Source of the DNA: Nocardioides sp. Arc9.136
GTDB taxonomy: Bacteria > Actinomycetota > Actinomycetes > Propionibacteriales > Nocardioidaceae
Assembly: GCF_030506255.1 (NCBI RefSeq)
Contig: NZ_CP113431.1
Coordinates: 2,854,001-2,918,000 of the forward strand
Reading direction: 5' to 3'
Length of the DNA stretch: 64,000 bases
Shown: positions 1 through 64,000 of the stretch, piece by piece
How positions within the stretch are numbered: position 1 is the stretch's first letter
Layout of the letters: each line of letters opens with the position of its first letter
Position numbers and translations under genes: made by a program
Notes under the pieces: model-generated
What the model saw: only the letters and a program-made list of their open reading frames with translations
Told to the model about the DNA's origin: nothing
The model's database searches: none

Positions 1-9
1 GGCCGACCG

Positions 10-957
10 ATGGACCACAAGGCCCAGCCGAAGAAGAAGGACAAGGGCCCCATCCCCGCACGGCAGGGGAACGGCTACTACGCCGACCACGCCACCGGCG
101 ACCGCCTCCGCTCCGTCACCACCATCCTCTCCGGCGGCGTTCCCAAGCCCGCGCTCGTCCACTGGGCCGGGAACACCTGCACCGACGCCGCCATCGAGGC
201 GCTCCCCCTCCTGGTCGCCGCGTCGCGCCGGCCCGAGCAGCTCGCCGAGCTGCGGAACTGGATCACCCGGGCGCACACCCGGAAGAAGGACGAGCGCGCC
301 GAGGTCGGGTCCGCGGTCCACGCGATCATCGAGTCCCGCCTCCTCGGCACCCCCCTGCCCGCGTCGGTCACGGTGGCCGGCCAGGAGTGGGCGTTCGACG
401 GGCCGGAGCTCGCGCCGTTCATCGAGCAGTTCGCCCGCATGGAGGCCGAGTGGCGTCCGCGGTGGACGGCCTCGGAGATGGTGGTGGCGAACGCCGAACA
501 CGGCTGGGCCGGGACGTTGGACTACACGATCGCCGCGGATGGGCTGATCGGCGACATGCTCCGCGCCCGCGGGTACGTCGTCGACCCGGCCGGCGACCTG
601 ATGGGCGACACGAAGACCGGCGGCGAGTGGGACCGGATCACGTCCGGTGGTCACGTGCACGGGGTCTACCCGGAAGCCGGGCTGCAGATGTCGGCGTACC
701 GGAAGGCGAAGGTCGCGTGGCTGCGTGACGGGTCGCGGGTGCCGATGCCGGCGACCGCTGAGGTGGGCGTGATCCTGCACCTCCGGCCGGAGGGCTACCG
801 GCTCTACCCGGTGCGGTGCGGGGAGCTGGAGTACTCCTACTTCCGGCACGCGCAGATGGTCGACGAGTGGTCCTCGCGGATCGCGTCGGCTCGGGCTGAT
901 GCCCCGGTGATCGGTGGGGCGCTGGTGCCGCCGGCTGCCCGTGGGGCGGTGGCCTGA
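10..957 (+). CDS. RecB/Cas4-like PD-(D/E)XK exonuclease
   Basis: A 315-aa protein with the layout of phage RecB-family nucleases: an acidic residue in AGTLDYTI, then GDTKTG giving the D-x-K core, then a Q/Y helix (LQMSAYRKA) typical of the RecB-like subgroup. Such enzymes process DNA ends during phage replication or recombination, probably with the Gp3-like and DEDD exonuclease genes downstream. The reading frame stays open to the window edge, so translation could begin further left. The ATG at 10 is the first possible start seen here. Its TGA overlaps the next ATG (TGATG), which suggests coupling. Confidence 0.75.
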   Translation: MDHKAQPKKKDKGPIPARQGNGYYADHATGDRLRSVTTILSGGVPKPALVHWAGNTCTDAAIEALPLLVAASRRPEQLAELRNWITRAHTRKKDERAEVGSAVHAIIESRLLGTPLPASVTVAGQEWAFDGPELAPFIEQFARMEAEWRPRWTASEMVVANAEHGWAGTLDYTIAADGLIGDMLRARGYVVDPAGDLMGDTKTGGEWDRITSGGHVHGVYPEAGLQMSAYRKAKVAWLRDGSRVPMPATAEVGVILHLRPEGYRLYPVRCGELEYSYFRHAQMVDEWSSRIASARADAPVIGGALVPPAARGAVA

Positions 958-1238
958 TGAAGACCCAGGCCGACCTTCTCGCCGCGCTCGGCGGCGCCGT
1001 CGACCGAGCGCGCGACGCCGCCCGCCAGGCCGACACCGACGAGGTTCTCGTGTGCTTCGTCGGCACTTGCGACAAGCCAGCTCAGCCCGAGCACACCCCG
1101 TGCTGCTCATCCACGTTCCACGGCAAGGCCTTCTGCTGCGAGCACTACTGCCGCGCTCACTTCGTCGAGGCCCACCCGTGCTCTCCCGACTCCCACGCAG
1201 CGGCGAAGGCCGCCCAAGTCCCGACCACGAAGGACTGA
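957..1238 (+). CDS. Small AN1-like zinc-finger protein
   Basis: 93 aa with a Cys/His-rich second half. The spacing in FCCEHYCRAHFVEAHPC (C-x2-H and a closing H-x4-H-x-C) resembles AN1-type zinc fingers, and further cysteines upstream (CFVGTC, CC) could complete two zinc sites. AN1 fingers are best known in eukaryotic and archaeal proteins but also occur in actinobacteria. The gene overlaps its upstream neighbour by one base and lies 3 nt before the Gp3-like gene, so it belongs to the early operon. Its role is unknown; nucleic-acid or protein binding is inferred from the metal-binding pattern. Confidence 0.6.
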   Translation: MKTQADLLAALGGAVDRARDAARQADTDEVLVCFVGTCDKPAQPEHTPCCSSTFHGKAFCCEHYCRAHFVEAHPCSPDSHAAAKAAQVPTTKD

Positions 1239-1241
1239 CCC

Positions 1242-2468
1242 ATGCCCATCCTCGACATCCAGAAGCGAGCCCGCGAGCTCGGCCGCATCCGCATCGGCCA
1301 GGTCGTGCCCACCAGCAACGGCAAGACCCGCCCCGAGAAGCTCGACCGCTTCCGCCTCACCTCCCACTCCCGCCCCCTCCTCGAGAAGGTCGCCGAGCTC
1401 TACGGCGGCGAAGTCGCCGAGTGGCAGCCCCAGGGCGGCGGCACCAAGGCCTGGGAGGTCATCACCGACTCCAAGCGCCTCCCCATCATGGTCCCCCCGC
1501 AGCCCGTCACCCAGTGGTACGAGTACTGGACCGGCGGCGGCTGCAAGCACCGCTGCGACGGCCACACCAACGTCCTCACCGACGAGCTCTGCGACCCCGA
1601 GGACTTCGGCCACCAGGAGGCCATCAAGCGGCCCACCACCCGCCTCAACGTCGTCCTCCGCGACGTCGAGGGCATCGGCGTGTGGCGCCTGGAGACCCAC
1701 GGCTTCAACGCCGCCGTCGAGCTCCCCGACGCCGCCGAGTTCCTCGCGGCCGCCGGCGGCTACGTCAACGGCTGGGTCTCCCTCGAGCCCCGCACCAGCA
1801 AGGCCGAGGTCCCCGACCGGCAGAACGGCGGGACGAAGATCCAGACCCGCCACTTCCACGTGCCGATCATCGAGATCGACGTGACCCCGTCCGAGCTGAT
1901 GGCCGGGCGTGGCCGCGTCGCGACCCCGGCGCTCGCGGGCCCGGTGCCCGGCCCGGCCGCGCTGCCGGCAGGTGGGCCGGCCGCGGTCGTCAACCCGTAC
2001 GTCGAGTACCACCGCCAGGTCGAGGCGGCCGTGTCCCTCGACGCACTGTCTTCGATCTGGGAGGCCGCGCGGGCGCAGAACCTGGTCGGCCCGACGGCGA
2101 GCGCGACGCCCGAGGCGGCCGCGTTCCTCGACGCGTTCAAGGCCCGGGCGCAGGCGGTGAAGCCGCCCGCGGCCGAGCCGGCCCCGGCCGCCGCTGCCGA
2201 GCCGCAGCCCGACAAGGAGGGCGCCTACGAGGCCGAGGTCGTCGAGGAGGACACCCCGTTCCCCGACCCGGGCGCCGACGTCCAGGCCGGCGCGGACGCC
2301 GACGCGATCTGGTACCAGGCCGTCAAGGCCGGCGGTGAACGCGGCATGGGTCTCTCGGCCGTGGTCGACGACTTCAAGGCCCGGATGGGCGGGCTGCTCC
2401 CCGACGACGCCTCGGCCGAGGAGCTGCAGCACTACCTGGGCCTGCTCACCGCGGGGGTCGCCGCGTGA
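1242..2468 (+). CDS. phiC31 Gp3-like protein (recombination directionality factor family)
   Basis: 408 aa. The first 150 residues (IGRIRIGQ..., NGKTRPEKL, FRLTS, EWQPQGGGTK, WYEYWTGGGCKHRCDG) fit the Gp3-like family. In phage phiC31 the family member is the recombination directionality factor that switches the serine integrase to excision. A CxxxC-type metal site follows the WTGGGC motif. The C-terminal 130 residues are Ala/Pro-rich and end in a short acidic helical tail. The prophage integrase here is a tyrosine recombinase, so the family's proposed second role in replication or recombination is more likely. GTGA overlap with the next gene. Confidence 0.65.
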   Translation: MPILDIQKRARELGRIRIGQVVPTSNGKTRPEKLDRFRLTSHSRPLLEKVAELYGGEVAEWQPQGGGTKAWEVITDSKRLPIMVPPQPVTQWYEYWTGGGCKHRCDGHTNVLTDELCDPEDFGHQEAIKRPTTRLNVVLRDVEGIGVWRLETHGFNAAVELPDAAEFLAAAGGYVNGWVSLEPRTSKAEVPDRQNGGTKIQTRHFHVPIIEIDVTPSELMAGRGRVATPALAGPVPGPAALPAGGPAAVVNPYVEYHRQVEAAVSLDALSSIWEAARAQNLVGPTASATPEAAAFLDAFKARAQAVKPPAAEPAPAAAAEPQPDKEGAYEAEVVEEDTPFPDPGADVQAGADADAIWYQAVKAGGERGMGLSAVVDDFKARMGGLLPDDASAEELQHYLGLLTAGVAA

Positions 2469-3373
2469 GCGCCCTGAAGTGGCACGAGGGGAACCTCACC
2501 GCCTTCGACACCGAGACTACCGGCCTCGACTTCGACAACGACCGATTCGTCACCGCCTCCATCGTCCACCGCATCCCCGGCCAACGACCCCGCACCATCT
2601 CCTGGCTCCTCGACCCCGGCATGGACATCCCCGCCGAGGCAGCCGCCGTGCACGGCTGGACCAACGACCGCCTCCACGCCCGCCTGGCCGGCGCCGAGGC
2701 CATGCGCATCACCGCCGCCGGCGACCAGCCCATGGCCCGCGACGGCGCCCTCTTCGAGATGGCCGCCCAGTGCGCCACCGCCATGCACATCGAGACCCCG
2801 CTGGTCGTGCACAACGCCGCGTTCGACCTCTCGATGCTCGAGGCCGAGCTCGTCCGCGCCGGCATCGACCCGCTCTCCTCCCGGCCGTCCGGGATCCGCG
2901 GCGTCGTCGACCCCTTGGTCATCGAGAAGCAGTACGACCCCTACCGCAAGCAGTGCTACAAGAAGGCCCCCGACGGCACGGCGTGCGACCAGGAGAACCG
3001 GGTCCACGTCTGCGGGGGCTGCCGCGGCGGGAGGACGAAGTGCGGCGGTTGCGGGTCGACCGACCGGACCCTGACGTCGCTGTGCGCGCACTACCGGATC
3101 GTCCACACTGGCGCCCACGACGCGACGGCGGACGCGCTGGCGTGCATCCGGCTGCTGGGCCGGCTCGCGGCGGACTGGCCGGAGATCGCCCGGTGGAAGC
3201 TGCCGACGCTGCACCGCTACCAGGCGGACTGGCGGCGCGAGCAGCAGGCCGGGCTGGCGTCGTTCTTCCGGAAGGTCGGGAAGTCCGAGGAGGCCGCGTC
3301 GGTCGAGGCCAGCCAAGGGTGGCCGGTGCAGACGTCGGTCGCACAGCAGCTGGGTTCAGCGGGTGCAGCGTGA
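2465..3373 (+). CDS. DEDD-family 3'-5' exonuclease (DnaQ/RNase T-like)
   Basis: 302 aa. The exonuclease motifs are visible: ExoI FDTETTG (Asp15, Glu17), ExoII VVHNAAFDLSML, and ExoIII HDATADALA, whose His makes it DEDDh type. A Cys-rich insert between ExoII and ExoIII (CGGC, CGGCGS and flanking Cys) probably binds zinc. Such enzymes give proofreading or single-strand trimming during phage DNA replication. The GTG start overlaps the previous stop (GTGA). The C-terminal region after about residue 230 has no recognised fold. Confidence 0.85.
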   Translation: MSALKWHEGNLTAFDTETTGLDFDNDRFVTASIVHRIPGQRPRTISWLLDPGMDIPAEAAAVHGWTNDRLHARLAGAEAMRITAAGDQPMARDGALFEMAAQCATAMHIETPLVVHNAAFDLSMLEAELVRAGIDPLSSRPSGIRGVVDPLVIEKQYDPYRKQCYKKAPDGTACDQENRVHVCGGCRGGRTKCGGCGSTDRTLTSLCAHYRIVHTGAHDATADALACIRLLGRLAADWPEIARWKLPTLHRYQADWRREQQAGLASFFRKVGKSEEAASVEASQGWPVQTSVAQQLGSAGAA

Positions 3374-3386
3374 CGACGGCCCATGT

Positions 3387-4052
3387 TCAGTTCGCTGGGC
3401 CGTCTTCGAAGTCAAGCGGGGGGAGCGTGTCGTACACGCCGGGCTCGGTACGGAGGAAGGCCAAAGACCGCGCGTTCACGTGGGTGGCCACCCGACGGAT
3501 GGTTGCCTTCGGGAGCTCGAAGTCCTCGCCTTCCGGTTTGGGCTTGATCGAAGCCATCAAGTACTCGCTCGCCGTCAGAAGATCGCCCGACAGACGCTTG
3601 GATTGCCGAGCCGCCTTGGCTTCCACCACGGTTATCTCGCTGTACAGGTCGGCGAGCATCTCGCCCCACTCGGCGTTCGTTCGACTCGCGTGGCTGCGGA
3701 GCCGCACGTGTGATGTGAGCGCGTGCAAGCGGGCCACTGCCTCCCGCAACTCCGTACTCGCAATCAATGCGCGCTCGTGCGCGCGGGCTTCACTCGACAG
3801 CTCCCGTTCATGCGCCAGCGCTGCACGAGAGATCTGCATCTCGTGCTCAAACTGGGTGGCTTGCTGCTGCCGAGCGTGCTTAAGCGTTCTTGCGAACTGC
3901 CAGCGCTGCACCAGCAGAGTGGCAACTACTGCAAGGCCGCCAATGACGCCCCCAGCAAATCCATCGAGCCCGTACTGCAACCACCAGTCGCCCGTGAAGA
4001 AGCCGGGCGTCGACTGGCGTGCCGGTTCTAGGGGCTGGGTTGAGACCACCAT
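3387..4052 (-). CDS. Membrane-anchored coiled-coil protein, moron candidate
   Basis: 221 aa on the strand opposite to its neighbours. One transmembrane helix lies near residues 20-45 (GGVIGGLAVVATLLV). It is followed by a long charged helical stretch rich in Ala/Glu/His/Arg, probably coiled coil, and a soluble C-terminal helical domain. The ATG at 4052 is chosen because the residues upstream are low-complexity. Base composition is visibly less GC-rich than flanking genes, which suggests separate acquisition. A single cytoplasmic coiled-coil domain on a membrane anchor, expressed from a lone reverse gene, fits a moron. Superinfection exclusion is possible but unproven; no family recognised. 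Confidence 0.7.
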   Translation of the reverse strand: MVVSTQPLEPARQSTPGFFTGDWWLQYGLDGFAGGVIGGLAVVATLLVQRWQFARTLKHARQQQATQFEHEMQISRAALAHERELSSEARAHERALIASTELREAVARLHALTSHVRLRSHASRTNAEWGEMLADLYSEITVVEAKAARQSKRLSGDLLTASEYLMASIKPKPEGEDFELPKATIRRVATHVNARSLAFLRTEPGVYDTLPPLDFEDGPAN

Positions 4053-4133
4053 CCGCAACGTCACGGCCGGGACCGTACGCGGTCGCTCCGACAACGTCGC
4101 GCAATCCGCCCACGCCGTCGGCGGCGGCCGGCC

Positions 4134-4259
4134 GTGACATCCCTGCGCGCCTGGCTCGCCGACGTCCTCACCGGCCCCGGCTGCCCCTACCCCGCCTGCG
4201 GCCACCGCGCCCGCGGCCACCGCGCCCTCGCCCGTCACATGGAACGGACCCACCCATGA
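4134..4259 (+). CDS. 41-aa C2H2 zinc-finger micro-protein
   Basis: A short GTG-initiated gene whose second half reads as a near-classical zinc finger: CPYPAC (Cys-x4-Cys), then 12 residues, then HMERTH (His-x4-His). The N-terminal MTSLRAWLADVLTG is amphipathic. Its TGA overlaps the ATG of the RusA-like gene in an ATGA junction, the same coupling used throughout this operon, which supports it being real. Comparable tiny zinc proteins are common in actinophage replication modules. Function is unknown; DNA binding is an inference. Confidence 0.6.
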   Translation: MTSLRAWLADVLTGPGCPYPACGHRARGHRALARHMERTHP

Positions 4260-4738
4260 CCACCACCGCCATCCCCGGACGCCTCGGCATCCGCGTCCTC
4301 GGCCTCCCCATCCCCCAAGGCTCCAAGACCGCCGTCACCCGCAAGGGCCGACCCGCGCTCATCGACGCCAACGCCGCCACCCTCGCCCCCTGGCGCGACC
4401 AGGTGAAGCTCGTCGCCGAGGACACCTGCCGCTACCACGACACCATCACCGGCCCCGTCCGCGTCTGGGTCCGATTCACCTTCGAACGGCCCCCCTCCCA
4501 CTACCGCACCGGCCGCAACGCCCACCTGCTCAAGGACAGCGCCCCCCGCTACCCCGGCCGCGCATGCGGCGACGTCGACAAGCTCCAGCGCGCCGTCTTC
4601 GACGCCCTCACCGACGCCGCCGTCTGGGCCGACGACACCCAGGTCGTCGACGTCCGCGCCCGCAAGTTCTACGCCAGCGAGGACGAGGTCGCCCTCCCCC
4701 AGGCCGGCGTCGACATCGTCATCGAGGAGATCGCCTGA
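4256..4738 (+). CDS. rusA: RusA-like Holliday junction resolvase
   Basis: 160 aa, close to the usual RusA length. The diagnostic region is CGDVDKLQRAVFDALTDAAV followed by WADDTQVV, with the conserved aspartates that bind metal and the DxDK motif. The N-terminus (VLGLPIPQGSKTA) matches the beta strand with the SK element of the family. RusA cuts four-way junctions symmetrically and in phages clears recombination intermediates before packaging. The ATG at 4256 gives an ATGA overlap with the zinc micro-protein; the frame upstream is low-complexity. Confidence 0.88.
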   Translation: MTTTAIPGRLGIRVLGLPIPQGSKTAVTRKGRPALIDANAATLAPWRDQVKLVAEDTCRYHDTITGPVRVWVRFTFERPPSHYRTGRNAHLLKDSAPRYPGRACGDVDKLQRAVFDALTDAAVWADDTQVVDVRARKFYASEDEVALPQAGVDIVIEEIA

Positions 4739-4932
4739 TGGCCACCAAGCTCGCCCAGGTCCGCGTCACCGCCGTCGCTGCCGGCACAGGCCACCTCATC
4801 ACCTGCAGCCAGTGCGCGCTCTCCGAGACCCGCGGCCTCCGCTCCGAGGCCGACCAGCTCGCGGTCGACCACCAACGCAGCCACGTTCGCTCCACCGCAG
4901 CCAGCCAGCACGACGGGTTGGCTCTCCGATGA
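4738..4932 (+). CDS. 64-aa zinc-motif protein
   Basis: Small protein with CSQC near residues 22-25 and HQRSH near residue 48, a C2H2-like arrangement separated by a helix (RGLRSEADQLAVD). It overlaps RusA by one base (TGATG) and the methyltransferase by four (ATGA), so it is locked into the operon. It is the second short zinc-finger-like gene within 1 kb. No function can be assigned; a DNA-binding accessory role in replication or regulation is an inference. Confidence 0.6.
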   Translation: MATKLAQVRVTAVAAGTGHLITCSQCALSETRGLRSEADQLAVDHQRSHVRSTAASQHDGLALR

Positions 4933-6752
4933 CGCTCACCATCACCGACCTCTTCTGTGGCGGCGGCGGCTCCTCGACCGGCGCGATCCAGGTGCCCGGC
5001 GTCGAGATCCGCATCGCCGCGAACCACTGGCAGCTCGCCGTCGACGTCCACAACCGCAACCACCCCGACGCCGACCACGCCGCGGTCGACCTCCACGAGG
5101 AAGACCCCCGCTACTTCCCCCGCACCGACATCCTCTGGGCCTCCCCCGAGTGCACGAAGTGGTCCCAGGCCTCGGGCGGGAAGTACGCCTCGGTCTCCGT
5201 CGAGGCAAACCTGCTCGACCTGCTCGACCCCGAGCTCGTCGACGAAGACCCGGAGACCGCGATCGTCCAGCGCTCCCGGCTCCTGATGTTCGACGTGCTC
5301 CGGTTCGCCGAGCACCACCGCTACGCCGCGATGGTCATCGAGAACGTCGTCGACATCGCCACGAACCCGAAGTACGCCGAGGCGTGGACGCTGTGGAAGA
5401 AGAGCCTGCGGAACCTCGGCTACGACTTCCGGGTCGTCTCGCTGAACTCGATGCACGCCCAGGCGCACGGCGACCCGGCGCCGCAGTCCCGCGACCGGCT
5501 CTACATCGTGTGCTGGCTCCGCGGCAACCGCGCGCCGAACATCGACGCCGTCCTCCGCCCGCTCGCCTGGTGCCCCACCTGCACCGAGGTCGTCGAGTCG
5601 CAGCAGGCATGGAAGAACGCCCGCACCGTCGGCAAGTACCGCTCGCAGTACGTCTACGTCCACGGCACCTGCGGCACCACCGTCGAGCCCGGCTACCTCC
5701 CGGCCGCGGCCGCCATCGACTGGTCGTTGGCCGGCACCCGGATCGGCGACCGAGCGAAGCCGCTCGCGGACAAGACCCGCCGCCGGATCGCGGCCGGGAT
5801 CGCGCGGTACTGGTCGCCGTTCCACATGGATTCCGGCGGTAACCAGTACGACGCCGCCGACCCGAAGCACCCCTCGTTCAGCGACCCGAACGCCTACTAC
5901 CGCACCTGGTCGACCCACGACGTCCTGCGGACGCTCCACACGATGGAGTCGAAGGCGCTCGTCGTGCCGCTCGAGGGTCGCGCCGGCGACCGGGTCAACA
6001 GCGCCGACCGGCCGCTCCGCACGCAGACCAGCCGACACCTCGACGCGCTCGCCGTCCCGCCGGCCTTCCTGCTCGACCGGCGCTTCGACTACCGCGTGCG
6101 CGGCATCGACGAGCCGGTCAGCACCCTGACGGCGAACGACACCAGCAAGGCCGTTGTCGGCGCACCACCGTTCATCGCCGAGCTCCGCGGCGGCGGTTCC
6201 GACGCCCGGCCGGCGGGCCATCCGCTGTCCACGGTCACCGCGTCCGGCAACCACCACGCGCTGATCCAGGCCAACAACCACTCAAACCGCGCTCACCCCG
6301 TCACGGAACCACTGCCGACGGCGACGACGGCGACCGGCGGGGGTGCGGCGCTGCTCGTGCCGTACTACGGCGCCAGCAAGTCCGCGCAGCCCGTCAACGA
6401 GCCGGTCGGCACCCTCACGACCGTCGACCGGTACGCGCTGATCCACCGCAACAACACCGGCGGCGCCGAGATGACCACGCCCGCGTCGGAGACGCTCCGC
6501 ACCCTCACCACCGCCGGTCACCAGTCGCTCATCACCCCCGGCGACATCGAGGCCGCCGCGGCGCAGGTCGACGACTGCCTGTTCCGGATGCTCGAGCCCC
6601 ACGAGGTCGCCGCCGGCATGGCGTTCCCCGCCGACTACGTCTGGGACGGGACCCGACGCGAGCGCGTGAAGCTCGCGGGGAACGCGGTCACCCCGCCCGC
6701 CGCCCGCGATCTGATTGCGTGCGTCGCCGCGTCCCTGGGCGGTGCCGCATGA
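4929..6752 (+). CDS. C5 cytosine-type DNA methyltransferase with repeat-built target domain
   Basis: 607 aa. Motif I is TDLFCGGGGSSTGA; the catalytic loop is SPECTKWSQA (Cys75) rather than the common PPCQ; motif VI is IENVVD (Glu138-Asn139-Val140); motif VIII is QSRDRLYIV; motif X is KLAGNAVTPPAARD. It should methylate C5 of cytosine using AdoMet, probably protecting phage DNA from restriction. Between about residues 358 and 530, where the target-recognition part lies, there are six spaced copies of a P-L/V-x-T-x-T motif. No partner restriction enzyme is seen nearby. Confidence 0.88.
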   Translation: MTLTITDLFCGGGGSSTGAIQVPGVEIRIAANHWQLAVDVHNRNHPDADHAAVDLHEEDPRYFPRTDILWASPECTKWSQASGGKYASVSVEANLLDLLDPELVDEDPETAIVQRSRLLMFDVLRFAEHHRYAAMVIENVVDIATNPKYAEAWTLWKKSLRNLGYDFRVVSLNSMHAQAHGDPAPQSRDRLYIVCWLRGNRAPNIDAVLRPLAWCPTCTEVVESQQAWKNARTVGKYRSQYVYVHGTCGTTVEPGYLPAAAAIDWSLAGTRIGDRAKPLADKTRRRIAAGIARYWSPFHMDSGGNQYDAADPKHPSFSDPNAYYRTWSTHDVLRTLHTMESKALVVPLEGRAGDRVNSADRPLRTQTSRHLDALAVPPAFLLDRRFDYRVRGIDEPVSTLTANDTSKAVVGAPPFIAELRGGGSDARPAGHPLSTVTASGNHHALIQANNHSNRAHPVTEPLPTATTATGGGAALLVPYYGASKSAQPVNEPVGTLTTVDRYALIHRNNTGGAEMTTPASETLRTLTTAGHQSLITPGDIEAAAAQVDDCLFRMLEPHEVAAGMAFPADYVWDGTRRERVKLAGNAVTPPAARDLIACVAASLGGAA

Positions 6753-7132
6753 CGAGCTTCCGCGCCATCTGGCCCATCACCGACCTCCACGCCGGCATGG
6801 CCCAGCTCGTCGCGCAGGCCCGCCCAGAGCTGCCCCGGCTCCTCGCTCAAGCACACGCTCGTCCGACAGGCATCGGCCGTTTCACCGTCGCAGCCTCCGC
6901 CCACGTACCCGGATCGGGCCGCGTCACCGAGTGGGTCCTCCTCTACGAGTGCCCCGCACGCCCCGCACCCGTGCGCGTCGTCCCCACGAACTACGCCGCA
7001 GCGTCCAGCAAGGGCGTCGACGCCGCGGCGGAACCCACGTCGGCTGCCGGGACGGAAGGGGAAGCCGCCCGGCAGCCGGCCACCACCGCCCACCCACGCA
7101 CCGCCACCTCGACAGGAGACAACGCCGCATGA
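6749..7132 (+). CDS. Hypothetical early protein
   Basis: 127 aa, ATG overlapping the methyltransferase stop (ATGA). The N-terminal 75 residues look folded (FRAIWPITDLHAGMAQLVAQ, then a beta-rich stretch with WVLLYECPARPAPV). The remainder is Ala/Thr/Pro-rich and probably disordered. No family recognised. Its place between the methyltransferase and the acidic protein gives only operon membership as context. Confidence 0.6.
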   Translation: MTSFRAIWPITDLHAGMAQLVAQARPELPRLLAQAHARPTGIGRFTVAASAHVPGSGRVTEWVLLYECPARPAPVRVVPTNYAAASSKGVDAAAEPTSAAGTEGEAARQPATTAHPRTATSTGDNAA

Positions 7133-7776
7133 CGACCACCGCCACCATCAAGGCCAAGGGCTGCAAGAACACCGGCATCACCGAGGACATCGCAGCCGTC
7201 CTCCACGACAACCTCGGCAAGACCATCGTCGCCGTCGTCGAGCTCACCGCCGATGCCCGCTCCGAGAACCGCGACGGCGAGGAGAAGGTCCAGCTCTCCA
7301 TCGGTCTCATCGAGGTCGCCCCCGACGGCATGGCTTCCGAGCACGTCCGAGAGCTCATGCGGTCCTTCCACTACGAGCGCCGCCTCGCCGACGACGGCCC
7401 CACACTTCACGGCGAAGGCGACTCGCCCGAGCCGAAGGTCGCCGACGTCCTCGCCGCCGGCGCCCGCTTCCGCCCACACCCCTACCTCGCCTCCGGCCTC
7501 GCCGTCGACGACAACGCGGCCTGCGACGTGTGCGGTCAGCGCGAGCCGGCCGCCGTCCACTCCACCCAGCAGATGCTCGAGGAGCCCGACCAGGACCCGG
7601 CGGACAACGACGGGGACACGGACGACGAGGCGGACGACGACACCGACCTCGACGAGGACACCGCGACGGCCGACGACGACCCGGACGAGGACACCAACAG
7701 CGACGAGGACGGCGAGGTAGACCCCACCCACCTCCACCTCGCCTCCCCCTTCACCACCCCCGGCCCAGCCGCCTGA
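7129..7776 (+). CDS. Hypothetical protein with highly acidic C-terminus
   Basis: 215 aa preceded by an AGGAG-type ribosome site (GACAGGAGAC) and overlapping the previous gene by ATGA. Residues 1-125 look globular (KGCKNTGITEDIAAVL, IVAVVELTADA, VQLSIGLIEVAPDG) and end in a CDVCGQ metal-like motif. Residues 145-195 are almost entirely Asp/Glu/Thr. Acidic tails of this kind occur on single-strand DNA-binding and DNA-mimic proteins, but no OB-fold signature can be confirmed by eye. It directly precedes the helicase-like gene. Confidence 0.65.
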   Translation: MTTTATIKAKGCKNTGITEDIAAVLHDNLGKTIVAVVELTADARSENRDGEEKVQLSIGLIEVAPDGMASEHVRELMRSFHYERRLADDGPTLHGEGDSPEPKVADVLAAGARFRPHPYLASGLAVDDNAACDVCGQREPAAVHSTQQMLEEPDQDPADNDGDTDDEADDDTDLDEDTATADDDPDEDTNSDEDGEVDPTHLHLASPFTTPGPAA

Positions 7777-7969
7777 GACCAGCGCCCGGGGAGTCAACGC
7801 GGCCCGCCAGACCACCGCGAAGGACGCCACCCCGGACCCCAAGCCGGGACCCGCTGCACCTTTCCAGCGAGGCGTACCTGCTCCCCGGGCGCACCCCAGC
7901 ACCACCCACCAGGCACCACCCGGCGCCACCGCAGACGCCCGGGACACACCACCTCGAGGGACCAGCCAC
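7777..7969 (+). other. Non-coding gap before the helicase-like gene
   Basis: 193 bases without a supported gene. It is Pro-codon-like, rich in CCACC and CCCGG, and holds no recognisable promoter, ribosome site or strong hairpin. It may be an untranslated leader. Confidence 0.4.
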
Positions 7970-9562
7970 GTGACGTACGACGGACCACCATCCCGTCACC
8001 TGCACCCCGTCGACGACCAGGCGCCGTTCGACCCCGACTACGACCGCCCCAACATCGGACGCCGGCCACCCCAAGACCAGGCAGCCGAACAGGCCATCCT
8101 CGCCGCGCTCCTCGCCACCCCAGACCCCGACGGCACCCACCCCGGCGACCGCCTCCGCCAGATCATCGACGCCGCCGACTTCTACTGGCCCGTCCACGCC
8201 ACCATCTGGGAAACCTGGCACGACCTCCACGCCGCCCAAGGCGTCCCACCCGACGCTGTCACCCTCAACGCCGCCATCCTCAAGACCCGCGACCAGGCAG
8301 CCATCCGCGCCGTCGCAGACCTCGTCACCACCACCGCGAACCCCGCCCTCGCCGAGCACTACGCCACGATCGTCCGCGACCTCGCACGACTCCGCGTCGT
8401 CTCCGACCTCGCCACCGGCCTCAACCAGATCGTCACCAACGCCGACGCCACCCAGGTCGACGCCTACCTCGGCGAAGCCCTCCAACGGCTCGACGAGACC
8501 GCCATGCGGTTCGGGCCCACCACGCACACCACCTCCACCGGCCTCGCCGACCTCACCTGGGTCCTCGGCGGCCAACCACCCGCAGCCGTCCCACCCGTCT
8601 GGTGCCGCCGCGCCGACGGCACCGCCCTCTTCTACGCCGGCCGCCACAACGGAGTCTTCGGAGACCCCGAAGGCGGCAAGACCTGGCTCGCCCAAGTCGC
8701 CGGCGTCGAAGCCCTCCACGCCGGCCAGACGTTCGCCATGATCGACGTCGACCACAACGGCCAAGACCACACCGCAGCCCGGCTCCTCCTCCTCGGCGCC
8801 CGCCCCGACCAGATCGCCGACCCCGACCGGTTCCGCTACTACGAACCCGAGGACTCCGACCAGCTCCGAGCCGCCGTCACCGAGATCACCCGCCTCGCGC
8901 CCGCCGTCGTCGTCATCGACTCCCTCGGCGAAGTTCTCCCCATGCTCGGCGTGAAGTCCGTCGACAACGACGAGATCACAGCCGCGCTCCGCACCATCGT
9001 CATGCCACCCGCCAAGGCCGGGTCCTGCGTCATCTCCGTCGACCACCTCCCCAAGTCCGCCGAGGCCCGCACCACCGGCTACGCCATCGGCGGCACGGCC
9101 AAGAAGCGCGCCGTCGACGGCGCCTACCTCCGCGTCGAAGCCCGCCAGCAGCCCACCCCCGGCGGCATCGGCCGCATCACCCTCCGCATCGAGAAGGACC
9201 GCACCGGCGAGCTCCGCAAGTCCTCCGGCGGCGGCTACGCCGGCACCTTCACCCTCGACTCCACCCAGCCCCACGTCACCACCTGGTCCATCGGCCGCGA
9301 CGAGATCCCGAAGAACGACGACGGCACGTTCCGCAAGACCGTCCTCATGGAGCGCATCTCCAAGTACATCGAGGACCACGACCAGTGCACCCAGACCGAG
9401 ATCGTCGACGCCGTCGGCTCGAAGAAGGAATGGGTCCGCGACGCCATCAACGTCCTCGTCTCTGAGGGCTACGTCGCCCGCATCGACGGCGCCCGCCGAG
9501 CCAAGCTCCACCACTCCATCGCCCCGTACCGACAGACGGAGGACGACCATGTCCAGGCCTGA
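7970..9562 (+). CDS. DnaB/RepA-like replicative helicase ATPase
   Basis: 530 aa, GTG start. The N-terminal part (about 35-175: PQDQAAEQAILAALLA, DFYWPVHATIWETW) matches the DnaB N-terminal helical domain. A RecA-type ATPase follows with Walker A GDPEGGKT (about 231-238) and Walker B AVVVIDSLG (about 310-318). The last 70 residues (CTQTEIVDAVGSKKEWVRDAI) form a winged-helix-like domain. The combination fits phage helicase or initiator proteins that load at an origin. The iteron-like cluster immediately downstream is a plausible target. Confidence 0.8.
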   Translation: MTYDGPPSRHLHPVDDQAPFDPDYDRPNIGRRPPQDQAAEQAILAALLATPDPDGTHPGDRLRQIIDAADFYWPVHATIWETWHDLHAAQGVPPDAVTLNAAILKTRDQAAIRAVADLVTTTANPALAEHYATIVRDLARLRVVSDLATGLNQIVTNADATQVDAYLGEALQRLDETAMRFGPTTHTTSTGLADLTWVLGGQPPAAVPPVWCRRADGTALFYAGRHNGVFGDPEGGKTWLAQVAGVEALHAGQTFAMIDVDHNGQDHTAARLLLLGARPDQIADPDRFRYYEPEDSDQLRAAVTEITRLAPAVVVIDSLGEVLPMLGVKSVDNDEITAALRTIVMPPAKAGSCVISVDHLPKSAEARTTGYAIGGTAKKRAVDGAYLRVEARQQPTPGGIGRITLRIEKDRTGELRKSSGGGYAGTFTLDSTQPHVTTWSIGRDEIPKNDDGTFRKTVLMERISKYIEDHDQCTQTEIVDAVGSKKEWVRDAINVLVSEGYVARIDGARRAKLHHSIAPYRQTEDDHVQA

Positions 9563-9809
9563 CCACACCCCCACCCCGAGTGGGTCCCGCAGTGGGTCCC
9601 GAGTGGGTCCCGGAACCGGTCCCGGGCAACCGCGAGATGAGTGGGTCCCCGGTCCCCCCTCCCTTCGGGGGGACCCACTCAACGAGCCCCCCACCCACTG
9701 CGTCCCCCCAGTCGGTCCCACACCGGTCCGAACGCCCCCCCGACGAGGCTTCGCCAACAGCGCCACCCGACCCCTCGCCACCCACCTCCCCCTCGGCTGC
9801 GCCCGATGA
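9549..9809 (+). CDS. Short Pro/Arg-rich reading frame spanning the repeat cluster
   Basis: 86 codons starting with an ATG inside the last 14 bases of the helicase gene and ending in an ATGA overlap with the next gene. The coupling arrangement is that of a real gene. The product, however, is low-complexity (GSRSGSRVGPGTGPG) because the DNA beneath it is a repeat array. It may be a small basic protein or simply a translational bridge across an origin. Confidence 0.35.
   Translation: MSRPDHTPTPSGSRSGSRVGPGTGPGQPRDEWVPGPPSLRGDPLNEPPTHCVPPVGPTPVRTPPRRGFANSATRPLATHLPLGCAR
9580..9678 (+). repeat. GTGGGTCCC iteron-like cluster with nested hairpin
   Basis: GTGGGTCCC occurs at 9580, 9592, 9603 and 9641 and inverted at 9670. 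The fourth copy and the inverted copy form an outer stem (GAGTGGGTCC with GGACCCACTC). An inner perfect 9-bp stem (GGTCCCCCC with GGGGGGACC) surrounds TCCCTTC. Spacing of the first three copies is 11-12 bases, about one helical turn. Lying directly after the helicase/initiator-like gene, this is a candidate replication origin; a terminator is the alternative. Confidence 0.5.
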
Positions 9810-10429
9810 CCGGGCCCATGGCAGGGACCCCCGACGACGGGGGCCATGACAGCCGGTACTGCGGTGCCCCGAAGAAGCAGGGCGAGGGCACGTGCACCCG
9901 TCCGGCGGGGTGGGGTACGCCGCACCCGGGGATCGGCTGCTGCAAGCTGCACGGCGGGTCGACGCCGTCGCACATCGCTGCTGCGCAGACGAAGCAGGCG
10001 GACGCGAAGGTGCGGGAGCTGTGGGCCGGGTTGGACCAGGCGGTCCCGGTGAAAGACCCGGTGGACGCGTTGGGTCGTCTCGCGGGTGCGCTCGAGCAGC
10101 TGGTCGACGAGGCCGGTTCGCGGGTCACCCAGTTGCGGAACGTGGCTGGTGGTGAGCACCTGACGCAGCTGCGTGCCGAGGTGGTGCTGTTCGAGCGGGC
10201 GTTGGGTCATCTCCGCCAGTTGCTGGTGGACATGGCCCGGTTGGGGATCGCCAGCCGGGCGGTGGAGCTGCAGCAGGGGCAGGCGGACCTGGTGCTCGGT
10301 GCGCTGCGTGCTGGTCTGGAGGCTGGTGGGTTGTCGACGGAGCAGCGGAACACGGTGCTGGGTGAGTTCCTGTCGGTGCTGCGTCGGTCGCAGGGTGCCG
10401 CGGTGGCGGGCGAGGTGGTGCCCTCGTGA
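9806..10429 (+). CDS. HGG-motif zinc protein, possible small terminase-like protein
   Basis: 207 aa. The N-terminal 50 residues hold a zinc pattern common in actinophage proteins: YCGAPKKQGEGTC, then AGWGTPHPGIGCCKLHGG. The rest is helical with alternating charge (KVRELWAGLDQAV, LRAEVVLFERALGHLRQLLVD), consistent with an oligomeric coiled-coil protein. Proteins with this motif and a helical body are often found near terminase genes and sometimes called small terminase or DNA-binding proteins. Here the large terminase is 5 kb away, so the assignment stays open. ATG chosen for its ATGA overlap. Confidence 0.6.
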   Translation: MTGPMAGTPDDGGHDSRYCGAPKKQGEGTCTRPAGWGTPHPGIGCCKLHGGSTPSHIAAAQTKQADAKVRELWAGLDQAVPVKDPVDALGRLAGALEQLVDEAGSRVTQLRNVAGGEHLTQLRAEVVLFERALGHLRQLLVDMARLGIASRAVELQQGQADLVLGALRAGLEAGGLSTEQRNTVLGEFLSVLRRSQGAAVAGEVVPS

Positions 10430-10433
10430 CGCG

Positions 10434-10823
10434 TCAGAGGTTGGACCGCTCGCGGCGTCGAAGGACAGCCGCGACCGCTGGGCGGGTCAGATTCATCGCG
10501 AAGCCGGTCCCGACACCCAGGAGCACCGACTGCGCCGGCGAGAGGGAGCCAGCAGCAACGGTCACTGTTAGCCCGACGATGATCAGCAGCGCGACGATCA
10601 AGCGCGTCACGCGCGTCTCCAAGGCCGCCGCTGGGTCGGCCAGGTACCGCTGCAAGCGGCGGTCGACCTTCTTCTGCAGCGCGACCCGGTACGCCGCTGG
10701 CAAGCGTCGGTGCCCGAGCAGGTCGAGCTCCTCCCGGATGGTCGCGCGTATCCAGCGCTCACGACCCCCGCGAGCAATGAGCGCAACGACCACCGCGCCA
10801 AGCGTCGTCAACACCGTCTGCAT
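10434..10823 (-). CDS. Small membrane protein, moron candidate (TM-helix-TM-TM layout)
   Basis: 129 aa, reverse strand, convergent with the upstream operon (stop codons 4 bases apart). N-terminal hydrophobic helix (VLTTLGAVVVALIA), about 55 charged helical residues with an EELDLLGHRRLP segment, then two hydrophobic helices (LIVALLIIVGLTVTVAA and a Gly-rich one). The layout is shared with the reverse gene at 12,373-12,834. The ATG at 10823 is preferred because upstream residues are not protein-like. Composition is less GC-rich than neighbours. Function unknown. Confidence 0.65.
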   Translation of the reverse strand: MQTVLTTLGAVVVALIARGGRERWIRATIREELDLLGHRRLPAAYRVALQKKVDRRLQRYLADPAAALETRVTRLIVALLIIVGLTVTVAAGSLSPAQSVLLGVGTGFAMNLTRPAVAAVLRRRERSNL

Positions 10824-10877
10824 CACGGGCCCGGACCATAACCGCGCCCACCGACAGTCACTCAGCGAGGAGATCCG

Positions 10878-11126
10878 ATGACCAACCTGCACATGCCTGC
10901 AACCGCGGTGGCCGAGCACCTCGCCGACGGCGCGCGCCACGGCAAGGTGCACCGGATCCGCTCCGGCCGGCCCGCCGCCCCTCGGGGGCGGAACCGCCGG
11001 CAGTACCGGGTCGCCTGCGGCGGCATCGTGCGCGCCGGCTTCCCGGTCCGCCTCGTTGAGCTCGACGGGCTGTGCCGGTCGTGCTGGCCAGACACCGAGC
11101 TCGACCGTGCTGGGGTGGCCCGGTGA
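10878..11126 (+). CDS. Small basic Cys-containing protein
   Basis: 82 aa, ATG preceded by a GAGGAG ribosome site. Basic in the middle (RPAAPRGRNRRQYRV), with a CGG...LCRSCW cysteine set that may bind zinc. It opens a short rightward operon with the ASCH-domain gene. The family is not recognised; similar short basic Zn proteins are frequent in actinophages. Confidence 0.6.
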   Translation: MTNLHMPATAVAEHLADGARHGKVHRIRSGRPAAPRGRNRRQYRVACGGIVRAGFPVRLVELDGLCRSCWPDTELDRAGVAR

Positions 11127-11337
11127 CCGCTGGTCAGAAGATCCAGCCGGTGACGGACTCGAGGAGTTCGCGGTACATGACGGTCACCTCCCACGCGCGC
11201 GCGAGGAGGAACTGGATCCGGACTCGAGAAGGTAGTTGCACGCACCTTGGCGGCATTCGCGGCCGGAATTACAGGACGACCCCTGCAACTTTCTCGAGTC
11301 GGGAGCACCGCGACCTCCCCGCGATGGGGGTCTCCCG
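11127..11337 (+). other. Intergenic region with long inverted repeat
   Basis: No convincing gene. A near-perfect inverted repeat has arms at 11,221-11,240 (GACTCGAGAA...AGTTGCA) and 11,284-11,300 (TGCAACTTTCTCGAGTC), differing by a three-base insertion, around a 43-base centre. The arms contain the XhoI-like palindrome CTCGAG. It precedes the ASCH gene and may be an operator pair or a structured leader. Confidence 0.5.
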
Positions 11338-11832
11338 ATGAAGGCGCTGACGGTGCAGCAACCGTGGGCGTGGGCGATCGTCCACGGCGGCAAGGACGTC
11401 GAGAACCGCACCCAGGCGTGGTCGTACCGCGGGCCGCTCGCCATCCACGCCGGCCAGCGGGTCAGCGAGCGGGGCCTGGTCTCACCACTGGTGCGGGATG
11501 CCTGGGACGAGACGGCCAACTACGACGTCGACGAGTGCGACGACTGGGAACTTGGCGCGATCATCGGTGTCGTCGACCTGGTCGGCGTCCACGTGGCCGA
11601 GCCGGAGATCGAGAACGACTCAGGGTCGGGGGTGTGGGCGCCCGCGTGCTGCGAGTCGCCCTGGGCCGAGCAGGCGTACGACGAGCACGGCGGCCGCACC
11701 CGCCGCGACGTCGTCCACCTCGGACTCGCGAACCCGCGGCCCCTGCCTGAGCCGCTCCCGTGCAAGGGCCGGCTCGGGCTGTGGACCCCACCGGCCGACG
11801 TGCTCGACCAGCTGCAGGCGGTGATCGCGTGA
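11338..11832 (+). CDS. ASCH-domain protein
   Basis: 164 aa. The N-terminus (MKALTVQQPWAWAIVHGGKDVENRTQ followed by YRGPLAIHAG) is the typical start of ASCH domains, which resemble PUA RNA-binding domains. The strand IIGVVDLVGVH and the closing GRLGLW fit the beta-barrel. Some ASCH proteins bind or cleave RNA or hydrolyse modified cytidines; others have no known role. In phages they are common accessory genes. GTGA overlap joins it to the next gene. Confidence 0.85.
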   Translation: MKALTVQQPWAWAIVHGGKDVENRTQAWSYRGPLAIHAGQRVSERGLVSPLVRDAWDETANYDVDECDDWELGAIIGVVDLVGVHVAEPEIENDSGSGVWAPACCESPWAEQAYDEHGGRTRRDVVHLGLANPRPLPEPLPCKGRLGLWTPPADVLDQLQAVIA

Positions 11833-12344
11833 GCGACGACCAGCGCGCACTCCTCGACGAGTGCACCACCCGACCCACCTGCGCCGCCCAGCTACACCTC
11901 AGCGGGTGCCCGGCAAGCCCGGCAGTCGGCCTGCTCGCCGCTCTCGGGCGGGCCGTCGAGCGGGCCAGAGAGGACCGGCGCGCGGCGAGCGCGCCACCGG
12001 CTGATGGCGAAGGTGACACAGGCGCGCAGGACCACGAGGACGGCTCGGCAGAACCGCCAGATCAGGTCCAAGGTCTCGAAGTCGATGGGCAGGGAAAGAT
12101 CGAACACGGCGGCCTCCAGGCAGCGTCTCGGGTGCATGTCGACGCGGAGGAAAGCACCCCGAGCTACCTACCGTCCTGCCCTACCGAGGCGGCCGACCAG
12201 CACACCTGGGAGCGGCGCGTCCCCGGCACCGACGTGCCCCTCACCCGGGTGCACCTCGCGTTCGACGAGACCGGTCGGGCGCTGGTGCACGAGGCGGTGC
12301 TGGCGCAGTTGCTCGCCGACGCCGGATGGGAGCGCGCCCAGTGA
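11829..12344 (+). CDS. Hypothetical protein
   Basis: 171 aa, GTG overlapping the ASCH stop. The N-terminus has spaced cysteines (DECTTRPTCAAQLHLSGC). The middle (60-120) is acidic and probably disordered. The C-terminus (VPLTRVHLAFDETGRALVHEAVLAQLLADAGW) looks folded. A reverse reading frame covers part of the middle but is less convincing. No family recognised. Confidence 0.5.
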   Translation: MSDDQRALLDECTTRPTCAAQLHLSGCPASPAVGLLAALGRAVERAREDRRAASAPPADGEGDTGAQDHEDGSAEPPDQVQGLEVDGQGKIEHGGLQAASRVHVDAEESTPSYLPSCPTEAADQHTWERRVPGTDVPLTRVHLAFDETGRALVHEAVLAQLLADAGWERAQ

Positions 12345-12372
12345 CGCCCGAGCTCGCTGCGGCGCGTTCCGC

Positions 12373-12834
12373 TCAAGGAGCCTGCGGTGGCCCAGCCGGC
12401 CGATGCTCCACAACCCTCCGCTTCACCGACGCCTTGAGCGCCTCAGCCGACAGCGCCGCCAGGAAGATCGTCACCAGCCCGAGCGCTACTAAGCGACCCG
12501 CCCAGGTCCGCGAGACCACGTCACCGGAGACGAACAGCAGCCCCGACCCGAGCGCGAAGACGCCGAGCAGCATGATCATCTGCACCAGGCCCAGGAGCAC
12601 CCTCCACCGCCGACGCAGGCGTTCGAACGCCTGCGCCTCGCGCACGTACTGGTTCACCTGCTCGCGCAGGTGCCGTCGCAGGACGGCGTCGCCGGCATCC
12701 TTCGGCAGCAGTGCGAGCAGTTCGGCTTCCGCCTTGAGCCGGTGCAGAGCACGCGTCTCGCGGCCCATCAGCCAGTTCGCGCTGACCGCGACGGTGAGCA
12801 AGCCGAGGACGAGCGTGACGAGCTGGCTCCACAT
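12373..12834 (-). CDS. Small membrane protein, second TM-helix-TM-TM moron candidate
   Basis: 153 aa on the reverse strand. N-terminal hydrophobic helix (LVTLVLGLLTVAVSAN), a charged helical region with EAELLALLPKDAG and LREQVNQYVREAQ, then two hydrophobic helices (LLGLVQMIMLLGVFALG, LVALGLVTIFLAALSA). The same order, and a similar E-L-x-LLP-type segment, occurs in the reverse gene at 10,434-10,823, suggesting related families. It lies alone between two forward phage genes, as a moron would. Start ATG at 12834. Confidence 0.7.
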   Translation of the reverse strand: MWSQLVTLVLGLLTVAVSANWLMGRETRALHRLKAEAELLALLPKDAGDAVLRRHLREQVNQYVREAQAFERLRRRWRVLLGLVQMIMLLGVFALGSGLLFVSGDVVSRTWAGRLVALGLVTIFLAALSAEALKASVKRRVVEHRPAGPPQAP

Positions 12835-12930
12835 GCGAAGCGACCGTAGTCGCCGGGCTCCCGAGCCGCAGGCGATCTGGCGCAGGCGCCAACGCAGGAA
12901 CGTCGTGACTCACGCACCAGGGAGGACAGC

Positions 12931-14451
12931 ATGACCGACCACCACACCACCGACCGTCGGCCGAAGGCCTGCCACTACGACCCCGACACCAAGACCCGCC
13001 TCATCACCACCACCGACGGCGACACCGAACCCTGCCCCGCCGACCACTGCGTCGACTGCACCCGCAACCACACCCAGCCCGGCCAACTCGTCTGCCCCGA
13101 CTGCGTCGGCGCCGTCCGCACCGACCTCGAAGACATCCGCTTCCACGCCCGCCACCTCCGCTGGCACGCCGCCCGCGGCAACGGCCTCGCCGTCCCGTCC
13201 GCCCGCATCCCCGGCGGCGACGCCCTCGTCGCCATGGCCCGCGCCGGCGCCGGCTACGACGACCTCCACACCCGCTTCGGCACCCCCAAGGACGGCCACC
13301 GCGAGGACCTCCTCGCCGAAGACCACCCCGACGACGACATCGTCCCCGTCCTGCTCCCCCTCCTCGGCTGGGAGCACCAGTGGCGCACCTACTTCGGCCA
13401 CACCCCGCGGGCCACCCGCCGGTCCCCGGTCACCGCGATCACCCACTACCTCGGCGACCACCTCACCGCGATGGCCCAGGCCAAGGACGGCCCCGACTGG
13501 CCGTCGTTCAGCTTCGACATGCAGGCGCTGCGCCGCCAGCTCGAGGGGATCCTCCACGACGAGCAGGAGCCGCAGCGTGGTGTGCCGTGCTTCGAGTGCG
13601 GGGAGCGGCTGGTCCGCCGGTGGGGCAAGCCGCAGCCGTGCCGCCACGCCACCCCGGGCCGGGTCGCGCTCGGCCAGGTGCGCGCCGGGGCCCGCGCCGC
13701 CCAAGCCCGCCTCGAGGTGTACGCGACGTACCCCGAGCTGGGGCCCCCGACGTACGCCGACCAGCGTGCCGCCCGCCGAGTGCCGACCGAGGCCGAGGAG
13801 GCCGCGGCCCGGGTCCCCTGCGACGCCTGCGCAACGTCGAAGACCGGGCAGGGCGGCATCGAGGACCCCTCGGTCGGGCAGTCGTGGGAGTGCCTGGGGT
13901 GCCGCAAGCAGTACGACCCCGGCGAGTACGCGAACGCCGTACGCCGCCACCTGCTGACCGCCGGCCCGTCGGGTGACGGGTGGACGCACATCGCGATGGC
14001 GGCGGAGGCGGCGACCACGATGACGCAGGTCCCGATCGCGCCGTCGACGGTGCGGCGGTGGATGGACCGCGGGCAGGTGCTGTCGGTGTGCCGGTGGGCG
14101 GTGTCGGTTGACGGCGCCCGTGAGGTGCCGGCGGCACCCGGGCCGGCCCGTGCTGGCCGGCCGGGGCACGCCGCGTTGGTGGAGGCGTTCGCTGGTCGTG
14201 TGCATGGGTCGCCGGGTCTGCGGCTGGTGTTCTGGCCGTCGGTGTCGGAGCAGGCGGCGCGGCTGGTGGAGCGGGCCGAGCAGGCGGCCGCGGAGCGGGC
14301 CCGGGAGGAGCTGCAGCGGCGGCGGCTGCGGGAGGCGGTCGACGCCGGTGAGCCTGCGGCCGAGGCTGGGAAGCGGCTGGGGATCCACCCGGCGCGGGTG
14401 GCGAAGTTCGTCGACGAGTGGGAAGCATCCGACCGGAAGGCGAGTGCATGA
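12931..14451 (+). CDS. Zinc-ribbon and helix-turn-helix DNA-binding protein upstream of terminase
   Basis: 506 aa with a clear GGGAGGA ribosome site. Cysteine pairs appear at the start (CVDC, CPDC), centrally (CFEC) and near 290-325 (CDAC, CLGC), giving two or three probable zinc ribbons. Near 355-385 is a helix-turn-helix-like segment (APSTVRRWMDRGQV). The C-terminal helices (QAARLVERAEQAAAERARE) end in a second possible HTH (AAEAGKRLGIHPARVAKFV). Large proteins like this precede terminase in many actinophages; a role as regulator or packaging recognition factor is inferred. ATGA overlap with the next gene. Confidence 0.65.
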   Translation: MTDHHTTDRRPKACHYDPDTKTRLITTTDGDTEPCPADHCVDCTRNHTQPGQLVCPDCVGAVRTDLEDIRFHARHLRWHAARGNGLAVPSARIPGGDALVAMARAGAGYDDLHTRFGTPKDGHREDLLAEDHPDDDIVPVLLPLLGWEHQWRTYFGHTPRATRRSPVTAITHYLGDHLTAMAQAKDGPDWPSFSFDMQALRRQLEGILHDEQEPQRGVPCFECGERLVRRWGKPQPCRHATPGRVALGQVRAGARAAQARLEVYATYPELGPPTYADQRAARRVPTEAEEAAARVPCDACATSKTGQGGIEDPSVGQSWECLGCRKQYDPGEYANAVRRHLLTAGPSGDGWTHIAMAAEAATTMTQVPIAPSTVRRWMDRGQVLSVCRWAVSVDGAREVPAAPGPARAGRPGHAALVEAFAGRVHGSPGLRLVFWPSVSEQAARLVERAEQAAAERAREELQRRRLREAVDAGEPAAEAGKRLGIHPARVAKFVDEWEASDRKASA

Positions 14452-15176
14452 CGCCGACCCCCGGCATCATGGCGCCCGTGACCGACGTACCTCCCCGCGG
14501 CGACACGCGCCTTCTCGTCGGCCTGCTCCTCACGGGCATGGTCGTGTTCACGGTCGCGATCACCACCGGGAGGCTGCTGGGCTCGGAACCCGGCTCCCTC
14601 GCCGACTGGGTCGCGGCCATGTCGACCTTCGCAGCGCTTCTCGCGGCGGCGTACGCCGCCATCCAGACCCGTCGCGTGGTGAACCTCGAGCGAGCCCGGG
14701 ATGAAGAACGCGCTGAGGAGGGCCGCCGCGCGCAGGCTTCTCAGGTCGCTGTGTGGGCGTACGACGCCATCATGTGGCGCGGGCCGCACGTGACGGTCAG
14801 GATGCCGTCGACGGGGCCGCAGCAGATGGAAGACGGCATCTCAGCGCCCGACTACATCCCGATCCGCGTGCTCAACGCGTCGCCACTACCGGTCTACCAC
14901 CTGAGCATCGAGTTCTACTTCGGCGTCCCCCGCCAGGGACCGATGGTCCTGGGCGCGACCTACGAACACCGCACTCCGGTGCTCGGGGACATCGACCTAG
15001 GCGATCTCGCCACGCCCGATGTAGTCGCGTCCCTGGAGGCGACCCTGCGACGACTGCCTGGTCGCCACGATGAGCCTCGGCCCATGTCCGTGGGGTGGAC
15101 CTTCCTCGACAATCTCCGCGTGCGCTGGCGCTACGTCCCGGGCGGACAGTTGGAGCGCTACGACCCGACCAGCTGA
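14448..15176 (+). CDS. Membrane protein with coiled-coil and soluble C-terminal domain
   Basis: 242 aa. Two N-terminal hydrophobic helices (LLVGLLLTGMVVFTVAI; WVAAMSTFAALLAAAYAAI), then a charged coiled-coil stretch (RRVVNLERARDEERAEEGRR), then a beta-rich soluble domain of about 140 residues. Same general plan as the reverse gene at 3,387. It sits between the zinc/HTH protein and terminase, an unusual place for a membrane protein in a siphovirus, and is likely a moron. Start ATG overlaps the previous stop (ATGA). Confidence 0.7.
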   Translation: MTPTPGIMAPVTDVPPRGDTRLLVGLLLTGMVVFTVAITTGRLLGSEPGSLADWVAAMSTFAALLAAAYAAIQTRRVVNLERARDEERAEEGRRAQASQVAVWAYDAIMWRGPHVTVRMPSTGPQQMEDGISAPDYIPIRVLNASPLPVYHLSIEFYFGVPRQGPMVLGATYEHRTPVLGDIDLGDLATPDVVASLEATLRRLPGRHDEPRPMSVGWTFLDNLRVRWRYVPGGQLERYDPTS

Positions 15177-15200
15177 CGGTCACACGTCCCATCTCGGACG

Positions 15201-15218
15201 GTGGCAGTTGCGTGCCAC
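15201..15218. promoter_or_regulatory. Perfect inverted repeat upstream of terminase
   Basis: GTGGCA and TGCCAC flank a six-base centre in the 121-base gap before the terminase gene. It could be an operator for the late operon or the terminator of the gene ending at 15,176. No T-run follows. Confidence 0.3.
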
Positions 15219-15297
15219 TCGATTCTGTGTCATCTTCAACCCCAGACCTCGCGTACCCGAAACCGGCCGCGGGGTCTTCGCACGCCCGGGGGTGAAC

Positions 15298-16887
15298 ATG
15301 ACCACCGCCACCCGCGACGACCTCTGGATCGACTTCCTCGAAGACGGCATCGTCGGCCTCCGAGGCCGCGACCCCGACCCCGCCGGCATCACCGACGCCC
15401 GCACCTGGGCCACCCCCGGCGAGCTCGCCCGCGACCTCGACCCCCACACCCAGCAGACCCCCGCCCTCGACGCCATCGACCAGGCCCTCGTCGACGTCGA
15501 CGCCGGCCGCTGCGACCGGCTGATCATCACCATGCCCCCGCAGGAGGGGAAGACCACCCGCGTCAAGGTCGGCGCCCTGTGGATGCTCAAGCGGAACAAG
15601 CGCCGCCGCATCGTCGCCGTCTCCTACGGCAAGGACCTCGCCGTCGAGTTCGGCCGCGACGTCCGCTCCTGGATCACCTCCTCCACCGGCGTCGACGGCG
15701 CCGTCGACCTCGGCCTCCGCGTCGCCCGCGACAACGGCTCCGTCTCCAACTGGCAGCTCGAAGGCCACCGCGGTGGCCTCCGCTCCGTCGGCCTCGGCGG
15801 CGGCATCACCGGCCGCCCCGCCGACGTCATGGTCATCGACGACCCGATCAAGAACCGCGAGGAAGCCGAGTCCGAGGTCTACCGCGAGAAGGTCCAGCGG
15901 TACTGGACCTCGACCCTCTCCACCCGCCTCGCCCCCGGCGCCCCCGTCATCGTGATCCTCACCCGCTGGCACGAGGACGACCTCGCCGGCTGGCTCCTCA
16001 AGCGCCCCGACGGCCACCGCTGGCGCGTCGTGAACATCCCCGCCCAGGCCGACCACGACCCCGACAAGGGCGAGACCGACGTCCTCGGCCGCCAGCCGGG
16101 CGAGTACATGCTCTCGGCCCGCATCGACGAACGCACCGGCGAACCCCGCACCGCCACCGACTGGGAACAGATCCGCGTCCAGGTCGGGTCCCGGGACTGG
16201 GAGTCGCTGTACCAGGGCAACCCCTCGTCGCCCGAGGGCAACATCGTGCACCGCGACTGGTGGAAGTACTACACGCAGCCGATGTGGCTCGACCTGGAGG
16301 GCGGCGCCCGCTGGGTGCCGGAGTTCGACGCGCTGCTGCAGTCCTGGGACCTCACCTTCAAGGACACCGCCGGGTCGGACTACGTCGTCGGCCAGGTGTG
16401 GATGCGCCGCGGCGCACGGGCCTACCTCCTCGACCAGGTCCGCGGCCGCTGGTCGTTCACCGAGACCCGCGCCCGGATGCTGGCGCTGTCCGCCCGGTGG
16501 CCGCAGGCGGTCATGAAGCTCGTCGAGGACAAGGCCAACGGGCCCGCGATCATCTCCTCGCTCTCGACCGAGCTGCCCGGGATCATCCCGGAAGAGCCGC
16601 ACGGGTCGAAGCTGTCGCGGCTCTCCGCGGTGTCACCGTTCATCGAGGCCGGCAACGTCTGGGTCCCGGCGCCCACGCTGCTCGCTGACGAGCACGATGC
16701 GCCGTTCGCGTGGGTCGAGGACCTGGTCGAGGAGTACGCCGCGTTCCCGACCGGGAAGCACGACGACCAGGTCGACACCGGGTCGCAGGCGCTGAACCGG
16801 CTGATGCTCGCTCCGCTGCTGTCGGACACCTTCGACGAGGGCGACCTCGACGACGAGCTGGCCGACTTCCAGATCTCGCCGTACTGA
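15298..16887 (+). CDS. Terminase large subunit
   Basis: 529 aa. ATPase Walker A MPPQEGKT (about 79-86), Walker B VMVIDDP (about 177-183) and a coupling motif VILTRWHEDD. The C-terminal RNase H-like nuclease has QSWDLTFKDT (about 348-357) and the late HDDQVD (about 488) acidic motifs. It is the packaging motor that cuts concatemers and pumps DNA into proheads. The ATG at 15298 follows a G-rich ribosome site. First gene of the late operon, followed by portal. Confidence 0.95.
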   Translation: MTTATRDDLWIDFLEDGIVGLRGRDPDPAGITDARTWATPGELARDLDPHTQQTPALDAIDQALVDVDAGRCDRLIITMPPQEGKTTRVKVGALWMLKRNKRRRIVAVSYGKDLAVEFGRDVRSWITSSTGVDGAVDLGLRVARDNGSVSNWQLEGHRGGLRSVGLGGGITGRPADVMVIDDPIKNREEAESEVYREKVQRYWTSTLSTRLAPGAPVIVILTRWHEDDLAGWLLKRPDGHRWRVVNIPAQADHDPDKGETDVLGRQPGEYMLSARIDERTGEPRTATDWEQIRVQVGSRDWESLYQGNPSSPEGNIVHRDWWKYYTQPMWLDLEGGARWVPEFDALLQSWDLTFKDTAGSDYVVGQVWMRRGARAYLLDQVRGRWSFTETRARMLALSARWPQAVMKLVEDKANGPAIISSLSTELPGIIPEEPHGSKLSRLSAVSPFIEAGNVWVPAPTLLADEHDAPFAWVEDLVEEYAAFPTGKHDDQVDTGSQALNRLMLAPLLSDTFDEGDLDDELADFQISPY

Positions 16888-16963
16888 GCCGGGTTACATC
16901 CGCGGGCAAACCTTGCCCTCTGCAGCCGCAACGGCCCGATCTTGACCCGAGGGGGTGAGCGCG

Positions 16964-18586
16964 ATGACGCTCGACATCACCGAGACCCCCACCACCCGGC
17001 CCGACGACCGCCTCGCCATCGAGCTCGCTGCCGCCCACGAGACCATCGAGGTCCTCGAGGAAGGCATGTCCGACCTCGAGCTCGCCGCCGAGGACCGCGG
17101 CTGGCGCCAGGCCGGCCTCGAGCTCGACCGCGAGTTCTCCCGCGAGGGCCTGACCTCCGTCGTCCGCAACTGCTCGGTGATGGCCATCGCGTCCCCGATG
17201 ATCAAGCGCGGCCTGCAGCTCCGCCTCGGCTACGTCTGGGGCCAGGGCCTCGACGTCTCCGCCCGCGCCGGCGACGGCGCCGCCCAGGACGTCAACGCCG
17301 TCATCCAGGGGTTCTGGGACGACCCGTCGAACCAGGTCGCGCTCACCAGCCCGGAGGCGCAGGAGAACCTCGAGCGGCGCCTCGGCAAGCAGGGCAACAT
17401 CGTGTTCACCCTGTTCCCCGACCCGCTCACCGGCCGGGTGCAGATCCGCGTCACCCCATTCGAGGAGATCGGCGACAAGATCGCGAACCCCGAGGACCGC
17501 GACGAGACGTGGTTCTTCTTCCGCACCTACACCGCCACCGTGGTGGAGCAGGGGTACGCCGGCACCCGGACCCGGGTCGAGACCCGCCGGGTCCTTCACC
17601 CGGCGCTCGGCTACTGGCCGCCGGTCCGGCCGCGCACCATCGACGGGCTCCCCGTGTTGTGGGACCAGCCGATGCTGCACGTGTCGGTGAACCGTCCCGA
17701 GGGCGCGAAGTGGGGCATCCCCGACGTGTACGCCGCGCTGCCGTGGGCCCGGGCGTACGAGGGGTTCCTGACCGACTGGGCGCGGCTGGTGAAGGCGCTG
17801 TCGAAGTTCGCGTGGCGGCTGACCGGCGACAAGTCGTCGCGTGCCCGGTCCGCTGCGCAGAAGCTCGCGGCCGCGATGCCTCGCCCAGTCGGCGGCGCCG
17901 ATCCTGGGCAGGGACTCGTCGGGGGTGTCGCTGCTGGCGGCCCGGGCGTCTCGCTCGAGGCGATCCCGAAGTCGGGCGCCACGATCGACTCCGGCTCTGG
18001 TCGTCCGCTCGCGTCCATGGTCGCCGCGGCGCTCGGTGTCTCGGTCGTGGACCTCCTGGCCGACCCGGGCGTGACCGGGGCCCGCGCGGTCGCGGAGACG
18101 CTGGACAAGCCAGTCGTGCTGGAGATGAACGCCCGCCGGCGCCTGTGGTCCTCGGTGCTGCAGACGGTGCTCGGGTACGTCGTCGACCAGGCCGTGCGCG
18201 CGCCGCGCGGCCCGCTGCGCGGCACCGTGATCCGAGACCAGCGCACCGGCCGGGAGACCATCACGCTGACCGGCGACGTCGAGCGGACCGTGGTTGTCGA
18301 CTGGCCGGACCTGAACGACCTGGACCCGGTGAAGCTGGTCGAGGCGATCGTGAACGCCGACTCCACGGGCAAGATGCCGCCGGTCGAGACCGCGCGGCTG
18401 CTGATGTCGGCGCTCGGCGTGGACGACGTCGACGAACTGCTCGACGAGATGACCGACGACGACGGCAACTGGATCGACCTCGAGGCATCTCAGGGCGACG
18501 CCGCGGTGCAGCGCGCGCGCCGCGGCGACGACCCGGCCCGCGTGGTCGACCCCGCCGACGACGGCGCAGAGAGCAACGCGCCGTGA
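16964..18586 (+). CDS. Portal protein
   Basis: 540 aa, directly after terminase as expected. The N-terminal region ends in a helical part with VVRNCSVMAIASPMIKRGLQ, and a central helix-loop-helix (RPLASMVAAALGVSVVDLLADPG, ARAVAETLDKP) is typical of siphovirus portals. The product forms the ring through which DNA enters and to which the tail connects. The ATG at 16964 is about 9 bases after GAGGGGG; an in-frame GTG at 16955 is too close to that site. GTGA overlap with the next gene. Confidence 0.88.
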   Translation: MTLDITETPTTRPDDRLAIELAAAHETIEVLEEGMSDLELAAEDRGWRQAGLELDREFSREGLTSVVRNCSVMAIASPMIKRGLQLRLGYVWGQGLDVSARAGDGAAQDVNAVIQGFWDDPSNQVALTSPEAQENLERRLGKQGNIVFTLFPDPLTGRVQIRVTPFEEIGDKIANPEDRDETWFFFRTYTATVVEQGYAGTRTRVETRRVLHPALGYWPPVRPRTIDGLPVLWDQPMLHVSVNRPEGAKWGIPDVYAALPWARAYEGFLTDWARLVKALSKFAWRLTGDKSSRARSAAQKLAAAMPRPVGGADPGQGLVGGVAAGGPGVSLEAIPKSGATIDSGSGRPLASMVAAALGVSVVDLLADPGVTGARAVAETLDKPVVLEMNARRRLWSSVLQTVLGYVVDQAVRAPRGPLRGTVIRDQRTGRETITLTGDVERTVVVDWPDLNDLDPVKLVEAIVNADSTGKMPPVETARLLMSALGVDDVDELLDEMTDDDGNWIDLEASQGDAAVQRARRGDDPARVVDPADDGAESNAP

Positions 18587-18819
18587 GCGGGCGACGACCG
18601 GGCACCTGCGGCGAGCCCGGTCCGCGCGAAGCCCACTGCACTCTCGAGGTCGCCCACCAGTGGTCCTGCTACGACGCCGGCGAGGACGTCTCGTGGAATT
18701 ACGGCCAGTGGTACGACTTCGACCTCGCACCCCACGCCTGCGACGGCACCGACTGTGCGGACCAGGGCTACCGAGGTCCCGCCGGGCGAGAGTCCGAGTA
18801 CGACCGGGCCGACGACTGA
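18583..18819 (+). CDS. Small Cys/Trp-rich protein between portal and MuF-like gene
   Basis: 78 aa, coupled on both sides (GTGA with portal, TGATG with the next gene). Cysteines and histidines are spaced like a metal site (CGEPGP..HC, HACDGTDC), with several tryptophans. The composition suggests a small folded zinc protein. No family recognised; such inserts are common in actinophage head operons. Confidence 0.6.
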   Translation: MSGRRPGTCGEPGPREAHCTLEVAHQWSCYDAGEDVSWNYGQWYDFDLAPHACDGTDCADQGYRGPAGRESEYDRADD

Positions 18820-19889
18820 TGGCCGTCACCGCCCGCACCCTCCGCCTCCAGCGGCAGCTCAACGCCGCCGTCCGCGCCATCACCGACGCCCAGACCCGCG
18901 ACCTCGTCCGCGCCTGGGTCGACGCCTGGAACGAGATCGAGCCCGACCTCACCGCCGCGCTCCTCGAGCAGCTCACCGCCGGCGACCGCGTCACCCGCGC
19001 GCAACTGCTCCGCTCCACCCGCCTCCGCAAGGCCCTCGCGCTCGTCGCCGACCAGCTCGAAGCCCTCACCGCAGCCGCCGGCGTCCGCCTCACCGGCGAC
19101 CTCCGCCAGATCGTCGACACCGCCGGCGACGCGCAGGCCTCCGTCATCGACTCCCAGCTCCCGCCCGACAGCGACCTCCTCGACGGCCTCGACTCCTGGT
19201 CCCGCGTCGACGAGCGGCAGATCACCGCGATCGTCGAGCGGTCCACCCAGCAGATCACCTCGCTGCTCCAGCCCCTGCCGGCCGAGACCCTCGACGTCGT
19301 ACGCCGCGAGCTGATCCGCGGCGTCGCGTCCGGTTCCAACCCCCGTGGGACCGCCGCGCGGATGGTCCGCCGCGCCGAGAAGGCGTTCAACGGCGGCCTC
19401 GGCTTGTCCCGGGCGCTGAACATCGCCCGCACCGAGACCCTCGACGCGCACCGCGCCGGCGCCCGCCTCGGCCGCATGGCCCAGGCCGACGTACTCCGCG
19501 GCTGGCAGTGGGTCTCCGCGCTCGACACCCGCACCTGCCCGTCGTGCTGGGCACAGCACGGGTCGGTGCACCCGGTCGAGGAGTTCGGGCCCGACGACCA
19601 CCAGCAGGGCCGTTGCACCGCCCTGCCTCTGGTGAAGCCGTGGGCCGAGCTTGGCCTCGACGTCGAGGAGCCCCCGTCGCTGGGCCCGAACGCCAGCGAC
19701 CGCTTCGAGAGCCTGTCCTCCGAGCAGCAGCTCGACGTGCTCGGGCCCAAGCGGTACGACGCCTGGGTCCGCGGGGAGTACCCGATGGACTCCTGGTCGC
19801 AGCGCCGCAGCAGCGACGGGTGGCGCGACTCCTGGGGCGTCTCGCCCGTGCCTCAGCTCAGCGGCGGCCGCGCCGCGCGCGCTGCCTGA
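18819..19889 (+). CDS. MuF-like minor head protein
   Basis: 356 aa. The N-terminal half is helical. The conserved MuF-type segment is IARTETLDAHRAGARLG, then GWQWVSALDTRTCPSCWAQHGS and HQQGRCTALPL, the Cys/His-containing core of phage Mu F-like proteins. These attach to the portal and may be injected with DNA. Position between portal and protease is canonical. Its last 37 bases overlap a reverse-strand small gene. Confidence 0.88.
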   Translation: MAVTARTLRLQRQLNAAVRAITDAQTRDLVRAWVDAWNEIEPDLTAALLEQLTAGDRVTRAQLLRSTRLRKALALVADQLEALTAAAGVRLTGDLRQIVDTAGDAQASVIDSQLPPDSDLLDGLDSWSRVDERQITAIVERSTQQITSLLQPLPAETLDVVRRELIRGVASGSNPRGTAARMVRRAEKAFNGGLGLSRALNIARTETLDAHRAGARLGRMAQADVLRGWQWVSALDTRTCPSCWAQHGSVHPVEEFGPDDHQQGRCTALPLVKPWAELGLDVEEPPSLGPNASDRFESLSSEQQLDVLGPKRYDAWVRGEYPMDSWSQRRSSDGWRDSWGVSPVPQLSGGRAARAA

Positions 19890-20017
19890 CCCGGTTCGTA
19901 CCGGGGCGTCCCGCACCGTCCGCACTCGAAGCCCATGTCGAGGGCGCGGCGGTGGAGACCGATCTCGGTCAGCTCCCACACGTGCTCGACGCAGTCCGCG
20001 TCGTCGTCCGCACCCAT
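19853..20017 (-). CDS. 54-aa zinc-ribbon-like protein, reverse strand
   Basis: Pattern C-x2-HVWELTEIGLHRRALDMGFECGRCGTPRYE. Short phage zinc-knuckle proteins often show an H-x-W-x-L start followed by a CxxC near the end, which supports a real gene. It is reverse-strand inside the head operon and its end overlaps the MuF-like gene. It pairs with the small reverse gene immediately upstream of it on the same strand (20,037-20,276). Function unknown. Confidence 0.55.
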   Translation of the reverse strand: MGADDDADCVEHVWELTEIGLHRRALDMGFECGRCGTPRYEPGQAARAARPPLS

Positions 20018-20036
20018 CAACGTCCCATTCGGCGAA

Positions 20037-20276
20037 TCACTCGAAGTACATGCTCGGTCGGACCTCGACCTCACGGTTGTAGATGATCGTCTGATCGATC
20101 GGCGTCGTGAAGATCGTCTTGGTGTCGACGACTTCCACGAATTCGTCGATTGCGTCCTGCAGTTCTTCCCAGCTGCGGTCAGTCACCCGGCGGTCGTCCT
20201 CGATTGAGAACTGGAACGTGAGGGTCACGCTCCGCGTCCCCATCGTCCGCTTTGTGCCCTTCTTCCGCTTTGCCAT
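20037..20276 (-). CDS. 79-aa hypothetical protein, reverse strand
   Basis: Basic N-terminus (MAKRKKGTKRTMG), then an alternating hydrophobic strand (VTLTFQFSIEDD), a helix (WEELQDAIDEFVEVVD) and a beta C-terminus (TIIYNREVEVRPSMYFE). A compact alpha/beta fold is likely. The sequence is visibly poorer in GC than the head genes on either side. With 19,853-20,017 it forms a two-gene reverse insertion between the MuF-like and protease genes. No family recognised. Confidence 0.65.
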   Translation of the reverse strand: MAKRKKGTKRTMGTRSVTLTFQFSIEDDRRVTDRSWEELQDAIDEFVEVVDTKTIFTTPIDQTIIYNREVEVRPSMYFE

Positions 20277-20337
20277 CGATGCGCCTCTCAGTGATTGCTG
20301 GGTCGCCGCACGCTACCCGCGACCGGGAGGTCACGCT

Positions 20338-21636
20338 GTGCATACGCAAATTCGCGAGAGCGTCAAGCTCGCCGAGGCCGCGACCACCTCGGACCGCAAG
20401 TCCGGTCGCATGACCATCCAGGTCATGACCCCCGGCTGGGGGTCCTCCGGCTACTACTCCGCCGAGGTCTGCGAGTCCGCCGCCGAGCTCGTCGCCGTCG
20501 GCACCCAGATGTACCTCGACCACCCCCACCAGGACGGCTCCGGCCTCGACGTCCACGGCAACCGGTCGGTCCGCGACATCGCCGCAGTCATCACCGAGGC
20601 CGGCCGCTGGGACCCCGACCAGCAGGCCGTGATCGCGGAGTGCACCGTGACCGCCCCGTACCGCGAGTTTCTCGCCGACGAGCACCTCGCCCCGCACATC
20701 GGACTGTCCATCCGCGGCTCCGCGACCGACGTCGTCGAGGGCGAGGCCGAAGGCCGCCGAGGGCAACTCATCGAGTCCGTCGCAGTCATCTCCTCGGTCG
20801 ACTTCGTCTCCCGCGCCGGCCGCGGCGGGAAGGTGCTGCAGGTCCTGGAGTCCGCACCCCCGTCGGCCGTCATCGAGGCCGCCGTCCAGCGCGGCATCGC
20901 CGAGGCCACCGCCGACGAGCGCCGCGAGCAGCTCTCCGACGCCATCCGCACCCAGTACGGCAGCGAGCGCCGCTGGGCATGGGTCCGCGACTTCGACGAG
21001 ACGACCGTCTGGTTCGAGGCCTCCAGCGAGGACGAGCCGTCCCGCACCTGGCAGCAGGCCTACACCGTCGCCGACGACGACCTGTCGGTCTCCCTCACGG
21101 GCGAGCGGACGCAGGTCCGCCCCGTCACCAAGTACGTCCCGGCCACCCGGCCGGACAGCACCAACCCCACCACCGAGGAGTCCGAGGAGGACACCATGGG
21201 CAACATCTCGATCGAGGAGTCGGAGCACCGACGCCTCACCGAGGCAGCCGGCCGGGTGGCGCAGCTCGAGGAGCGCGCGACCACGGCCGAGCGGGAGCGC
21301 GACGAGCTCCGCGAGGCCGCCGCCGTCCGCACCCGCACCGACCGCGCCGTCGAGATCGTCGAGGCGCGCGCGAAGGAGGCCGGCGTCTCCTTCACCCCCC
21401 GCGAGGTCAAGGGCCTGCTCGCCGACGTCACCGTCACCGAGTCCGGCGACCTCGACGAGGCCGCGTTCACCACCCTCGTCGACACCGACGCGGCCGCGAA
21501 GAAGGCCGACGCCGGCGCCGGCCAGGTCCGCGGGCACGGCGGCACCGTCGTCGTGACCGAGTCCGGCACCCCCACCGGCATCGGCTGGGGCGACATCGAC
21601 AGCGTGCTCGGCATCGCCGAGCAGAAGGGCGCGTGA
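20338..21636 (+). CDS. Capsid maturation protease fused to scaffold
   Basis: 432 aa, GTG after a GGGAGG ribosome site. The N-terminal 200 residues form a prohead protease-like domain (MTIQVMTPGWGSSGYYSAEV, MYLDHP, HIGLSIRGSA, SVAVISSVDFVSRAGRGG), with His and Ser in the positions used by herpesvirus-type assemblins. From about residue 287 the sequence becomes a charged coiled coil (AQLEERATTAERERDELRE) followed by a scaffold-like C-terminus. A strong internal start at 21,196 would yield the scaffold alone. Followed by decoration and capsid genes. Confidence 0.82.
   Translation: MHTQIRESVKLAEAATTSDRKSGRMTIQVMTPGWGSSGYYSAEVCESAAELVAVGTQMYLDHPHQDGSGLDVHGNRSVRDIAAVITEAGRWDPDQQAVIAECTVTAPYREFLADEHLAPHIGLSIRGSATDVVEGEAEGRRGQLIESVAVISSVDFVSRAGRGGKVLQVLESAPPSAVIEAAVQRGIAEATADERREQLSDAIRTQYGSERRWAWVRDFDETTVWFEASSEDEPSRTWQQAYTVADDDLSVSLTGERTQVRPVTKYVPATRPDSTNPTTEESEEDTMGNISIEESEHRRLTEAAGRVAQLEERATTAERERDELREAAAVRTRTDRAVEIVEARAKEAGVSFTPREVKGLLADVTVTESGDLDEAAFTTLVDTDAAAKKADAGAGQVRGHGGTVVVTESGTPTGIGWGDIDSVLGIAEQKGA
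21196..21636 (+). CDS. Nested scaffold protein (internal start)
   Basis: In frame with the protease gene, an ATG at 21,196 is preceded by GAGGAG and GAGGAGGACACC, the best ribosome site in this gene. The product would be 146 aa, beginning MGNISIEESEHRRLTEAAG, with coiled coil and C-terminal capsid-binding tail but no protease domain. Nested protease/scaffold genes are established in lambda and many other phages. The assignment here rests on the ribosome site and domain boundary. Confidence 0.6.
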   Translation: MGNISIEESEHRRLTEAAGRVAQLEERATTAERERDELREAAAVRTRTDRAVEIVEARAKEAGVSFTPREVKGLLADVTVTESGDLDEAAFTTLVDTDAAAKKADAGAGQVRGHGGTVVVTESGTPTGIGWGDIDSVLGIAEQKGA

Positions 21637-21640
21637 CGCC

Positions 21641-22045
21641 ATGAGCAAGAACCAGGTCTTCGCCGGCTCCAGCCCGGCGCTCTCCCTGCCGGTCCCGGCC
21701 GGCACCCGCTCCGGCGACCCCGTCAAGGTCGGCGGCCAGATCGGTGTCGCCGACACCGACCGCACCGAGGTCGTCAACGGCAAGCAGTACGGCGGCGTCG
21801 GTCACCCCGACGGGTACGCCGCCGTCGCCCCCGACGGCACCTACGCGCTGCCCGTCGCCGACGCCGTCAACGCCGCCGAGACGCCCATCTACATCAGCGG
21901 CGCCGGCCCGTTCACGCTCACCACCACGGCCGAGGGCAACACGCTCTTCGGCCACACCGTCCCCGTCATCCAGCGGGGCGTCGCCACCGGCGCCACCAAG
22001 GCCGCCGGCGCCGGCACCGTCAACGTCCGACTCGTCCGGATCTGA
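21641..22045 (+). CDS. Capsid decoration protein-like
   Basis: 134 aa, beta-rich and Gly/Thr-rich, with GTRSGDPVKVGGQIGVA at the start. This resembles the DUF2190/decoration-type proteins found between protease and capsid genes. Such proteins bind the outside of expanded heads as trimers. Start ATG lies 5 bases after the protease stop. Assignment rests mainly on position and composition. Confidence 0.65.
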   Translation: MSKNQVFAGSSPALSLPVPAGTRSGDPVKVGGQIGVADTDRTEVVNGKQYGGVGHPDGYAAVAPDGTYALPVADAVNAAETPIYISGAGPFTLTTTAEGNTLFGHTVPVIQRGVATGATKAAGAGTVNVRLVRI

Positions 22046-22056
22046 GGAGACCCACC

Positions 22057-23187
22057 ATGACGAACACTCTTCTCGAGATCGCGGAGAGCATCTCCGCCGA
22101 GACCTCGGGCACCTCGCCGGAGGCCCACCGCCGCCGGCTCACCGCACGCCCCGGCTTCATGGAGGCCGCCATGGGCGTCGCCACCCTGATGACCCACGCC
22201 CGCAGTGGCTCCAAGCGCGCCGCGTTCGAGCTCAACGAGGCGCTGACCACCAGCGACCTCGCGCAGTTCGCCTCCGGCGCCGTCATCGAGCGGGAGATGC
22301 TGCAGAACTACGACGCGCTGCCCACGCAGTGGCCGAAGTTCCTCACCCCCACCACGCTGCCGAACTTCAAGCCGAAGTACATGAGCCAGCTCGAGCTCGG
22401 CTCCCAGGTCTTCAAGGACGTCCCCGAGCGGACCGGCTACCCGATGGCCCAGGGGCCGGAGCTCGAGGAGTACCCGATCCGGGGCAAGAAGACCGGTCTG
22501 CTGTGGGGCTTCTCGTTCGAGGCGCAGGTCAACGACGACCTCGACCAGCTCATGCTGATCCCGAACCAGATGCCGCAGATGGCGATCGACACCGAGGACG
22601 ACCGCGGCCTGCGGCTGCTGATCAACCTCGAGACCGGCGCGCTGAACACCTCGTTCTTCAAGGTGAGCAACGGCAACATCGGCACGCTGAAGCTGAACCC
22701 CACGAACCTGCAGACCGTCATCACGTCGCTGCGGACCAAGCGGGACCCGAAGACCGGCGCGATCATCCCGTCGGGCCGGCTGCAGCTGGTCGTGGGCTAC
22801 GCGCTCGAGGCGGAGGCCGAGCGGATCCTGGCGGCCGACCGGCTGCTGGTCTCCGACGGCAACGGCGGCTACCGCGAGGAGCCGAACCCGCTGCGGGGCA
22901 AGGTCGACATCGTCACCAACGAGAAGCAGCTCGGCGAGTCGTGGATCGTGATGCCGAAGCCCGGCACCGCGCGCCGCTCGCCGTTCTGGTTCGGCCGCGT
23001 CCGCGGCTTCGAGCGTCCCGACTTCCGCTACAAGGCGGACCAGGGCCGCGCGATCGGCGGCGGGGACATCGTGGTCACCGCGGGGTCGTTCGACGACGAC
23101 ACCATCTGGTACCGCGGCCGCCACATCATGGGCGTCGCCCACGGCGACCCGACGCTCACCTACGGCTCCGACAACACCGGCGCCTGA
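22057..23187 (+). CDS. Major capsid protein
   Basis: 376 aa with an AGGAGA ribosome site. Position after protease and decoration genes, size, and the presence of an N-terminal arm, a long helix-containing centre (GALNTSFFKVSNGNIGTL) and a late beta domain (GYALEAEAERILAADRLLV, WYRGRHIMGVAHGD) fit an HK97-fold capsid protein of the actinophage type. It should form hexamers and pentamers of the head. A strong hairpin occurs one gene downstream. Confidence 0.85.
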   Translation: MTNTLLEIAESISAETSGTSPEAHRRRLTARPGFMEAAMGVATLMTHARSGSKRAAFELNEALTTSDLAQFASGAVIEREMLQNYDALPTQWPKFLTPTTLPNFKPKYMSQLELGSQVFKDVPERTGYPMAQGPELEEYPIRGKKTGLLWGFSFEAQVNDDLDQLMLIPNQMPQMAIDTEDDRGLRLLINLETGALNTSFFKVSNGNIGTLKLNPTNLQTVITSLRTKRDPKTGAIIPSGRLQLVVGYALEAEAERILAADRLLVSDGNGGYREEPNPLRGKVDIVTNEKQLGESWIVMPKPGTARRSPFWFGRVRGFERPDFRYKADQGRAIGGGDIVVTAGSFDDDTIWYRGRHIMGVAHGDPTLTYGSDNTGA

Positions 23188-23197
23188 GGAGGGCGAG

Positions 23198-23551
23198 ATG
23201 GCTGACAACAAGGGCACGCACCTGCTCACCACGAGGGACTTCGTCGACGTGGTCGACGAGGCCGGCAACGACCTGGGCTACCAGGTCCCGAAGCACTGGG
23301 GCGCCGACCAGCTCGCACCCGGTGCGAAGAAGAAGTCCGGCCGGACCTCGGCCGCCAGCTCGTCCTCGGGCAGCACGCCGGCGGCGCCGACCAAGCCGGA
23401 GGGCGAGCCCGCCGGGAACGCCTCGACCGAGGACTGGGTGGCGTACGCCAAGTCCAAGGGCGCCACGGAGGACGACCTGAAGGACGAGCAGGGCGAGCCC
23501 CTCGGCCAGAAGGCGCTCCGCGAGAAGTACGGGACCCCGACCGGCTCCTGA
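23198..23551 (+). CDS. Hypothetical protein after capsid
   Basis: 117 aa, ribosome site GGAGGGCGAG. N-terminal 35 residues look folded (HLLTTRDFVDVVDEAGNDLG). A Ser/Ala/Pro linker follows, and the C-terminus (STEDWVAYAKSKGATEDDLKD, GQKALREKYGT) resembles a short helical SAP/HeH-type motif often found in small head-tail proteins. It is the last gene before a strong hairpin. Confidence 0.6.
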   Translation: MADNKGTHLLTTRDFVDVVDEAGNDLGYQVPKHWGADQLAPGAKKKSGRTSAASSSSGSTPAAPTKPEGEPAGNASTEDWVAYAKSKGATEDDLKDEQGEPLGQKALREKYGTPTGS

Positions 23552-23558
23552 CGCACCA

Positions 23559-23597
23559 CCGGGTGGCCGGCGCGGAGACCCCGCGCCGGCCGCCCGG
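23559..23597 (+). terminator. Strong hairpin after capsid genes
   Basis: A 17-bp stem with one G-U pair (CCGGGTGGCCGGCGCGG with CCGCGCCGGCCGCCCGG) around a five-base loop, 8 bases after the preceding stop codon. No T-run follows, which is usual for high-GC actinobacteria. It likely reduces transcription from the capsid genes into the connector genes. Confidence 0.6.
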
Positions 23598-23627
23598 CAC
23601 CAGAACTACACAGCGAGGAGGCTCACC

Positions 23628-24011
23628 GTGCCCGAGCCGACGTTCGACTACGACCCGGCCACCCCGGAAGGCCTCGTCCGGCTCCTCCTCAACGACGTCG
23701 ACGAGGACACCGCGGTCTTCACCGACGTCGAGATCGCCGCGTTCCTGACCCTCGAGGGCGGCAGCGTGAAGCGCGCGGCCGCGCAGGCGATCGACGTGAA
23801 CGCCACCGACCAGGCGCTCGCCTCGAAAGTGCTGAAGACCGCGTCGGTCGTCACCGACGGCGCGAAGCTCGCCGACGCCATGCGGAAGCACGCCGCCGCG
23901 CTGCGCGATCAGGCCGACCGCGAGGACGACGCCGCGGACGGCGACTACTTCGACGTCATCGACCTCGAGGGCGGCGTTGACCGGCCCGAGCGCACCGCCT
24001 GGCCCTGCTGA
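23628..24011 (+). CDS. Head-tail connector (adaptor) protein
   Basis: 127 aa, GTG after a GCGAGGAGG ribosome site. Helical, beginning with PEGLVRLLLNDVDEDTAVFTD and EIAAFLTLEGG, the usual start of Gp6/adaptor-type connectors, with a second helical pair around residues 45-95. It should form the ring under the portal. TGATG overlap with the next gene. Confidence 0.75.
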   Translation: MPEPTFDYDPATPEGLVRLLLNDVDEDTAVFTDVEIAAFLTLEGGSVKRAAAQAIDVNATDQALASKVLKTASVVTDGAKLADAMRKHAAALRDQADREDDAADGDYFDVIDLEGGVDRPERTAWPC

Positions 24012-24445
24012 TGCCCCGCCCCCGCCACGCCCAGGGCCGCCCCGCCACGCCCGTCATCCCGACCGACTGGGCAGCCACACACGCACCCGTCGTCGCGAAG
24101 ACCTGGACCGCCACCGTCGAGCTCCGCCGCCCCGGCGGCACCAGCGACTGGAACCCCACCACCGAACAGAACGAGCTCACCCCCCACCCGCCGTACTACG
24201 CCGCCGCCTGCTCCATCCAGGCCGAGGCCACCCAGGCCCGCGAAGCCACCGCCGCCGAGGACGCCACCGTCGTCGCCGGCTACCTCCTCACCGTCCCGGT
24301 GACCGCCGACGCCCACGTCGACGACCTCGCCACCGTCACCGGCACCGGCGACACGCTCCTCGAGGGCCGCACCCTCACCGTCCGCGACGTCGTCCGCGGC
24401 TCACAGCTCGTCGAGCGCGACCTGTTCTGCACCCTCAACGACTGA
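24011..24445 (+). CDS. Head closure (stopper)-like protein
   Basis: 144 aa, beta-rich after a basic Pro-rich N-terminus. It has a pattern of short strands (WTATVELRRPGG, YYAAACSIQAEA, TVVAGYLLTVPVTAD, TLLEGRTLTVRDVVRG) like head-closure proteins that sit between adaptor and tail genes. Position second after the capsid block supports this. Assignment by order and strand pattern only. Confidence 0.6.
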   Translation: MPRPRHAQGRPATPVIPTDWAATHAPVVAKTWTATVELRRPGGTSDWNPTTEQNELTPHPPYYAAACSIQAEATQAREATAAEDATVVAGYLLTVPVTADAHVDDLATVTGTGDTLLEGRTLTVRDVVRGSQLVERDLFCTLND

Positions 24446-24467
24446 CCAGACCGCCGAGGAGGCCGCC

Positions 24468-24836
24468 ATGTCGCTCACCCTCGACACCTCCGAGGTCCGG
24501 GCGCTCGCCTCCCGAGTCGCCGGCGCAGGCGGCCGCATCGGGGCCCAGGGCTCCGCGGTCCTCCGGCGCGCCGCGCTCGCCGTCGAGGCCGACGCCAAGG
24601 CGCTCGCACCCGTCGACACCGGCAACCTGCGCAACTCCATCTCCACCACCGTCAGCGGCGACGGCCGATTCGGCGCCATGTCCGCCGAGATCGGCCCCAC
24701 CGCCGAGTACGGCATCTACCAGGAGTACGGCACCTCGACCCAGACCGGCACCCCGTTCATGGGGCCCGCCGCCGACCGGCAGCTCCCGGCGTACGCCGAC
24801 GCGCTCGCCACCATGGCCGCAGCGGCGGTGCTCTGA
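24468..24836 (+). CDS. HK97 gp10-like tail completion protein
   Basis: 122 aa, with the family hallmark APVDTGNLRNSIS near residues 44-56, then GPTAEYGIYQEYGTSTQ and FMGPAADRQ. The HK97 gp10/minor tail family plugs or completes the head-tail joint. Good ribosome site (CGAGGAGG). Confidence 0.88.
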   Translation: MSLTLDTSEVRALASRVAGAGGRIGAQGSAVLRRAALAVEADAKALAPVDTGNLRNSISTTVSGDGRFGAMSAEIGPTAEYGIYQEYGTSTQTGTPFMGPAADRQLPAYADALATMAAAAVL

Positions 24837-24838
24837 GC

Positions 24839-25333
24839 GTGGCCACCGTCATCGACCGCCGGGTCTTCGCCGGCGTCATCGCCGCCCGCCTCACCACGGT
24901 CACCAACGCGGCCGGCTACTACGGCCAGATCGGCCGCGCGCTCCCCGGCCAGACGATCGGCACCGGAACCGGCCACACGCCCGCCGACCCCCAGCCGAAG
25001 GGTCCCCACGACCTCCGCGTCCGCCCCTACATCGTGCTCTTCCCCGGCGCCGGCACCGACGGCCCCGACACCGACGTCGCCGACACCTTCGTCGACCTCG
25101 ACGCGCCCTTCCAGGTCACCGTCGCCGGCGGAGACATCGACGACGTCCTGGCACTCGCCACCCGCGTCGACACCGCCCTCAACCGGTGGACCCCGCCCCC
25201 GACCGGCGGGATGCGGTTCGGCCGCCTCGCGCCGCCCGCCGGCTACGACCCCGGCCCCGTCCTGACCGACGCCAGCACCAAGCCGGCACGGCTCTACACG
25301 CCCCTGCTCTACCGCGCGATCGCGCACACCTGA
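24839..25333 (+). CDS. Tail terminator-like protein
   Basis: 164 aa, GTG start 2 bases after the gp10-like stop. Alpha/beta composition with FAGVIAARLTTVTNAAGYYG, then RVRPYIVLFPGAG and a repeated beta C-terminus. Size and place between gp10-like and tail tube genes match lambda gpU-type terminators that cap the tail tube. No decisive motif. Confidence 0.65.
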   Translation: MATVIDRRVFAGVIAARLTTVTNAAGYYGQIGRALPGQTIGTGTGHTPADPQPKGPHDLRVRPYIVLFPGAGTDGPDTDVADTFVDLDAPFQVTVAGGDIDDVLALATRVDTALNRWTPPPTGGMRFGRLAPPAGYDPGPVLTDASTKPARLYTPLLYRAIAHT

Positions 25334-25389
25334 CGGCCCGCCCAGGCGGCCCGGAACACCCACCCCGACCGCCTGAGGAGGCACCCGTC

Positions 25390-25704
25390 ATGGACGGATT
25401 CGTGACCGCTTACTCCGAGACCACCGGCCTGAAGCAGCGCGTCCCAGCGCACTTCATCGGCCACCCCGTCCTCGGCCGAGGCCTGCGCAAGACCCCCCGG
25501 CAGATCGCCGGCCAGGCCTACCCCGACGGCGACCCCACCACCGACTGGAAGGTCGCGCAGCTCGAGGCCTACGCCGCCGAGCACGACATCAACCTCACCG
25601 GCGCCACCACCAAGGCCGAGTCCGTCGCGCTCATCACCGAGGCGCTCGCCGCCACCCAGAACCCGACCGGCACCCCGCCGGCCGCAACCGAGACCCCGGC
25701 CTGA
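25390..25704 (+). CDS. Small SAP-like protein in tail operon
   Basis: 104 aa with CTGAGGAGG before the ATG. The N-terminal part (YSETTGLKQRVPAHFIGHPVLG) is typical of small phage head-tail proteins. Residues 57-90 (WKVAQLEAYAAEHDINLTGATTKAESVALI) read as a SAP/HeH-like helix-extended loop-helix. Found just before the tail tube gene. Function unknown. Confidence 0.6.
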   Translation: MDGFVTAYSETTGLKQRVPAHFIGHPVLGRGLRKTPRQIAGQAYPDGDPTTDWKVAQLEAYAAEHDINLTGATTKAESVALITEALAATQNPTGTPPAATETPA

Positions 25705-25724
25705 CGGGGAGAAGGAGCACCCAC

Positions 25725-26261
25725 ATGCCTCGCTCACTGGCCGACGGCCACAAGAAGATCGCGGTCCTCACCGAGAAGCCGGTCAACCCCGCCGCCCCCA
25801 CCGCTGCCGAGCTCGCCGCCGGCATCGGCGGCGCGGCCGGCGCCGGCTGCCGCATCCTGCTCTCCGACTGGGTCTTCGGCCCCACCGACTCCGACACCTT
25901 CAACGACCGCGCCGTCTGCGAGGAGGGCAACTCCCCCGAGTTCGGCGCCTCGAACTACCAGGCCGGCATGACCGTGTTCCGGTACTTCGACGAGATCGAC
26001 GGGACCCCCGACGCCGTCGAGGACGCCCTCTTCGACGCCGTCAAGGTCAAGGGCACCACGCTCTGGATCTACGAGCGCGAGACCGGCCAGCCCGAGTCCG
26101 AGCCGTGGACCACTGCCGACGACATCTGGTTCGGCGCCGAGGTCCGCTCCGACAACCCCCAGCGTCCCGGCGACGCCGGCGGCTACGTCAAGCGCCGCAT
26201 CCCGCTGCAGGTCAAGAAGGGCTACCCGGGCATCACCGTCGGCCCGGTCGTCACCCCCTGA
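25725..26261 (+). CDS. Major tail (tube) protein
   Basis: 178 aa. Position before the frameshifted chaperone and tape measure identifies it. The sequence is strand-rich with IAVLTEKPVNP, LLSDWVFGPTDSDTFND and TVFRYFDE..., and ends in VKKGYPGITVGPVV. It should polymerise into the non-contractile tail tube. A strong hairpin follows within 20 bases, fitting a highly expressed structural gene. Confidence 0.8.
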   Translation: MPRSLADGHKKIAVLTEKPVNPAAPTAAELAAGIGGAAGAGCRILLSDWVFGPTDSDTFNDRAVCEEGNSPEFGASNYQAGMTVFRYFDEIDGTPDAVEDALFDAVKVKGTTLWIYERETGQPESEPWTTADDIWFGAEVRSDNPQRPGDAGGYVKRRIPLQVKKGYPGITVGPVVTP

Positions 26262-26276
26262 CCGCAGCCCCCAAGC

Positions 26277-26310
26277 GGGGTGGCGGGCGTGTCGAGGCGC
26301 CCGCCACCCC
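26277..26310 (+). terminator. Hairpin after major tail protein
   Basis: Perfect 13-bp stem (GGGGTGGCGGGCG with CGCCCGCCACCCC) and eight-base loop, starting 16 bases after the tail protein stop. Likely a partial terminator or mRNA stabiliser. It is followed by several CTCGAC direct repeats at about 10-base spacing (26,325-26,365). Confidence 0.6.
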
Positions 26311-26375
26311 CACCACCTCCACCTCCTCGACACCCGCCTCGACGACCTCGACACCACCTCGACAGGAGCCCCACC

Positions 26376-27023
26376 GTGACCGAGCAGAACCTCGACCAGT
26401 CCATCAGCGACGCAGCCATCGGCAGCACCGTCCCCGAGCCCACCGCGGCCACCGCCCGGCCCGCGAACGACGAGCCCCGCGCCATGCTCACCATGGACGA
26501 GCTCCTCGCCTCCGCCCGCCGCCCCCGCGACTACGCCGGCATCTGCCTCCGCGCCGACCTCGAGGCCGACCACACCCGCGCACTGTCCGAGCTCCGCACC
26601 ATCGTCGACGCCCAGGGCCGCCTCCTCGACGACGCCGAGCACGACGAGACCACCATCGGCGAGATCTCCCCGACCGCCCGCGCCCGCGCGCTCAGCGACC
26701 GCGTCCAGCAGCTCGAGCGCGAGATGGCCGCCTCGAAGCGGTGGGTCCTCTTCGAGGGCATGTCGTCCGACGACCTCAGCGTCTTCAACGACCAGCACAA
26801 GCCCAAGGGCGACCGCCCCGACATGACCCGCTACAACACCCGCCTCATCGCGAAGTGCGCCATCGACCCGGTCCTGACCATCGCCGACGTCGAGTCCATC
26901 CGGAAGAACCTCGGCCCCCGCGCGGTCGGCGAGCTCGTCCGGATCGCGCACAAGGTCAACACCGACGGCGGGGTCGACGTCCCTTTCTCGCCCGCAGCCT
27001 TGCAGAACCTCGGGCAGCGGTAG
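26376..27023 (+). CDS. Tail assembly chaperone, short form (gpG-like)
   Basis: 215 aa, GTG after CAGGAG. Mostly helical with a disordered N-terminus (to about residue 45) and helices with LSELRTIVDAQGRLLDDAEHD and ALSDRVQQLEREMAASKRW. Place between tail tube and tape measure, and the slippery heptamer near its end, identify it as the G component that folds the tape measure during tail assembly. Its last 12 codons lie downstream of the shift site. Confidence 0.8.
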   Translation: MTEQNLDQSISDAAIGSTVPEPTAATARPANDEPRAMLTMDELLASARRPRDYAGICLRADLEADHTRALSELRTIVDAQGRLLDDAEHDETTIGEISPTARARALSDRVQQLEREMAASKRWVLFEGMSSDDLSVFNDQHKPKGDRPDMTRYNTRLIAKCAIDPVLTIADVESIRKNLGPRAVGELVRIAHKVNTDGGVDVPFSPAALQNLGQR

Positions 27024-27418
27024 TCCGCTCCCTGCTGCGCGCCGCCCGCACAGCAGGGACACCCCCCACCCTGTTCTGCGGGCTGCGGATGCAGTCCACC
27101 GAGTACGTCTACGACGACGCCGGCCGCGTAACCCGGGCCGTGCACTCCCCCGCCTGGACCCCCGAGGACCGCGCCCTGGTCATGAGCCTCCAGCGGTACG
27201 AGGACGACCTCTGCCTCTGCGGCCACCCCCGCTCCCGTGCCTGGCACTCCGAGATGGACGGCCAGTACGAGCACGACGAGACCGAGGACCGGTTCCTCTG
27301 CCACGCCTGCACTGCCGCGAACGGCGGCGACAAGGTCACCTACCCCGCCGCCGCCCGCGACATCGGCCCGGCCGACCTGCCGCCGTTCCTGCTCGGCGTC
27401 ACCACCACCCCCAGCTGA
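26376..27418 (+). CDS. Tail assembly chaperone, frameshifted long form (gpGT-like)
   Basis: A -1 shift at CCCTTTC (26,981-26,987) joins the G-like frame to the overlapping frame ending at 27,418, giving about 347 aa. The first shifted residues would be LARSLAEPRAAVV. The T extension carries probable metal motifs LCLCGHPRSRAWH and CHACTAAN. GT proteins bridge tape measure and tail tube in lambda. The T frame also has an ATG at 27,089 that could start a separate 109-aa protein, but overlap plus a perfect slippery site make frameshifting the better model. Confidence 0.75.
26981..26987 (+). other. -1 ribosomal frameshift site CCCTTTC
   Basis: Reads C CCT TTC in the zero frame, the X XXY YYZ pattern needed for tandem -1 slippage. 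After the shift the frame stays open for 143 codons, whereas the zero frame stops 12 codons downstream. Placement is exactly where siphovirus tail chaperones shift. Confidence 0.8.
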
Positions 27419-27443
27419 CCACCCTTGAAGGGAGGCGTACGCC

Positions 27444-30400
27444 GTGACCGCTCAGGCCCGCTCCGTCGTCGTACGCCTCTCCATGGACACCGCCCAGGCC
27501 ATCGCGGCGTCGAAGGACTTCGGCCGCGAGATGACCACCGCCATGGACCAGGCGGAGAAGTCGACCAGCCGCCAGACCCAGGCGATGGACCGGCTCGGCG
27601 ACCGGGCCGGCAAGGTCGCGTTCGGCGCCACCGCGGCGCTCGCGGTCCTCGGCAAGGCCGCCATGGACTGGGAGTCCCAGTGGGCCGGCGTCACCAAGAC
27701 CGTCGACGGGTCCAGCGCCGAGATGGCGCAGCTGGAGTCCGACCTGCGGTCGCTGGCGAAGACGATGCCGGCTACCCACCAGGAGATCGCGGCCACCGCC
27801 GAGGCCGCCGGCCAGCTCGGTGTCGCACGCGAGGACATCACCGACTTCACCAAGACCATGGTGATGCTCGGGGAGACCACCAACCTCACCGCCGACGGCG
27901 CCGCGACGTCGATCGCGCAGTTCATGAACGTCATGGGCACCGCGGCCGACGAGGTCGACGAGATCGGCAACACGCTGGTCGACCTCGGCAACAAGGGCGC
28001 CTCCACCGAGGGCCAGATCCTCGACATGGCCCAGCGGCTCTCCGGCGCCGGGAAGCTCGTCGGTGCCACCGAGGCCGACGTGCTGGCGCTCGCCTCGTCG
28101 ATGGCGAACCTCGGCATCGAGTCCGAGCTCGGCGGCGGCGCGATCCAGCGGGTCTTCGCGAACATCTACCAGTCCGCCGCGCAGGGCGCCGACGGGGTGC
28201 AGGGCTTCGCTCAGGTCTCCGGCATGTCCGCCCAGGAGTTCGCCGACCAGTGGGCCAACGACCCGGTCCGCGCGTTCGACGCCTTCCTCCAGGGTCTCGG
28301 CCGGATCAGCGACTCCGGTGGGAACGTCATCGGGACGCTCGAGGACCTCGGCATCAAGGGCACCCAGAACCTCCAGGTCATGCTCCGCCTGGCCGGCGCC
28401 GGCGACGAGCTGACTACCGCACTTGACCTGTCCGGTGCTGCGTGGGAGGCGAACCGCGCGCTCATCGAGGAGTACGCCAAGCGCGCCGAGACCACCGGCT
28501 CCCAGGCGAAGGTCGCGTGGAACCAGATCCGCGACGCCGGCATCGAGGCCGGCGACTCGCTGCTGCCGATCATTGCGAACGTTGCCAACGTCGTCGGTAC
28601 CCTCGCCGACGCCTTCGGCGCGCTCCCCGACCCGGTCCAGGGATCGCTGACCGGGCTGCTCGGTGTCGCCGCGATCCTCGGCGGCGGGATCTGGGCCGGC
28701 ACGAAGGTCATCGGCGGCATCACCGCTGTCCGTGAGTCCCTCGCCGACGTCGCCGAGATCTCCCCGGCCGCCAGCCGCGGCCTCAACGGTGTCGCGAAGG
28801 CAGCCGCCGCACTCGCCATCGTCCAGACCGCCGTGGCCGGCATCGCGGCCCTGCAGGACGCGCTGCAGGGCGCCGGGCCGAACGCCAACGACCTCACCTC
28901 CCGCCTCCTGGACCTCCGGGGCGGCCTGGTCACCGATCTCGGCGGGGAGTTCGACGACCTCGGCGACAGCATCGGCCGCCTCGGCGACAAGAACATCGGC
29001 GAGAGCATCGGCGACATCGCCCTCGGCGTCGCCTCGTTCGGTCAGCTCGAGGGCCGCCGCCTCAAGGAGGCGAAGCAGGACATCGAGGCCCTCGACACTG
29101 CGCTGACCAACATCGCGGCGGCCGGCGGGATCGACCAGGCCCAGGCCGCGTTCGAGGAGCTCGCCGACGCGCAGGGCCTCAACGGCGAGCAGACCGAGAT
29201 GCTGCGCGGTCTGCTGCCCGGGTACAGCGACGCCCTCGGCCGGGCCGACACCGAGGCCCGGCTCGCCGCCGACGGCACCGAAGAGGTCGGCGCCGCGATG
29301 ACCAGCGCGGCGCCGGGCGTCGCGGTGATGACCGAGGCGATGGCCGCGTCTCGGGAAGCCGCCCGCGGTACCGCTGAGGCGTTCATCGGTCTCGGGGACA
29401 GCCTGAACGACTCCTCGGTCTCGCTTGGCGACTGGATCGGCGAGCTCGAGGCGCAGGCCAACGCGCTCCGCGACTTCCGGGTCAACGCCGAGGACGCCGC
29501 GGAGAACGGTCTGCGCGGCGGTCTCATCGACGCGCTGCGGGAGGCCGGCCCCGAGGGTGCGATGCGGATGGCGCAGCTCGCCGACGCCACCGACGCAGAG
29601 ATTGGCCGCGCGAACCGCGCCTGGAAGCGCGGCCAGGACGAAGTCAACCGGTACACGAACACCGTCGGCGGCGTGCCCGTGGCCGAGCTCGACGCTGACG
29701 CGGACCCGGCCGCGAAGGAGCTCGCCAGGATCGAGCGGCTCCTGAAGAAGTACGGGCTGAGCCGCGAGACCGCCGAGGCGGCGCTCGACGACGTCGCGTC
29801 CGGGCGGATCAAGACCGTCCAGGGGCTCATCGACAAGTACGGGGTCACCCGGGCCGAGGCCCGCGCGCTGCTCGACGACGCCGCTTCGGCGAAGATCGCC
29901 GCTGTGCGGGCCCGGCTCGCCGCGCTCGACGGTGACGTCGCGGTCACGAAGATCCTGACGGTCTACGAGACCCGCGGGAGTCGCGACGGTGGCCGCGGGA
30001 TGGGCGGCGGCACGAGCTACGACCCGACGCTCGGCGGTCTCGTGCCGCGGAAGAAGGCTGACGGCGGCCAGGTGTTCGGCCCCGGCGGCCCGCGCGACGA
30101 CATGGTCCCCGCGCTGCTGTCGAACCGCGAGTACGTCATGCCGGTCGCGGCGGTGGACCACTACGGCCTCGGGTTCATGGAGGCGATCCGCGCGCGGAAG
30201 CTCGCGGACGGCGGCCCGGCCAAGGCCCCCCAGTACGCCTGGCAGGACGCCGCCAACGCCGTACGGGGCACCTCCTCCGCCTCCCGGTCCGTCGAGGACC
30301 GCCTCGCGCTCCTCCAGGCCATGAAGGAGGTCCGCGAGATCGCCCGGTCCCTCAACGCCACCGGCAAGAACCGCCTCGACGGCCTCGACCGGCGCATCGC

Positions 30401-31274
30401 CCGCGCCGAGCTGAAGCAGGCCCGCGACGCGCTTTCCGACGCCCGCCGCGCCACCACCATCCGCGCACGCGAGGCCGGCCGCGACTTCAACATCGAGTCC
30501 GGCATGACCGCCGCCGAGGTCAGCGAGGAGTACGCCGACTTCCGCCGCGTGCTCCGCGAGGCCGGCGTCGACGTCCCCAAGAGCTTCGACCAGATCCGCG
30601 AGCGGAGCGTCAAGCTGGCCGACCGGTTCGAGAGCGTCACCGCGAAGATCGCGGAGACCGAGGAGGAGCTGGAGACGTGGCGGGCGACCGCCGAAGACGT
30701 CTCCCAGTCGGTCGCGGGGTACTTCGACAACGACATCTACGGCACCAAGCGCACCGGCCCTGACGGCATCGAGACCAGCGGCGGACTCGCCGCGGTGATG
30801 CTGCAGCTCGAGGCCGACCGCAACGACACCGCCGAGCGGAACCAGCTGCTCCAGTCGGTCGCGGCGCTCGGCATCGACACCGCCTCGGAGGCGTTCCGGT
30901 CGCTCGCCACCGGCGCCGACATGGCGACCCTCCGCGACCTCGACACCACCGCGGAGATCCAGGCGTTCGCGGCGATGTTCGACGGTCGCGCGTCGGCCCA
31001 GGCCAACGCCGGGCAGTGGGCCGCCGAGGCCTACACCGGGCAGCACATCGCGAAGCTGGAGGCGACGTTGGCACGGCAGGAATCGACTCAGCAGCTGCTC
31101 ACCCGGCAGCTGGAGCGGCAGGAGCAGCTCATCGAGGCGGCCACGATCCGCGGCACGCAGCGCGGCGCACGCGATGGTTCCGAGCGGGGTGCACGAGACG
31201 GTGCCCGCGAGGGCGTCCGGATGGGCTTCGTGGAGCAGAAGCGCGTCGCGGCGGCGAAGGCGAAGACCCGGTGA
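27444..31274 (+). CDS. Tail tape measure protein (TP901-type)
   Basis: 1276 aa, the largest gene, GTG after AAGGGAGG. Residues about 70-280 match the TP901 tape-measure core (WAGVTKTVDGSS, LRSLAKTMPATHQEIAATAE, TTNLTADGAATSIAQFMNV). Hydrophobic segments occur around 370-420. Later come helical repeats, including KKYGLSRETAEAALDD and DKYGVTRAEARALLDD, two copies of a short helical unit. A C-terminal coiled coil follows. It sets tail length: at about 1.5 angstrom per residue a tail near 190 nm is expected. GTGA overlap with next gene. Confidence 0.93.
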   Translation: MTAQARSVVVRLSMDTAQAIAASKDFGREMTTAMDQAEKSTSRQTQAMDRLGDRAGKVAFGATAALAVLGKAAMDWESQWAGVTKTVDGSSAEMAQLESDLRSLAKTMPATHQEIAATAEAAGQLGVAREDITDFTKTMVMLGETTNLTADGAATSIAQFMNVMGTAADEVDEIGNTLVDLGNKGASTEGQILDMAQRLSGAGKLVGATEADVLALASSMANLGIESELGGGAIQRVFANIYQSAAQGADGVQGFAQVSGMSAQEFADQWANDPVRAFDAFLQGLGRISDSGGNVIGTLEDLGIKGTQNLQVMLRLAGAGDELTTALDLSGAAWEANRALIEEYAKRAETTGSQAKVAWNQIRDAGIEAGDSLLPIIANVANVVGTLADAFGALPDPVQGSLTGLLGVAAILGGGIWAGTKVIGGITAVRESLADVAEISPAASRGLNGVAKAAAALAIVQTAVAGIAALQDALQGAGPNANDLTSRLLDLRGGLVTDLGGEFDDLGDSIGRLGDKNIGESIGDIALGVASFGQLEGRRLKEAKQDIEALDTALTNIAAAGGIDQAQAAFEELADAQGLNGEQTEMLRGLLPGYSDALGRADTEARLAADGTEEVGAAMTSAAPGVAVMTEAMAASREAARGTAEAFIGLGDSLNDSSVSLGDWIGELEAQANALRDFRVNAEDAAENGLRGGLIDALREAGPEGAMRMAQLADATDAEIGRANRAWKRGQDEVNRYTNTVGGVPVAELDADADPAAKELARIERLLKKYGLSRETAEAALDDVASGRIKTVQGLIDKYGVTRAEARALLDDAASAKIAAVRARLAALDGDVAVTKILTVYETRGSRDGGRGMGGGTSYDPTLGGLVPRKKADGGQVFGPGGPRDDMVPALLSNREYVMPVAAVDHYGLGFMEAIRARKLADGGPAKAPQYAWQDAANAVRGTSSASRSVEDRLALLQAMKEVREIARSLNATGKNRLDGLDRRIARAELKQARDALSDARRATTIRAREAGRDFNIESGMTAAEVSEEYADFRRVLREAGVDVPKSFDQIRERSVKLADRFESVTAKIAETEEELETWRATAEDVSQSVAGYFDNDIYGTKRTGPDGIETSGGLAAVMLQLEADRNDTAERNQLLQSVAALGIDTASEAFRSLATGADMATLRDLDTTAEIQAFAAMFDGRASAQANAGQWAAEAYTGQHIAKLEATLARQESTQQLLTRQLERQEQLIEAATIRGTQRGARDGSERGARDGAREGVRMGFVEQKRVAAAKAKTR

Positions 31275-32629
31275 CCCAGATGTCGGTCGGGCCGCGGTGG
31301 CCCCGGATGCGGTTCTGCGAGGCACCGTCGCTCGAGTCGGCCACACGGCTGGACCTCAACGAGCGCGGCATCGCCCACAACCCTTCCCGGGTGCAGGCCG
31401 ACGGGTTCTCGCTGGGGATGGCGCAGCTGTCCGGCGAGCCGGGCGGACGCGGCCGCGTGTGGGGTGAGCGGACGCTGCCGCTGCCCCTGCGCGTCGACGG
31501 CGCCCGGCCGCAGGCGCTGGCCCGGCTCGAGGCCGTCGCCCGCGAGCTGACCCGCGAGGACAACTGGTTCGAGTGGCAGATGTCCTGGGACTCAGAGCCG
31601 CGCTGGTTCCACACCTACGCGGCCGCCCCATCCGCGCTGTCGCTAGACCGGGTCTACGTCGACTCCGCCCGCACGGACACTTGGACGACCACGCTGTCAG
31701 CGCCGGCCGACCCGTTCGCGGTGGGCGAGCCCCTCGTCCTGGGCCCGTTCACGGTGGCCAACCGCCCGTCCGGTGCGACGTACCCGATGCGGGTCGAGCT
31801 GCCCCCGGTCATCGGGGAGGTTGCCGCGCCGGCGGTCGTGCAGCTGGAGAAGCAGGCGGCCGGCGCGATGCTCGGCCCGGCCGTGGCCGTCGTGGCCGAC
31901 GCCCCCGACGTGGCCACCGCGGCGTCCTGGGGCGGCGGTGTAGCCGCGGCCGTGACCGATGGGTCGTACCTGGCCGGCTCGTACCGGTCCACCACCGGCG
32001 CCCTCACGGACTGGACGACGGTGGCGACGTTCGCCCCATCCGGGACCTCCCGCGGGCGCCGGCGCACGCTGCTGCGGCTCTCCGGGTCAGGCGACACCGG
32101 CTCGCTGCTCCTGCGGTGGCGGATCTCGGCGGCCGGGGTGTCGTCGCGGGTCTACTCCACTCCGCGAGTGGTGCAGGTCGACCCGCAGCTGCGCTGGGTC
32201 GACGTCGGCGAGGTGCCGTGGCCCCTCGCCGCCGGCACCAGGCTCCCGGTGTCCGCGGCGACCGTCCTCACCCTCGAGGCGCGCCGCGTCGCCCCGGGCG
32301 GCGAGCTGCGGCTCGACAACCACCTGATCATGCTGCCGGTCGACCCCGACTCGTCCCTGCTGCAGCTGGACCCCGACTACGTCGGCACCGGCCCCGTCAC
32401 CGCGCTGGTCGACGCCGAGGACCGGGTCGCCGAGATGACCGTCGGCGGGGCACCCATGCGCGCCCCGGGCGCCGCGGGCGGCTGGCCCCACCTCTCCCCG
32501 CACCGCGACAACCACCTCTGGGTCGCCCAGGCGCTCGACCCGACACCGATGGCCGGAGTGCACGACGACCCGAACTCCACCACCGCCGTGACCGTCACCT
32601 ACCGACCGCGCTACCTGTGGGGGGTCTGA
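31271..32629 (+). CDS. Distal tail protein-like
   Basis: 452 aa, GTG overlapping the tape measure stop. The N-terminal domain (WPRMRFCEAPSLESATRLDLN, GVRVDGARPQ-like region, WFEWQMSWDSEPRWFHTYAAAPS) and a C-terminal beta domain ending YRPRYLWGV fit the phage tail baseplate hub component encoded just after the tape measure (Dit-like). The middle is beta-sandwich-like. Assigned by order and size. Confidence 0.65.
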   Translation: MTQMSVGPRWPRMRFCEAPSLESATRLDLNERGIAHNPSRVQADGFSLGMAQLSGEPGGRGRVWGERTLPLPLRVDGARPQALARLEAVARELTREDNWFEWQMSWDSEPRWFHTYAAAPSALSLDRVYVDSARTDTWTTTLSAPADPFAVGEPLVLGPFTVANRPSGATYPMRVELPPVIGEVAAPAVVQLEKQAAGAMLGPAVAVVADAPDVATAASWGGGVAAAVTDGSYLAGSYRSTTGALTDWTTVATFAPSGTSRGRRRTLLRLSGSGDTGSLLLRWRISAAGVSSRVYSTPRVVQVDPQLRWVDVGEVPWPLAAGTRLPVSAATVLTLEARRVAPGGELRLDNHLIMLPVDPDSSLLQLDPDYVGTGPVTALVDAEDRVAEMTVGGAPMRAPGAAGGWPHLSPHRDNHLWVAQALDPTPMAGVHDDPNSTTAVTVTYRPRYLWGV

Positions 32630-32633
32630 CCCG

Positions 32634-35600
32634 ATGCCCACCAGCACCGACGGCAGCCTGACCTACCGGCTCCTCGACTCCTCCCCCGACGGGCCCTTCG
32701 ACGTCGACGTCACCGCCCACGTCACCGGCACCCCCACCCTGACCTGGACCTCGATTGGCGGCTGCGAGACCGCCCGCCTCCAGATCAACCTGCCCCTCTC
32801 CGCGCTGCCCAACCTCGGCGAGCAGTCCCGCCTCATCGTCACCGACCAGCAGAGCCGCGGGATCTGGGACGGCTACTGCACCGACCCCGGCGGCGTCGAC
32901 GACGACAACGGCGAAGGATTCGACCTCGTCGCCGTCGGGTCCATGGTCGTCGCCTCCGACCGCGTCGAGCCGCTCGTGTACGCCGACGCCGAGTCGTCCC
33001 GCTGGGGCCGCGCCGCCGCGTCCGTGGCATCCGGACGCGCCGACCAGACCAACACCGACGGCACCCCCGAGACCAGCGGCTGGCTCCTCGCCCACCCCGA
33101 GGGCTACCCCATCGGCCCCGGCTCCGCCACCGGCATCGAGTACCGGGCCCTCGAGCACTCCTCCCAGACCATCGGCGGCATCACCTTCACCCTGACCGCC
33201 GGCGCAGTCGACCCGGGCTACCAGGTGCAGATCACCACCCACCACGACGGCGACCTCGTCGACACCGTCACCCGCGCGCTGCCCGCCGGCACCCATACCG
33301 TGACGATGCGCGCCGGCGTCGACTTCTCCACCGGCGTCGACGTCATCGCGATCAGCCTCGTCCGCACCGGTGCCGCCACCAACGTCACCACCGACCTGGC
33401 CTGGGTGAAGATCACCGCCCCCACCGTCCACGGCGCCCGCGTCGACCGCTACGGCACCCCGGTCAACGCCTTGACGCCGCTCACCTCCCGCGCGGTCATC
33501 GAGGACCTCGTCGGCCGCGGGATGCTCGGCCCGGTCGACCCCGCCGCCGCGATCATCGGCGACTCCGCGGCAACCCACACCCAGCTCGCCTGGCCCGAAG
33601 GGACCCGCGGCGCCGGCGTGCTGTCCGCGATCCGCGAGGACGACCCGGACATGGTGTGGATGTTCGGCACGCGCGGCCGCGGCGGCTACGAGTTCTCCTG
33701 GACCCGGTGGCCCGAGACCGAGGTCCGGTACGACATCACCGAACCCGACGCTGTGTCCCGGCCCGGCGCCGACGAGCAGCCCTGCCACCGGGTCAGCGTC
33801 TTCTACACCGACCCCGCCCCCGACGGCTTCCAGGGCGTCCGCCCCCTGCGCCGCGTCGTCGTCGAGCTCGCCGAGCCTGGCGGCTCCCGGGTCCGCGACG
33901 CCGACCCCATCAACCTCGGCGACTCCACCCCCGACGCCGCCCAGGCCGCCGGCGAGGACCTGCTGGAGAAGCTCGCCGCCGCCGCCCGCGCAGCGACCGC
34001 CACCGTCGGCCGCCGCGTCCTCGACCGGACCACCGGACTCAAGGTCGAGCCCTGGGAGCTCCGCCCGGGCGCGCTGGCCCGCATCGAGTCCACCGGCGAG
34101 GCCCTCCGCGTCACCGGCATCTCCTGCGACGCCTCACCCCAGGGCGCCACCGCGACCCTCACGCTGGGCGACCCCGCCCAGACCCTCGAGGACAAGCTGA
34201 TCTCGTTCCTCCGCGGCGAGACCGACCCCACCGCGCCGCTCATCAAGCTGCCCCCGCCGCCGACCGTGCCGCCCACCACCGGTCAGCCCGTCACCAGTTC
34301 CGACGGGCAGCCCCCCGCCGAGTCCCCGGCGGTGGTGTGGCGCGGCGGGATCGGCTCCGCGCTGCTCACCTGGGACCTGGTCGACAACTACGACCCCACC
34401 ACGTACAAGATCCTCATCGGCACCAGCGCGTCGCTGCTGGAGTCCGAGGCCACCCTGGCCGGGCACGCCACGTCCGACTTCTTCATCGCCCGGACCCTGC
34501 CGAACGGGACCCCGTTCCAGAACGGCGTCACCTACTACGCCCGCGCGATCGCCACCGACGCCGATGGGCAGGCCGAACCGGGCCCGGTGGTGTCCGGCAC
34601 CGTCGTCGCGAAGATCACCGAGACCGAGATCTCCCCCGGCGCGGTAAACACCCCGCAGCTGAACACCAACGCGATCACCACCGAACTGCTCCTCGCCAAC
34701 GACGCCTGGCTCGGTGCGCTGCGCGCCACCAACATCTACGGCGAGACCATCACCGGCCCGATCATCCAGACGAGCTCGAACGCGAACCGCGGCATCAAGC
34801 TCGACTCGGTCTCCAACACGCTGAGGGCCTGGGACAGCGCCGGCAACCTGCTGGTGTCGATCTCCGCCGCCAGCGGGAACGTGGACATCCGCGGCAACGT
34901 CACCGTCTACTCCGGCCAGGGGCAGAGCCGCGGCACGCTGACCAACGTCTTCGGGTACGGCGCCGGCCTGGCGTTCTACGGCCAAGACGGTTCCTTCGGC
35001 GGCGGCCTGTTCATGTCCGACTCGGTCGGCAAGATGTCGCTGTGGGGCCCCTCGGGCTCGACCTACTTCACCTTCCAGCCCGGTGAGTGCGTCGTCTACA
35101 ACGGCGGGTTCCGCATCGTCGGCGGCGGCATCTCCTCGGCGGGCGGCATCGGCACCCTCGGCGACGTCGTCGCACTCGGCACCGTCAGCGGCGCGAAGGT
35201 CAAGGCCACGAGCCCGAGTACCCCGCCGGCCGACCGCACCGCCAACGTCTACATGGGCAACGACGGCGAGCTCATGAAGGTCGTCTCCTCGGCCCGCTAC
35301 AAGAACATCGACCGAGACGCCGAGATCGACCCCGACGACGTCCTCGCGATGCGCCCCCGCTGGTACGCCATGAAGGACGACCCCGAGCAGCGCCTCGGCC
35401 TGGGCTACATCGCCGAGGAAGCGCACGGCCGCGGCCTCACCGCCTTTGTCGACTACGACGAGGACGGCCGCCCCGACGGGTTCCACTACCCGACCTTCGC
35501 CGCCATCGGCCACCAGGCCGTGCTCCGCCGCGAGCACGCCGCCCGCCTCGCACTAGAGGAGTCCGTCCGCGACCAGGCGACGCGCATCGAGTCGCTCGTC

Positions 35601-35648
35601 CAGGCCCTCTCCGCCGCGCTCCCTGACCTCGACCTCGACGCCGCCTGA
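32634..35648 (+). CDS. Tail hub/spike protein with S74 self-cleaving chaperone
   Basis: 1004 aa. N-terminal 530 residues form a hub-like region. A fibronectin-III-like domain follows (SALLTWDLVDNYDPTTYKILIG, TYYARAIATDADGQ). Then come beta repeats (NIYGETITGPIIQTSSN), and finally an intramolecular chaperone at about 880-1004 with SSARYKNI, carrying the Ser-Lys dyad of peptidase S74, and a trimeric coiled-coil end. In known S74 fibres the chaperone guides trimer folding and then cuts itself off. Probably the receptor-binding protein or hub. Confidence 0.8.
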   Translation: MPTSTDGSLTYRLLDSSPDGPFDVDVTAHVTGTPTLTWTSIGGCETARLQINLPLSALPNLGEQSRLIVTDQQSRGIWDGYCTDPGGVDDDNGEGFDLVAVGSMVVASDRVEPLVYADAESSRWGRAAASVASGRADQTNTDGTPETSGWLLAHPEGYPIGPGSATGIEYRALEHSSQTIGGITFTLTAGAVDPGYQVQITTHHDGDLVDTVTRALPAGTHTVTMRAGVDFSTGVDVIAISLVRTGAATNVTTDLAWVKITAPTVHGARVDRYGTPVNALTPLTSRAVIEDLVGRGMLGPVDPAAAIIGDSAATHTQLAWPEGTRGAGVLSAIREDDPDMVWMFGTRGRGGYEFSWTRWPETEVRYDITEPDAVSRPGADEQPCHRVSVFYTDPAPDGFQGVRPLRRVVVELAEPGGSRVRDADPINLGDSTPDAAQAAGEDLLEKLAAAARAATATVGRRVLDRTTGLKVEPWELRPGALARIESTGEALRVTGISCDASPQGATATLTLGDPAQTLEDKLISFLRGETDPTAPLIKLPPPPTVPPTTGQPVTSSDGQPPAESPAVVWRGGIGSALLTWDLVDNYDPTTYKILIGTSASLLESEATLAGHATSDFFIARTLPNGTPFQNGVTYYARAIATDADGQAEPGPVVSGTVVAKITETEISPGAVNTPQLNTNAITTELLLANDAWLGALRATNIYGETITGPIIQTSSNANRGIKLDSVSNTLRAWDSAGNLLVSISAASGNVDIRGNVTVYSGQGQSRGTLTNVFGYGAGLAFYGQDGSFGGGLFMSDSVGKMSLWGPSGSTYFTFQPGECVVYNGGFRIVGGGISSAGGIGTLGDVVALGTVSGAKVKATSPSTPPADRTANVYMGNDGELMKVVSSARYKNIDRDAEIDPDDVLAMRPRWYAMKDDPEQRLGLGYIAEEAHGRGLTAFVDYDEDGRPDGFHYPTFAAIGHQAVLRREHAARLALEESVRDQATRIESLVQALSAALPDLDLDAA

Positions 35649-35658
35649 AAGGACCACC

Positions 35659-35976
35659 ATGTCCACCACCGCTGACACCCCCGCCCTCGACGACCTCAGC
35701 TCGGGGCCAGCCGCCGCGCAGCCGCCCGAGGTGAACCCGGCGGTCTACGAGCTCCTCGCGGAGGAGCAGGCCATCCTCGAGGCCGCACTCCCCGGGCTGC
35801 ACGCGATGCACTACCAGCAGCGCGCCGTACAGCTGGGTCTCCGCGTCCGCGAGCTCGAGGCGCAGCTCGCCGAGGCACAGGACGCCTACGAGCAGCTCTC
35901 CCTGCTGGTCACCCGTGACCAGCCCGAGCCGGCCCCCGACCCCGCCGACGCCCCTGCTGCAGGAAGCGAGGACTGA
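35659..35976 (+). CDS. Small coiled-coil tail-associated protein
   Basis: 105 aa; the centre (ELLAEEQAILEAALPGLHAMHYQQRAVQLG then LRVRELEAQLAEAQDAYEQL) is a strong coiled coil, and both ends are Pro/Ala-rich. Lies between two tail genes. Such short proteins may be fibre assembly chaperones; no family recognised. Confidence 0.55.
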   Translation: MSTTADTPALDDLSSGPAAAQPPEVNPAVYELLAEEQAILEAALPGLHAMHYQQRAVQLGLRVRELEAQLAEAQDAYEQLSLLVTRDQPEPAPDPADAPAAGSED

Positions 35977-35977
35977 C

Positions 35978-38227
35978 GTGCCCGTCGAGACCTGCACCCT
36001 CACCGGCAACCTCTCCGACCTCGTCGGCGTCCGCATCCCCGGCCGCCAGGCCGTCGCGGTCCTCGAGACCAACCAGGCACCCGGCGAGTCGCTCGTCCTC
36101 ACCGACCCCAAGGGCGTCCGGCTCGGCGTCACCGCGCTCACCCTGACCGCCGACGGGTCGTTCACGCAGGCCGGTGTCGTCACCACGGACTCCCCCGACG
36201 TGATGCCCGAGCAGAACCGGCAGTACCGCCTCCGGGTGTTCTACCCCGACCCCCGCGCCGGCGATGGCCAGGGCACCTGGGACTCGGGCTGGTTCTTCCT
36301 CACCGGCGACGCCGACCTCGCCGACCGCGTCGTCGTGTCCTACCTGCCGCCGACTGCAGTCGGCGAGGCGGTCGCGCTGCTCGACGAGAAGGTCGACGCC
36401 GCCGAGACCACGATGCAGACGTACGTTGCGCAGGCACAGGCCGCCCGCGACGACGTCGAGGATGTCCGCATCGACGCGACGGCCGCGCTGGGCGCAGCTG
36501 ACGTCGCCACCGGCGCGGCCGAGACCGCGACCGGCGCGGCCCAGTCCGCCGCGACCCACGCCGGGCAGGTGGCAGACGCGGTGGCCGTCGCCGGAGGCGC
36601 CGCGAGCGCCGCGGAGCAGGCCGCCACCACGGCCACCGGCGCTGCGGACACCGCGACGTCCGCCGCCGCCGCGGCCGAGCTTGACCGGGACACCACCGCG
36701 GCGCACCGGGCTGCCGTGGAGGCCGTGCCGGCGACGAACGACGGCATCATGACGGCCGTCGCGAGCGACCAGGAGAGCGACTTCGCGTCCACTCTTACGG
36801 CCTCGACAGGGGGGAAGACCCGCCTTGTCTCGCGGGCCATCGCGGACGGGTCAGACCAGAGCGCGACCCTGAACTCCGAGGCGGCTGTCGCGGCATCCAG
36901 CGGGCGCGTGCTCGAGCTCCCGGCAGGCGAGATCGTGATGGCGACACCGTGGACCGTGCCCACGGGGGCGACCGTCGTCGCCAGCCCGGGCGGCACCACC
37001 ATCAAGTACACCGGCTCCGGCACGCTGCTCCTGCTCGCCTCGAAGCTCTTCGTTCAGCTCGACGGCATCAACCTCTGGGCGACGCACGCCACCGCCAGGG
37101 TGCTCGACCTCTCGAACTCGTTCCGCTGCAAGTTCTTCGGCGTGACGATCCGTGGCAACCACACCACAGGCACCGGCGCCACCTACGCCGCCCAGGTCGG
37201 CCTGACCCTCCGCGACAACGCGGGTGACAACCGCTTCGTCGCCTGCGACTTCAACAACCTCGGCGTCGGCGTCTCGACCGACACGATCCAGAACTACTTC
37301 CTCGGCTGCAACATCGGCACCTGCCTCAAGCCCTTCGAAGGCGGCGACCCGACCGGCGTCAACTTCCGAGCGGGCGTTTCCTGGACTGGCGGCACGATCG
37401 TCGGCACCAGCGGCGTCACCGACACCGCCATCAACATCACCGGCTCCTCCGCCGAGTGGTGGTTCTCCCAGATCCACGTCGAGAAGTGCGACAAGGCCGT
37501 CGTGATCGGCAACGAGAACGGCGGCCCGCGGGCGTTCAGCCTGCGCGACGCCTTCGTGTCCTCGCAGACGAAGACCATCGAGATCAAGGGCGCACGCCAG
37601 ACCGTCCTCGACAACATCACCTTTCGCCCCGGGGAGGGCGGAGCGACGCCCATCGACCTAGTCATCGACCCCGCGGCTGCTGCCGATGGGTACGCCGTTG
37701 GCCTGCGTCCCTCGACCGCGTTCGACTTCGCCGACTCCGTGTTCCCAGCCGGATGGGCAGTGCTCGGCAATCGCTCGAGTGCCGGCCGGGTTCCGCGCCT
37801 ACGCCAGGCCGAGAGCTGGCAGGCGTTCATCCCGGTCTCCGCCCCGACCAACGGCAACGCGAACTTCGAGGGCGCCGCGCGGTTCGACGCCGGATACCCG
37901 ATGTCGATGCAACGGTCCTCGGTCGGTGGCGTGCAGAACGCCGAAGTCTCTTGGAGGGTCGACCTCTCTGCCGGCACCTGGACCGTGCAGCTCGCCCACG
38001 TCCGCGGCACCAACCGGGGTATCTACACCGTCCAGCTCGACGGCGTCACCATCGGCACCGTCGACGGCTACTTCAATGGGGTCGACGTCCGGTTCGACTC
38101 CATCACCGGCGTCGCTGTCCCGGTCGGCGGCGTCCACACCGTCCGGCTGCTCATGGCGACGAAGAACGCCGCAGCGAGCAGCTACTACGGGACGCCGTCG
38201 TTCCTGCAGTTCACCCGCACGGCCTGA
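35978..38227 (+). CDS. Tail fibre with parallel beta-helix and carbohydrate-binding-like end
   Basis: 749 aa, GTG start. N-terminal 115 residues are a beta domain for tail attachment. Residues 125-265 are Ala-rich coiled coil (ETATGAAQSAATHAGQVAD). About 290-570 is a right-handed beta-helix like pectate-lyase or tailspike folds (LELPAGEIVMATPWTVPTG, NRFVACDFNNLGVGVSTD). The last 130 residues (ASWRVDLSAGTW-like, YTVQLDGVTIGTVDGYF, VHTVRLLM) resemble a carbohydrate-binding jelly roll. It probably recognises, and may degrade, a cell-wall glycan. Confidence 0.78.
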   Translation: MPVETCTLTGNLSDLVGVRIPGRQAVAVLETNQAPGESLVLTDPKGVRLGVTALTLTADGSFTQAGVVTTDSPDVMPEQNRQYRLRVFYPDPRAGDGQGTWDSGWFFLTGDADLADRVVVSYLPPTAVGEAVALLDEKVDAAETTMQTYVAQAQAARDDVEDVRIDATAALGAADVATGAAETATGAAQSAATHAGQVADAVAVAGGAASAAEQAATTATGAADTATSAAAAAELDRDTTAAHRAAVEAVPATNDGIMTAVASDQESDFASTLTASTGGKTRLVSRAIADGSDQSATLNSEAAVAASSGRVLELPAGEIVMATPWTVPTGATVVASPGGTTIKYTGSGTLLLLASKLFVQLDGINLWATHATARVLDLSNSFRCKFFGVTIRGNHTTGTGATYAAQVGLTLRDNAGDNRFVACDFNNLGVGVSTDTIQNYFLGCNIGTCLKPFEGGDPTGVNFRAGVSWTGGTIVGTSGVTDTAINITGSSAEWWFSQIHVEKCDKAVVIGNENGGPRAFSLRDAFVSSQTKTIEIKGARQTVLDNITFRPGEGGATPIDLVIDPAAAADGYAVGLRPSTAFDFADSVFPAGWAVLGNRSSAGRVPRLRQAESWQAFIPVSAPTNGNANFEGAARFDAGYPMSMQRSSVGGVQNAEVSWRVDLSAGTWTVQLAHVRGTNRGIYTVQLDGVTIGTVDGYFNGVDVRFDSITGVAVPVGGVHTVRLLMATKNAAASSYYGTPSFLQFTRTA

Positions 38228-38229
38228 GC

Positions 38230-40380
38230 TCAGCGAGAAGGCAGTGCCCCCGAACGCCGCAGCCCCTCGAGAAGCGCCGGCTCGATGTGATGCACGTAGG
38301 TCGTCGTCGCGTGCACGCGGTCCCGCATCGTGACCATGTCCCCAACGAAGGCCGGGCAGAAGTCGGCTTCGCTGCAGAACCAGGGCTGGCTGTCGATCGC
38401 GGACGCGCCTGTCCCCTCCTCGGCGACGAATGTCAACGCTGCGCGGCTGTCCGCCCAGTCGTCGGGGACCGTCGTCGCACACGCAGCTGGGTTGCCCCCC
38501 GGCCGGTAGCAGGTGACAGGCTCGTGACCACCCGGTGGCGGCAGCAGCAGAGCGACGTGATCCACGTACCCGGTCAGGTCCTCAAGGATGGGCCGCAGCG
38601 CCAGGGCCTGGTCGCGCGGACTCTGGGGTTCGCCGTCACTCGCCCGCGGCAGCGTGACAGCCTGGTTCGTGACAATCAGCAGCTCGGGGCGCAACTTCTT
38701 GACCTCGGCTACGACGTCGGCCGTGTGTTCGGCACAGCCGGCTTCAAGCCGACTGTCGGCGTTGTCGTAGACAACCGGGCTGAAGGCGCACCCGTAGGTG
38801 CCAGCGAAGCGCATCCGCCAGCCGTCGAGGTCGTCCTGGACGATGGACTCGAAAGCCTCCCCGTAGACCATCGAGGTTGAATCCCCTGCGACCACGATGG
38901 TCCGCCGTGCGTCCGGGTCGCCGGCAAGGCACTCGTCGGTCGGGGCCATCTCGATCTGCCCGCACCGGGAGATGAGGGCGGACTCGCCGTTTGCCTCGAG
39001 CTCCTGCTCCATCGACGGTTGCAAGTCCGGCCACCTAGTCGCTGCGAGTGCTGCACCGATCTCGCGCTGCAGCCTCGCTGCCTGCGGCGGCAGTTCCTGC
39101 GCTACGGGCTCGTCCAGCGTCCGATTGATGACCTGGTACCGGTCTCGGATCTCGTCTTGATTGCCCGGCCACAGGGCCATTGCGGACAGGCCTAGGGCGA
39201 CGACGGTGGTGGTTGCTGCAAGCACGTGTACCGGGGTCGAGAAGAACCCGTCGGCAGTCGAGTCGGCAGCTCGGGCTTGCTCCGGTGACTTCTTCGGGGC
39301 CAGCCAGTTGGACTCCAGCACAGGTCGCTCGATGAAGCCGTAGAGCGCCATCGAGAGCCCGAGAATGAGCAGGACGCAGGCGATGTTGTAGTACCAACCT
39401 GCGTCACCGAGCGACGGTGCGAGCAACACGATGACCGGGAAGTGCACCAGGTAGACCGAGTACGAGATGTCGCCGACGAACACCGCCGGCCGCGAGGTCA
39501 AGACTACGTTCCAGGCTCGGGCGTCCGGCGAAACGGCTGCGATCACCAGCGCTGCGCCGAGGCATGGCAGAAGTGCGCCGGGCGCTGGGAACGTGGTGGT
39601 GTCGGTGATGACGAAGAGCGAGACGCCGATCGCCACCATGCCCGTCCACGACATCGCGGTCAGCACGACGGCGTTGCCGCGCATATAGGGCACCACACAC
39701 GCCATCAGCGCTCCGAGGCCCAGCTCCCACCCTCGGGTGACGGTGGAGAAGTAGGCGCCAGTCGGGTCGTCGGCGCTCTGCCCGAAGGCGACCCACAGCG
39801 AGGCTCCGACGAGGAGCGTCGACGCGGCCAGGACAACCACACGTCGCCGCTGCAAGGACGTCCGCGCTCCGGCTACCGCCGCGACGGCGAAGAGCGCCAG
39901 CGGCCAGACGACGTAGAACTGCTCTTCGACCGACAGCGACCAGTAGTGCTGCAGCGGCGACTCGCCCGCGCCGGCGAAGTAGTCAGTGCCAACCTCGGCG
40001 AAGTGCCAGTTCGCGAGGAACACGGCTGCCCACCACCCGTCCACGCCGACGTCATCGGCACGACTGCCGGTCAGGGCGATGTGGGCGAACACGATCGTCA
40101 CGACGATTGTGACCAGCGCCGCCGGGAAGAGTCGCCTGATCCGCCGGCGGTAGAAGTCCGCGATGAAGCGATGGAGACCGACCCCGCTGCGGCCGAGATC
40201 GCGGATCAGCAGCCCGGTGATGAGGTAGCCGGAGATGACGAAGAAGACGTCGACTCCGACGAAGCCTCCCGAGGGCCAGTCCGTGAGGTGGTTGGCGACA
40301 ACGGCCACAACGGCCACCATCCGCAGGCCCTGAATATCGAGGCGCTTGGAACCGTGGTCGCGGTGTCTGTGCGAGGCCAT
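38230..40380 (-). CDS. Membrane acyltransferase (AT3) with SGNH domain, lysogenic conversion candidate
   Basis: 716 aa, reverse strand, stop codon 2 bases from the fibre stop. N-terminal AT3 acyltransferase domain with about ten hydrophobic helices (LDIQGLRMVAVVAVVANHL; GGFVGVDVFFVISGYLITG). Periplasmic-side SGNH-like domain from about 450 with VVAGDSTSMVYGE (GDS nucleophile motif) and a late RDRVH providing the Asp-x-x-His pair. OatA-like proteins of this plan O-acetylate wall or surface glycans. The gene is visibly lower in GC than phage genes. It likely alters the host surface in the lysogen. Start ATG at 40380. Confidence 0.85.
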   Translation of the reverse strand: MASHRHRDHGSKRLDIQGLRMVAVVAVVANHLTDWPSGGFVGVDVFFVISGYLITGLLIRDLGRSGVGLHRFIADFYRRRIRRLFPAALVTIVVTIVFAHIALTGSRADDVGVDGWWAAVFLANWHFAEVGTDYFAGAGESPLQHYWSLSVEEQFYVVWPLALFAVAAVAGARTSLQRRRVVVLAASTLLVGASLWVAFGQSADDPTGAYFSTVTRGWELGLGALMACVVPYMRGNAVVLTAMSWTGMVAIGVSLFVITDTTTFPAPGALLPCLGAALVIAAVSPDARAWNVVLTSRPAVFVGDISYSVYLVHFPVIVLLAPSLGDAGWYYNIACVLLILGLSMALYGFIERPVLESNWLAPKKSPEQARAADSTADGFFSTPVHVLAATTTVVALGLSAMALWPGNQDEIRDRYQVINRTLDEPVAQELPPQAARLQREIGAALAATRWPDLQPSMEQELEANGESALISRCGQIEMAPTDECLAGDPDARRTIVVAGDSTSMVYGEAFESIVQDDLDGWRMRFAGTYGCAFSPVVYDNADSRLEAGCAEHTADVVAEVKKLRPELLIVTNQAVTLPRASDGEPQSPRDQALALRPILEDLTGYVDHVALLLPPPGGHEPVTCYRPGGNPAACATTVPDDWADSRAALTFVAEEGTGASAIDSQPWFCSEADFCPAFVGDMVTMRDRVHATTTYVHHIEPALLEGLRRSGALPSR

Positions 40381-40700
40381 CTGCTGCCCGTCTCTTTGCC
40401 TACCGGTGTGCGGCGCGGACTTTACCCGCGCGAGCAACGGCCCGCTCCGTCCTCGCGTCACTCGGCCGGGATAGCGCTGATCGGATCCGGGCGCGGTGGC
40501 CCAGGGTTCCACCTAGCGCCCGGGCCACCGGCTGTCCCTGGCTCCTCCAGGATCAGGTGAATCAGGGACCCACCCGGGCTGGTGACCCGTGACGACACCC
40601 GCAGTACCCGCTCGCTGCCGGCCGATGCGCCAGCGCGAATCGTCTCGCGGCCCGGTGAGCCCCGGGTCTGAAGCCCTCAACCTGATGCCGGGAGGCCCTC
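40381..40700 (+). other. Intergenic region upstream of lysis cassette
   Basis: 320 bases with no supported gene. It is divergent between the acyltransferase gene and the lysis cassette, so promoters for both are expected here. A hairpin at 40,495-40,529 (GGTGGCCC with GGGCCACC) may be a terminator or operator. A good ribosome site (GGGAGG) precedes the lysis gene. No clear -10/-35 pair can be called. Confidence 0.45.
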
Positions 40701-41003
40701 GTGGACTGGTCTGTTGTGCTGCCTCAAGTAGGGGTCGGCTCGGGCTGGGCGCTCGTCGTCCTCTTCGTCACCGCGATCATGCGCGGCCAATTGGTGCCGC
40801 GGCGGACCCACGAGGACGCGATCCACGACCGCGACGAGTGGCGGGCCGAGTCGCGGCTCAAGGACGCGCAGATCGTCGAGAAGGACAAGCAGCTCAGTCA
40901 CATGGGCGAGGTCGGCCGGAACGTGCTCGCGATCATGCAGGCCGTCCGGGCGAGCGTGGACTCTCAGCAGGGGTCGCAATCCGACGAGGACGTGACGCGA
41001 TGA
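40701..41003 (+). CDS. Single-TM lysis-cassette membrane protein
   Basis: 100 aa, GTG after GGGAGG. One hydrophobic helix (GVGSGWALVVLFVTAIMRG) with an N-terminus-out start and a charged cytoplasmic coiled coil (RRTHEDAIHDRDEWRAESRLKD). This type of protein opens many actinophage lysis cassettes and may act as a holin or antiholin partner. Overlaps the next gene (ATGA). Confidence 0.65.
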   Translation: MDWSVVLPQVGVGSGWALVVLFVTAIMRGQLVPRRTHEDAIHDRDEWRAESRLKDAQIVEKDKQLSHMGEVGRNVLAIMQAVRASVDSQQGSQSDEDVTR

Positions 41004-41200
41004 AGTGGTTCCGCCGACGCCGCACCCCCGACCGCGAGTCCGAGGCCACCCGGGCCCGGCAGCGCGCTCAGGCCGAGCTCGAGCGGGTACGCGCAGAGAC
41101 CCCCGAGTACGAGGCCCTCAGCGACTCGCTGCGCAGCGAGATCCGCGAGAAGAACCACCTCACCGAGCTCTTCCTGAGCATCCACCACGGAAGGGGATGA
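41000..41200 (+). CDS. Small charged helical lysis-cassette protein (DUF7620-like)
   Basis: 66 aa: basic start (MKWFRRRRTPDRE), then a charged helix (ARQRAQAELERVRAETPEY) and a conserved-looking end (LRSEIREKNHLTELFLSI). Short proteins of this pattern commonly sit between the membrane genes of actinophage lysis cassettes. Cytoplasmic; role unknown. The family name is my recollection. Confidence 0.6.
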   Translation: MKWFRRRRTPDRESEATRARQRAQAELERVRAETPEYEALSDSLRSEIREKNHLTELFLSIHHGRG

Positions 41201-41201
41201 C

Positions 41202-41492
41202 GTGGCCGTCGCCCTGCTGTTCTCCTCGGCGTTCCTGCTGACCGCCGCCGTCATCTTCGCCGTCTGGTTCGGCTTCACCGAGCCCTGGTGGCGCCACCCC
41301 TTCGGGCAGTCCGTCATGGTCCTGACCCTCGGCATCATCGTGCTCTCCGGGCTCGGCCTGGTCCGCACGATCTTCGGCGCCGACTACCCGCTGCGTGACG
41401 AGCTCGTGCTCGTCGGCCGCTTCCTGGTCGCCATCGGCATCATCCAGCGCCTCGCCGTCCTCGGCCGCGCACAGCACGCCGACCGCCGCTGA
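41202..41492 (+). CDS. Holin-like membrane protein with 2-3 TM helices
   Basis: 96 aa, GTG one base after the previous stop. Hydrophobic segments at about 3-24, 36-56 and 70-88, with TEPWWRHPFG between the first two, a feature of a common actinophage membrane-protein family found with endolysins. It probably contributes to lysis timing. Two other small membrane proteins in the cassette make it unclear which is the holin. Confidence 0.65.
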   Translation: MAVALLFSSAFLLTAAVIFAVWFGFTEPWWRHPFGQSVMVLTLGIIVLSGLGLVRTIFGADYPLRDELVLVGRFLVAIGIIQRLAVLGRAQHADRR

Positions 41493-41573
41493 CCCCCTCA
41501 CTCCGCGTCCGCCTCGCACGTCTCGTGTCCGGCGGCCCCTTCGTCCTGCCCGCACGACCACGAGGAGACCCCG

Positions 41574-42290
41574 ATGACCTACCGCTACCTCACCCAGCTG
41601 GCCGGAGCCCTGCGCGCCGCCGACCTCAAGGTCGTCGAGGTGCCCGGCTGGAAGACCCGCGGCCGCCCCGCGTCGACCGGCGGCTTCGACCCCGTCGGCG
41701 TGCTCTGGCACCACACCGGCTCGAAAGACACCAACCCGAAGTCGATCGCCGACGACCGCGCCTACGCCGAGTGGCTCGCCGAGATCGGCCGCTCCGACCT
41801 GCCCGCCCCGCTGTGCCAGCTCTCGATCGGCCGCGACGGCACCGTCTACGTCTGCGCCGCCGGCCGCGGCAACCATGCCGGCACCGCCCGCGCCTCGGGC
41901 ACCGTCGCAGGCGGCGACGGGAACCAGCTCTACGTCGGGGTCGAGTGCCAGAACACCGGCTCCGAGGGCTGGAGCGACGCACAGCGCGACGCCATGGTCA
42001 CCACCGGCGCCGTGCTCGCCGAGCTGCTCCACACCAGCGCCCAGGCCCAGCGCGCGCACCGCGAGACCTCGGTGACCGGGAAGTGGGACCCGGGCCTGCT
42101 CGACATGGACGCCTTCCGCCGCGACGTCGCCGCGGAGCTCGTCACGAAGGAGCGGCCCGAGGAGCCGGACCCAGAGCCGACCCGCGTCGAGGAGATCCGC
42201 CAGCTGCTGCGCGAGGCCCTCAAGCACGCGAAGTCCGCGAAGCGCCGCCGTCGGCTCCAGGCCGCCCTCGACCGGCTGCCGAGCCGGTGA
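41574..42290 (+). CDS. Endolysin, N-acetylmuramoyl-L-alanine amidase (Amidase_2/PGRP)
   Basis: 238 aa. The zinc-binding amidase core shows LWHHTGS (His46/His47), QLSIGRDGTVYVCAAGRGNHAG and a late AHRETSVTGKWDPG with the second zinc His and catalytic Lys/Asp. It cuts the amide bond between MurNAc and L-Ala at the end of infection. No separate wall-binding domain is present; the C-terminal 55 residues are a basic helix (LKHAKSAKRRRRLQ) that may bind the wall or membrane. No signal peptide, so holin-dependent. Confidence 0.92.
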   Translation: MTYRYLTQLAGALRAADLKVVEVPGWKTRGRPASTGGFDPVGVLWHHTGSKDTNPKSIADDRAYAEWLAEIGRSDLPAPLCQLSIGRDGTVYVCAAGRGNHAGTARASGTVAGGDGNQLYVGVECQNTGSEGWSDAQRDAMVTTGAVLAELLHTSAQAQRAHRETSVTGKWDPGLLDMDAFRRDVAAELVTKERPEEPDPEPTRVEEIRQLLREALKHAKSAKRRRRLQAALDRLPSR

Positions 42291-43024
42291 ACCCCCGCGG
42301 CGTCGTCACCCGCCGCCGGGTGCTCGCCCGCCGGCGCGCGGCCGGCAAGCAGCGGCCCCGCCAGGCCAACGTCCTGACCGTCAACGCCGCCTCGGTCAGC
42401 GAGCGGCCGAACACCGTGCGCGAGATCGTCGACCGCACCCTCGAGGCCGCCGAGCGGCACAACGTCGTGCTGATCCGCATGTGCGAGGCCGGCGACGTCC
42501 GGGCCGCCTGGTTCGGCGAGGACTGGGACGTCTTCCACGACGAGACCGAGGACGTCCCCGGCGGAGGCCCCAGGGCCGGCACTCTGCTCGCCGCACAACG
42601 CGACCGCGCGACCCTGAGCAACGCCGAGCTCGTGCTGCTCACCTCCGGCGGGCACGGCATCCGCGACCGCTACGGCGCGGTCGCCTGCGTCACCGTCGAC
42701 CCCGGCACCCCGTACCGCTGGTCGTGGCGCGACGTCGCGTTCCACGCGCCCCCGAAGCGCGCGTGGGTGCTGTGGCCCGGCTACATGCTCCGGCTCGCAC
42801 AGCTCGCCGCCGACAACGGGGGCGGGGACAGCAACCGGCTGATCCGCACTGTCGCGCCTGCGCTGCCCGGCCGGCGCGTCCAGGCCCGCCACATCATGGC
42901 GACCTTCACCCGGCCGTGGATCCCCACCCGCCGCGTCCGACGCATCGCCGTCGGCTCCGACCACCCCGCCCTGCTCGACACCCTCTGGCCCGCCCCGCGG
43001 CCGCGACGCAAGGAGAACCGATGA
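42287..43024 (+). CDS. EEP-family (endonuclease/exonuclease/phosphatase-like) protein in lysis cassette
   Basis: 245 aa, GTG overlapping the amidase stop. The order of motifs is that of the DNase I-like EEP fold: NVLTVNAAS (Asn), IRMCEAGD (Glu), FHAPPKRA (His), DNGGGDSN (Asp/Asn) and a closing VGSDHPAL (SDH). EEP enzymes cut DNA, RNA or phosphoesters using Mg. The basic N-terminus (RRRVLARRRAAGKQ) could bind nucleic acid. Its position between endolysin and holin-like genes is recurrent in actinophages, but the substrate is not known. Confidence 0.72.
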   Translation: MNPRGVVTRRRVLARRRAAGKQRPRQANVLTVNAASVSERPNTVREIVDRTLEAAERHNVVLIRMCEAGDVRAAWFGEDWDVFHDETEDVPGGGPRAGTLLAAQRDRATLSNAELVLLTSGGHGIRDRYGAVACVTVDPGTPYRWSWRDVAFHAPPKRAWVLWPGYMLRLAQLAADNGGGDSNRLIRTVAPALPGRRVQARHIMATFTRPWIPTRRVRRIAVGSDHPALLDTLWPAPRPRRKENR

Positions 43025-43212
43025 ACCAGTCCATCCTCAACCTCGCGCTCTACATTCTCGGCGCCGGCTTCCTGCTCTGTCTCGGTGGGATCATCTGGCT
43101 CGCCGCGGCCGAGCCCGCCCGCTCGATCCCCGACGTGCTCGTCGGCACCACCGGGCTGATCGGTGGCGCGATCGTGGGGGTGCTGGTACCGACCAAGACA
43201 CCGCCTGCCTGA
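43021..43212 (+). CDS. Two-TM holin-like protein
   Basis: 63 aa, ATG overlapping the EEP gene stop (ATGA) after an AAGGAGA site. Hydrophobic helices at about 5-28 (LNLALYILGAGFLLCLGGIIWL) and 38-58 (VLVGTTGLIGGAIVGVLV). Size and topology fit class II holins. Last gene of the lysis cassette, followed by a strong hairpin. Confidence 0.68.
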   Translation: MNQSILNLALYILGAGFLLCLGGIIWLAAAEPARSIPDVLVGTTGLIGGAIVGVLVPTKTPPA

Positions 43213-43244
43213 CCGCCGCCTGCCTGACCGCCACCTCCCGGGCC

Positions 43245-43283
43245 GCCGCCCCGTCTCCGCTCACGCAGCGGGGGCGGGGCGGC
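43245..43283 (+). terminator. Late-operon terminator hairpin
   Basis: 16-bp stem (GCCGCCCCGTCTCCGC with GCGGGGGCGGGGCGGC, two G-U pairs) around TCACGCA, 33 bases after the last lysis gene. One of the strongest hairpins in the prophage and placed where late transcription should stop. Confidence 0.7.
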
Positions 43284-43330
43284 TTCGCCATTCCGCGCCA
43301 CGATCAGCGCGCGGCGCCTAATGTGCGCGC

Positions 43331-43846
43331 GTGGCACCCGATATTCCGTCGCGATGTACGCGCTGTGGACTCACTGTCGAGCAACCGGGCGGTATACGAG
43401 TCGAAAACTCGACAAACATCACCATCCATGGCGGGGGCGGTAACCCATGCCCTCGCTGCGGCGGACGAACTGAGTGGCTGCAGGGGACGTTCAACGTCCG
43501 CGACGGCGCCATCGAGATGCTCGCTGGTCCCCAGTGGAGCTGGGACATGGTGGAGGAACTACGGCTGACGCTTCGCCGGATTGTTGAGGAGTCCCCTGAA
43601 GACCCTCTATCACCAGTGGAAGCGCTGTCGTCGACCTTCGGGCAGCGCCTACGGGGCGTCACCGCAGGGTGGACGCGCGGCGACATCCTCGGACTCATCG
43701 GCGTGCTGCTCTGGGCAGTCGACTGGGCGGGGGTTCAACCATCCGACATTGCCGGTTGGCTCAGCGCGCTCCCGGAGCAGATTGCGTCGATCCTCGACGA
43801 AGCCGAGAAGAACGGCCCGCCAACGCCACCGCGGCCAGAGCGATGA
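43331..43846 (+). CDS. Zinc-ribbon accessory protein with C-terminal hydrophobic helix, moron candidate
   Basis: 171 aa, GTG start shortly after a TAATGT element that could be a -10 for a leaderless message. N-terminal zinc ribbon CTRCG...CPRCGG with an intervening GGIRVENSTNITIHGG turn-rich segment, a helical middle (WDMVEELRLTLRRIVEES) and a hydrophobic helix (DILGLIGVLLWAVDWAG) near 120-137. Less GC-rich than neighbours and outside the late operon, so probably expressed in the lysogen. A defence or exclusion role is possible; function unknown. Confidence 0.65.
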   Translation: MAPDIPSRCTRCGLTVEQPGGIRVENSTNITIHGGGGNPCPRCGGRTEWLQGTFNVRDGAIEMLAGPQWSWDMVEELRLTLRRIVEESPEDPLSPVEALSSTFGQRLRGVTAGWTRGDILGLIGVLLWAVDWAGVQPSDIAGWLSALPEQIASILDEAEKNGPPTPPRPER

Positions 43847-43949
43847 GGGCGGAGACCGCCATACCGCGGGCCAAACCAGTCGTCGGCGCTGCGACCGCAA
43901 GCAGTGCGAACACGACCGCAAAAACGGCCCACCGCTGCTCGGCATTCAC
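43761..43949 (-). CDS. Possible small two-TM protein, reverse strand
   Basis: 62 aa, GTG start. Hydrophobic helices WAVFAVVFALLAVAAPT and MAVSALIALAAVALAG with a basic tail. The topology looks real and it would start a leftward gene, but it overlaps the end of the forward zinc-ribbon gene by 86 bases. Either could be a shadow here; the membrane pattern is my only support. Confidence 0.4.
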   Translation of the reverse strand: MNAEQRWAVFAVVFALLAVAAPTTGLARGMAVSALIALAAVALAGRSSRLRRGSTQSAPGAR

Positions 43950-43996
43950 ACACGCAGTCTAGTGGCGGCGCTCACCTCGCCGTCTACCCTCGGCCC

Positions 43997-44080
43997 ATGC
44001 TCGCGACTCTGCTCATCCTGGCCGGCGCCGTCGGCGGCGGGCTGGTCGGCTACAGCCTTGGTGCCCGACGGCGTGGTTGA
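43997..44080 (+). CDS. 27-aa membrane micro-protein
   Basis: MLATLLILAGAVGGGLVGYS then a basic end: one hydrophobic helix with small residues. TACCCT lies 8 bases before the ATG, consistent with a -10 and a near-leaderless transcript. The end overlaps the next gene start. Too short to identify. Confidence 0.4.
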   Translation: MLATLLILAGAVGGGLVGYSLGARRRG

Positions 44081-44375
44081 GTCCCGCCGCCGCATCGAGG
44101 GCGTCCAGCAGGTGCTGAACCAGGACTGGCCGCTGACCCGCGGCGACGGCACGAAGCACGCCGAGGGCATCCCCGATCAGCCGCCGCGGCCGGTACGCGC
44201 CCGGGTGGTGTTCGAGCACGACGGCGAGGAGTGGCTACAGGGCCGCGCGCAGCGGTGGACCCGGACCCACGTGTTCGTCGCGATCATGGACGCCCGGCTG
44301 CAGATCGGCGCGGTGTGGCTGCGTGTGGAGGACGTCCGGCGTCCCGAGGAACCGCCGCCCGAGACCCCCCGGTGA
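44061..44375 (+). CDS. Hypothetical phage protein
   Basis: 104 aa, GTG start within the micro-protein gene. Compact beta-rich centre with RARVVFEHDGEEWLQGRAQRW, HVFVAIMD and GAVWLRVEDVRR, a pattern seen in many actinophage small proteins of unknown role. Overlapping arrangement suggests coupling with the upstream micro-protein. Confidence 0.6.
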   Translation: MPDGVVESRRRIEGVQQVLNQDWPLTRGDGTKHAEGIPDQPPRPVRARVVFEHDGEEWLQGRAQRWTRTHVFVAIMDARLQIGAVWLRVEDVRRPEEPPPETPR

Positions 44376-44558
44376 CGAGCGGCGGCCGGGCGCGAGCCTA
44401 GGGCCCGACCGGGCGCCGACGTATGAGCCGACGCCCGGTGGACACTGCGACCGCAGAGCCGAGGTCGGACTGGGAGATACCAAGCAAGCCCACCCACCTC
44501 GAGCCGCGGGCCGCCGCTCCTCGCCCCGAGACCGAGCGAGCGGCGGCCCGCCTCTTGC
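44376..44558. other. Intergenic, no supported gene
   Basis: 183 bases between convergent genes. A forward reading frame continues through here and into the next gene in antisense, but it is low-complexity. No strong hairpin or promoter is evident. Confidence 0.35.
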
Positions 44559-44825
44559 TCACGTGCTCGTGCCCGGCGGGAAGCGGGGCTCCATCGGCAA
44601 CAGGCACGCCTCCCGCACCCACTTCGTCACCGTCGACCACGGCAGCTCACCCCCACCGACCGCGAACGTCGTCAGGCCCTCCCACCGCGGCTCGCGGTGC
44701 CCCTCAACCTGCCGCCACTCCAGCAGAATCCCCGGCGCCACCGGGCCACGGAACGCCGTCGACTCGTCCACCCACACCGGCACCGGCCGGCTCACGTCCA
44801 TCCGGTCACGGTTCGAGGCGCCCAT
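44559..44825 (-). CDS. Hypothetical phage protein, reverse strand
   Basis: 88 aa, ATG start. Beta-rich: VPVWVDESTAFRGPVAPGILLEW, then HREPRWEGLTTFAVGGGELPW and a short helix with WVREACLLP. Looks like a small single domain. It lies in the leftward immunity region downstream of the excisionase-type gene; no family recognised. Confidence 0.6.
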   Translation of the reverse strand: MGASNRDRMDVSRPVPVWVDESTAFRGPVAPGILLEWRQVEGHREPRWEGLTTFAVGGGELPWSTVTKWVREACLLPMEPRFPPGTST

Positions 44826-44879
44826 GCTCGCGACCGTAGGACCTAGCGCCGACCCAGCGCAGCGCCGCCGCGACCACTC

Positions 44880-45341
44880 CTACTCGTGACCCCGGGCCGC
44901 TGCCGCACCGGCCGTGATGATGGCGTCGACCGCCGCACGCGGGACGGTCCAGCTGCGGCCGACCCGGGTCGCCGGCAGCGACTTGCCCGCGATGCGCTGC
45001 AGCACCGCCTGCCGACTGATGCCGAGGAGCGTCGCGGCCTCGCTGACCGACACCACCTCGGGGGTCGACTCCCACCCCTGGCGGGCGTCGTGCTCGGCGG
45101 TGGTCAGCACGGTGCAGGCGATCGGCTCGGCACCGAACGCGGAGCTCACGACCGCGAGCGCGGTGGTGGTCGCCTGGGCAAGGCTCTCCGCGGGCACCGT
45201 GATGGTCGCGGAGAGGAAGCCGCGGGGGCTGGTGCCGATGGCAGCGTGGTAGGTCGCGAGCTGCTCGAGGAGCTCGTCGACGCGGTCGCCGGCGAGCTCC
45301 TCGCGCCGGTTGACGTCGATGGTTGCGGTGTAGAAGTCCAT
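44880..45341 (-). CDS. Excisionase-type helix-turn-helix protein
   Basis: 153 aa. The N-terminal 90 residues are an alpha/beta domain (FYTATIDVNRREE, LLEQLATYHAAIG, GFLSATITVPAES). The C-terminus is a MerR/excisionase-like DNA-binding domain (VVSVSEAATLLGISRQAVLQR, then LPATRVGRSWTVPRAAVDA). It may be the excisionase, or the lysogeny repressor, since no other repressor-like gene is seen in this end. Start ATG at 45341 with GAGGACC upstream. Reverse-strand gene downstream of a HicA-like gene. Confidence 0.7.
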   Translation of the reverse strand: MDFYTATIDVNRREELAGDRVDELLEQLATYHAAIGTSPRGFLSATITVPAESLAQATTTALAVVSSAFGAEPIACTVLTTAEHDARQGWESTPEVVSVSEAATLLGISRQAVLQRIAGKSLPATRVGRSWTVPRAAVDAIITAGAAAARGHE

Positions 45342-45389
45342 GGTCCGGTCCTCGGTCTCTTCGTCGTTGTCGTGCCAGACTCGGGGTCC

Positions 45390-45422
45390 GAGGACCGGGG
45401 CGATATCCGCGCCCCGGTCCTC
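45390..45422 (-). terminator. Hairpin between HicA-like and HTH genes
   Basis: 13-bp perfect stem (GAGGACCGGGGCG with CGCCCCGGTCCTC) and a seven-base loop. It lies just downstream of the HicA-like gene on its strand and before the HTH gene, so it could terminate or attenuate leftward transcription. Confidence 0.55.
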
Positions 45423-45435
45423 TTCCGCGTTCGGC

Positions 45436-45633
45436 CTAGGGCGGCCAGCGGAACCCTGCACGCCGGGCTGCGGCGATGCCGTTCTTCAGCCCGCGCCAGT
45501 CGCTGGGGGTGCCAGCGAAGGCGCAGACGAAGCGGCCGTCGCGGTAGACCACGATGTGCATCTTCTTCGTCGTCCTGACCTCGAAGCCCTGCTGCTCGAG
45601 TGCCTTGACGACCTTCTTCATGTCCTTGTCCAT
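45436..45633 (-). CDS. HicA-like toxin-family protein, no HicB partner seen
   Basis: 65 aa with a strong GGAGGTG ribosome site. Pattern VKALEQQGFEVRTTKKMHIVVYRDG followed by SDWRGLKNGIAAARRAGF fits the HicA double-stranded RNA-binding-like fold, with His26 in the catalytic position. HicA toxins cleave mRNA and are normally held by HicB, which is not next to this gene. In actinophages solitary HicA-like genes occur near immunity regions. Transcribed from the palindrome-covered promoter upstream. Confidence 0.7.
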   Translation of the reverse strand: MDKDMKKVVKALEQQGFEVRTTKKMHIVVYRDGRFVCAFAGTPSDWRGLKNGIAAARRAGFRWPP

Positions 45634-45653
45634 GTTCACCTCCTTCGGTCCGT

Positions 45654-45695
45654 TTGACAAGTCAATCGTACCACGCACCTTGTCGAACGACAAGG
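45654..45695 (-). promoter_or_regulatory. Leftward promoter overlapped by two palindromes
   Basis: On the reverse strand TTGTCG (45,693-45,688) and TACGAT (45,670-45,665) are 17 bases apart, a good -35/-10. The -35 lies in the palindrome CCTTGTCG-AA-CGACAAGG (45,678-45,695), and TTGAC-AA-GTCAA (45,654-45,665) abuts the -10. The half-sites share TTG-C. This looks like a repressor operator controlling the HicA-like gene and perhaps the divergent gene. Confidence 0.7.
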
Positions 45696-45735
45696 ATGGG
45701 AGGTGAGGTCGGTATGGCCGGTTACGGTTCGGCCC

Positions 45736-45894
45736 GTGAAGATCCTCGCCGCGCACCGACCCGCCAACGACACCACCGCCGAGGCGCAGCGCTTCACCAT
45801 CGAGGTCCCGGAGTACGACGACGCCGCCATGGATCAGGTCCGCGCGAGGATCCCCGAGGGGCACCTCCTCCTGCACGTGCAGACCGCGGACTGA
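45736..45894 (+). CDS. 52-aa hypothetical protein
   Basis: GTG start: MKILAAHRPANDTTAEAQRF, TIEVPEYDDAAMDQVRARIPEGH, LLLHVQTAD. A short alpha/beta protein typical of temperate actinophage immunity regions, divergent from the HicA-like gene. No ribosome site is clear, so leaderless translation is possible. Function unknown. Confidence 0.6.
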   Translation: MKILAAHRPANDTTAEAQRFTIEVPEYDDAAMDQVRARIPEGHLLLHVQTAD

Positions 45895-45927
45895 CCCCGG
45901 CCCGCAGCTCGCCGGACTGTCGGTGGT

Positions 45928-45947
45928 CGTACCCAAGATTGGGTACG
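45928..45947 (+). promoter_or_regulatory. Palindrome at the start of the DUF3263-like gene
   Basis: CGTACCCA-AGAT-TGGGTACG, perfect 8-bp arms, ending on the first base of the GTG. AAGATT inside it could serve as a -10 only 6 bases before the start codon, implying a leaderless transcript blocked by a repressor bound here. Confidence 0.55.
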
Positions 45948-46237
45948 TGACCGCACCCGATCAGCCGGCGACGACGGCCGGCATCACCCATGAGGACCGC
46001 ATGATGCTCGACTTCGAGCACTCCTGGTGGAAGTACGCCGGCGCCAAGGAGACCGCCATCCGCGAGCAGTTCGCGCTGACCTCCACGACCTACTACCGCC
46101 GCCTCAACTGGGTCATCGACCAGCCCGAGGCGCTCGAGCACGACGCGCTCCTCGTCAGGCGCCTCCGCCGGCTCCGCACCGCCCGCCAGGAGCAGCGGTC
46201 CGCACGGCGCCTCGGCTTCGACGAGGACCTCGGGTGA
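45947..46237 (+). CDS. DUF3263-like DNA-binding protein
   Basis: 96 aa. Pattern HEDRMMLDFEHSWWKYAGAKE, AIREQFALTSTTYYRRLNWVID, then ALLVRRLRRLRTARQEQRSARR matches the DUF3263 family of actinobacteria and their phages. The central part reads as a helix-turn-helix and the end is basic. A GTG at 45923 is also possible but the palindrome argues for 45947. GTGA overlap with the WhiB-like gene suggests the two work together. Confidence 0.8.
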   Translation: MTAPDQPATTAGITHEDRMMLDFEHSWWKYAGAKETAIREQFALTSTTYYRRLNWVIDQPEALEHDALLVRRLRRLRTARQEQRSARRLGFDEDLG

Positions 46238-46476
46238 CCAGCATCCGGGAGTGGTTCGTCCTCCGCGCGCTCGACCCCGACCACGAGTGGGAGCTCCGCG
46301 CCGCGTGCGCAGACACCCCGGACCTCCTTGACACCTTCACCCACCCTGGGCGCCAGCCTCGCGACGCCGAGGCCCTGGCGGTCTGCGGCCGCTGCACCGT
46401 GCTGCCGCAGTGCCAGGCCGCCGCCGTCGAGCGCGGCGACACCTTCGGCATCCGCGGCGGCCGCCGCCTCGGCTGA
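46234..46476 (+). CDS. WhiB-like iron-sulfur protein
   Basis: 80 aa. Four cysteines in WhiB spacing: Cys25, then Cys51-x2-Cys54-x5-Cys60, which bind a 4Fe-4S cluster. The family's G-[VI]-W-G-G turn appears as GIRGG (72-76), with Arg replacing Trp, followed by a basic RRLG end. WhiB proteins bind sigma factor region 4; phage versions (for example TM4 WhiB) can interfere with host WhiB2. Translationally coupled to the DUF3263-like gene. Confidence 0.88.
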   Translation: MTSIREWFVLRALDPDHEWELRAACADTPDLLDTFTHPGRQPRDAEALAVCGRCTVLPQCQAAAVERGDTFGIRGGRRLG

Positions 46477-46480
46477 CCTC

Positions 46481-47386
46481 TCAGAGGTTGTCCATCGGCG
46501 ACCGGCCCTTGTAGGCCTCCCGCGCCCGCTCGGCCCGGGTCTTCGCGGCGTACCGCGTGAGCATCTGCCGCGACCGCCAGCCGGCCAGCTCCATCAGGTC
46601 ACCCTCTGACCCGCCGGCGCGGAGCCAGGCATCGGCGAACCCGTGCCGAAACATGTGCGCGTGCAGCCCCGGGATCCCGGCTTGTTTCCCACGCCTCCGG
46701 AGCATCTGCTGGATGCCGTTCGAGGTCAGGGCGCGCCCGTCCTTGCCAGAGAGCCACAGCCAGGGCCCGTCGGCGTACGGCTGACGACCGCGAACCCTCA
46801 GGTACCGGTCGACCGACCGCGCGGTCCGCGACCCGAACGACACCATCCGCTCGCGGCGACCCTTTCCAGTGACCAGCAGCGTGCGCTCGCGGAGGTCGAG
46901 GTGCTCGAGGTGCGCGGTAGCCAGCTCGGAGAGTCGGGCGCCGGTGTCGGCGTACATGAGAATCAGCGCCTGGTCGCGGCGGTCGACCAGCAGCGGACCC
47001 TCGCAGGCGGCGATGACGTCCTTGAGCTGGTCGGGCGTGAGAAACTCGACGAGCTTCTCGGGCAGCGCCGGCGCCTTCACCAGCGCCATCGGGTTGACGG
47101 TCGTCTCCCCCTCCTCGAGGCACCACGCGAAGAAGTGACGCAGCCCGTTCCAACGGGTGCGGGCGGTCGAGGCGGACCGGGTCTCAATGAGCTCGGCGAG
47201 CCAGGTGCGGCACGTCGAGGTGTCGATCTGGTCGGGCGCGGTGGGCCGGTTGGTGTCGACGAGCCAGCGTCCGAACAGGGTCATGGACTCGAGGTAGTTG
47301 CCGATGGTGCGCGGCGACTTGTTCTCGGCCTCGAGGGCGAGCGTCCAGGAGGCGACGAGCGCGTCGAGCGCGGCGGTGCTGGTCAT
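46481..47386 (-). CDS. int: Tyrosine-type prophage integrase
   Basis: 301 aa, complete. N-terminal SAM-like core-binding domain (KSPRTIGNYLESMTLFGRWL). Catalytic residues: Arg151 (TGARLSEL), Lys175 (TGKGRRER), His244-x-x-Arg247 (HMFRHGF), Trp270 in place of the second His (GWRS) and nucleophile Tyr279 (RYAAKTR). It lacks the extra arm-binding domain of lambda Int, so it is a short form. It recombines attP with the tRNA-Val 3' end next to it. Confidence 0.95.
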   Translation of the reverse strand: MTSTAALDALVASWTLALEAENKSPRTIGNYLESMTLFGRWLVDTNRPTAPDQIDTSTCRTWLAELIETRSASTARTRWNGLRHFFAWCLEEGETTVNPMALVKAPALPEKLVEFLTPDQLKDVIAACEGPLLVDRRDQALILMYADTGARLSELATAHLEHLDLRERTLLVTGKGRRERMVSFGSRTARSVDRYLRVRGRQPYADGPWLWLSGKDGRALTSNGIQQMLRRRGKQAGIPGLHAHMFRHGFADAWLRAGGSEGDLMELAGWRSRQMLTRYAAKTRAERAREAYKGRSPMDNL

Positions 47387-47474
47387 GGTGGGTGACTCCG
47401 ATAGGTGGTGTCCGAACGCTGTGCGTTCGTCACTATGTTCGAAGCCGCCGACATTCCCGCTGGTCAGACGCGGA
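47387..47474. other. Phage-host junction region upstream of integrase
   Basis: 88 bases between the integrase start and the tRNA CCA end. It holds the inverted repeat CGAACG-CTGTG-CGTTCG at 47,413-47,429 and an extra GTTCGAA nearby, possible integrase or repressor sites. The attachment core should begin at the tRNA end. Confidence 0.5.
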
Positions 47475-47549
47475 TGGTGGGCGCAGAGGGGATCGAACCC
47501 CCGACCACCTCGTTGTAAGCGAGGTGCTCTACCGCTGAGCTATACGCCC
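47475..47549 (-). tRNA. tRNA-Val (anticodon UAC), prophage attachment gene
   Basis: Cloverleaf folds on the reverse strand: acceptor GGGCGTA with TGCGCCC (one G-U), D-arm GCTCAGCGGTAGAGC, anticodon stem CCTCG with loop CTTACAA (TAC anticodon), T-arm GGGGGTTCGATCCCC, discriminator A and an encoded CCA. The 3' end points toward the integrase, so integration restores the gene. Confidence 0.95.
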
Positions 47550-47616
47550 GTGCCCGCTCGGGCGGCCACAGACTAGACGGTGGCGGTCGGCCGCGTGAAA
47601 AGGGCCGTAAATGGAA

Positions 47617-47654
47617 GTTGAACCGCTGGCGTCTCGGGTCACCAGCGGTTCAAC
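47617..47654 (-). terminator. Terminator after peroxiredoxin gene
   Basis: Perfect 13-bp stem (GTTGAACCGCTGG with CCAGCGGTTCAAC) and 12-base loop, followed on the reverse strand by a moderately T-rich stretch. It separates the leftward host operon from tRNA-Val. Confidence 0.7.
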
Positions 47655-47742
47655 GAGAAGAACTCTACGCGTCCGCGACGAGCCCCGTCCGCGGATCGCG
47701 GCAAAATCGGGACGGCGGTCTAGACGGCGACCGCGGCCCCGG

Positions 47743-48207
47743 TCAGGCGTGCGCGGAGAGCTGGCGCAGGTGCTCGTCGAGGTCGCGGCCCTCGGACGTC
47801 GGGTTGTGGACGGCCCACCGCAGGACGCCCTGCCGGTCGACGACGTACGACGAGCGCCGGGGCGCACCGGTCGCCTCGTTGAGGACGTCGTAGGAGCGCG
47901 ACACCTCCCCGTGCGGCCAGAAGTCGGAGAGCAGCGGGAAGTTCAGCCCGTCGCTGTCGGCGAACGCCCGGAGCGCGTAGAGCGGGTCGCAGGAGATCGC
48001 CAGCACCTCGGTGTCGAAGGTCAGGAACTCGGCCAGCCGGTCGCGCACCCCGGTCAGCTCCCCGGTGCACACCCCGGAGAAGGCGTAGGGGAAGAACAGG
48101 ATCGCGACCGCCTTGGTGCCGCGGTACGACGAGAGGGTGACGTCCTGGCCGAACTGGTCGCGCAGCGTGAAGTCGGGCGCCTCGCACCCGAGCGCGAGTC
48201 CGCTCAC
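47743..48207 (-). CDS. ahpE: AhpE-type peroxiredoxin
   Basis: 154 aa. Active site FFPYAFSGVCTGEL with peroxidatic Cys47 in the P-x3-S-x2-C form. The surrounding thioredoxin fold is complete (APDFTLRDQFGQDVTLSSY, AISCDPLYALRAFAD, SYVVDRQGVLRW). Reduces hydroperoxides using mycothiol or mycoredoxin-type reductants in actinobacteria. No second conserved Cys is placed as in Bcp. GTG overlaps the fadD-like stop (GTGA), so the two are coupled. Confidence 0.88.
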   Translation of the reverse strand: MSGLALGCEAPDFTLRDQFGQDVTLSSYRGTKAVAILFFPYAFSGVCTGELTGVRDRLAEFLTFDTEVLAISCDPLYALRAFADSDGLNFPLLSDFWPHGEVSRSYDVLNEATGAPRRSSYVVDRQGVLRWAVHNPTSEGRDLDEHLRQLSAHA

Positions 48208-49871
48208 CCGGCGGCCTCCGTGCTGGCGTCCTGGCCGGGCCCCGGGTGGTCCTTCAGCTCACGCTTGAGGACTTTGCCGGTGGCGTTGCGGGGCAGCTCG
48301 TCGATGAGCACGATCTCCTTCGGGACCTTGTAGCGCGCGAGGTTCGCCTTCACCCAGTCCTTGAGCGTGTCCTCGTCGGCCGCAGCGCCGTCGCGCAGCA
48401 CCACGAACGCCCGCAGCCGCTTGCCGTAGTCGGGGTCGTCCACCCCGATCGCCGCGACGTCGACCACGGCCTCGTGGCGGGCCAGGCAGTCCTCGACCTC
48501 CTTGGGGAAGACGTTCTCCCCGCCGGAGACGATCATCTCGTCGTCGCGCCCCTCCACGTAGAGGCGGCCGTCCTCCCCGAACCGGCCGACGTCGCCGGTG
48601 GCCATCAGCCCGTCGAGGACGTCCTTGCCGCCCCCGCCGGTGTAGCCCTCGAAGAGCAGGCTGTTGCCGACGAAGATCCGGCCCGAGGCGCCCGCGGGCG
48701 CCTCCTTGCCCTGCTCGTCGTAGATGCGGACGGTCGTGGCCCACGGCGGCCGGCCGGCGGAGTCGGGGGCCTCGCGCAGGTCCACCGGCGTCGCGATCGA
48801 GGCGTAGGCGACCTCGGTCGAGCCGTAGATGTTGTAGAGGTGGTCGCCGAAGTGGTCCATCCAGGTGACCGCCAGGTCACCGGGCAGCGCCGAGCCGGAG
48901 GACGCGACCACCTTGACGGTGTCGAGGGAGTACCGCTGCAGCACCTGCTCCTCCAGGCCGAGGATCCGCTGCAGGAACACCGGGATCACCACCAGCGAGT
49001 CGCAGCGCTCCTCCTCGACGGTGCGCAGGCAGTCCTCGGGGTCGAAGCGGCGGCGCAGCACGACCGTGGAGCCCAGCAGCATCGACAGCGCCATGTGCGC
49101 GAAGCCCCACGTGTGGAAGAGCGGCGCGGCGATGTGGGTGCGCCAGCCGTGCCGCAGCGGCATCCGCGACAGCAGTGAGATCGCGGCGTCGATGCCGGCC
49201 TCGCTGCGCGGGGCGCCCTTCGGCGTGCCGGTCGTGCCCGAGGTCAGGATGATCGTGCGGCCGTGCCGGTCGGGCGGGTCGAGGTCGCCGTCGTCCTCGG
49301 CAGCGATGAGCTGCTCGAGGGTGGCGACGCCCCCGGTGGCGTCTTCACCGTCGCCGTCGCCGTCGACCCAGGCCAGCACCCGCTCCTCGACGTCGACCGC
49401 GGCCAGCAGGTCGGTGAACTCCTCGTCGTGGACCACGACGGTCGGCTGCTCGCGCTCCAGCACGTCGACCAGCTGCGGCCCGGCGAAGGCGGTGTTGAGG
49501 TAGAGCACGTCGGCGCCGAGCTTGGCCACGGCGATGCTCGCGTCGATGAAACCGCGGTGGTTGCGGCACATCACCGCGACCCCGTCGCCCTCGCCGACGC
49601 CACGGGCACGCAGTGCGCGCGCCAGTGCGTTCGAGCGGCGGTGCAGCTCGCCGAAGGTCAGCTCGCCGAGCTCGTCGACGAGGCCCACCCGGTCGGGGTA
49701 GCGCACGGCCAGGCTGGCGAAGCCGCCCGCGGGGCCGGTCCCCCAGTCCTTGACCGTCCTGGCCAGGCGCGCCAGCACGGCCGGCGGGTAGGGCCGGATG
49801 ATGCCCGAGGACGCGAGCACCTTGGCACCGGTGCCCGCGGTCGCCGCGCGGCCGAGGAGGGTCTGCAGCAC
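48204..49871 (-). CDS. Acyl-CoA synthetase (FadD-like)
   Basis: 555 aa adenylate-forming enzyme. P-loop TSGTTGTPKG, A5 YGSTEVAYAS, A7 GLMATGDVGRF, A8 GRDDEMIVSGGENVFPKEVE and the A10 Lys in RNATGKVLKREL. It activates a fatty acid as acyl-AMP then acyl-CoA at the membrane face or in the cytoplasm. GTG start 9 bases downstream of the DUF3052 stop. Substrate length cannot be judged by eye. Lipid context: the fab cluster is 6 kb away. Confidence 0.9.
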   Translation of the reverse strand: MLQTLLGRAATAGTGAKVLASSGIIRPYPPAVLARLARTVKDWGTGPAGGFASLAVRYPDRVGLVDELGELTFGELHRRSNALARALRARGVGEGDGVAVMCRNHRGFIDASIAVAKLGADVLYLNTAFAGPQLVDVLEREQPTVVVHDEEFTDLLAAVDVEERVLAWVDGDGDGEDATGGVATLEQLIAAEDDGDLDPPDRHGRTIILTSGTTGTPKGAPRSEAGIDAAISLLSRMPLRHGWRTHIAAPLFHTWGFAHMALSMLLGSTVVLRRRFDPEDCLRTVEEERCDSLVVIPVFLQRILGLEEQVLQRYSLDTVKVVASSGSALPGDLAVTWMDHFGDHLYNIYGSTEVAYASIATPVDLREAPDSAGRPPWATTVRIYDEQGKEAPAGASGRIFVGNSLLFEGYTGGGGKDVLDGLMATGDVGRFGEDGRLYVEGRDDEMIVSGGENVFPKEVEDCLARHEAVVDVAAIGVDDPDYGKRLRAFVVLRDGAAADEDTLKDWVKANLARYKVPKEIVLIDELPRNATGKVLKRELKDHPGPGQDASTEAAG

Positions 49872-49880
49872 GGGGCGAAC

Positions 49881-50339
49881 CTACGCGGGGGTCTTGGGTG
49901 CCACCAGGCGGGTCGCCGCCCAGTCCTTGCTCACCGCGGCGGTCGTCGTCTGGGAGAGCCCGGCGATCGGTGCGGCTTCCGCGATGGTGGCGGCGTCGAC
50001 GGAGTTCGGGCGGCCGACCTTCGGGGTCAGCAGCCAGATGGCGCCGCCGCCGACGAGGTCGGTCAGCGCGTCGACGAGGCCGTCGACCAGGTCGCCGTCC
50101 TCCTGGCGCCACCACAGCAGGACCGCGTCCACGACGTTGCCGTAGTCACCGTCGACCATGTCGGCGTCGATGGTGTCCTCGATGGAGACGCGCAGGTCGT
50201 CGTCGGTGTCGTTGTCCCACCCGAGCTCTTGGACGACCATGCCCTTGGTGAACCCCAGTCGCTCCGCAGGTCCGGTGTCGGGTTGGTCGGCGCCTGCGGC
50301 GCCGGTCCGGGTGGTCCCCCCACCCTCGGTCGAGCTCAA
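49881..50339 (-). CDS. DUF3052 protein
   Basis: 152 aa. After a disordered 25-residue start come ERLGFTKGMVVQELGWDND, DADMVDGDYGNVVDAVLLWWR and GGAIWLLTPKVGRPNSVD, the usual DUF3052 pattern. The family is strongly tied to aceE in actinobacteria and is divergent from it here. Start is TTG at 50339, supported by GGAGG 8 bases upstream; the same frame has no nearby ATG or GTG. Molecular role not known. Confidence 0.85.
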   Translation of the reverse strand: MSSTEGGGTTRTGAAGADQPDTGPAERLGFTKGMVVQELGWDNDTDDDLRVSIEDTIDADMVDGDYGNVVDAVLLWWRQEDGDLVDGLVDALTDLVGGGAIWLLTPKVGRPNSVDAATIAEAAPIAGLSQTTTAAVSKDWAATRLVAPKTPA

Positions 50340-50618
50340 CGTGGTCCTCCAGACGCGATCGGTACGCCCGCGCTCCGCGGGCGATGGGGAGTAGTCCAGC
50401 GGAGACCGCGCCGAGGCGCAAGCCGTCCCGACCTGCGGGAACGTCGCGCGCCGCCCCGATCGCCGGCCCGATCGGCGCCCACCGGCCCCGTCGACGTCGG
50501 CGTCGGGGCCGGCCGAGGGCCGACCGGCGACCGACGAGCGGTCGCCCCCGCCCTCCGTGGCCGCCTGGCTACCGACGGGTAAATTCCGTCCCTCGCACCC
50601 GCGTGCAACGATGACGAG
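50340..50618. promoter_or_regulatory. Divergent promoter region DUF3052 / aceE
   Basis: 279 bases separating two divergent genes. Inverted repeat CCGATCG-CCGGCC-CGATCGG at 50,456-50,475 may be an operator. CAACGAT at about 50,606-50,612 ends 6 bases before the aceE GTG and could be a -10 of a leaderless aceE transcript. Confidence 0.5.
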
Positions 50619-53411
50619 GTGACCGGAGAACCACCCACCAGCTCAGGCACGCGCAAGGGCTCGACCCCCTCGGTGATCCACGAGGGCCTGCCGACCCAGC
50701 TGCCCGACATCGACCCGGACGAGACCAACGACTGGCTCGACTCCTTCGACTCCCTCGTGGACGAGCGCGGACGCGAGCGCGCGCGCTACGTCATGCTCCG
50801 CCTGCTCGAGCGGGCGCGCGAGATGCAGGTCGGCGTCCCCGCCCTGCGGAGCACCGACTACATCAACACCATCCCGCCCGAGCGGGAGCCGTGGTTCCCC
50901 GGTGACGAGGAGGCGGAGCGTCGGATCCGCGCGTTCATCCGCTGGAACGCCGCCGTCATGGTGTCCAGCGCGAACCGCAAGGGCCTCGAGGTCGGCGGCC
51001 ACATCGCGACGTACCAGTCCTCGGCCAGCCTCTACGAGGTCGGCTTCAACCACTTCTTCCGCGGCAAGGACCACCCCGGCGGCGGCGACCAGGTCTACAT
51101 CCAGGGCCACGCCTCCCCGGGTGTCTACTCCCGCGCGTTCCTCGAGGGTCGCCTGAACGAGGAGCAGCTCTACCGGTTCCGCCAGGAGGTCCAGCACGGG
51201 CCCGGCGCCGGGCTGCCGTCCTACCCCCACCCCCGGCTGATGTCGGACTTCTGGGAGTTCCCGACGGTCTCCATGGGCCTGACCGGCATCAACTCCATCT
51301 ACCAGGCGCGGTTCAACCGCTACCTGCAGAACCGCGGCATCAAGGACACCAGCCAGCAGCACGTCTGGGCGTTCCTCGGTGACGGCGAGATGGCCGAGCC
51401 CGAGTCGCTCGGCGCGATCCGGGTCGCGGCACGCGAGGAGCTCGACAACCTCACCTGGGTGATCAACTGCAACCTGCAGCAGCTCGACGGCCCGGTCACG
51501 GGCAACGGGAAGATCATCCAGGAGCTCGAGGCCAACTTCCGTGGCGCCGGCTGGAACGTCATCAAGGTCGTCTGGGGTCGCGAGTGGGACCCGCTGCTGG
51601 CCCGCGACGTGGACGGCGTGCTCGTCAACAAGATGAACACCACGCCGGACGGCGCGTTCCAGACCTACTCGGTCGAGGACGGCGCCTACGTGCGCGAGAG
51701 CTTCTTCGGTGGCGACCCGCGCCTGCGGGCGATGGTCGAGCACATGAGCGACCAGCAGATCCAGAAGCTGCCGCGCGGTGGCCACGACTACCGCAAGGTG
51801 TACGCCGCGTTCGACTCGGCCACCAAGCACGTCGGCCAGCCGACCGTGATCCTCGCCAAGACGATCAAGGGCTGGACGATCGACGCGCTGGAGGGCAAGA
51901 ACGCCACCCACCAGATGAAGAAGCTGACCCCGGCCGACCTCAAGCGGTTCCGGGACCGGCTCTACCTGCCCATCTCCGACCGCGACCTCGAGCGGGCCTA
52001 CGAGGAGACCGGCACCGCGCCGTTCTTCCACCCCGGCGCGGACTCCCCCGAGATCGAGTACATGCTCGAGCGTCGTCGCCAGCTCGGCGGCTCGCTGCCC
52101 AAGCGCGTCGTGCGGGCCAAGCCGCTCACGCTGCCGGGTGACAAGGCCTACGCCGAGCTCAAGCAGGGCTCGGGCAAGAACTCCGTCGCCACCACGATGG
52201 CGGTCGTCCGTCTGCTCAAGGACTGGATGAAGGACACCGAGATCGGCAAGCGCATCGTGCCGATCGCCCCGGACGAGTACCGCACGTTCGGCATGGACGC
52301 GATGTTCCCGAGCGCGAAGGTCTACAACCCCTCCGGCCAGCAGTACGAGTCGGTCGACCGGAACATGTTGCTCTCCTACAAGGAGTCGACCCAGGGCCAG
52401 ATGCTCCACGAGGGCATCTCCGAGGCCGGCGCGATGGCCTCGGCGACCGCCGCCGGCTCGGCGTACTCCACGCACGGCGAGCCGATGATCCCGTTCTACA
52501 TCTTCTACTCGATGTTCGGGTTCCAGCGGACCGGCGACTCGATCTGGGCCATGGCCGACCAGCTCTCCCGGGGCTTCCTGGTCGGCGCCACCGCCGGTCG
52601 CACCACGCTGACCGGCGAGGGCCTGCAGCACGCCGACGGGCACTCCCCGCTGCTCGCGGTGACCAACCCGGCGGTCGTGCACTACGACCCGGCCTACGCC
52701 TACGAGGTCGCGCACATCATGCGCTCCGGCCTCGAGCGGATGTACGGCACCGGCGGGCCCGAGGGCAACGGCGAGAACGTCATCTTCTACCTGACGGTCT
52801 ACAACGAGCCGGTGCCGCAGCCCAAGGAGCCCGAGGACGTCGACGTCGAGGGCATCCTGCGCGGCATGCACCAGGTCTCGCGCGCCGAGGGCGAGGGCCC
52901 GCGGGTCACGCTGATGGGCTCGGGCGTCGGCATGCCGTGGATCCAGGACGCGAAGCGGATGCTCGCCGAGGAGTGGGGCGTCCAGGCCGACACCTGGTCG
53001 GTCACCTCGTGGAACGAGCTGGCCCGCGACGCCGTCGCCGCCGAGGAGTGGAACCTGCTGCACCCCGGCGAGGAGGCGCGCAGCTCCTACGTCGAGGAGC
53101 GGCTGGTCGACGTCGAGGGGCCCGTCGTCGCGGTCTCGGACTTCATGCGGGCCGTGCCCCTGCAGATCGCCCGCTGGGTGCCCGGTGACTACCGGGTGCT
53201 GGGTGCCGACGGGTTCGGCTTCGCCGACACCCGCCCGGCCGCCCGACGGTACTTCCACATCGACGCCCAGTCCGTCGTCGTGCAGGCCCTCCAGGCCCTC
53301 GCCGACGCCGGGCAGGTCGACCGCTCCCAGGTCGAGAAGGCGTTCGCGACGTACCGGATCGACGACCCCACCGCCGTCGCCGGCGTGAAGCAGGAAGGCG
53401 GAGACGCCTGA
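50619..53411 (+). CDS. aceE: Pyruvate dehydrogenase E1 component
   Basis: 930 aa, the usual length for the homodimeric E1. Thiamine diphosphate site [10 protein letters not shown], followed by [20 protein letters not shown]; substrate loop HNAT-like region [19 protein letters not shown]; central and C-terminal transketolase domains intact ([14 protein letters not shown]). It decarboxylates pyruvate and acetylates the E2 lipoyl groups, feeding acetyl-CoA to the TCA cycle and fatty-acid synthesis encoded downstream. GTG start. A bidirectional hairpin follows. Confidence 0.97.
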
Positions 53412-53442
53412 GGGACGAGGGCGTCAGCCTCGACGCGTGACG

Positions 53443-53478
53443 GCAGGGCGGTGACCACTCCGGTGGTCACCGCCCTGC
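53443..53478. terminator. Bidirectional terminator between aceE and hydrolase gene
   Basis: 16-bp perfect stem (arms CAGGGCGGTGACCAC and GTGGTCACCGCCCTG plus one more pair) with a TCCG loop, between two convergent genes. Confidence 0.75.
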
Positions 53479-53485
53479 TGCGTCC

Positions 53486-54436
53486 TCAGGCGCTGGTGAT
53501 GTCGGTGACCGAGGCGACCGGCGCCGGCTCGCTGCGGCCGTTGACCAGCAGCGTCCGCACGCGCTCCCGGTCGTACGTCGAGGGCTGGGTGGTCCGGACG
53601 AAGTCGTGGAGCAGCTTGGCGAACCGCTCGGGGTGGTCCTTGTGCGGGAAGTGCCCGGCGTTCGGGATGATCTCCACCCGCGACCGCGGGGCGAGGTCAC
53701 CGGCCAGCCCGGCGTGGCGCACCGGGATGACGGTGTCGTCGCGGCCCCACACCACCGCCATCGGCATCTCCTCGGTGAGGTAGGCCCGGTCGGCCATCGT
53801 GACGACCTGGCCCTTCCAGTCCACGACGCCGCGCACGACGTGGCGGATCGCGTGGCGCGCGGCCGGGTCCTTGAAGGAGTCGTAGATCTCCGCCATCTCA
53901 CCGAGGTCCCGCGCGTGCCGCGAGGGCAGCGCGGTCATCAGCTGCATGCCCTTCTTGCCCGCGTGCCGGATGCCGGGGAGCGTCAGGACTCCCATGACCT
54001 GGTGGAACCCCGGGGTGGTGATCGCGCGGATCGCGGGGGTCACCTCCGGGCCCAGGCCGCCGGAGGCGACGAGGACCAGCCGGTCGGTGCGCTCGGGGAA
54101 CTGGTAGGCGAACTGCATCGCCACCCCGCCGCCGAAGCTGTGCCCGACGACGGTCACCCGCTCGACCTCGAGGACGGTCAGCAGGTCGCGCATGCCGTTG
54201 GCGAACCCGCCGAGGCTGTAGTCCGCCCGCGGCTTGTCCGACTGCCCGTGGCCGAGCAGGTCGGGGGCGATGACGGTGTAGCGCCGGGCGAGCAGGTCGA
54301 TCACCGGCGCCCAGGTGGTGTGGGAGCACCCCAGCCCGTGCAGGAGCAGCAGCGCGGGACCCGACCCGACCTTCACGTACGCCCGGCGGTGGCCGTGGAT
54401 CGTGACGTGCTGGACCTCGTGGGACTTTGTGGACAC
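53486..54436 (-). CDS. Alpha/beta hydrolase
   Basis: 316 aa. Oxyanion segment LLLLHGLGCSHTTW, nucleophile elbow VVGHSFGGGVA (Ser), acid DDTVIP and His in NAGHFPHKDHPERF. A cap domain occupies about 145-225. Cytoplasmic, no signal peptide. GTG at 54436 is chosen for the GGAGGAG site 8 bases upstream; longer frames lack one. Substrate unknown; lipase or epoxide hydrolase relatives are equally possible. Confidence 0.88.
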   Translation of the reverse strand: MSTKSHEVQHVTIHGHRRAYVKVGSGPALLLLHGLGCSHTTWAPVIDLLARRYTVIAPDLLGHGQSDKPRADYSLGGFANGMRDLLTVLEVERVTVVGHSFGGGVAMQFAYQFPERTDRLVLVASGGLGPEVTPAIRAITTPGFHQVMGVLTLPGIRHAGKKGMQLMTALPSRHARDLGEMAEIYDSFKDPAARHAIRHVVRGVVDWKGQVVTMADRAYLTEEMPMAVVWGRDDTVIPVRHAGLAGDLAPRSRVEIIPNAGHFPHKDHPERFAKLLHDFVRTTQPSTYDRERVRTLLVNGRSEPAPVASVTDITSA

Positions 54437-54615
54437 CTGGTACTCCTCCGGCGGGAGCTCGTGCTCGTGCCTGTCCGCCGACCCTAGGGTCCGGCGCCGG
54501 GAAACGCGGGATTTCCCTTGTTTTGTTGGGCATCCGGCACGACCTCGTCGTCGTGCCTCGCCCGGTCGACCGGTCCGCGGCCACCCGCGCAACGGTGCGG
54601 GACTAGCCTGCGGAC
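54437..54615. promoter_or_regulatory. Divergent promoter region, hydrolase / fasR-like
   Basis: Contains GGGAAA-N7-TTTCCC (54,499-54,517) and TTTTGTTGGGC just after it, which partly resembles the fabD operator. TAGCCT at 54,604-54,609 lies 6 bases before the GTG of the regulator, suggesting a leaderless transcript. Confidence 0.5.
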
Positions 54616-55806
54616 GTGTCGAGCATTCCAGCCGCAGTACCCCGCTCGCGTGCCGCCGATGCGCTGCAGCGGGCCACCGGTGCGCTCAGCACCGCCGCCA
54701 CCGCGCGGATGGACGCCGAGATGCCCTGGTTCCGCGACCTCAGCGCCCAGGACCGCTCCTGGGTCGGCCTGATCGTGCAGGCCGGCATCCGGGGCTTCGT
54801 CGACTGGTTCCGCGCCGACGACGGCACGCCCGCGCCCGGCGCCAACGAGCTGGCCGCGTCGGTGTTCGGCGCGGCGCCGAGGGCGCTGGCCGGCGTGATC
54901 AACCTCCAGCAGACGGTGGACCTGGTGCGGCTGTCGATCGAGGTCGTCGAGTCCGACATCGACCGCCTGCTCGGCGCTGAGGACGTGCCCCTGGTCCGCG
55001 CCGCCGTGCTCCGCTACGCCCGCGAGGTCGCCTTCGCGACCGCGGAGGTCTACGCCCGCGCGGCGGAGGTGCGCGGCGCCTGGGACGCCCGGCTCGAGGC
55101 CCTCGTCGTGGACGCCGTGCTCCGCGCCGAGGCCGACGAGGCGGTGCTGAGCCGGGCCAGCGCGCTGGGCTGGAGCGCCGCCGGCGACGTCGCGGTGGTC
55201 CTCGGGGCGGTCCCGGAGCGGACGGCGGCCGCCGATCTGCCCGAGGAGGTACGCCGCGCGGCGCGGACCGCGGGCCTGGAGGCGCTGTGCGCCGTGCAGG
55301 GCGACCGGCTCGTGGTGCTCCTGGGCGGCGTGGCCGACCCGCGGGTGGCCGCCGAGTCGGTCGTCGGCCTCTTCGGGGAGGGACCCGTCGTCGTGGGTCC
55401 CGCCGCCGACGACCTCGCCGGCGCGCACGTGTCCGCACGCGCCGCCGTCTCCGCGCACCGCGCGGCCGCGGGGTGGCCGGGTGCGCCGAGGCCGGTGCAG
55501 AGCATCGAGCTGCTGCCCGAGCGCGCACTGGCCGGCGACGGGCACGCCCGCCGGCACCTCGTCGAGCAGCTCTACCTCCCGCTGCTGCGCGCCCGCGGGA
55601 CGATGGTCGAGACGCTCGCGACGTACCTCGACGAGGGCTCTTCGATCGAGGGCACCGCGCGGGCCCTCTTCGTGCACCCCAACACCGTCCGCTACCGCCT
55701 GCGCCAGGTCACCGACACCACCGGCTTCTCCCCCAGCCGCCCCCGGGACGCGTTCGTCCTGCGGATCGCGCTCGTCCTGGGCCGCCAGTCCGGCCGTGTC
55801 GAGTAG
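54616..55806 (+). CDS. fasR: FasR-like PucR-family regulator of fatty-acid genes
   Basis: 396 aa, GTG start. N-terminal helical region about 1-170, central GGDEF-like PucR domain (VAVVLGAVPER, AARTAGLEALCAVQGDRLVVLLGG) and C-terminal PucR helix-turn-helix (LATYLDEGSSIEGTARALFVHPNTVRYRLRQV). In Streptomyces the FasR protein activates fabD-fabH-acpP-fabF and lies in front of them, the same order as here. The symbol is inferred from context and domain layout. Confidence 0.82.
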   Translation: MSSIPAAVPRSRAADALQRATGALSTAATARMDAEMPWFRDLSAQDRSWVGLIVQAGIRGFVDWFRADDGTPAPGANELAASVFGAAPRALAGVINLQQTVDLVRLSIEVVESDIDRLLGAEDVPLVRAAVLRYAREVAFATAEVYARAAEVRGAWDARLEALVVDAVLRAEADEAVLSRASALGWSAAGDVAVVLGAVPERTAAADLPEEVRRAARTAGLEALCAVQGDRLVVLLGGVADPRVAAESVVGLFGEGPVVVGPAADDLAGAHVSARAAVSAHRAAAGWPGAPRPVQSIELLPERALAGDGHARRHLVEQLYLPLLRARGTMVETLATYLDEGSSIEGTARALFVHPNTVRYRLRQVTDTTGFSPSRPRDAFVLRIALVLGRQSGRVE

Positions 55807-55851
55807 CCCTCTCCACCGGCCGCGGGACTAGCTGCGACGCCACGTCGGCTT

Positions 55852-55868
55852 TTGTGGGAACCCCACAA
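55852..55868 (+). promoter_or_regulatory. Candidate FasR operator upstream of fabD
   Basis: Palindrome TTGTGGG-AAC-CCCACAA with a further half-site TTCGTGGG at about 55,885-55,892, in the 130-base gap between the regulator and fabD. Activator binding is inferred from location; the sequence has not been compared with known FasR sites. Confidence 0.55.
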
Positions 55869-55936
55869 GAACCGGCCTGCGGATTTCGTGGGCGCCGGAG
55901 GCGAGCGCGGACCCCTCGGAGGGGCAGGGTGGACCC

Positions 55937-57121
55937 GTGCTCGTCATCGTCGCCCCGGGCCAGGGGGCCCAGACTCCCGGCTTCCTCCGGCCCTGGCTGG
56001 AGGACCCGGTCTTCGCCTCGCGCTTCGAGTGGCTCGCGACCGTCGCCGGGGTCGACCTGGTCGCCCACGGCACCGAGTCCGACGCGGAGACCATCCGCGA
56101 CACCCGGATCGCGCAGCCGCTGCTCGTCGCGACCGGCCTGGTCGCCGCGCTCGAGCTGTTCCCGCACCCTGCCGACGCCTTCGCCAAGATCGGCGCGGTC
56201 GCCGGCCACAGCGTCGGCGAGCTGACCGCCGCGGCGGGCGCCCGGGCGATCACCGCGGAGCAGGCGATGGTGCTGGTGCGCGAGCGCGGCAACGCCATGG
56301 CCGACGCCTCGGCCGTGACGCCCACCGGGATGACCGCCGTCCTCGGCGGCGACCGGGACGAGGTGCTGGCCGCCCTCGCGCGGCACGGCCTGACCGCCGC
56401 CAACGACAACGGCCCCGGTCAGGTCGTCGCGGCCGGCACCCTCGACCAGCTCGCCGCCCTCGCGGACGACGCGCCGGCCAAGGCCCGGCTGATGCCGCTG
56501 AGCGTCGCGGGCGCCTTCCACACCGAGCACATGCGCCCGGCCGTCGACCACGTCGCGCACCTGGCCCGCTCGGTCTCGACCCACGACCCGCGGACGCGGC
56601 TGATCTCCAACCGCGACGGGCAGGTCGTCCACGACGGCAACGAGGTGCTGCGCCGGATCGTCGGGCAGATCGCGAGCCCGGTGCGCTGGGACCTGTGCCT
56701 GGAGACGATGGCCGACCTCGGTGTCACCGGCATCCTCGAGATGCCGCCGGCGGGCACGCTGACCGGCATCGCCAAGCGCGCGCTCAAGGGCGTGGCGACG
56801 TTCGCGCTCAAGACCCCCGACCAGCTCGACGCGGCCCGGGCCTTCTGCGAGGAGCACGGCGAGTCCTCGGAGATGGAGACCTCCCCCACCTGGCGGATGG
56901 TCGTCTCCCCGGTCAAGGGCACCTTCCACATCGCCGGCGCCGCGGCCGCCTCCGCCGTCCTGCCCGCCGGAGCAGCGATCGGCGACGTCGCCAGCCTGCG
57001 GGACCGGATCCCGGTCACCGCCGCCCACGGCGGCCAGGTCGTGGAGTGGCTCGTCGAGGACGGCGACCTCGTCTCGCCCGGCCAGCCACTGCTGCGGCTG
57101 CACCCCGAGGGAGCGGCCTGA
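55937..57121 (+). CDS. fabD: Malonyl-CoA:ACP transacylase with biotinyl-like C-terminal domain
   Basis: 394 aa against about 310 for FabD alone. Catalytic GHSVGEL (Ser), RGNAMA, and His in AFHTEHM. It transfers malonyl from CoA to AcpP. From about 315 to the end is an extra domain (VVSPVKGTFHIAG, RIPVTAAHGGQVVEWLVEDGDLVSPGQPLLRL) with the hammerhead sequence of biotin/lipoyl carriers but no Lys at the expected hairpin. GTG start; overlaps fabH (TGATG). Confidence 0.93.
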   Translation: MLVIVAPGQGAQTPGFLRPWLEDPVFASRFEWLATVAGVDLVAHGTESDAETIRDTRIAQPLLVATGLVAALELFPHPADAFAKIGAVAGHSVGELTAAAGARAITAEQAMVLVRERGNAMADASAVTPTGMTAVLGGDRDEVLAALARHGLTAANDNGPGQVVAAGTLDQLAALADDAPAKARLMPLSVAGAFHTEHMRPAVDHVAHLARSVSTHDPRTRLISNRDGQVVHDGNEVLRRIVGQIASPVRWDLCLETMADLGVTGILEMPPAGTLTGIAKRALKGVATFALKTPDQLDAARAFCEEHGESSEMETSPTWRMVVSPVKGTFHIAGAAAASAVLPAGAAIGDVASLRDRIPVTAAHGGQVVEWLVEDGDLVSPGQPLLRLHPEGAA

Positions 57122-58125
57122 TGGGCGCGCGGATCCGGGCCACCACCGGCGCGGAGCACGCACGCATCCTCGGCATCGGCGCCTACCGCCCCCGCCGGGT
57201 CGTCCCCAACTCCGAGGTGGTCGAGGCGATCGACTCCAGCGACGAGTGGATCCAGCAGCGGTCGGGCATCAAGCAGCGCCGGTTCGCCTCCGACGACGAG
57301 ACCATCCAGATGATGTCGGTCGCCGCCGCGCGCCAGGCGCTCGAGCGCGCCGGCCTCGACGCCGGGCAGATCGACTGCGTCGTCGTCGCCACCGTCAGCC
57401 ACCTGATGCAGACCCCGGCCGTCGCGACCCTGGTCGCCCACGAGCTCGGCACCGACCAGGCCGCGGCGTTCGACGTGTCGGCCGCCTGCGCGGGCTTCTG
57501 CCACGGCGTCGCGATGGCTGCCGACTTCGTCCGGACCGGGAGCGCCCGGCACGTCCTGGTCGTCGGCGTCGAGCGGCTCTCCGACATCACCGACATGACC
57601 GACCGCGGCACGGCGTTCATCTTCGCCGACGGCGCCGGCGCCGCCGTGGTGGGCCCGAGCGACGAGCCGGGCATCGGCCCGGTCGTGTGGGGCTCCGACG
57701 GCGAGCAGTCCGACCTGATCCGGTCCCGCCACGACTGGCGTGACGTGCTGGCCGCCGCGGAGCCGGCGATGCCGCACCTGACCATGCAGGGCAGCGCGGT
57801 CTTCCGCTGGGCGTCGTTCGCGATGGCCAAGGTGGCCCAGGAGGCCCTGGACCGGGCCGGCATCACCGCCGACCAGCTCGACTGCTTCGTGCCGCACCAG
57901 GCGAACATGCGGATCACCGACGCCATGGCCCGGTCGATGAAGCTGCCCCCCACCGTCCGCATCGCCCGCGACATCGCCGAGCAGGGCAACACCTCGGCCG
58001 CCTCGATCCCGCTGGCCTTGGACCGGATGGTCGCCGAGGGCGACGCCCGGTCCGGCGACACCGCCCTGCTGGTCGCCTTCGGTGCCGGCCTGGCGTACGC
58101 CGCCCAGGTCGTCGTCGTCCCCTGA
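57121..58125 (+). CDS. fabH: Beta-ketoacyl-ACP synthase III
   Basis: 334 aa. Catalytic triad: Cys in DVSAACAGFCHG, His in PHQANMRI, Asn in QGNTSAAS. Begins fatty-acid synthesis by condensing an acyl-CoA primer with malonyl-ACP; primer preference in actinobacteria often includes branched acyl-CoA. Start ATG overlaps fabD by one base. Confidence 0.96.
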   Translation: MGARIRATTGAEHARILGIGAYRPRRVVPNSEVVEAIDSSDEWIQQRSGIKQRRFASDDETIQMMSVAAARQALERAGLDAGQIDCVVVATVSHLMQTPAVATLVAHELGTDQAAAFDVSAACAGFCHGVAMAADFVRTGSARHVLVVGVERLSDITDMTDRGTAFIFADGAGAAVVGPSDEPGIGPVVWGSDGEQSDLIRSRHDWRDVLAAAEPAMPHLTMQGSAVFRWASFAMAKVAQEALDRAGITADQLDCFVPHQANMRITDAMARSMKLPPTVRIARDIAEQGNTSAASIPLALDRMVAEGDARSGDTALLVAFGAGLAYAAQVVVVP

Positions 58126-58207
58126 GCCGCTCGACCGCGGCCCCACGAGCGCACCACCCCGCAGCACCCCCAGACCCAGCACCACCCCACCACCGAGAGG
58201 AACCAGC

Positions 58208-58453
58208 ATGGCCACCACTGAGGAGATCCGCTCCGACCTCGCCGAGATCGTCAACGAGGTCGCGGGCGTCGACGCCGCCGACGTCCAGCTCGACAAGTCG
58301 TTCGTCGAGGACCTCGACGTCGACTCGCTGTCGATGGTCGAGGTCGTCGTCGCTGCCGAGGAGAAGTTCGGCGTCTCCATCCCCGACGACGAGGTCAAGA
58401 ACCTCAAGACCGTCGGTGACGCCGTGGCCTTCATCGAGCGCGCCTCCGCCTGA
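58208..58453 (+). CDS. acpP: Acyl carrier protein
   Basis: 81 aa acidic protein with the phosphopantetheine site DSLS (Ser40) in LDVDSLSMVEVV. Carries growing acyl chains between FabD, FabH and FabF. Ribosome site GAGAGGAACCAGC precedes the ATG at 58208. An 82-base spacer separates it from fabH. Confidence 0.97.
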   Translation: MATTEEIRSDLAEIVNEVAGVDAADVQLDKSFVEDLDVDSLSMVEVVVAAEEKFGVSIPDDEVKNLKTVGDAVAFIERASA

Positions 58454-58528
58454 CCCCGACCGGCGCCGGCCCGTCGCGGCCGGCGCCGTCCCCCCCTCCG
58501 CACGTCCCCTCCCCGAGGAGCAGCCATC

Positions 58529-59779
58529 ATGTCCGCCACGCGCGTCGTCGTCACCGGTCTGGGAGCCACCTCCCCGGTCGGGGGCGACGTCCCCTCCACC
58601 TGGTCCGCCCTGCTCGAGGGCCGCTCGGGCGTCCGTCCCCTCGAGGAGGAGTGGGCCGAGCCGCTCGGCGCCCGCATCGCCGCCCGCGTGGCGGTCGAGC
58701 CGAGCGAGACCCTCGACCGGGTCAAGGCGCGCCGCATGGACCGCTCGGGGCAGCTGGCCATGGTCGCCGCCCTCGAGGCCTGGGCCGACGCCGGCCTGAC
58801 CGGCAGCGCCGCCGAGGCGGGCATCGACCCCGAGCGCCTGTCGGTCGCGATGGCGTCGGGCATCGGCGGTGTCACCACGCTGCTGACCAACTACGACGCC
58901 CTGCTCGCCAAGGGACCGCGCCGCGTCTCCCCGCTGGCGATCCCGATGCTCATGCCCAACGGCCCGGCCGCCGGCATCGGCCTCGCGCTCGGTGCCAAGT
59001 CGGGCGTCCACACCCCGGTCTCGGCGTGCGCCTCGGGCAACGAGGCGATCGCCCTGGGCATCGACCTGATCCGCCTGGGCCGCGCCGACATCGTCGTCTG
59101 CGGCGGCACCGAGGCCGCGGTCCATGCCCTGCCGATGGCCGCCTTCGGCCAGATGATGGCGCTGTCCAAGCGCAACGACGACCCGGCCGCCGCCTCGCGT
59201 CCCTGGGACAAGGGCCGCGACGGCTTCGTGCTCGGTGAGGGTGCCGCCGTCCTCGTCCTGGAGTCCGAGGAGCACGCCGCCGCCCGCGGCGCGCGGGTGT
59301 ACGCCGAGGCCGGCGGTGCCGGCATCACCGCCGACTCCCACGACATCGCCCAGCCCGACCCGGTCGGCGCCGGCGCGACCCGCGCGATGCGGTTCGCCCT
59401 CCGCGACGCCGACCTCTCCCCCGCCGACGTCGCCCACATCAACGCCCACGCCACCTCGACGCCCCAGGGCGACGTGGCCGAGGCGCTCGCGATCCGCAAC
59501 GCGCTCGGCGACGCGGCGTCCGGCGCGGTCCTCACCTCGACCAAGTCGATGACCGGGCACCTCCTCGGTGCCGCCGGCGCCCTGGAGTCGGTCGCCACCG
59601 TGCTCGCGCTGCACCACCGCACCGTGCCGCCGACGATCAACCTCGAGGACCCCGAGGACGTCGGCCTCGACCTGGCCGACAAGGTCCGCGACCTGCCCGA
59701 GGGCGACATCGCCGCCCTCAACAACTCCTTCGGCTTCGGCGGCCACAACGTCGCCATCGCGTTCCGGAGCGTCTCGTGA
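58529..59779 (+). CDS. fabF: Beta-ketoacyl-ACP synthase II
   Basis: 416 aa. Catalytic Cys in VSACASGNE, His residues in NAHATSTPQGD and KSMTGHLLGAAG, and the C-terminal NNSFGFGGHN. Elongates acyl-ACP with malonyl-ACP. Ribosome site GAGGAGC. GTGA overlap with the carboxyltransferase gene. Confidence 0.96.
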   Translation: MSATRVVVTGLGATSPVGGDVPSTWSALLEGRSGVRPLEEEWAEPLGARIAARVAVEPSETLDRVKARRMDRSGQLAMVAALEAWADAGLTGSAAEAGIDPERLSVAMASGIGGVTTLLTNYDALLAKGPRRVSPLAIPMLMPNGPAAGIGLALGAKSGVHTPVSACASGNEAIALGIDLIRLGRADIVVCGGTEAAVHALPMAAFGQMMALSKRNDDPAAASRPWDKGRDGFVLGEGAAVLVLESEEHAAARGARVYAEAGGAGITADSHDIAQPDPVGAGATRAMRFALRDADLSPADVAHINAHATSTPQGDVAEALAIRNALGDAASGAVLTSTKSMTGHLLGAAGALESVATVLALHHRTVPPTINLEDPEDVGLDLADKVRDLPEGDIAALNNSFGFGGHNVAIAFRSVS

Positions 59780-61215
59780 CGCAAGCGCCGACGGCCCCGC
59801 GGACGCCCACCAAGGTCCCCCGGGACCAGGACCCCCGGCACCCGGTCACCCGACTGCGGGCCCTGCTCGACGCCGACTCCCTCGAGCTGATCACCCCCGA
59901 CGACGACTCCGGCATGGTCGCCGCGGTCGGCACCGTCGAGGGGACCCGGGTCGTGGCCTTCTGCTCCGACGCCACCGTGATGGGCGGCGCGATGGGCGAC
60001 CAGGGCTGCCAGGTCGTCGTCGACGCCTACCACCGAGCGATGACCGACGGCGTCCCGATCATCGGGCTGTGGCACTCCGGCGGCGCCCGTCTCGCCGAGG
60101 GCGTGCTGTCGCTGCACGCCGTCGGACGGATCTTCAAGGTGATGACGCAGGCCTCCGGCCGCGTGCCGCAGATCTCGGTCGTGCTCGGCCCGGCTGCCGG
60201 CGGCGCGGCGTACGGCCCCGCGCTCACCGACGTCGTCATCCTCGGTCCCGAGGGCCGGATCTTCGTGACGGGCCCCGACGTGGTCCGGTCGGTCACCGGC
60301 GAGGACGTCGACATGCTGCGCCTGGGCGGACCCGAGCCGCACGGCCGGCGCTCCGGCGTCGTCCACGTGCTCGCGGAGTCCGAGCGCGAGGCGCTCGACC
60401 GCGCGCGGGCCGTCGCGACCCTCCTCGGCGCCCAGGGCAGCCTGCGCGTCTCCGAGGTCGAGGACCGTGACCTCGCCGCGCTGCTGCCCGAGTCCCGCAA
60501 GCGGGCGTACGACGTGCACCCGCTCGTGGCCTCCGTGCTCGACGAGGGCACGGCGCTCGAGCTGCACGCCAAGTGGGCGCCGAACATCGTCACCACCCTC
60601 GGTCGTCTCGGCGGCCGCACCGTCGGCGTGGTCGCGAACAACCCGCTGCGCCTCGGCGGCTGCCTGGACTCCCTCTCCGCGGAGAAGGCCAGCCGCTTCG
60701 TGCGGATGTGCGACGCCCTCGGGGTCCCGCTCGTCGTGCTCGTCGACGTCCCGGGCTACCTGCCCGGCGTCGGCCAGGAGTGGGACGGTGTCGTGCGCCG
60801 CGGTGCGAAGCTGCTGCACGCGTTCGGCGAGTGCGTGGTCCCCCGGGTCACCCTGGTGACCCGAAAGACGTACGGCGGTGCCTACATCGCGATGAACTCG
60901 CGCTCGCTCGGCGCCACCAGGGTCTTCGCCTGGCCCGGCGCCGAGGTCGCGGTCATGGGTGCGGTCGCGGCCATCCGGGTGCTGCACCGCCGTCGCCTGG
61001 CCGAGGTCGCACCCGAGATCCGTCCCCAGGTCGAGGCCGAGCTGGCCGCCGAGCACGAGCGGCTCGCCGGCGGCGTGGACAAGGCCGTCGAGATCGGTGT
61101 CGTCGACGAGGTCGTCGACCCGGCACTCACGCGCTCCGCCCTGGCCCGGGCGATCGACGAGGCGGTGCAGGCCGAGGGTGTCCGCCACGGCGTGCACGGC
61201 AACATCCCGCTCTAG
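59776..61215 (+). CDS. accD: Acyl-CoA carboxylase beta subunit (AccD6-like)
   Basis: 479 aa carboxyltransferase with crotonase-like halves: GLWHSGGARLAEGV and GPAAGGAAYGPALTD for the first oxyanion site, and DVPGYLPGVGQEW with TRKTYGGAYIAMNS for the second. It makes malonyl-CoA (or a related acyl) with a biotinylated alpha subunit encoded elsewhere. Co-transcription with fabF matches mycobacterial AccD6 placement. GTG start. The gene symbol suffix is uncertain. Confidence 0.93.
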   Translation: MTQAPTAPRTPTKVPRDQDPRHPVTRLRALLDADSLELITPDDDSGMVAAVGTVEGTRVVAFCSDATVMGGAMGDQGCQVVVDAYHRAMTDGVPIIGLWHSGGARLAEGVLSLHAVGRIFKVMTQASGRVPQISVVLGPAAGGAAYGPALTDVVILGPEGRIFVTGPDVVRSVTGEDVDMLRLGGPEPHGRRSGVVHVLAESEREALDRARAVATLLGAQGSLRVSEVEDRDLAALLPESRKRAYDVHPLVASVLDEGTALELHAKWAPNIVTTLGRLGGRTVGVVANNPLRLGGCLDSLSAEKASRFVRMCDALGVPLVVLVDVPGYLPGVGQEWDGVVRRGAKLLHAFGECVVPRVTLVTRKTYGGAYIAMNSRSLGATRVFAWPGAEVAVMGAVAAIRVLHRRRLAEVAPEIRPQVEAELAAEHERLAGGVDKAVEIGVVDEVVDPALTRSALARAIDEAVQAEGVRHGVHGNIPL

Positions 61216-61237
61216 CCCGCCTGACGCTGAGGCGCAC

Positions 61238-61261
61238 GCCACACTCCGCGAGGGGTGTGGC
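61238..61261 (+). terminator. Terminator of the fab-acc operon
   Basis: 10-bp stem (GCCACACTCC with GGGGTGTGGC, one G-U) closed by a GCGA tetraloop of the stable GNRA class, 22 bases after the accD stop. Confidence 0.7.
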
Positions 61262-61290
61262 CCTCACCACTCGTCGGGAACGATGGGGCC

Positions 61291-61716
61291 ATGCGACCCC
61301 ACGCCCGTCTGCTCGCCGCCGCCCTGGTCGCCGCCAGCCTGCCCGTCCTGGGCCCGGTCGGGCAGGCGTCGGCGGCGGAACCGGTCGAGGTCCGCGCGGA
61401 CTGGGGGCGCACCGCCGCTCCCGACGGCGTGCTGAAGCGCGGCTGCAAGCGCTACGCCTACCGCTACCGCCTCACCGTCCCGACCGACGACTGGGAGGTC
61501 GAGGTGAAGATCAAGGACCCGAAGGGCCACAAGATCGCCTCGACCTACCTCCTCAGCGACAGCGAGGAGCCGACCGGCAGGCTGAGGTTCCGGCTGTGCG
61601 GCGTCGCCTCGTCCCCCGGCAGGTTCACCATCAAGGCGAAGGTGTCGGTGTGGGACGGCTGGGACGAGGAGGAGGGCCGACTCCCCAACAGCCACTTCCG
61701 GCTCCGGCGACCGTGA
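61291..61716 (+). CDS. Secreted hypothetical protein
   Basis: 141 aa. Signal peptide: basic MRPHAR, hydrophobic LLAAALVAASLPVLGPV, cleavage after ASA in QASAAEPV. The mature 110 residues are beta-rich with two cysteines (RGCKRY, RLCGVA) that may form a disulfide. Shares layout with the next gene (paralogues): Asp-Trp-Gly near the mature N-terminus and GRFTIKAKV near the end. Function unknown. Confidence 0.8.
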   Translation: MRPHARLLAAALVAASLPVLGPVGQASAAEPVEVRADWGRTAAPDGVLKRGCKRYAYRYRLTVPTDDWEVEVKIKDPKGHKIASTYLLSDSEEPTGRLRFRLCGVASSPGRFTIKAKVSVWDGWDEEEGRLPNSHFRLRRP

Positions 61717-61803
61717 CCCGCCCGGGCGACCGCGGGTGACGTAACCCCCTACCACCCGCGCGCGTTGACCAGGTGACCGCAGTCACAGTCACCGGAGGTC
61801 ACC

Positions 61804-62235
61804 ATGCCGCGCCGCCGCTCCCGCCCGCTCCCGGCCGCCCTCGCCGCCGCCGCGCTCACCCTCGGCGCCGCGCTGGCACCGACGCCGCCGGCCGCGGCGT
61901 ACGAGCACCGGGACTGGGGCAGCACCGGAGCACCGGACCGCCCGCTGCGCAGCGGGTGCCACGGCTACGACTACCACTACGTCGTCGACCCGCCGAGCGA
62001 CGACTGGGCGGCGGAGATCTTCCTGGTCGACCCCCGGGGCGTGAAGCTGGCCTCCGGCGCCATCGACGTGGACTCGGACCCGGCGAGGGGCCAGAGGTCG
62101 TGGACGATCTGCGGGCCCTCGACGGTCCCGGGTCGGTTCACCATCAAGATGCGGGTGACCTGGCAGACGAGCATCACCGAGATCCACAAGGGCTGGGTCG
62201 AGCCGTCGCACTTCCGGCTGTACCGCAAGCGCTGA
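61804..62235 (+). CDS. Secreted hypothetical protein, paralogue of preceding gene
   Basis: 143 aa with CCGGAGGT ribosome site. Signal peptide MPRRRSRPLPAALAAAALTL..., cleavage probably after AAA before YEHRDWG. Matches its neighbour in DWGSTGAPD, RSGCHGYDYHY, PPSDDWAAEI and PGRFTIKMRVTW, and in two cysteines. A local duplication. Function unknown; both resemble small extracellular beta proteins. Confidence 0.8.
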   Translation: MPRRRSRPLPAALAAAALTLGAALAPTPPAAAYEHRDWGSTGAPDRPLRSGCHGYDYHYVVDPPSDDWAAEIFLVDPRGVKLASGAIDVDSDPARGQRSWTICGPSTVPGRFTIKMRVTWQTSITEIHKGWVEPSHFRLYRKR

Positions 62236-62266
62236 CCCGCGCCCGCCCCCGAGGGCCCCGGGGTGC

Positions 62267-62785
62267 TCAGACGACCTGGTGCAGCCAGCGCACCGGCGCG
62301 CCGTCGCCGGCGTGCCGGAAGGTCTCCAGCTCGTCGTCCCACGGCTTCCCGAGCAGCTTGTCGATCTCGACCAGCAGCGTGGTGTCCCCGAGAGCGGCCT
62401 TGACCACGGCGGCCTTGAGCCGGTCCTCGGGGATCATGATGTCGCCGTGCAGGCCGGTGACGGCGTGGAAGACGCCCAGCTCGGGCGTGTAGGAGTACCG
62501 GGCACCCTCGGTGCCGGAGGTCGGCTCCTCGGTCACCTCGAAGCGCAGGTGGTTCCAGCCGCGCAGCGCCGAGGCGATGGCGGCTGCCGAACCCGGTGCG
62601 CCGGTCCAGGAGAGCTCGGCGCGGTAGGTGCCTGCCTGCGCCGGCTGGGGGGTCCAGTCGGCGTTGACGGCAGCACCCAGCACACCACCGACGGCCCACT
62701 CGATGTGCGGGCACAGCGCGGACGGCGCTGAGTGGACGTACAGGACGCCCCTCGTCGCGGTGCGGGTAGCAGTGCGTGCGGTCAC
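62267..62785 (-). CDS. DUF3145 protein
   Basis: 172 aa, GTG after AAGGAGG. RGVLYVHSAPSALCPHIEWAVGG and DWTPQPAQAGTYRAELSW are typical of the DUF3145 family, with later FHAVTGLHGDIMIPEDRL and WDDELETFRHAG. The family is an actinobacterial marker often found near fatty-acid genes. Function unknown. Confidence 0.88.
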   Translation of the reverse strand: MTARTATRTATRGVLYVHSAPSALCPHIEWAVGGVLGAAVNADWTPQPAQAGTYRAELSWTGAPGSAAAIASALRGWNHLRFEVTEEPTSGTEGARYSYTPELGVFHAVTGLHGDIMIPEDRLKAAVVKAALGDTTLLVEIDKLLGKPWDDELETFRHAGDGAPVRWLHQVV

Positions 62786-62954
62786 CGTGACCTCCTTCTT
62801 CCTCCGGCGCGAGCTACGCCTTCCCCAGCGGTCTCGTGTCGGTCGAAGTCAGTCGAGTGACAACGATGTAGTTGTGCCCCCATTGTGACCCATGAGGCGC
62901 CTGAGCACCAGCCACCACGGCCGATCGGCGGGTCGGGACTCCCCGCCGACGCAC

Positions 62955-63794
62955 TCACCCCGAGCGCACCGGGCTGCTCGGCTCCACCACGTTGGCCGGG
63001 TCGAGCAGGGCGCCGAGGCGCACGCCGTCGGCCGGGCCCGTCGGACCGGCCGCTGCGGGGTCGACGTCGACGACGTCGAGCACCACGCAGGTGACGTTGT
63101 CCCTGCCGCCGGCCGCGAGCGCGTGGTCGACCAGTGCGGTACCGGCCGCGTCCGGATCACCACGACCGAGGACCTCGCCGATCACCTCGTCGACGACCAT
63201 GTCGGTGAGGCCGTCGCTGCACAACAGGTACCGGTCGCCCGCGCGCAGGCGCACCGGGAGCAGGTCGAGCCCCTGGTCGGCGGGGTCACCGTCGACCGAC
63301 CGCAGCACCACGTTGCGCCAGGGATGCCGGGGCACGGCCTCGCGGGCCAGCTGCCCGGACTCCACCAGGTGCGCGACGTACGTGTGGTCGGTGGAGAGCT
63401 GCTCGAGGACGCCGGAGCGCAGCCGGTAGGCGCGGGAGTCCCCCACGTGTCCCAGCACTGCCCGCTCCCCGTCGCACAGGAGCACCGTCAGCGTCGTGGC
63501 CATCCCGAGCCGGGTGAGGTCGCGCTGGATGGCGCGGCGGATGCCGGCCCGCGCCCGGTCGGCCCCGGCGACGAGGACCTGCTCGGGCGTCCGGGCGTGA
63601 CCCGGGTCCCCGGCGGGACCCAGGACCGTCTCGACGACCGCGCTGGCGACGGTCGCCGAGGCGACCTCGCCCGCGGCGGCGCCGCCGACCCCGTCGGCCA
63701 CCAGGCCGAGCGTCGTGCCGACGAAGCCGGCGTCCTCGTTGTGGTCGCGGACGTGGCCCACATCGCTGAACCCTGCACCCGAGAACCGCAGCAC
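62955..63794 (-). CDS. PP2C-type serine/threonine phosphatase
   Basis: 279 aa, GTG start. PP2C metal and catalytic motifs: VRDHNEDAG, LVADGVGG, GDSRAYRLR, LCSDGLTDM and GGRDNVTCVV, all acidic residues present. Cytoplasmic, no transmembrane helix, unlike PstP. It removes phosphate from Ser/Thr and counters Hanks-type kinases. No kinase gene lies in the window. Confidence 0.92.
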   Translation of the reverse strand: MLRFSGAGFSDVGHVRDHNEDAGFVGTTLGLVADGVGGAAAGEVASATVASAVVETVLGPAGDPGHARTPEQVLVAGADRARAGIRRAIQRDLTRLGMATTLTVLLCDGERAVLGHVGDSRAYRLRSGVLEQLSTDHTYVAHLVESGQLAREAVPRHPWRNVVLRSVDGDPADQGLDLLPVRLRAGDRYLLCSDGLTDMVVDEVIGEVLGRGDPDAAGTALVDHALAAGGRDNVTCVVLDVVDVDPAAAGPTGPADGVRLGALLDPANVVEPSSPVRSG

Positions 63795-63901
63795 CGCTCC
63801 TCCTCCAGCCCCCGGGTAGTGAATCCTCCACCGCCGACCGGGTCAAGGCCACGAGAGCTGTACCCGACGTGTCTCGTCCGCAATCGCGGTGTGACGTGCC
63901 C

Positions 63902-63907
63902 TACCCT
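63902..63907 (+). promoter_or_regulatory. Candidate -10 of leaderless transcript
   Basis: TACCCT 6 bases before the ATG of the last gene. The same arrangement (TACCCT, 8 bases, ATG) occurs at 43,987-43,997 in the prophage. Confidence 0.4.
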
Positions 63908-63913
63908 CGCCCC

Positions 63914-64000
63914 ATGTCCGACAGCCCGCCCCGGACCTCGGCTGCGCTCGAGGTGTCACGGAGCCGATGGGCGGTTCGCGCCGCCGTGGCGCTGGTCCTG
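63914..64000 (+). CDS. N-terminal fragment of a gene cut by the window end
   Basis: 29 codons visible: MSDSPPRTSAALEVSRSRWAV, then a hydrophobic run (AAVALVL) that may start a transmembrane helix. Divergent from the PP2C gene. Not identifiable. Confidence 0.55.
   Translation, partial: MSDSPPRTSAALEVSRSRWAVRAAVALVL

What the first reader, a model, noticed from the sequence alone, without database searches (positions are those of the whole stretch)
3387..43846. Set of membrane-anchored single-gene insertions (morons) in the prophage
Genes at 3,387-4,052, 10,434-10,823 and 12,373-12,834 (reverse strand), and 14,448-15,176 and 43,331-43,846 (forward), are predicted membrane proteins that interrupt or flank phage operons, and several are visibly lower in GC. 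Two share a TM-helix-TM-TM layout; two share TM-coiled coil-soluble domain. None belongs to virion or lysis functions. Inference: they form a lysogen-expressed exclusion or host-modifying set.
Basis: partly seen in the sequence, partly recalled or inferred. Interest (0 to 1): 0.72.

Follow-up and report, generated by a model that had tools for sequence, protein, structure and literature searches.

The report
Prophage membrane genes on damage promoters
A dormant virus in a soil bacterium carries odd membrane-protein genes, and at least two of them, plus the predicted protease that would wake the virus, sit behind copies of the bacterium's own DNA-damage switch, which suggests that they turn on when DNA is damaged and not simply all the time.

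Summary
The five ORFs are real accessory genes of a 51.7-kb prophage, probably in Nocardioides, but not one set. A, B and C lie antisense inside the early operon. B and C are homologous; A and D are unrelated. E is a zinc-ribbon-like protein with only a weak hydrophobic stretch. D overlaps the upstream stop codon and is an operon gene. In related prophages these slots hold interchangeable A- or B/C-type genes.

New: A, B, C and E each have a TANNNT -10 box 6-8 nt before a start codon (leaderless, self-standing); 1 of 51 other called prophage genes does. A and B also carry TGTCRGTG-N8-TANNNT, the published PafBC (RecA-independent DNA-damage) promoter; B matches perfectly. The genome encodes PafB and PafC and has the motif before recA-, uvrB-, uvrC-, polA- and radA-like genes. 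The prophage's ImmA-like protease, beside its putative repressor, has it, as do 7 of 9 phages fetched for an ImmA homologue, including CarolAnn and Clifton.

So "lysogen-expressed set" becomes "independent cassettes, partly wired to host DNA damage". What the proteins do at the membrane is untested; exclusion remains a guess.

The parts
3387..4064 (-). Gene A: one TM plus coiled coil; family with WW..YGLDG N-terminus; leaderless GTG start at 4064
   Evidence: profile search matches 12 of 245 genomes
4072..4093 (-). RecA-NDp-like promoter of A: TGTCGGAG-N8-TACGGT, 7 of 8 block positions, 7 nt to GTG
10434..10826 (-). Gene B: TM-helix-TM-TM protein, homologous to C
10835..10856 (-). RecA-NDp promoter of B: TGTCGGTG-N8-TATGGT, 8 of 8, 8 nt to GTG; one of 7 exact sites in the genome
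12373..12834 (-). Gene C: TM-helix-TM-TM protein; leaderless ATG
12843..12848 (-). -10 box TACGGT of C, 8 nt before ATG; no PafBC block (2 of 8)
14448..15176 (+). Gene D: two TM, helix, beta sandwich (weak model); start overlaps stop of 12931-14451 by 4 nt; no own -10 box
43331..43846 (+). Gene E: zinc-ribbon-like protein with a weak hydrophobic stretch; leaderless GTG; relative of Gordonia phage Bunker gp30
43319..43324 (+). -10 box TAATGT of E, 6 nt before GTG; no PafBC block (1 of 8)
43761..43949 (-). 62-aa leaderless ORF with hydrophobic stretches (by eye), convergent with E
44559..44825 (-). 88-aa leaderless ORF with RecA-NDp-like block, 6 of 8
45736..45894 (+). 52-aa leaderless ORF with RecA-NDp-like block, 6 of 8
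45918..45939 (+). TGTCGGTG-N8-CAAGAT (imperfect -10) upstream of the DUF3263 gene 46001-46237
38230..40320 (-). Acyltransferase-3/SGNH, antisense to the late operon: surface-modifying moron left out of the finding
46481..47386 (-). Tyrosine integrase
47469..47519 (.). 51-bp att core overlapping the end of tRNA-Val; exact copy at genome 2849760-2849810

Best explanation
A, B, C and E are single-gene cassettes, each with a -10 box placed so that transcription would begin at the start codon (leaderless), independent of the phage operons. A and B, two small ORFs near the integrase and the prophage ImmA-like protease carry in addition the PafBC (RecA-NDp) block. Proposed working: ssDNA arising in a damaged, induced or phage-attacked lysogen activates host PafBC; PafBC and sigma-A RNA polymerase transcribe these genes; ImmA inactivates the prophage repressor and induces the prophage without SOS, while A and B enter the membrane and act on the cell at that moment (blocking a competing phage, aborting infection or halting division). 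D is carried along in the early/packaging operon. Shown: positions, motifs, PafBC genes, motif before repair genes, conservation. Inferred: leaderless transcription, induction, repressor cleavage and every effect at the membrane. My 0.6 is for PafBC control of A and B; for exclusion as the effect I would say about 0.3.
For: -10 box 6-8 nt before a start: 4 of the 5 genes against 1 of 51 other called prophage genes and 1 of 15 host genes (Fisher 4 of 5 against 1 of 51, p=7e-5). A, B and C are the only such ORFs of 45 aa or more, on either strand, in the first 20 kb. The window has 31 TANNNT sites on both strands; 4 have 6 or more of 8 block positions, all at starts of leaderless prophage ORFs. 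Own genome: 7 exact sites; 82 with up to one mismatch against 3 for the pattern reversed (ten of the 82 are one repeat). Of 32 sites with intact TANNNT whose downstream genes I looked at, 17 precede repair, replication or proteasome genes by my reading: recA, dnaB, radA, tmk, ligD, xseA, nth, a DEDDh exonuclease, uvrC, uvrB, polA, dnaX, a DinG-type helicase, a RecB-type nuclease, sbcD, a dGTPase, a proteasome ATPase. PafB and PafC match solved PafBC, E 1.5e-60 and 3.4e-46. ImmA-like protease: 7 of 8 site in this prophage and in prophage L066; 7 of 9 fetched phages. Viral contigs: 55 stretches against 4 for the control. Leaderless B/C-family genes: 10 of 22 with 6 or more, against 1 of 29 leaderless host genes (p=4e-4).
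Against: C (2 of 8) and E (1 of 8) lack the block; D has neither element. In the A family only 1 of 12 leaderless members reaches 6 of 8, so PafBC control is not a fixed feature of the family. MinS1 has an ImmA relative but no site of 5 or more. Dulem virus 32 has none and Phistory has the block with TACGAA. In 4 of the 7 positive phages the site lies at or inside the annotated gene, so the annotated start must be wrong for my reading to hold. The motif was noticed on 14 of the 22 B/C genes; on the 8 others it is 3 of 8. Fifteen of the 32 own-genome sites precede other or no recognisable genes (gene B is one of these 15). No expression data; no terminators found at the genes. Only nine of 187 phage records were read.
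Confidence: 0.6

Rival explanations
1. One reading: constitutive lysogen-expressed exclusion or host-modifying genes. The -10 boxes serve the housekeeping sigma factor and the upstream block is incidental or only tunes it.
For: C and E have the -10 box without the block; A-family members are leaderless in 7 of 7 newly found cases but rarely have a strong block. Prophage-expressed membrane proteins with defence roles are known in mycobacteriophages and Gordonia phages (PMC7542560 and PMC6426606, passages read).
Against: B is one of only 7 exact RecA-NDp sites in the genome, and the four best window sites all fall on prophage leaderless ORFs.
Confidence: 0.25
2. Damage-induced growth or division arrest: A and B hold the cell during induction, comparable to DNA-damage-induced membrane division inhibitors of other bacteria (recalled, not from a call).
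For: Damage-type promoter and small membrane proteins.
Against: No family hit over a cut-off.
Confidence: 0.2
3. Lysis helpers: B and C are holin-like.
For: C has sub-threshold hits to GTA_holin_3TM, Holin-X and a PHROG holin.
Against: The Pfam hits are below cut-off and the PHROG E-value is 0.05; the endolysin is elsewhere (41574-42290); the genes are antisense to the early operon; homologues also occur in places with no recognised phage genes nearby, as far as I could read them.
Confidence: 0.06

Closest known systems
Morons / prophage-expressed defence genes of actinobacteriophages (Sbash 30/31, CarolAnn 43/44, Butters 30/31, Charlie)
   Same: Accessory membrane proteins expressed from the prophage, Sbash from its own promoter, Charlie as a single membrane protein (passages). 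CarolAnn 43/44 lies directly beside an ImmA homologue with an exact RecA-NDp site.
   Different: No sequence relation of A-D to any phage record was found by tblastn. Sbash, CarolAnn and Butters are two-gene systems; A-C are single and antisense; defence by A-E is untested.
PafBC / RecA-NDp regulon (Mycobacterium)
   Same: Same consensus tTGTCRgtg-8 nt-TannnT (PMC5656591, passage), PafBC present, repair genes carry it.
   Different: Here it also stands before prophage cargo and the ImmA-like protease. My searches showed no paper on that: 12, 299 (20 listed), 0 and 4 papers, of which I read passages of two and saw the rest only as listings.
ImmA/ImmR switch (ICEBs1 and relatives, recalled)
   Same: IrrE/M78-type protease gene directly downstream of an XRE-like putative repressor.
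   Different: The protease gene has its own damage-type promoter; the Pfam hit is just under cut-off (20.0 against 22).

Membership tests
Moron | Extra gene absent from close relatives, between phage genes | tested here: met
   No counterpart in the MinS1 annotation or by tblastn of phages; slots variable among related prophages
Moron | Own promoter | tested here: met
   -10 box at A, B, C, E (sequence only); not met for D
Moron | Own terminator | tested here: not met
   Two intrinsic-terminator-like sites at 3000-16000, 3.1 expected, neither at the genes
Moron | Expression in the lysogen | not testable with these tools
   No RNA data
PafBC regulon | RecA-NDp motif at the promoter | tested here: met
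   B 8 of 8, A 7 of 8; not met by C, D, E
PafBC regulon | Host has PafB and PafC | tested here: met
PafBC regulon | PafBC-dependent induction by DNA damage | not testable with these tools
   Needs expression data
Superinfection exclusion protein | Blocks phage infection when expressed | not testable with these tools
   No assay; no family hit over a cut-off
Holin | Family score over cut-off and place in the lysis cassette | tested here: not met

The most novel reading that the evidence does not exclude
Temperate actinobacteriophages have plugged their lysogeny switch (an ImmA-like protease beside the repressor) and membrane cargo into the host's ssDNA-sensing PafBC response, giving SOS-independent induction together with damage-timed membrane effectors; the window's prophage carries the fullest version seen here.
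Probability: 0.5. Interest if true: 0.88.

Novelty: new variant of a known kind. Interest (0 to 1): 0.72.

Why it matters
How prophages of PafBC-using actinobacteria sense damage is, as far as my searches reached, not explained through PafBC. A promoter motif that can be read from sequence, found in isolated phages such as Clifton and CarolAnn, makes this testable at once in Mycobacterium smegmatis and Gordonia, and it would place the expression of orphan membrane genes in the damage window, which bears on what they do.

Tried and rejected
Single-sequence searches of phages for A-D gave nothing, nor did a B homologue or a D homologue; viral-contig scans with D, C and E gave nothing; a plasmid search with a B homologue gave none. 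The generic sigma-70 scan found no promoter; it demands a TTGACA-like box. Structures were weak (C pLDDT 68, pTM 0.32; D 63, 0.46) and fold searches gave no match at E 0.001 or better; D's sandwich resembles Ig-like domains only loosely. Kinship of A and D was rejected. Holin was rejected. The idea that every leaderless cassette is PafBC-controlled was rejected (C, E).

Corrections to my notebook: one search calls the host Cellulomonas-like, which one search corrects; one search gives D 4 of 14 and one search gives B/C 9 of 13, but searches show 5 of 15 and 8 of 12; one search puts the small ORF of L121 in the C slot, but it lies between the ZNF and terminase genes. Of the 19 new B/C loci (L193-L211) I gave 14, and L195 and L198 fell out there because the matched frame held a stop. 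Rows L062 and L054 look like false hits and stay in the raw counts.
Full report
Setting. The window is G000:C1:2854001-2918000 of a 4.41-Mb genome. Relatives of the prophage lie in named Nocardioides and Pimelobacter genomes, so I take the host as Nocardioides (inference). A 51-bp sequence at the end of tRNA-Val, 47469-47519, recurs exactly at genome 2849760-2849810, which gives a prophage of about 51.7 kb whose left 4.2 kb lie outside the window. PHROG matches name exonuclease, RusA, helicase, terminase, portal, tape measure, endolysin and integrase.

Observation. The five ORFs are there. Their third-position GC is low: 0.77, 0.83, 0.86, 0.86 and 0.70 for A-E against a mean of 0.932 for 51 other called prophage genes. 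Their reality rests mainly on homologues: single-protein searches of 245 Nocardioidaceae genomes match in 5, 7, 7, 15 and 3 genomes for A, B, C, D and E, own genome included; profile searches raise this to 44 of 245 for B/C, 22 of them at E below 1e-6 and the rest weak, and to 12 of 245 for A.

Not one set. B and C are homologous (hhalign probability 97.3, 117 columns). A and D are not (9.6). D starts 4 nt inside the stop of the gene before it (here called ZNF, 12931-14451), and D homologues in the same place in related prophages L081-L084 and L092 also begin within about 20 nt of that stop, with starts chosen by me. E has cysteine pairs of a zinc-ribbon kind, a weak hydrophobic stretch (1.58), and a relative, gp30, in Gordonia phage Bunker (23.6% identity, E 3e-4) that lies between the tail/lysis genes and the integrase as E does.

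Slots. In L082 a B homologue stands antisense in the C slot; in L087 an A-type and a B-type gene stand antisense on either side of the counterpart of gene 9806-10429; in L086 and L065 an A-type gene stands antisense next to it. The related infectious phage MinS1 (portal 83% identical) has none of the five in its annotation or by tblastn and has a GIY-YIG nuclease in the D slot. An unannotated antisense leaderless ORF of 431 aa with ten hydrophobic segments is present in MinS1.

Leaderless starts. Searching in-frame starts from -60 to +30 for TANNNT 6-8 nt upstream gives 4 of 5 for A-E, 1 of 51 for other called prophage genes and 1 of 15 for host genes in the window (p=7e-5). Two further leaderless ORFs near the integrase were not among the 51 called genes. 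Homologues: A 2 of 4, B 5 of 6, C 4 of 6, E 2 of 2, D 5 of 15, and 0 of 4 for D rows in the terminase slot. In newly found homologues: A 7 of 7, B/C 8 of 12. Across 18 prophage and phage sequences, TANNNT sites with an antisense start lead to an ORF of 80 aa or more in 17 of 39 cases (odds 2.2 against other hexamer classes, p=0.016; one other class scores as high) and to one with a TM segment in 12 of 39 (odds 6.5, p=3e-6); some of the 17 are evident artefacts.

PafBC block. Aligning 28 of these promoters showed G-T-C-R-G at -15 to -11 of the -10 box. The published RecA-independent damage promoter is tTGTCRgtg-8 nt-TannnT (PMC5656591, passage), bound by PafBC (PMC6789036, passages), and PafBC is activated by ssDNA (PMC11804915, passages). 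B fits 8 of 8 positions, A 7, the ORFs at 45736 and 44825 6 each; C 2, E 1 and the ORF at 43949 2. Of 28 promoters 11 reach 6 of 8; among 197 TANNNT sites of the collected sequences, positives included and the window partly counted twice, 14 do (p=2e-5). Random 8-mers reach 6 in 0.98%. Of 31 TANNNT sites in the window only these four do.

Positive control. The own genome holds 7 exact sites and 82 with up to one mismatch, against 3 for the pattern reversed; ten of the 82 are copies of one repeat. Of the 7 exact sites one is B; five precede nth-, DEDDh-exonuclease-, uvrC-, recA- and dnaB-like genes and one is unclear. Over the 32 sites with intact TANNNT that I looked at, 17 precede repair, replication or proteasome genes and 15 do not; gene names are my reading of sequences. 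WYL search and PDB sequence search identify PafB and PafC side by side. [quoted passage not shown] venezuelae (PMC9380542, passage), so the motif cannot be assumed for all actinobacteria.

The switch. The prophage left arm holds an XRE-like gene 2850964-2851536 and, downstream on the same strand, a 139-aa HELVH protein, Pfam M78 20.0 bits against a cut-off of 22, with TGTCGGCG-N8-TACGGT 6 nt before its ATG. An independent prophage, L066, has a homologue (40% identical) with a 7 of 8 site. In phages 187 records hold a homologue. I fetched nine: CarolAnn, Sidious, Matteo, Clifton, phiGD17-1 and Wrigley have 8 of 8 and Dorito 7 of 8 with TANNNT; Phistory has the block with TACGAA; Dulem virus 32 has none. 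In Sidious, Dorito, Matteo and phiGD17-1 the site lies at or inside the annotated gene start. MinS1, not among the nine, has a homologue and no site of 5 or more. In viral contigs the exact TACGGT form before a start was found in 55 stretches against 4 for the block reversed, and six of the 55 lead into HExxH proteases, two of these with the same printed sequence; many of the lower-GC stretches among the 55 lead to no sizeable ORF and are probably chance.

Other cargo with the block. Small proteins in the C slot of L081 and L085 (7 of 8 each) and between ZNF and terminase in L121 (8 of 8), a second ORF in the C slot of L082 (8 of 8), and the D homologue of L092 (7 of 8, 25 nt upstream), all but the last antisense. 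The C slot thus has a damage-type promoter in three relatives even though window gene C lacks the block. Some sites of 6 or more in these loci stand before host-like or doubtful ORFs.

Strength and limits. Leaderless B/C genes reach 6 of 8 in 10 of 22 cases against 1 of 29 leaderless host genes (p=4e-4); 14 of the 22 were those on which I noticed the motif, and among the 8 others it is 3 of 8 (p about 0.03, worked by hand). For A it is 1 of 12, not different from the control at this cut, and 6 of 12 against 3 of 29 at 5 or more (p=0.01). Relatedness of homologues is not corrected for, and some sequences recur under two locus names. No expression evidence exists here, and I read the papers only as passages.

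Reading. The most economical account is a set of independently acquired, independently transcribed cassettes. Because PafBC senses ssDNA, they would be expressed when the host is damaged or perhaps invaded, at about the time of prophage induction. That replaces quiet lysogenic expression for A and B, leaves it open for C and E, and removes D from the group. What the proteins do in the membrane remains unknown from sequence; I give exclusion or abortive infection about 0.3.

Noticed in passing
L078 (MZ923504), whole record: Microcystis phage MinS1, published as a broad-range cyanophage, has a portal 83% identical to this prophage, GC 0.717 and integrases; the passages of its paper list Nocardioides among best hits. 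Its true host may be an actinobacterium in the culture.
   Followed up: partly
window 38230-40320: Acyltransferase-3/SGNH gene antisense between tail and lysis genes; MinS1 has an unannotated multi-TM antisense leaderless ORF at about the corresponding place.
   Followed up: partly
genome 2849453-2849719, just outside the left att copy, and window 44559-44825: Very similar 88-aa genes, both with RecA-NDp-like sites, one just outside and one inside the prophage; perhaps the trace of an earlier element at the same tRNA.
   Followed up: no
genome 2849886-2850485: Lipoprotein-like gene directly downstream of the ImmA-like gene at the left prophage end; possible further moron.
   Followed up: no
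L080, L081, L083-L086, L088, L089, L091, L094, downstream of the minor head gene: Small antisense ORFs of 52-60 aa, many with zinc-ribbon cysteines, behind a TAGCGT (in two TACGGT) -10 box.
   Followed up: no
window 45436-45633 and 44880-45341: HicA-like (below cut-off) and HTH_17 genes near the integrase; possible toxin-antitoxin or excision genes.
   Followed up: no
G076:C11:325084-328938: Three A-type genes in a row, all with TACGGT or TACCGT leaderless starts, next to a weak match to the ZNF gene.
   Followed up: partly
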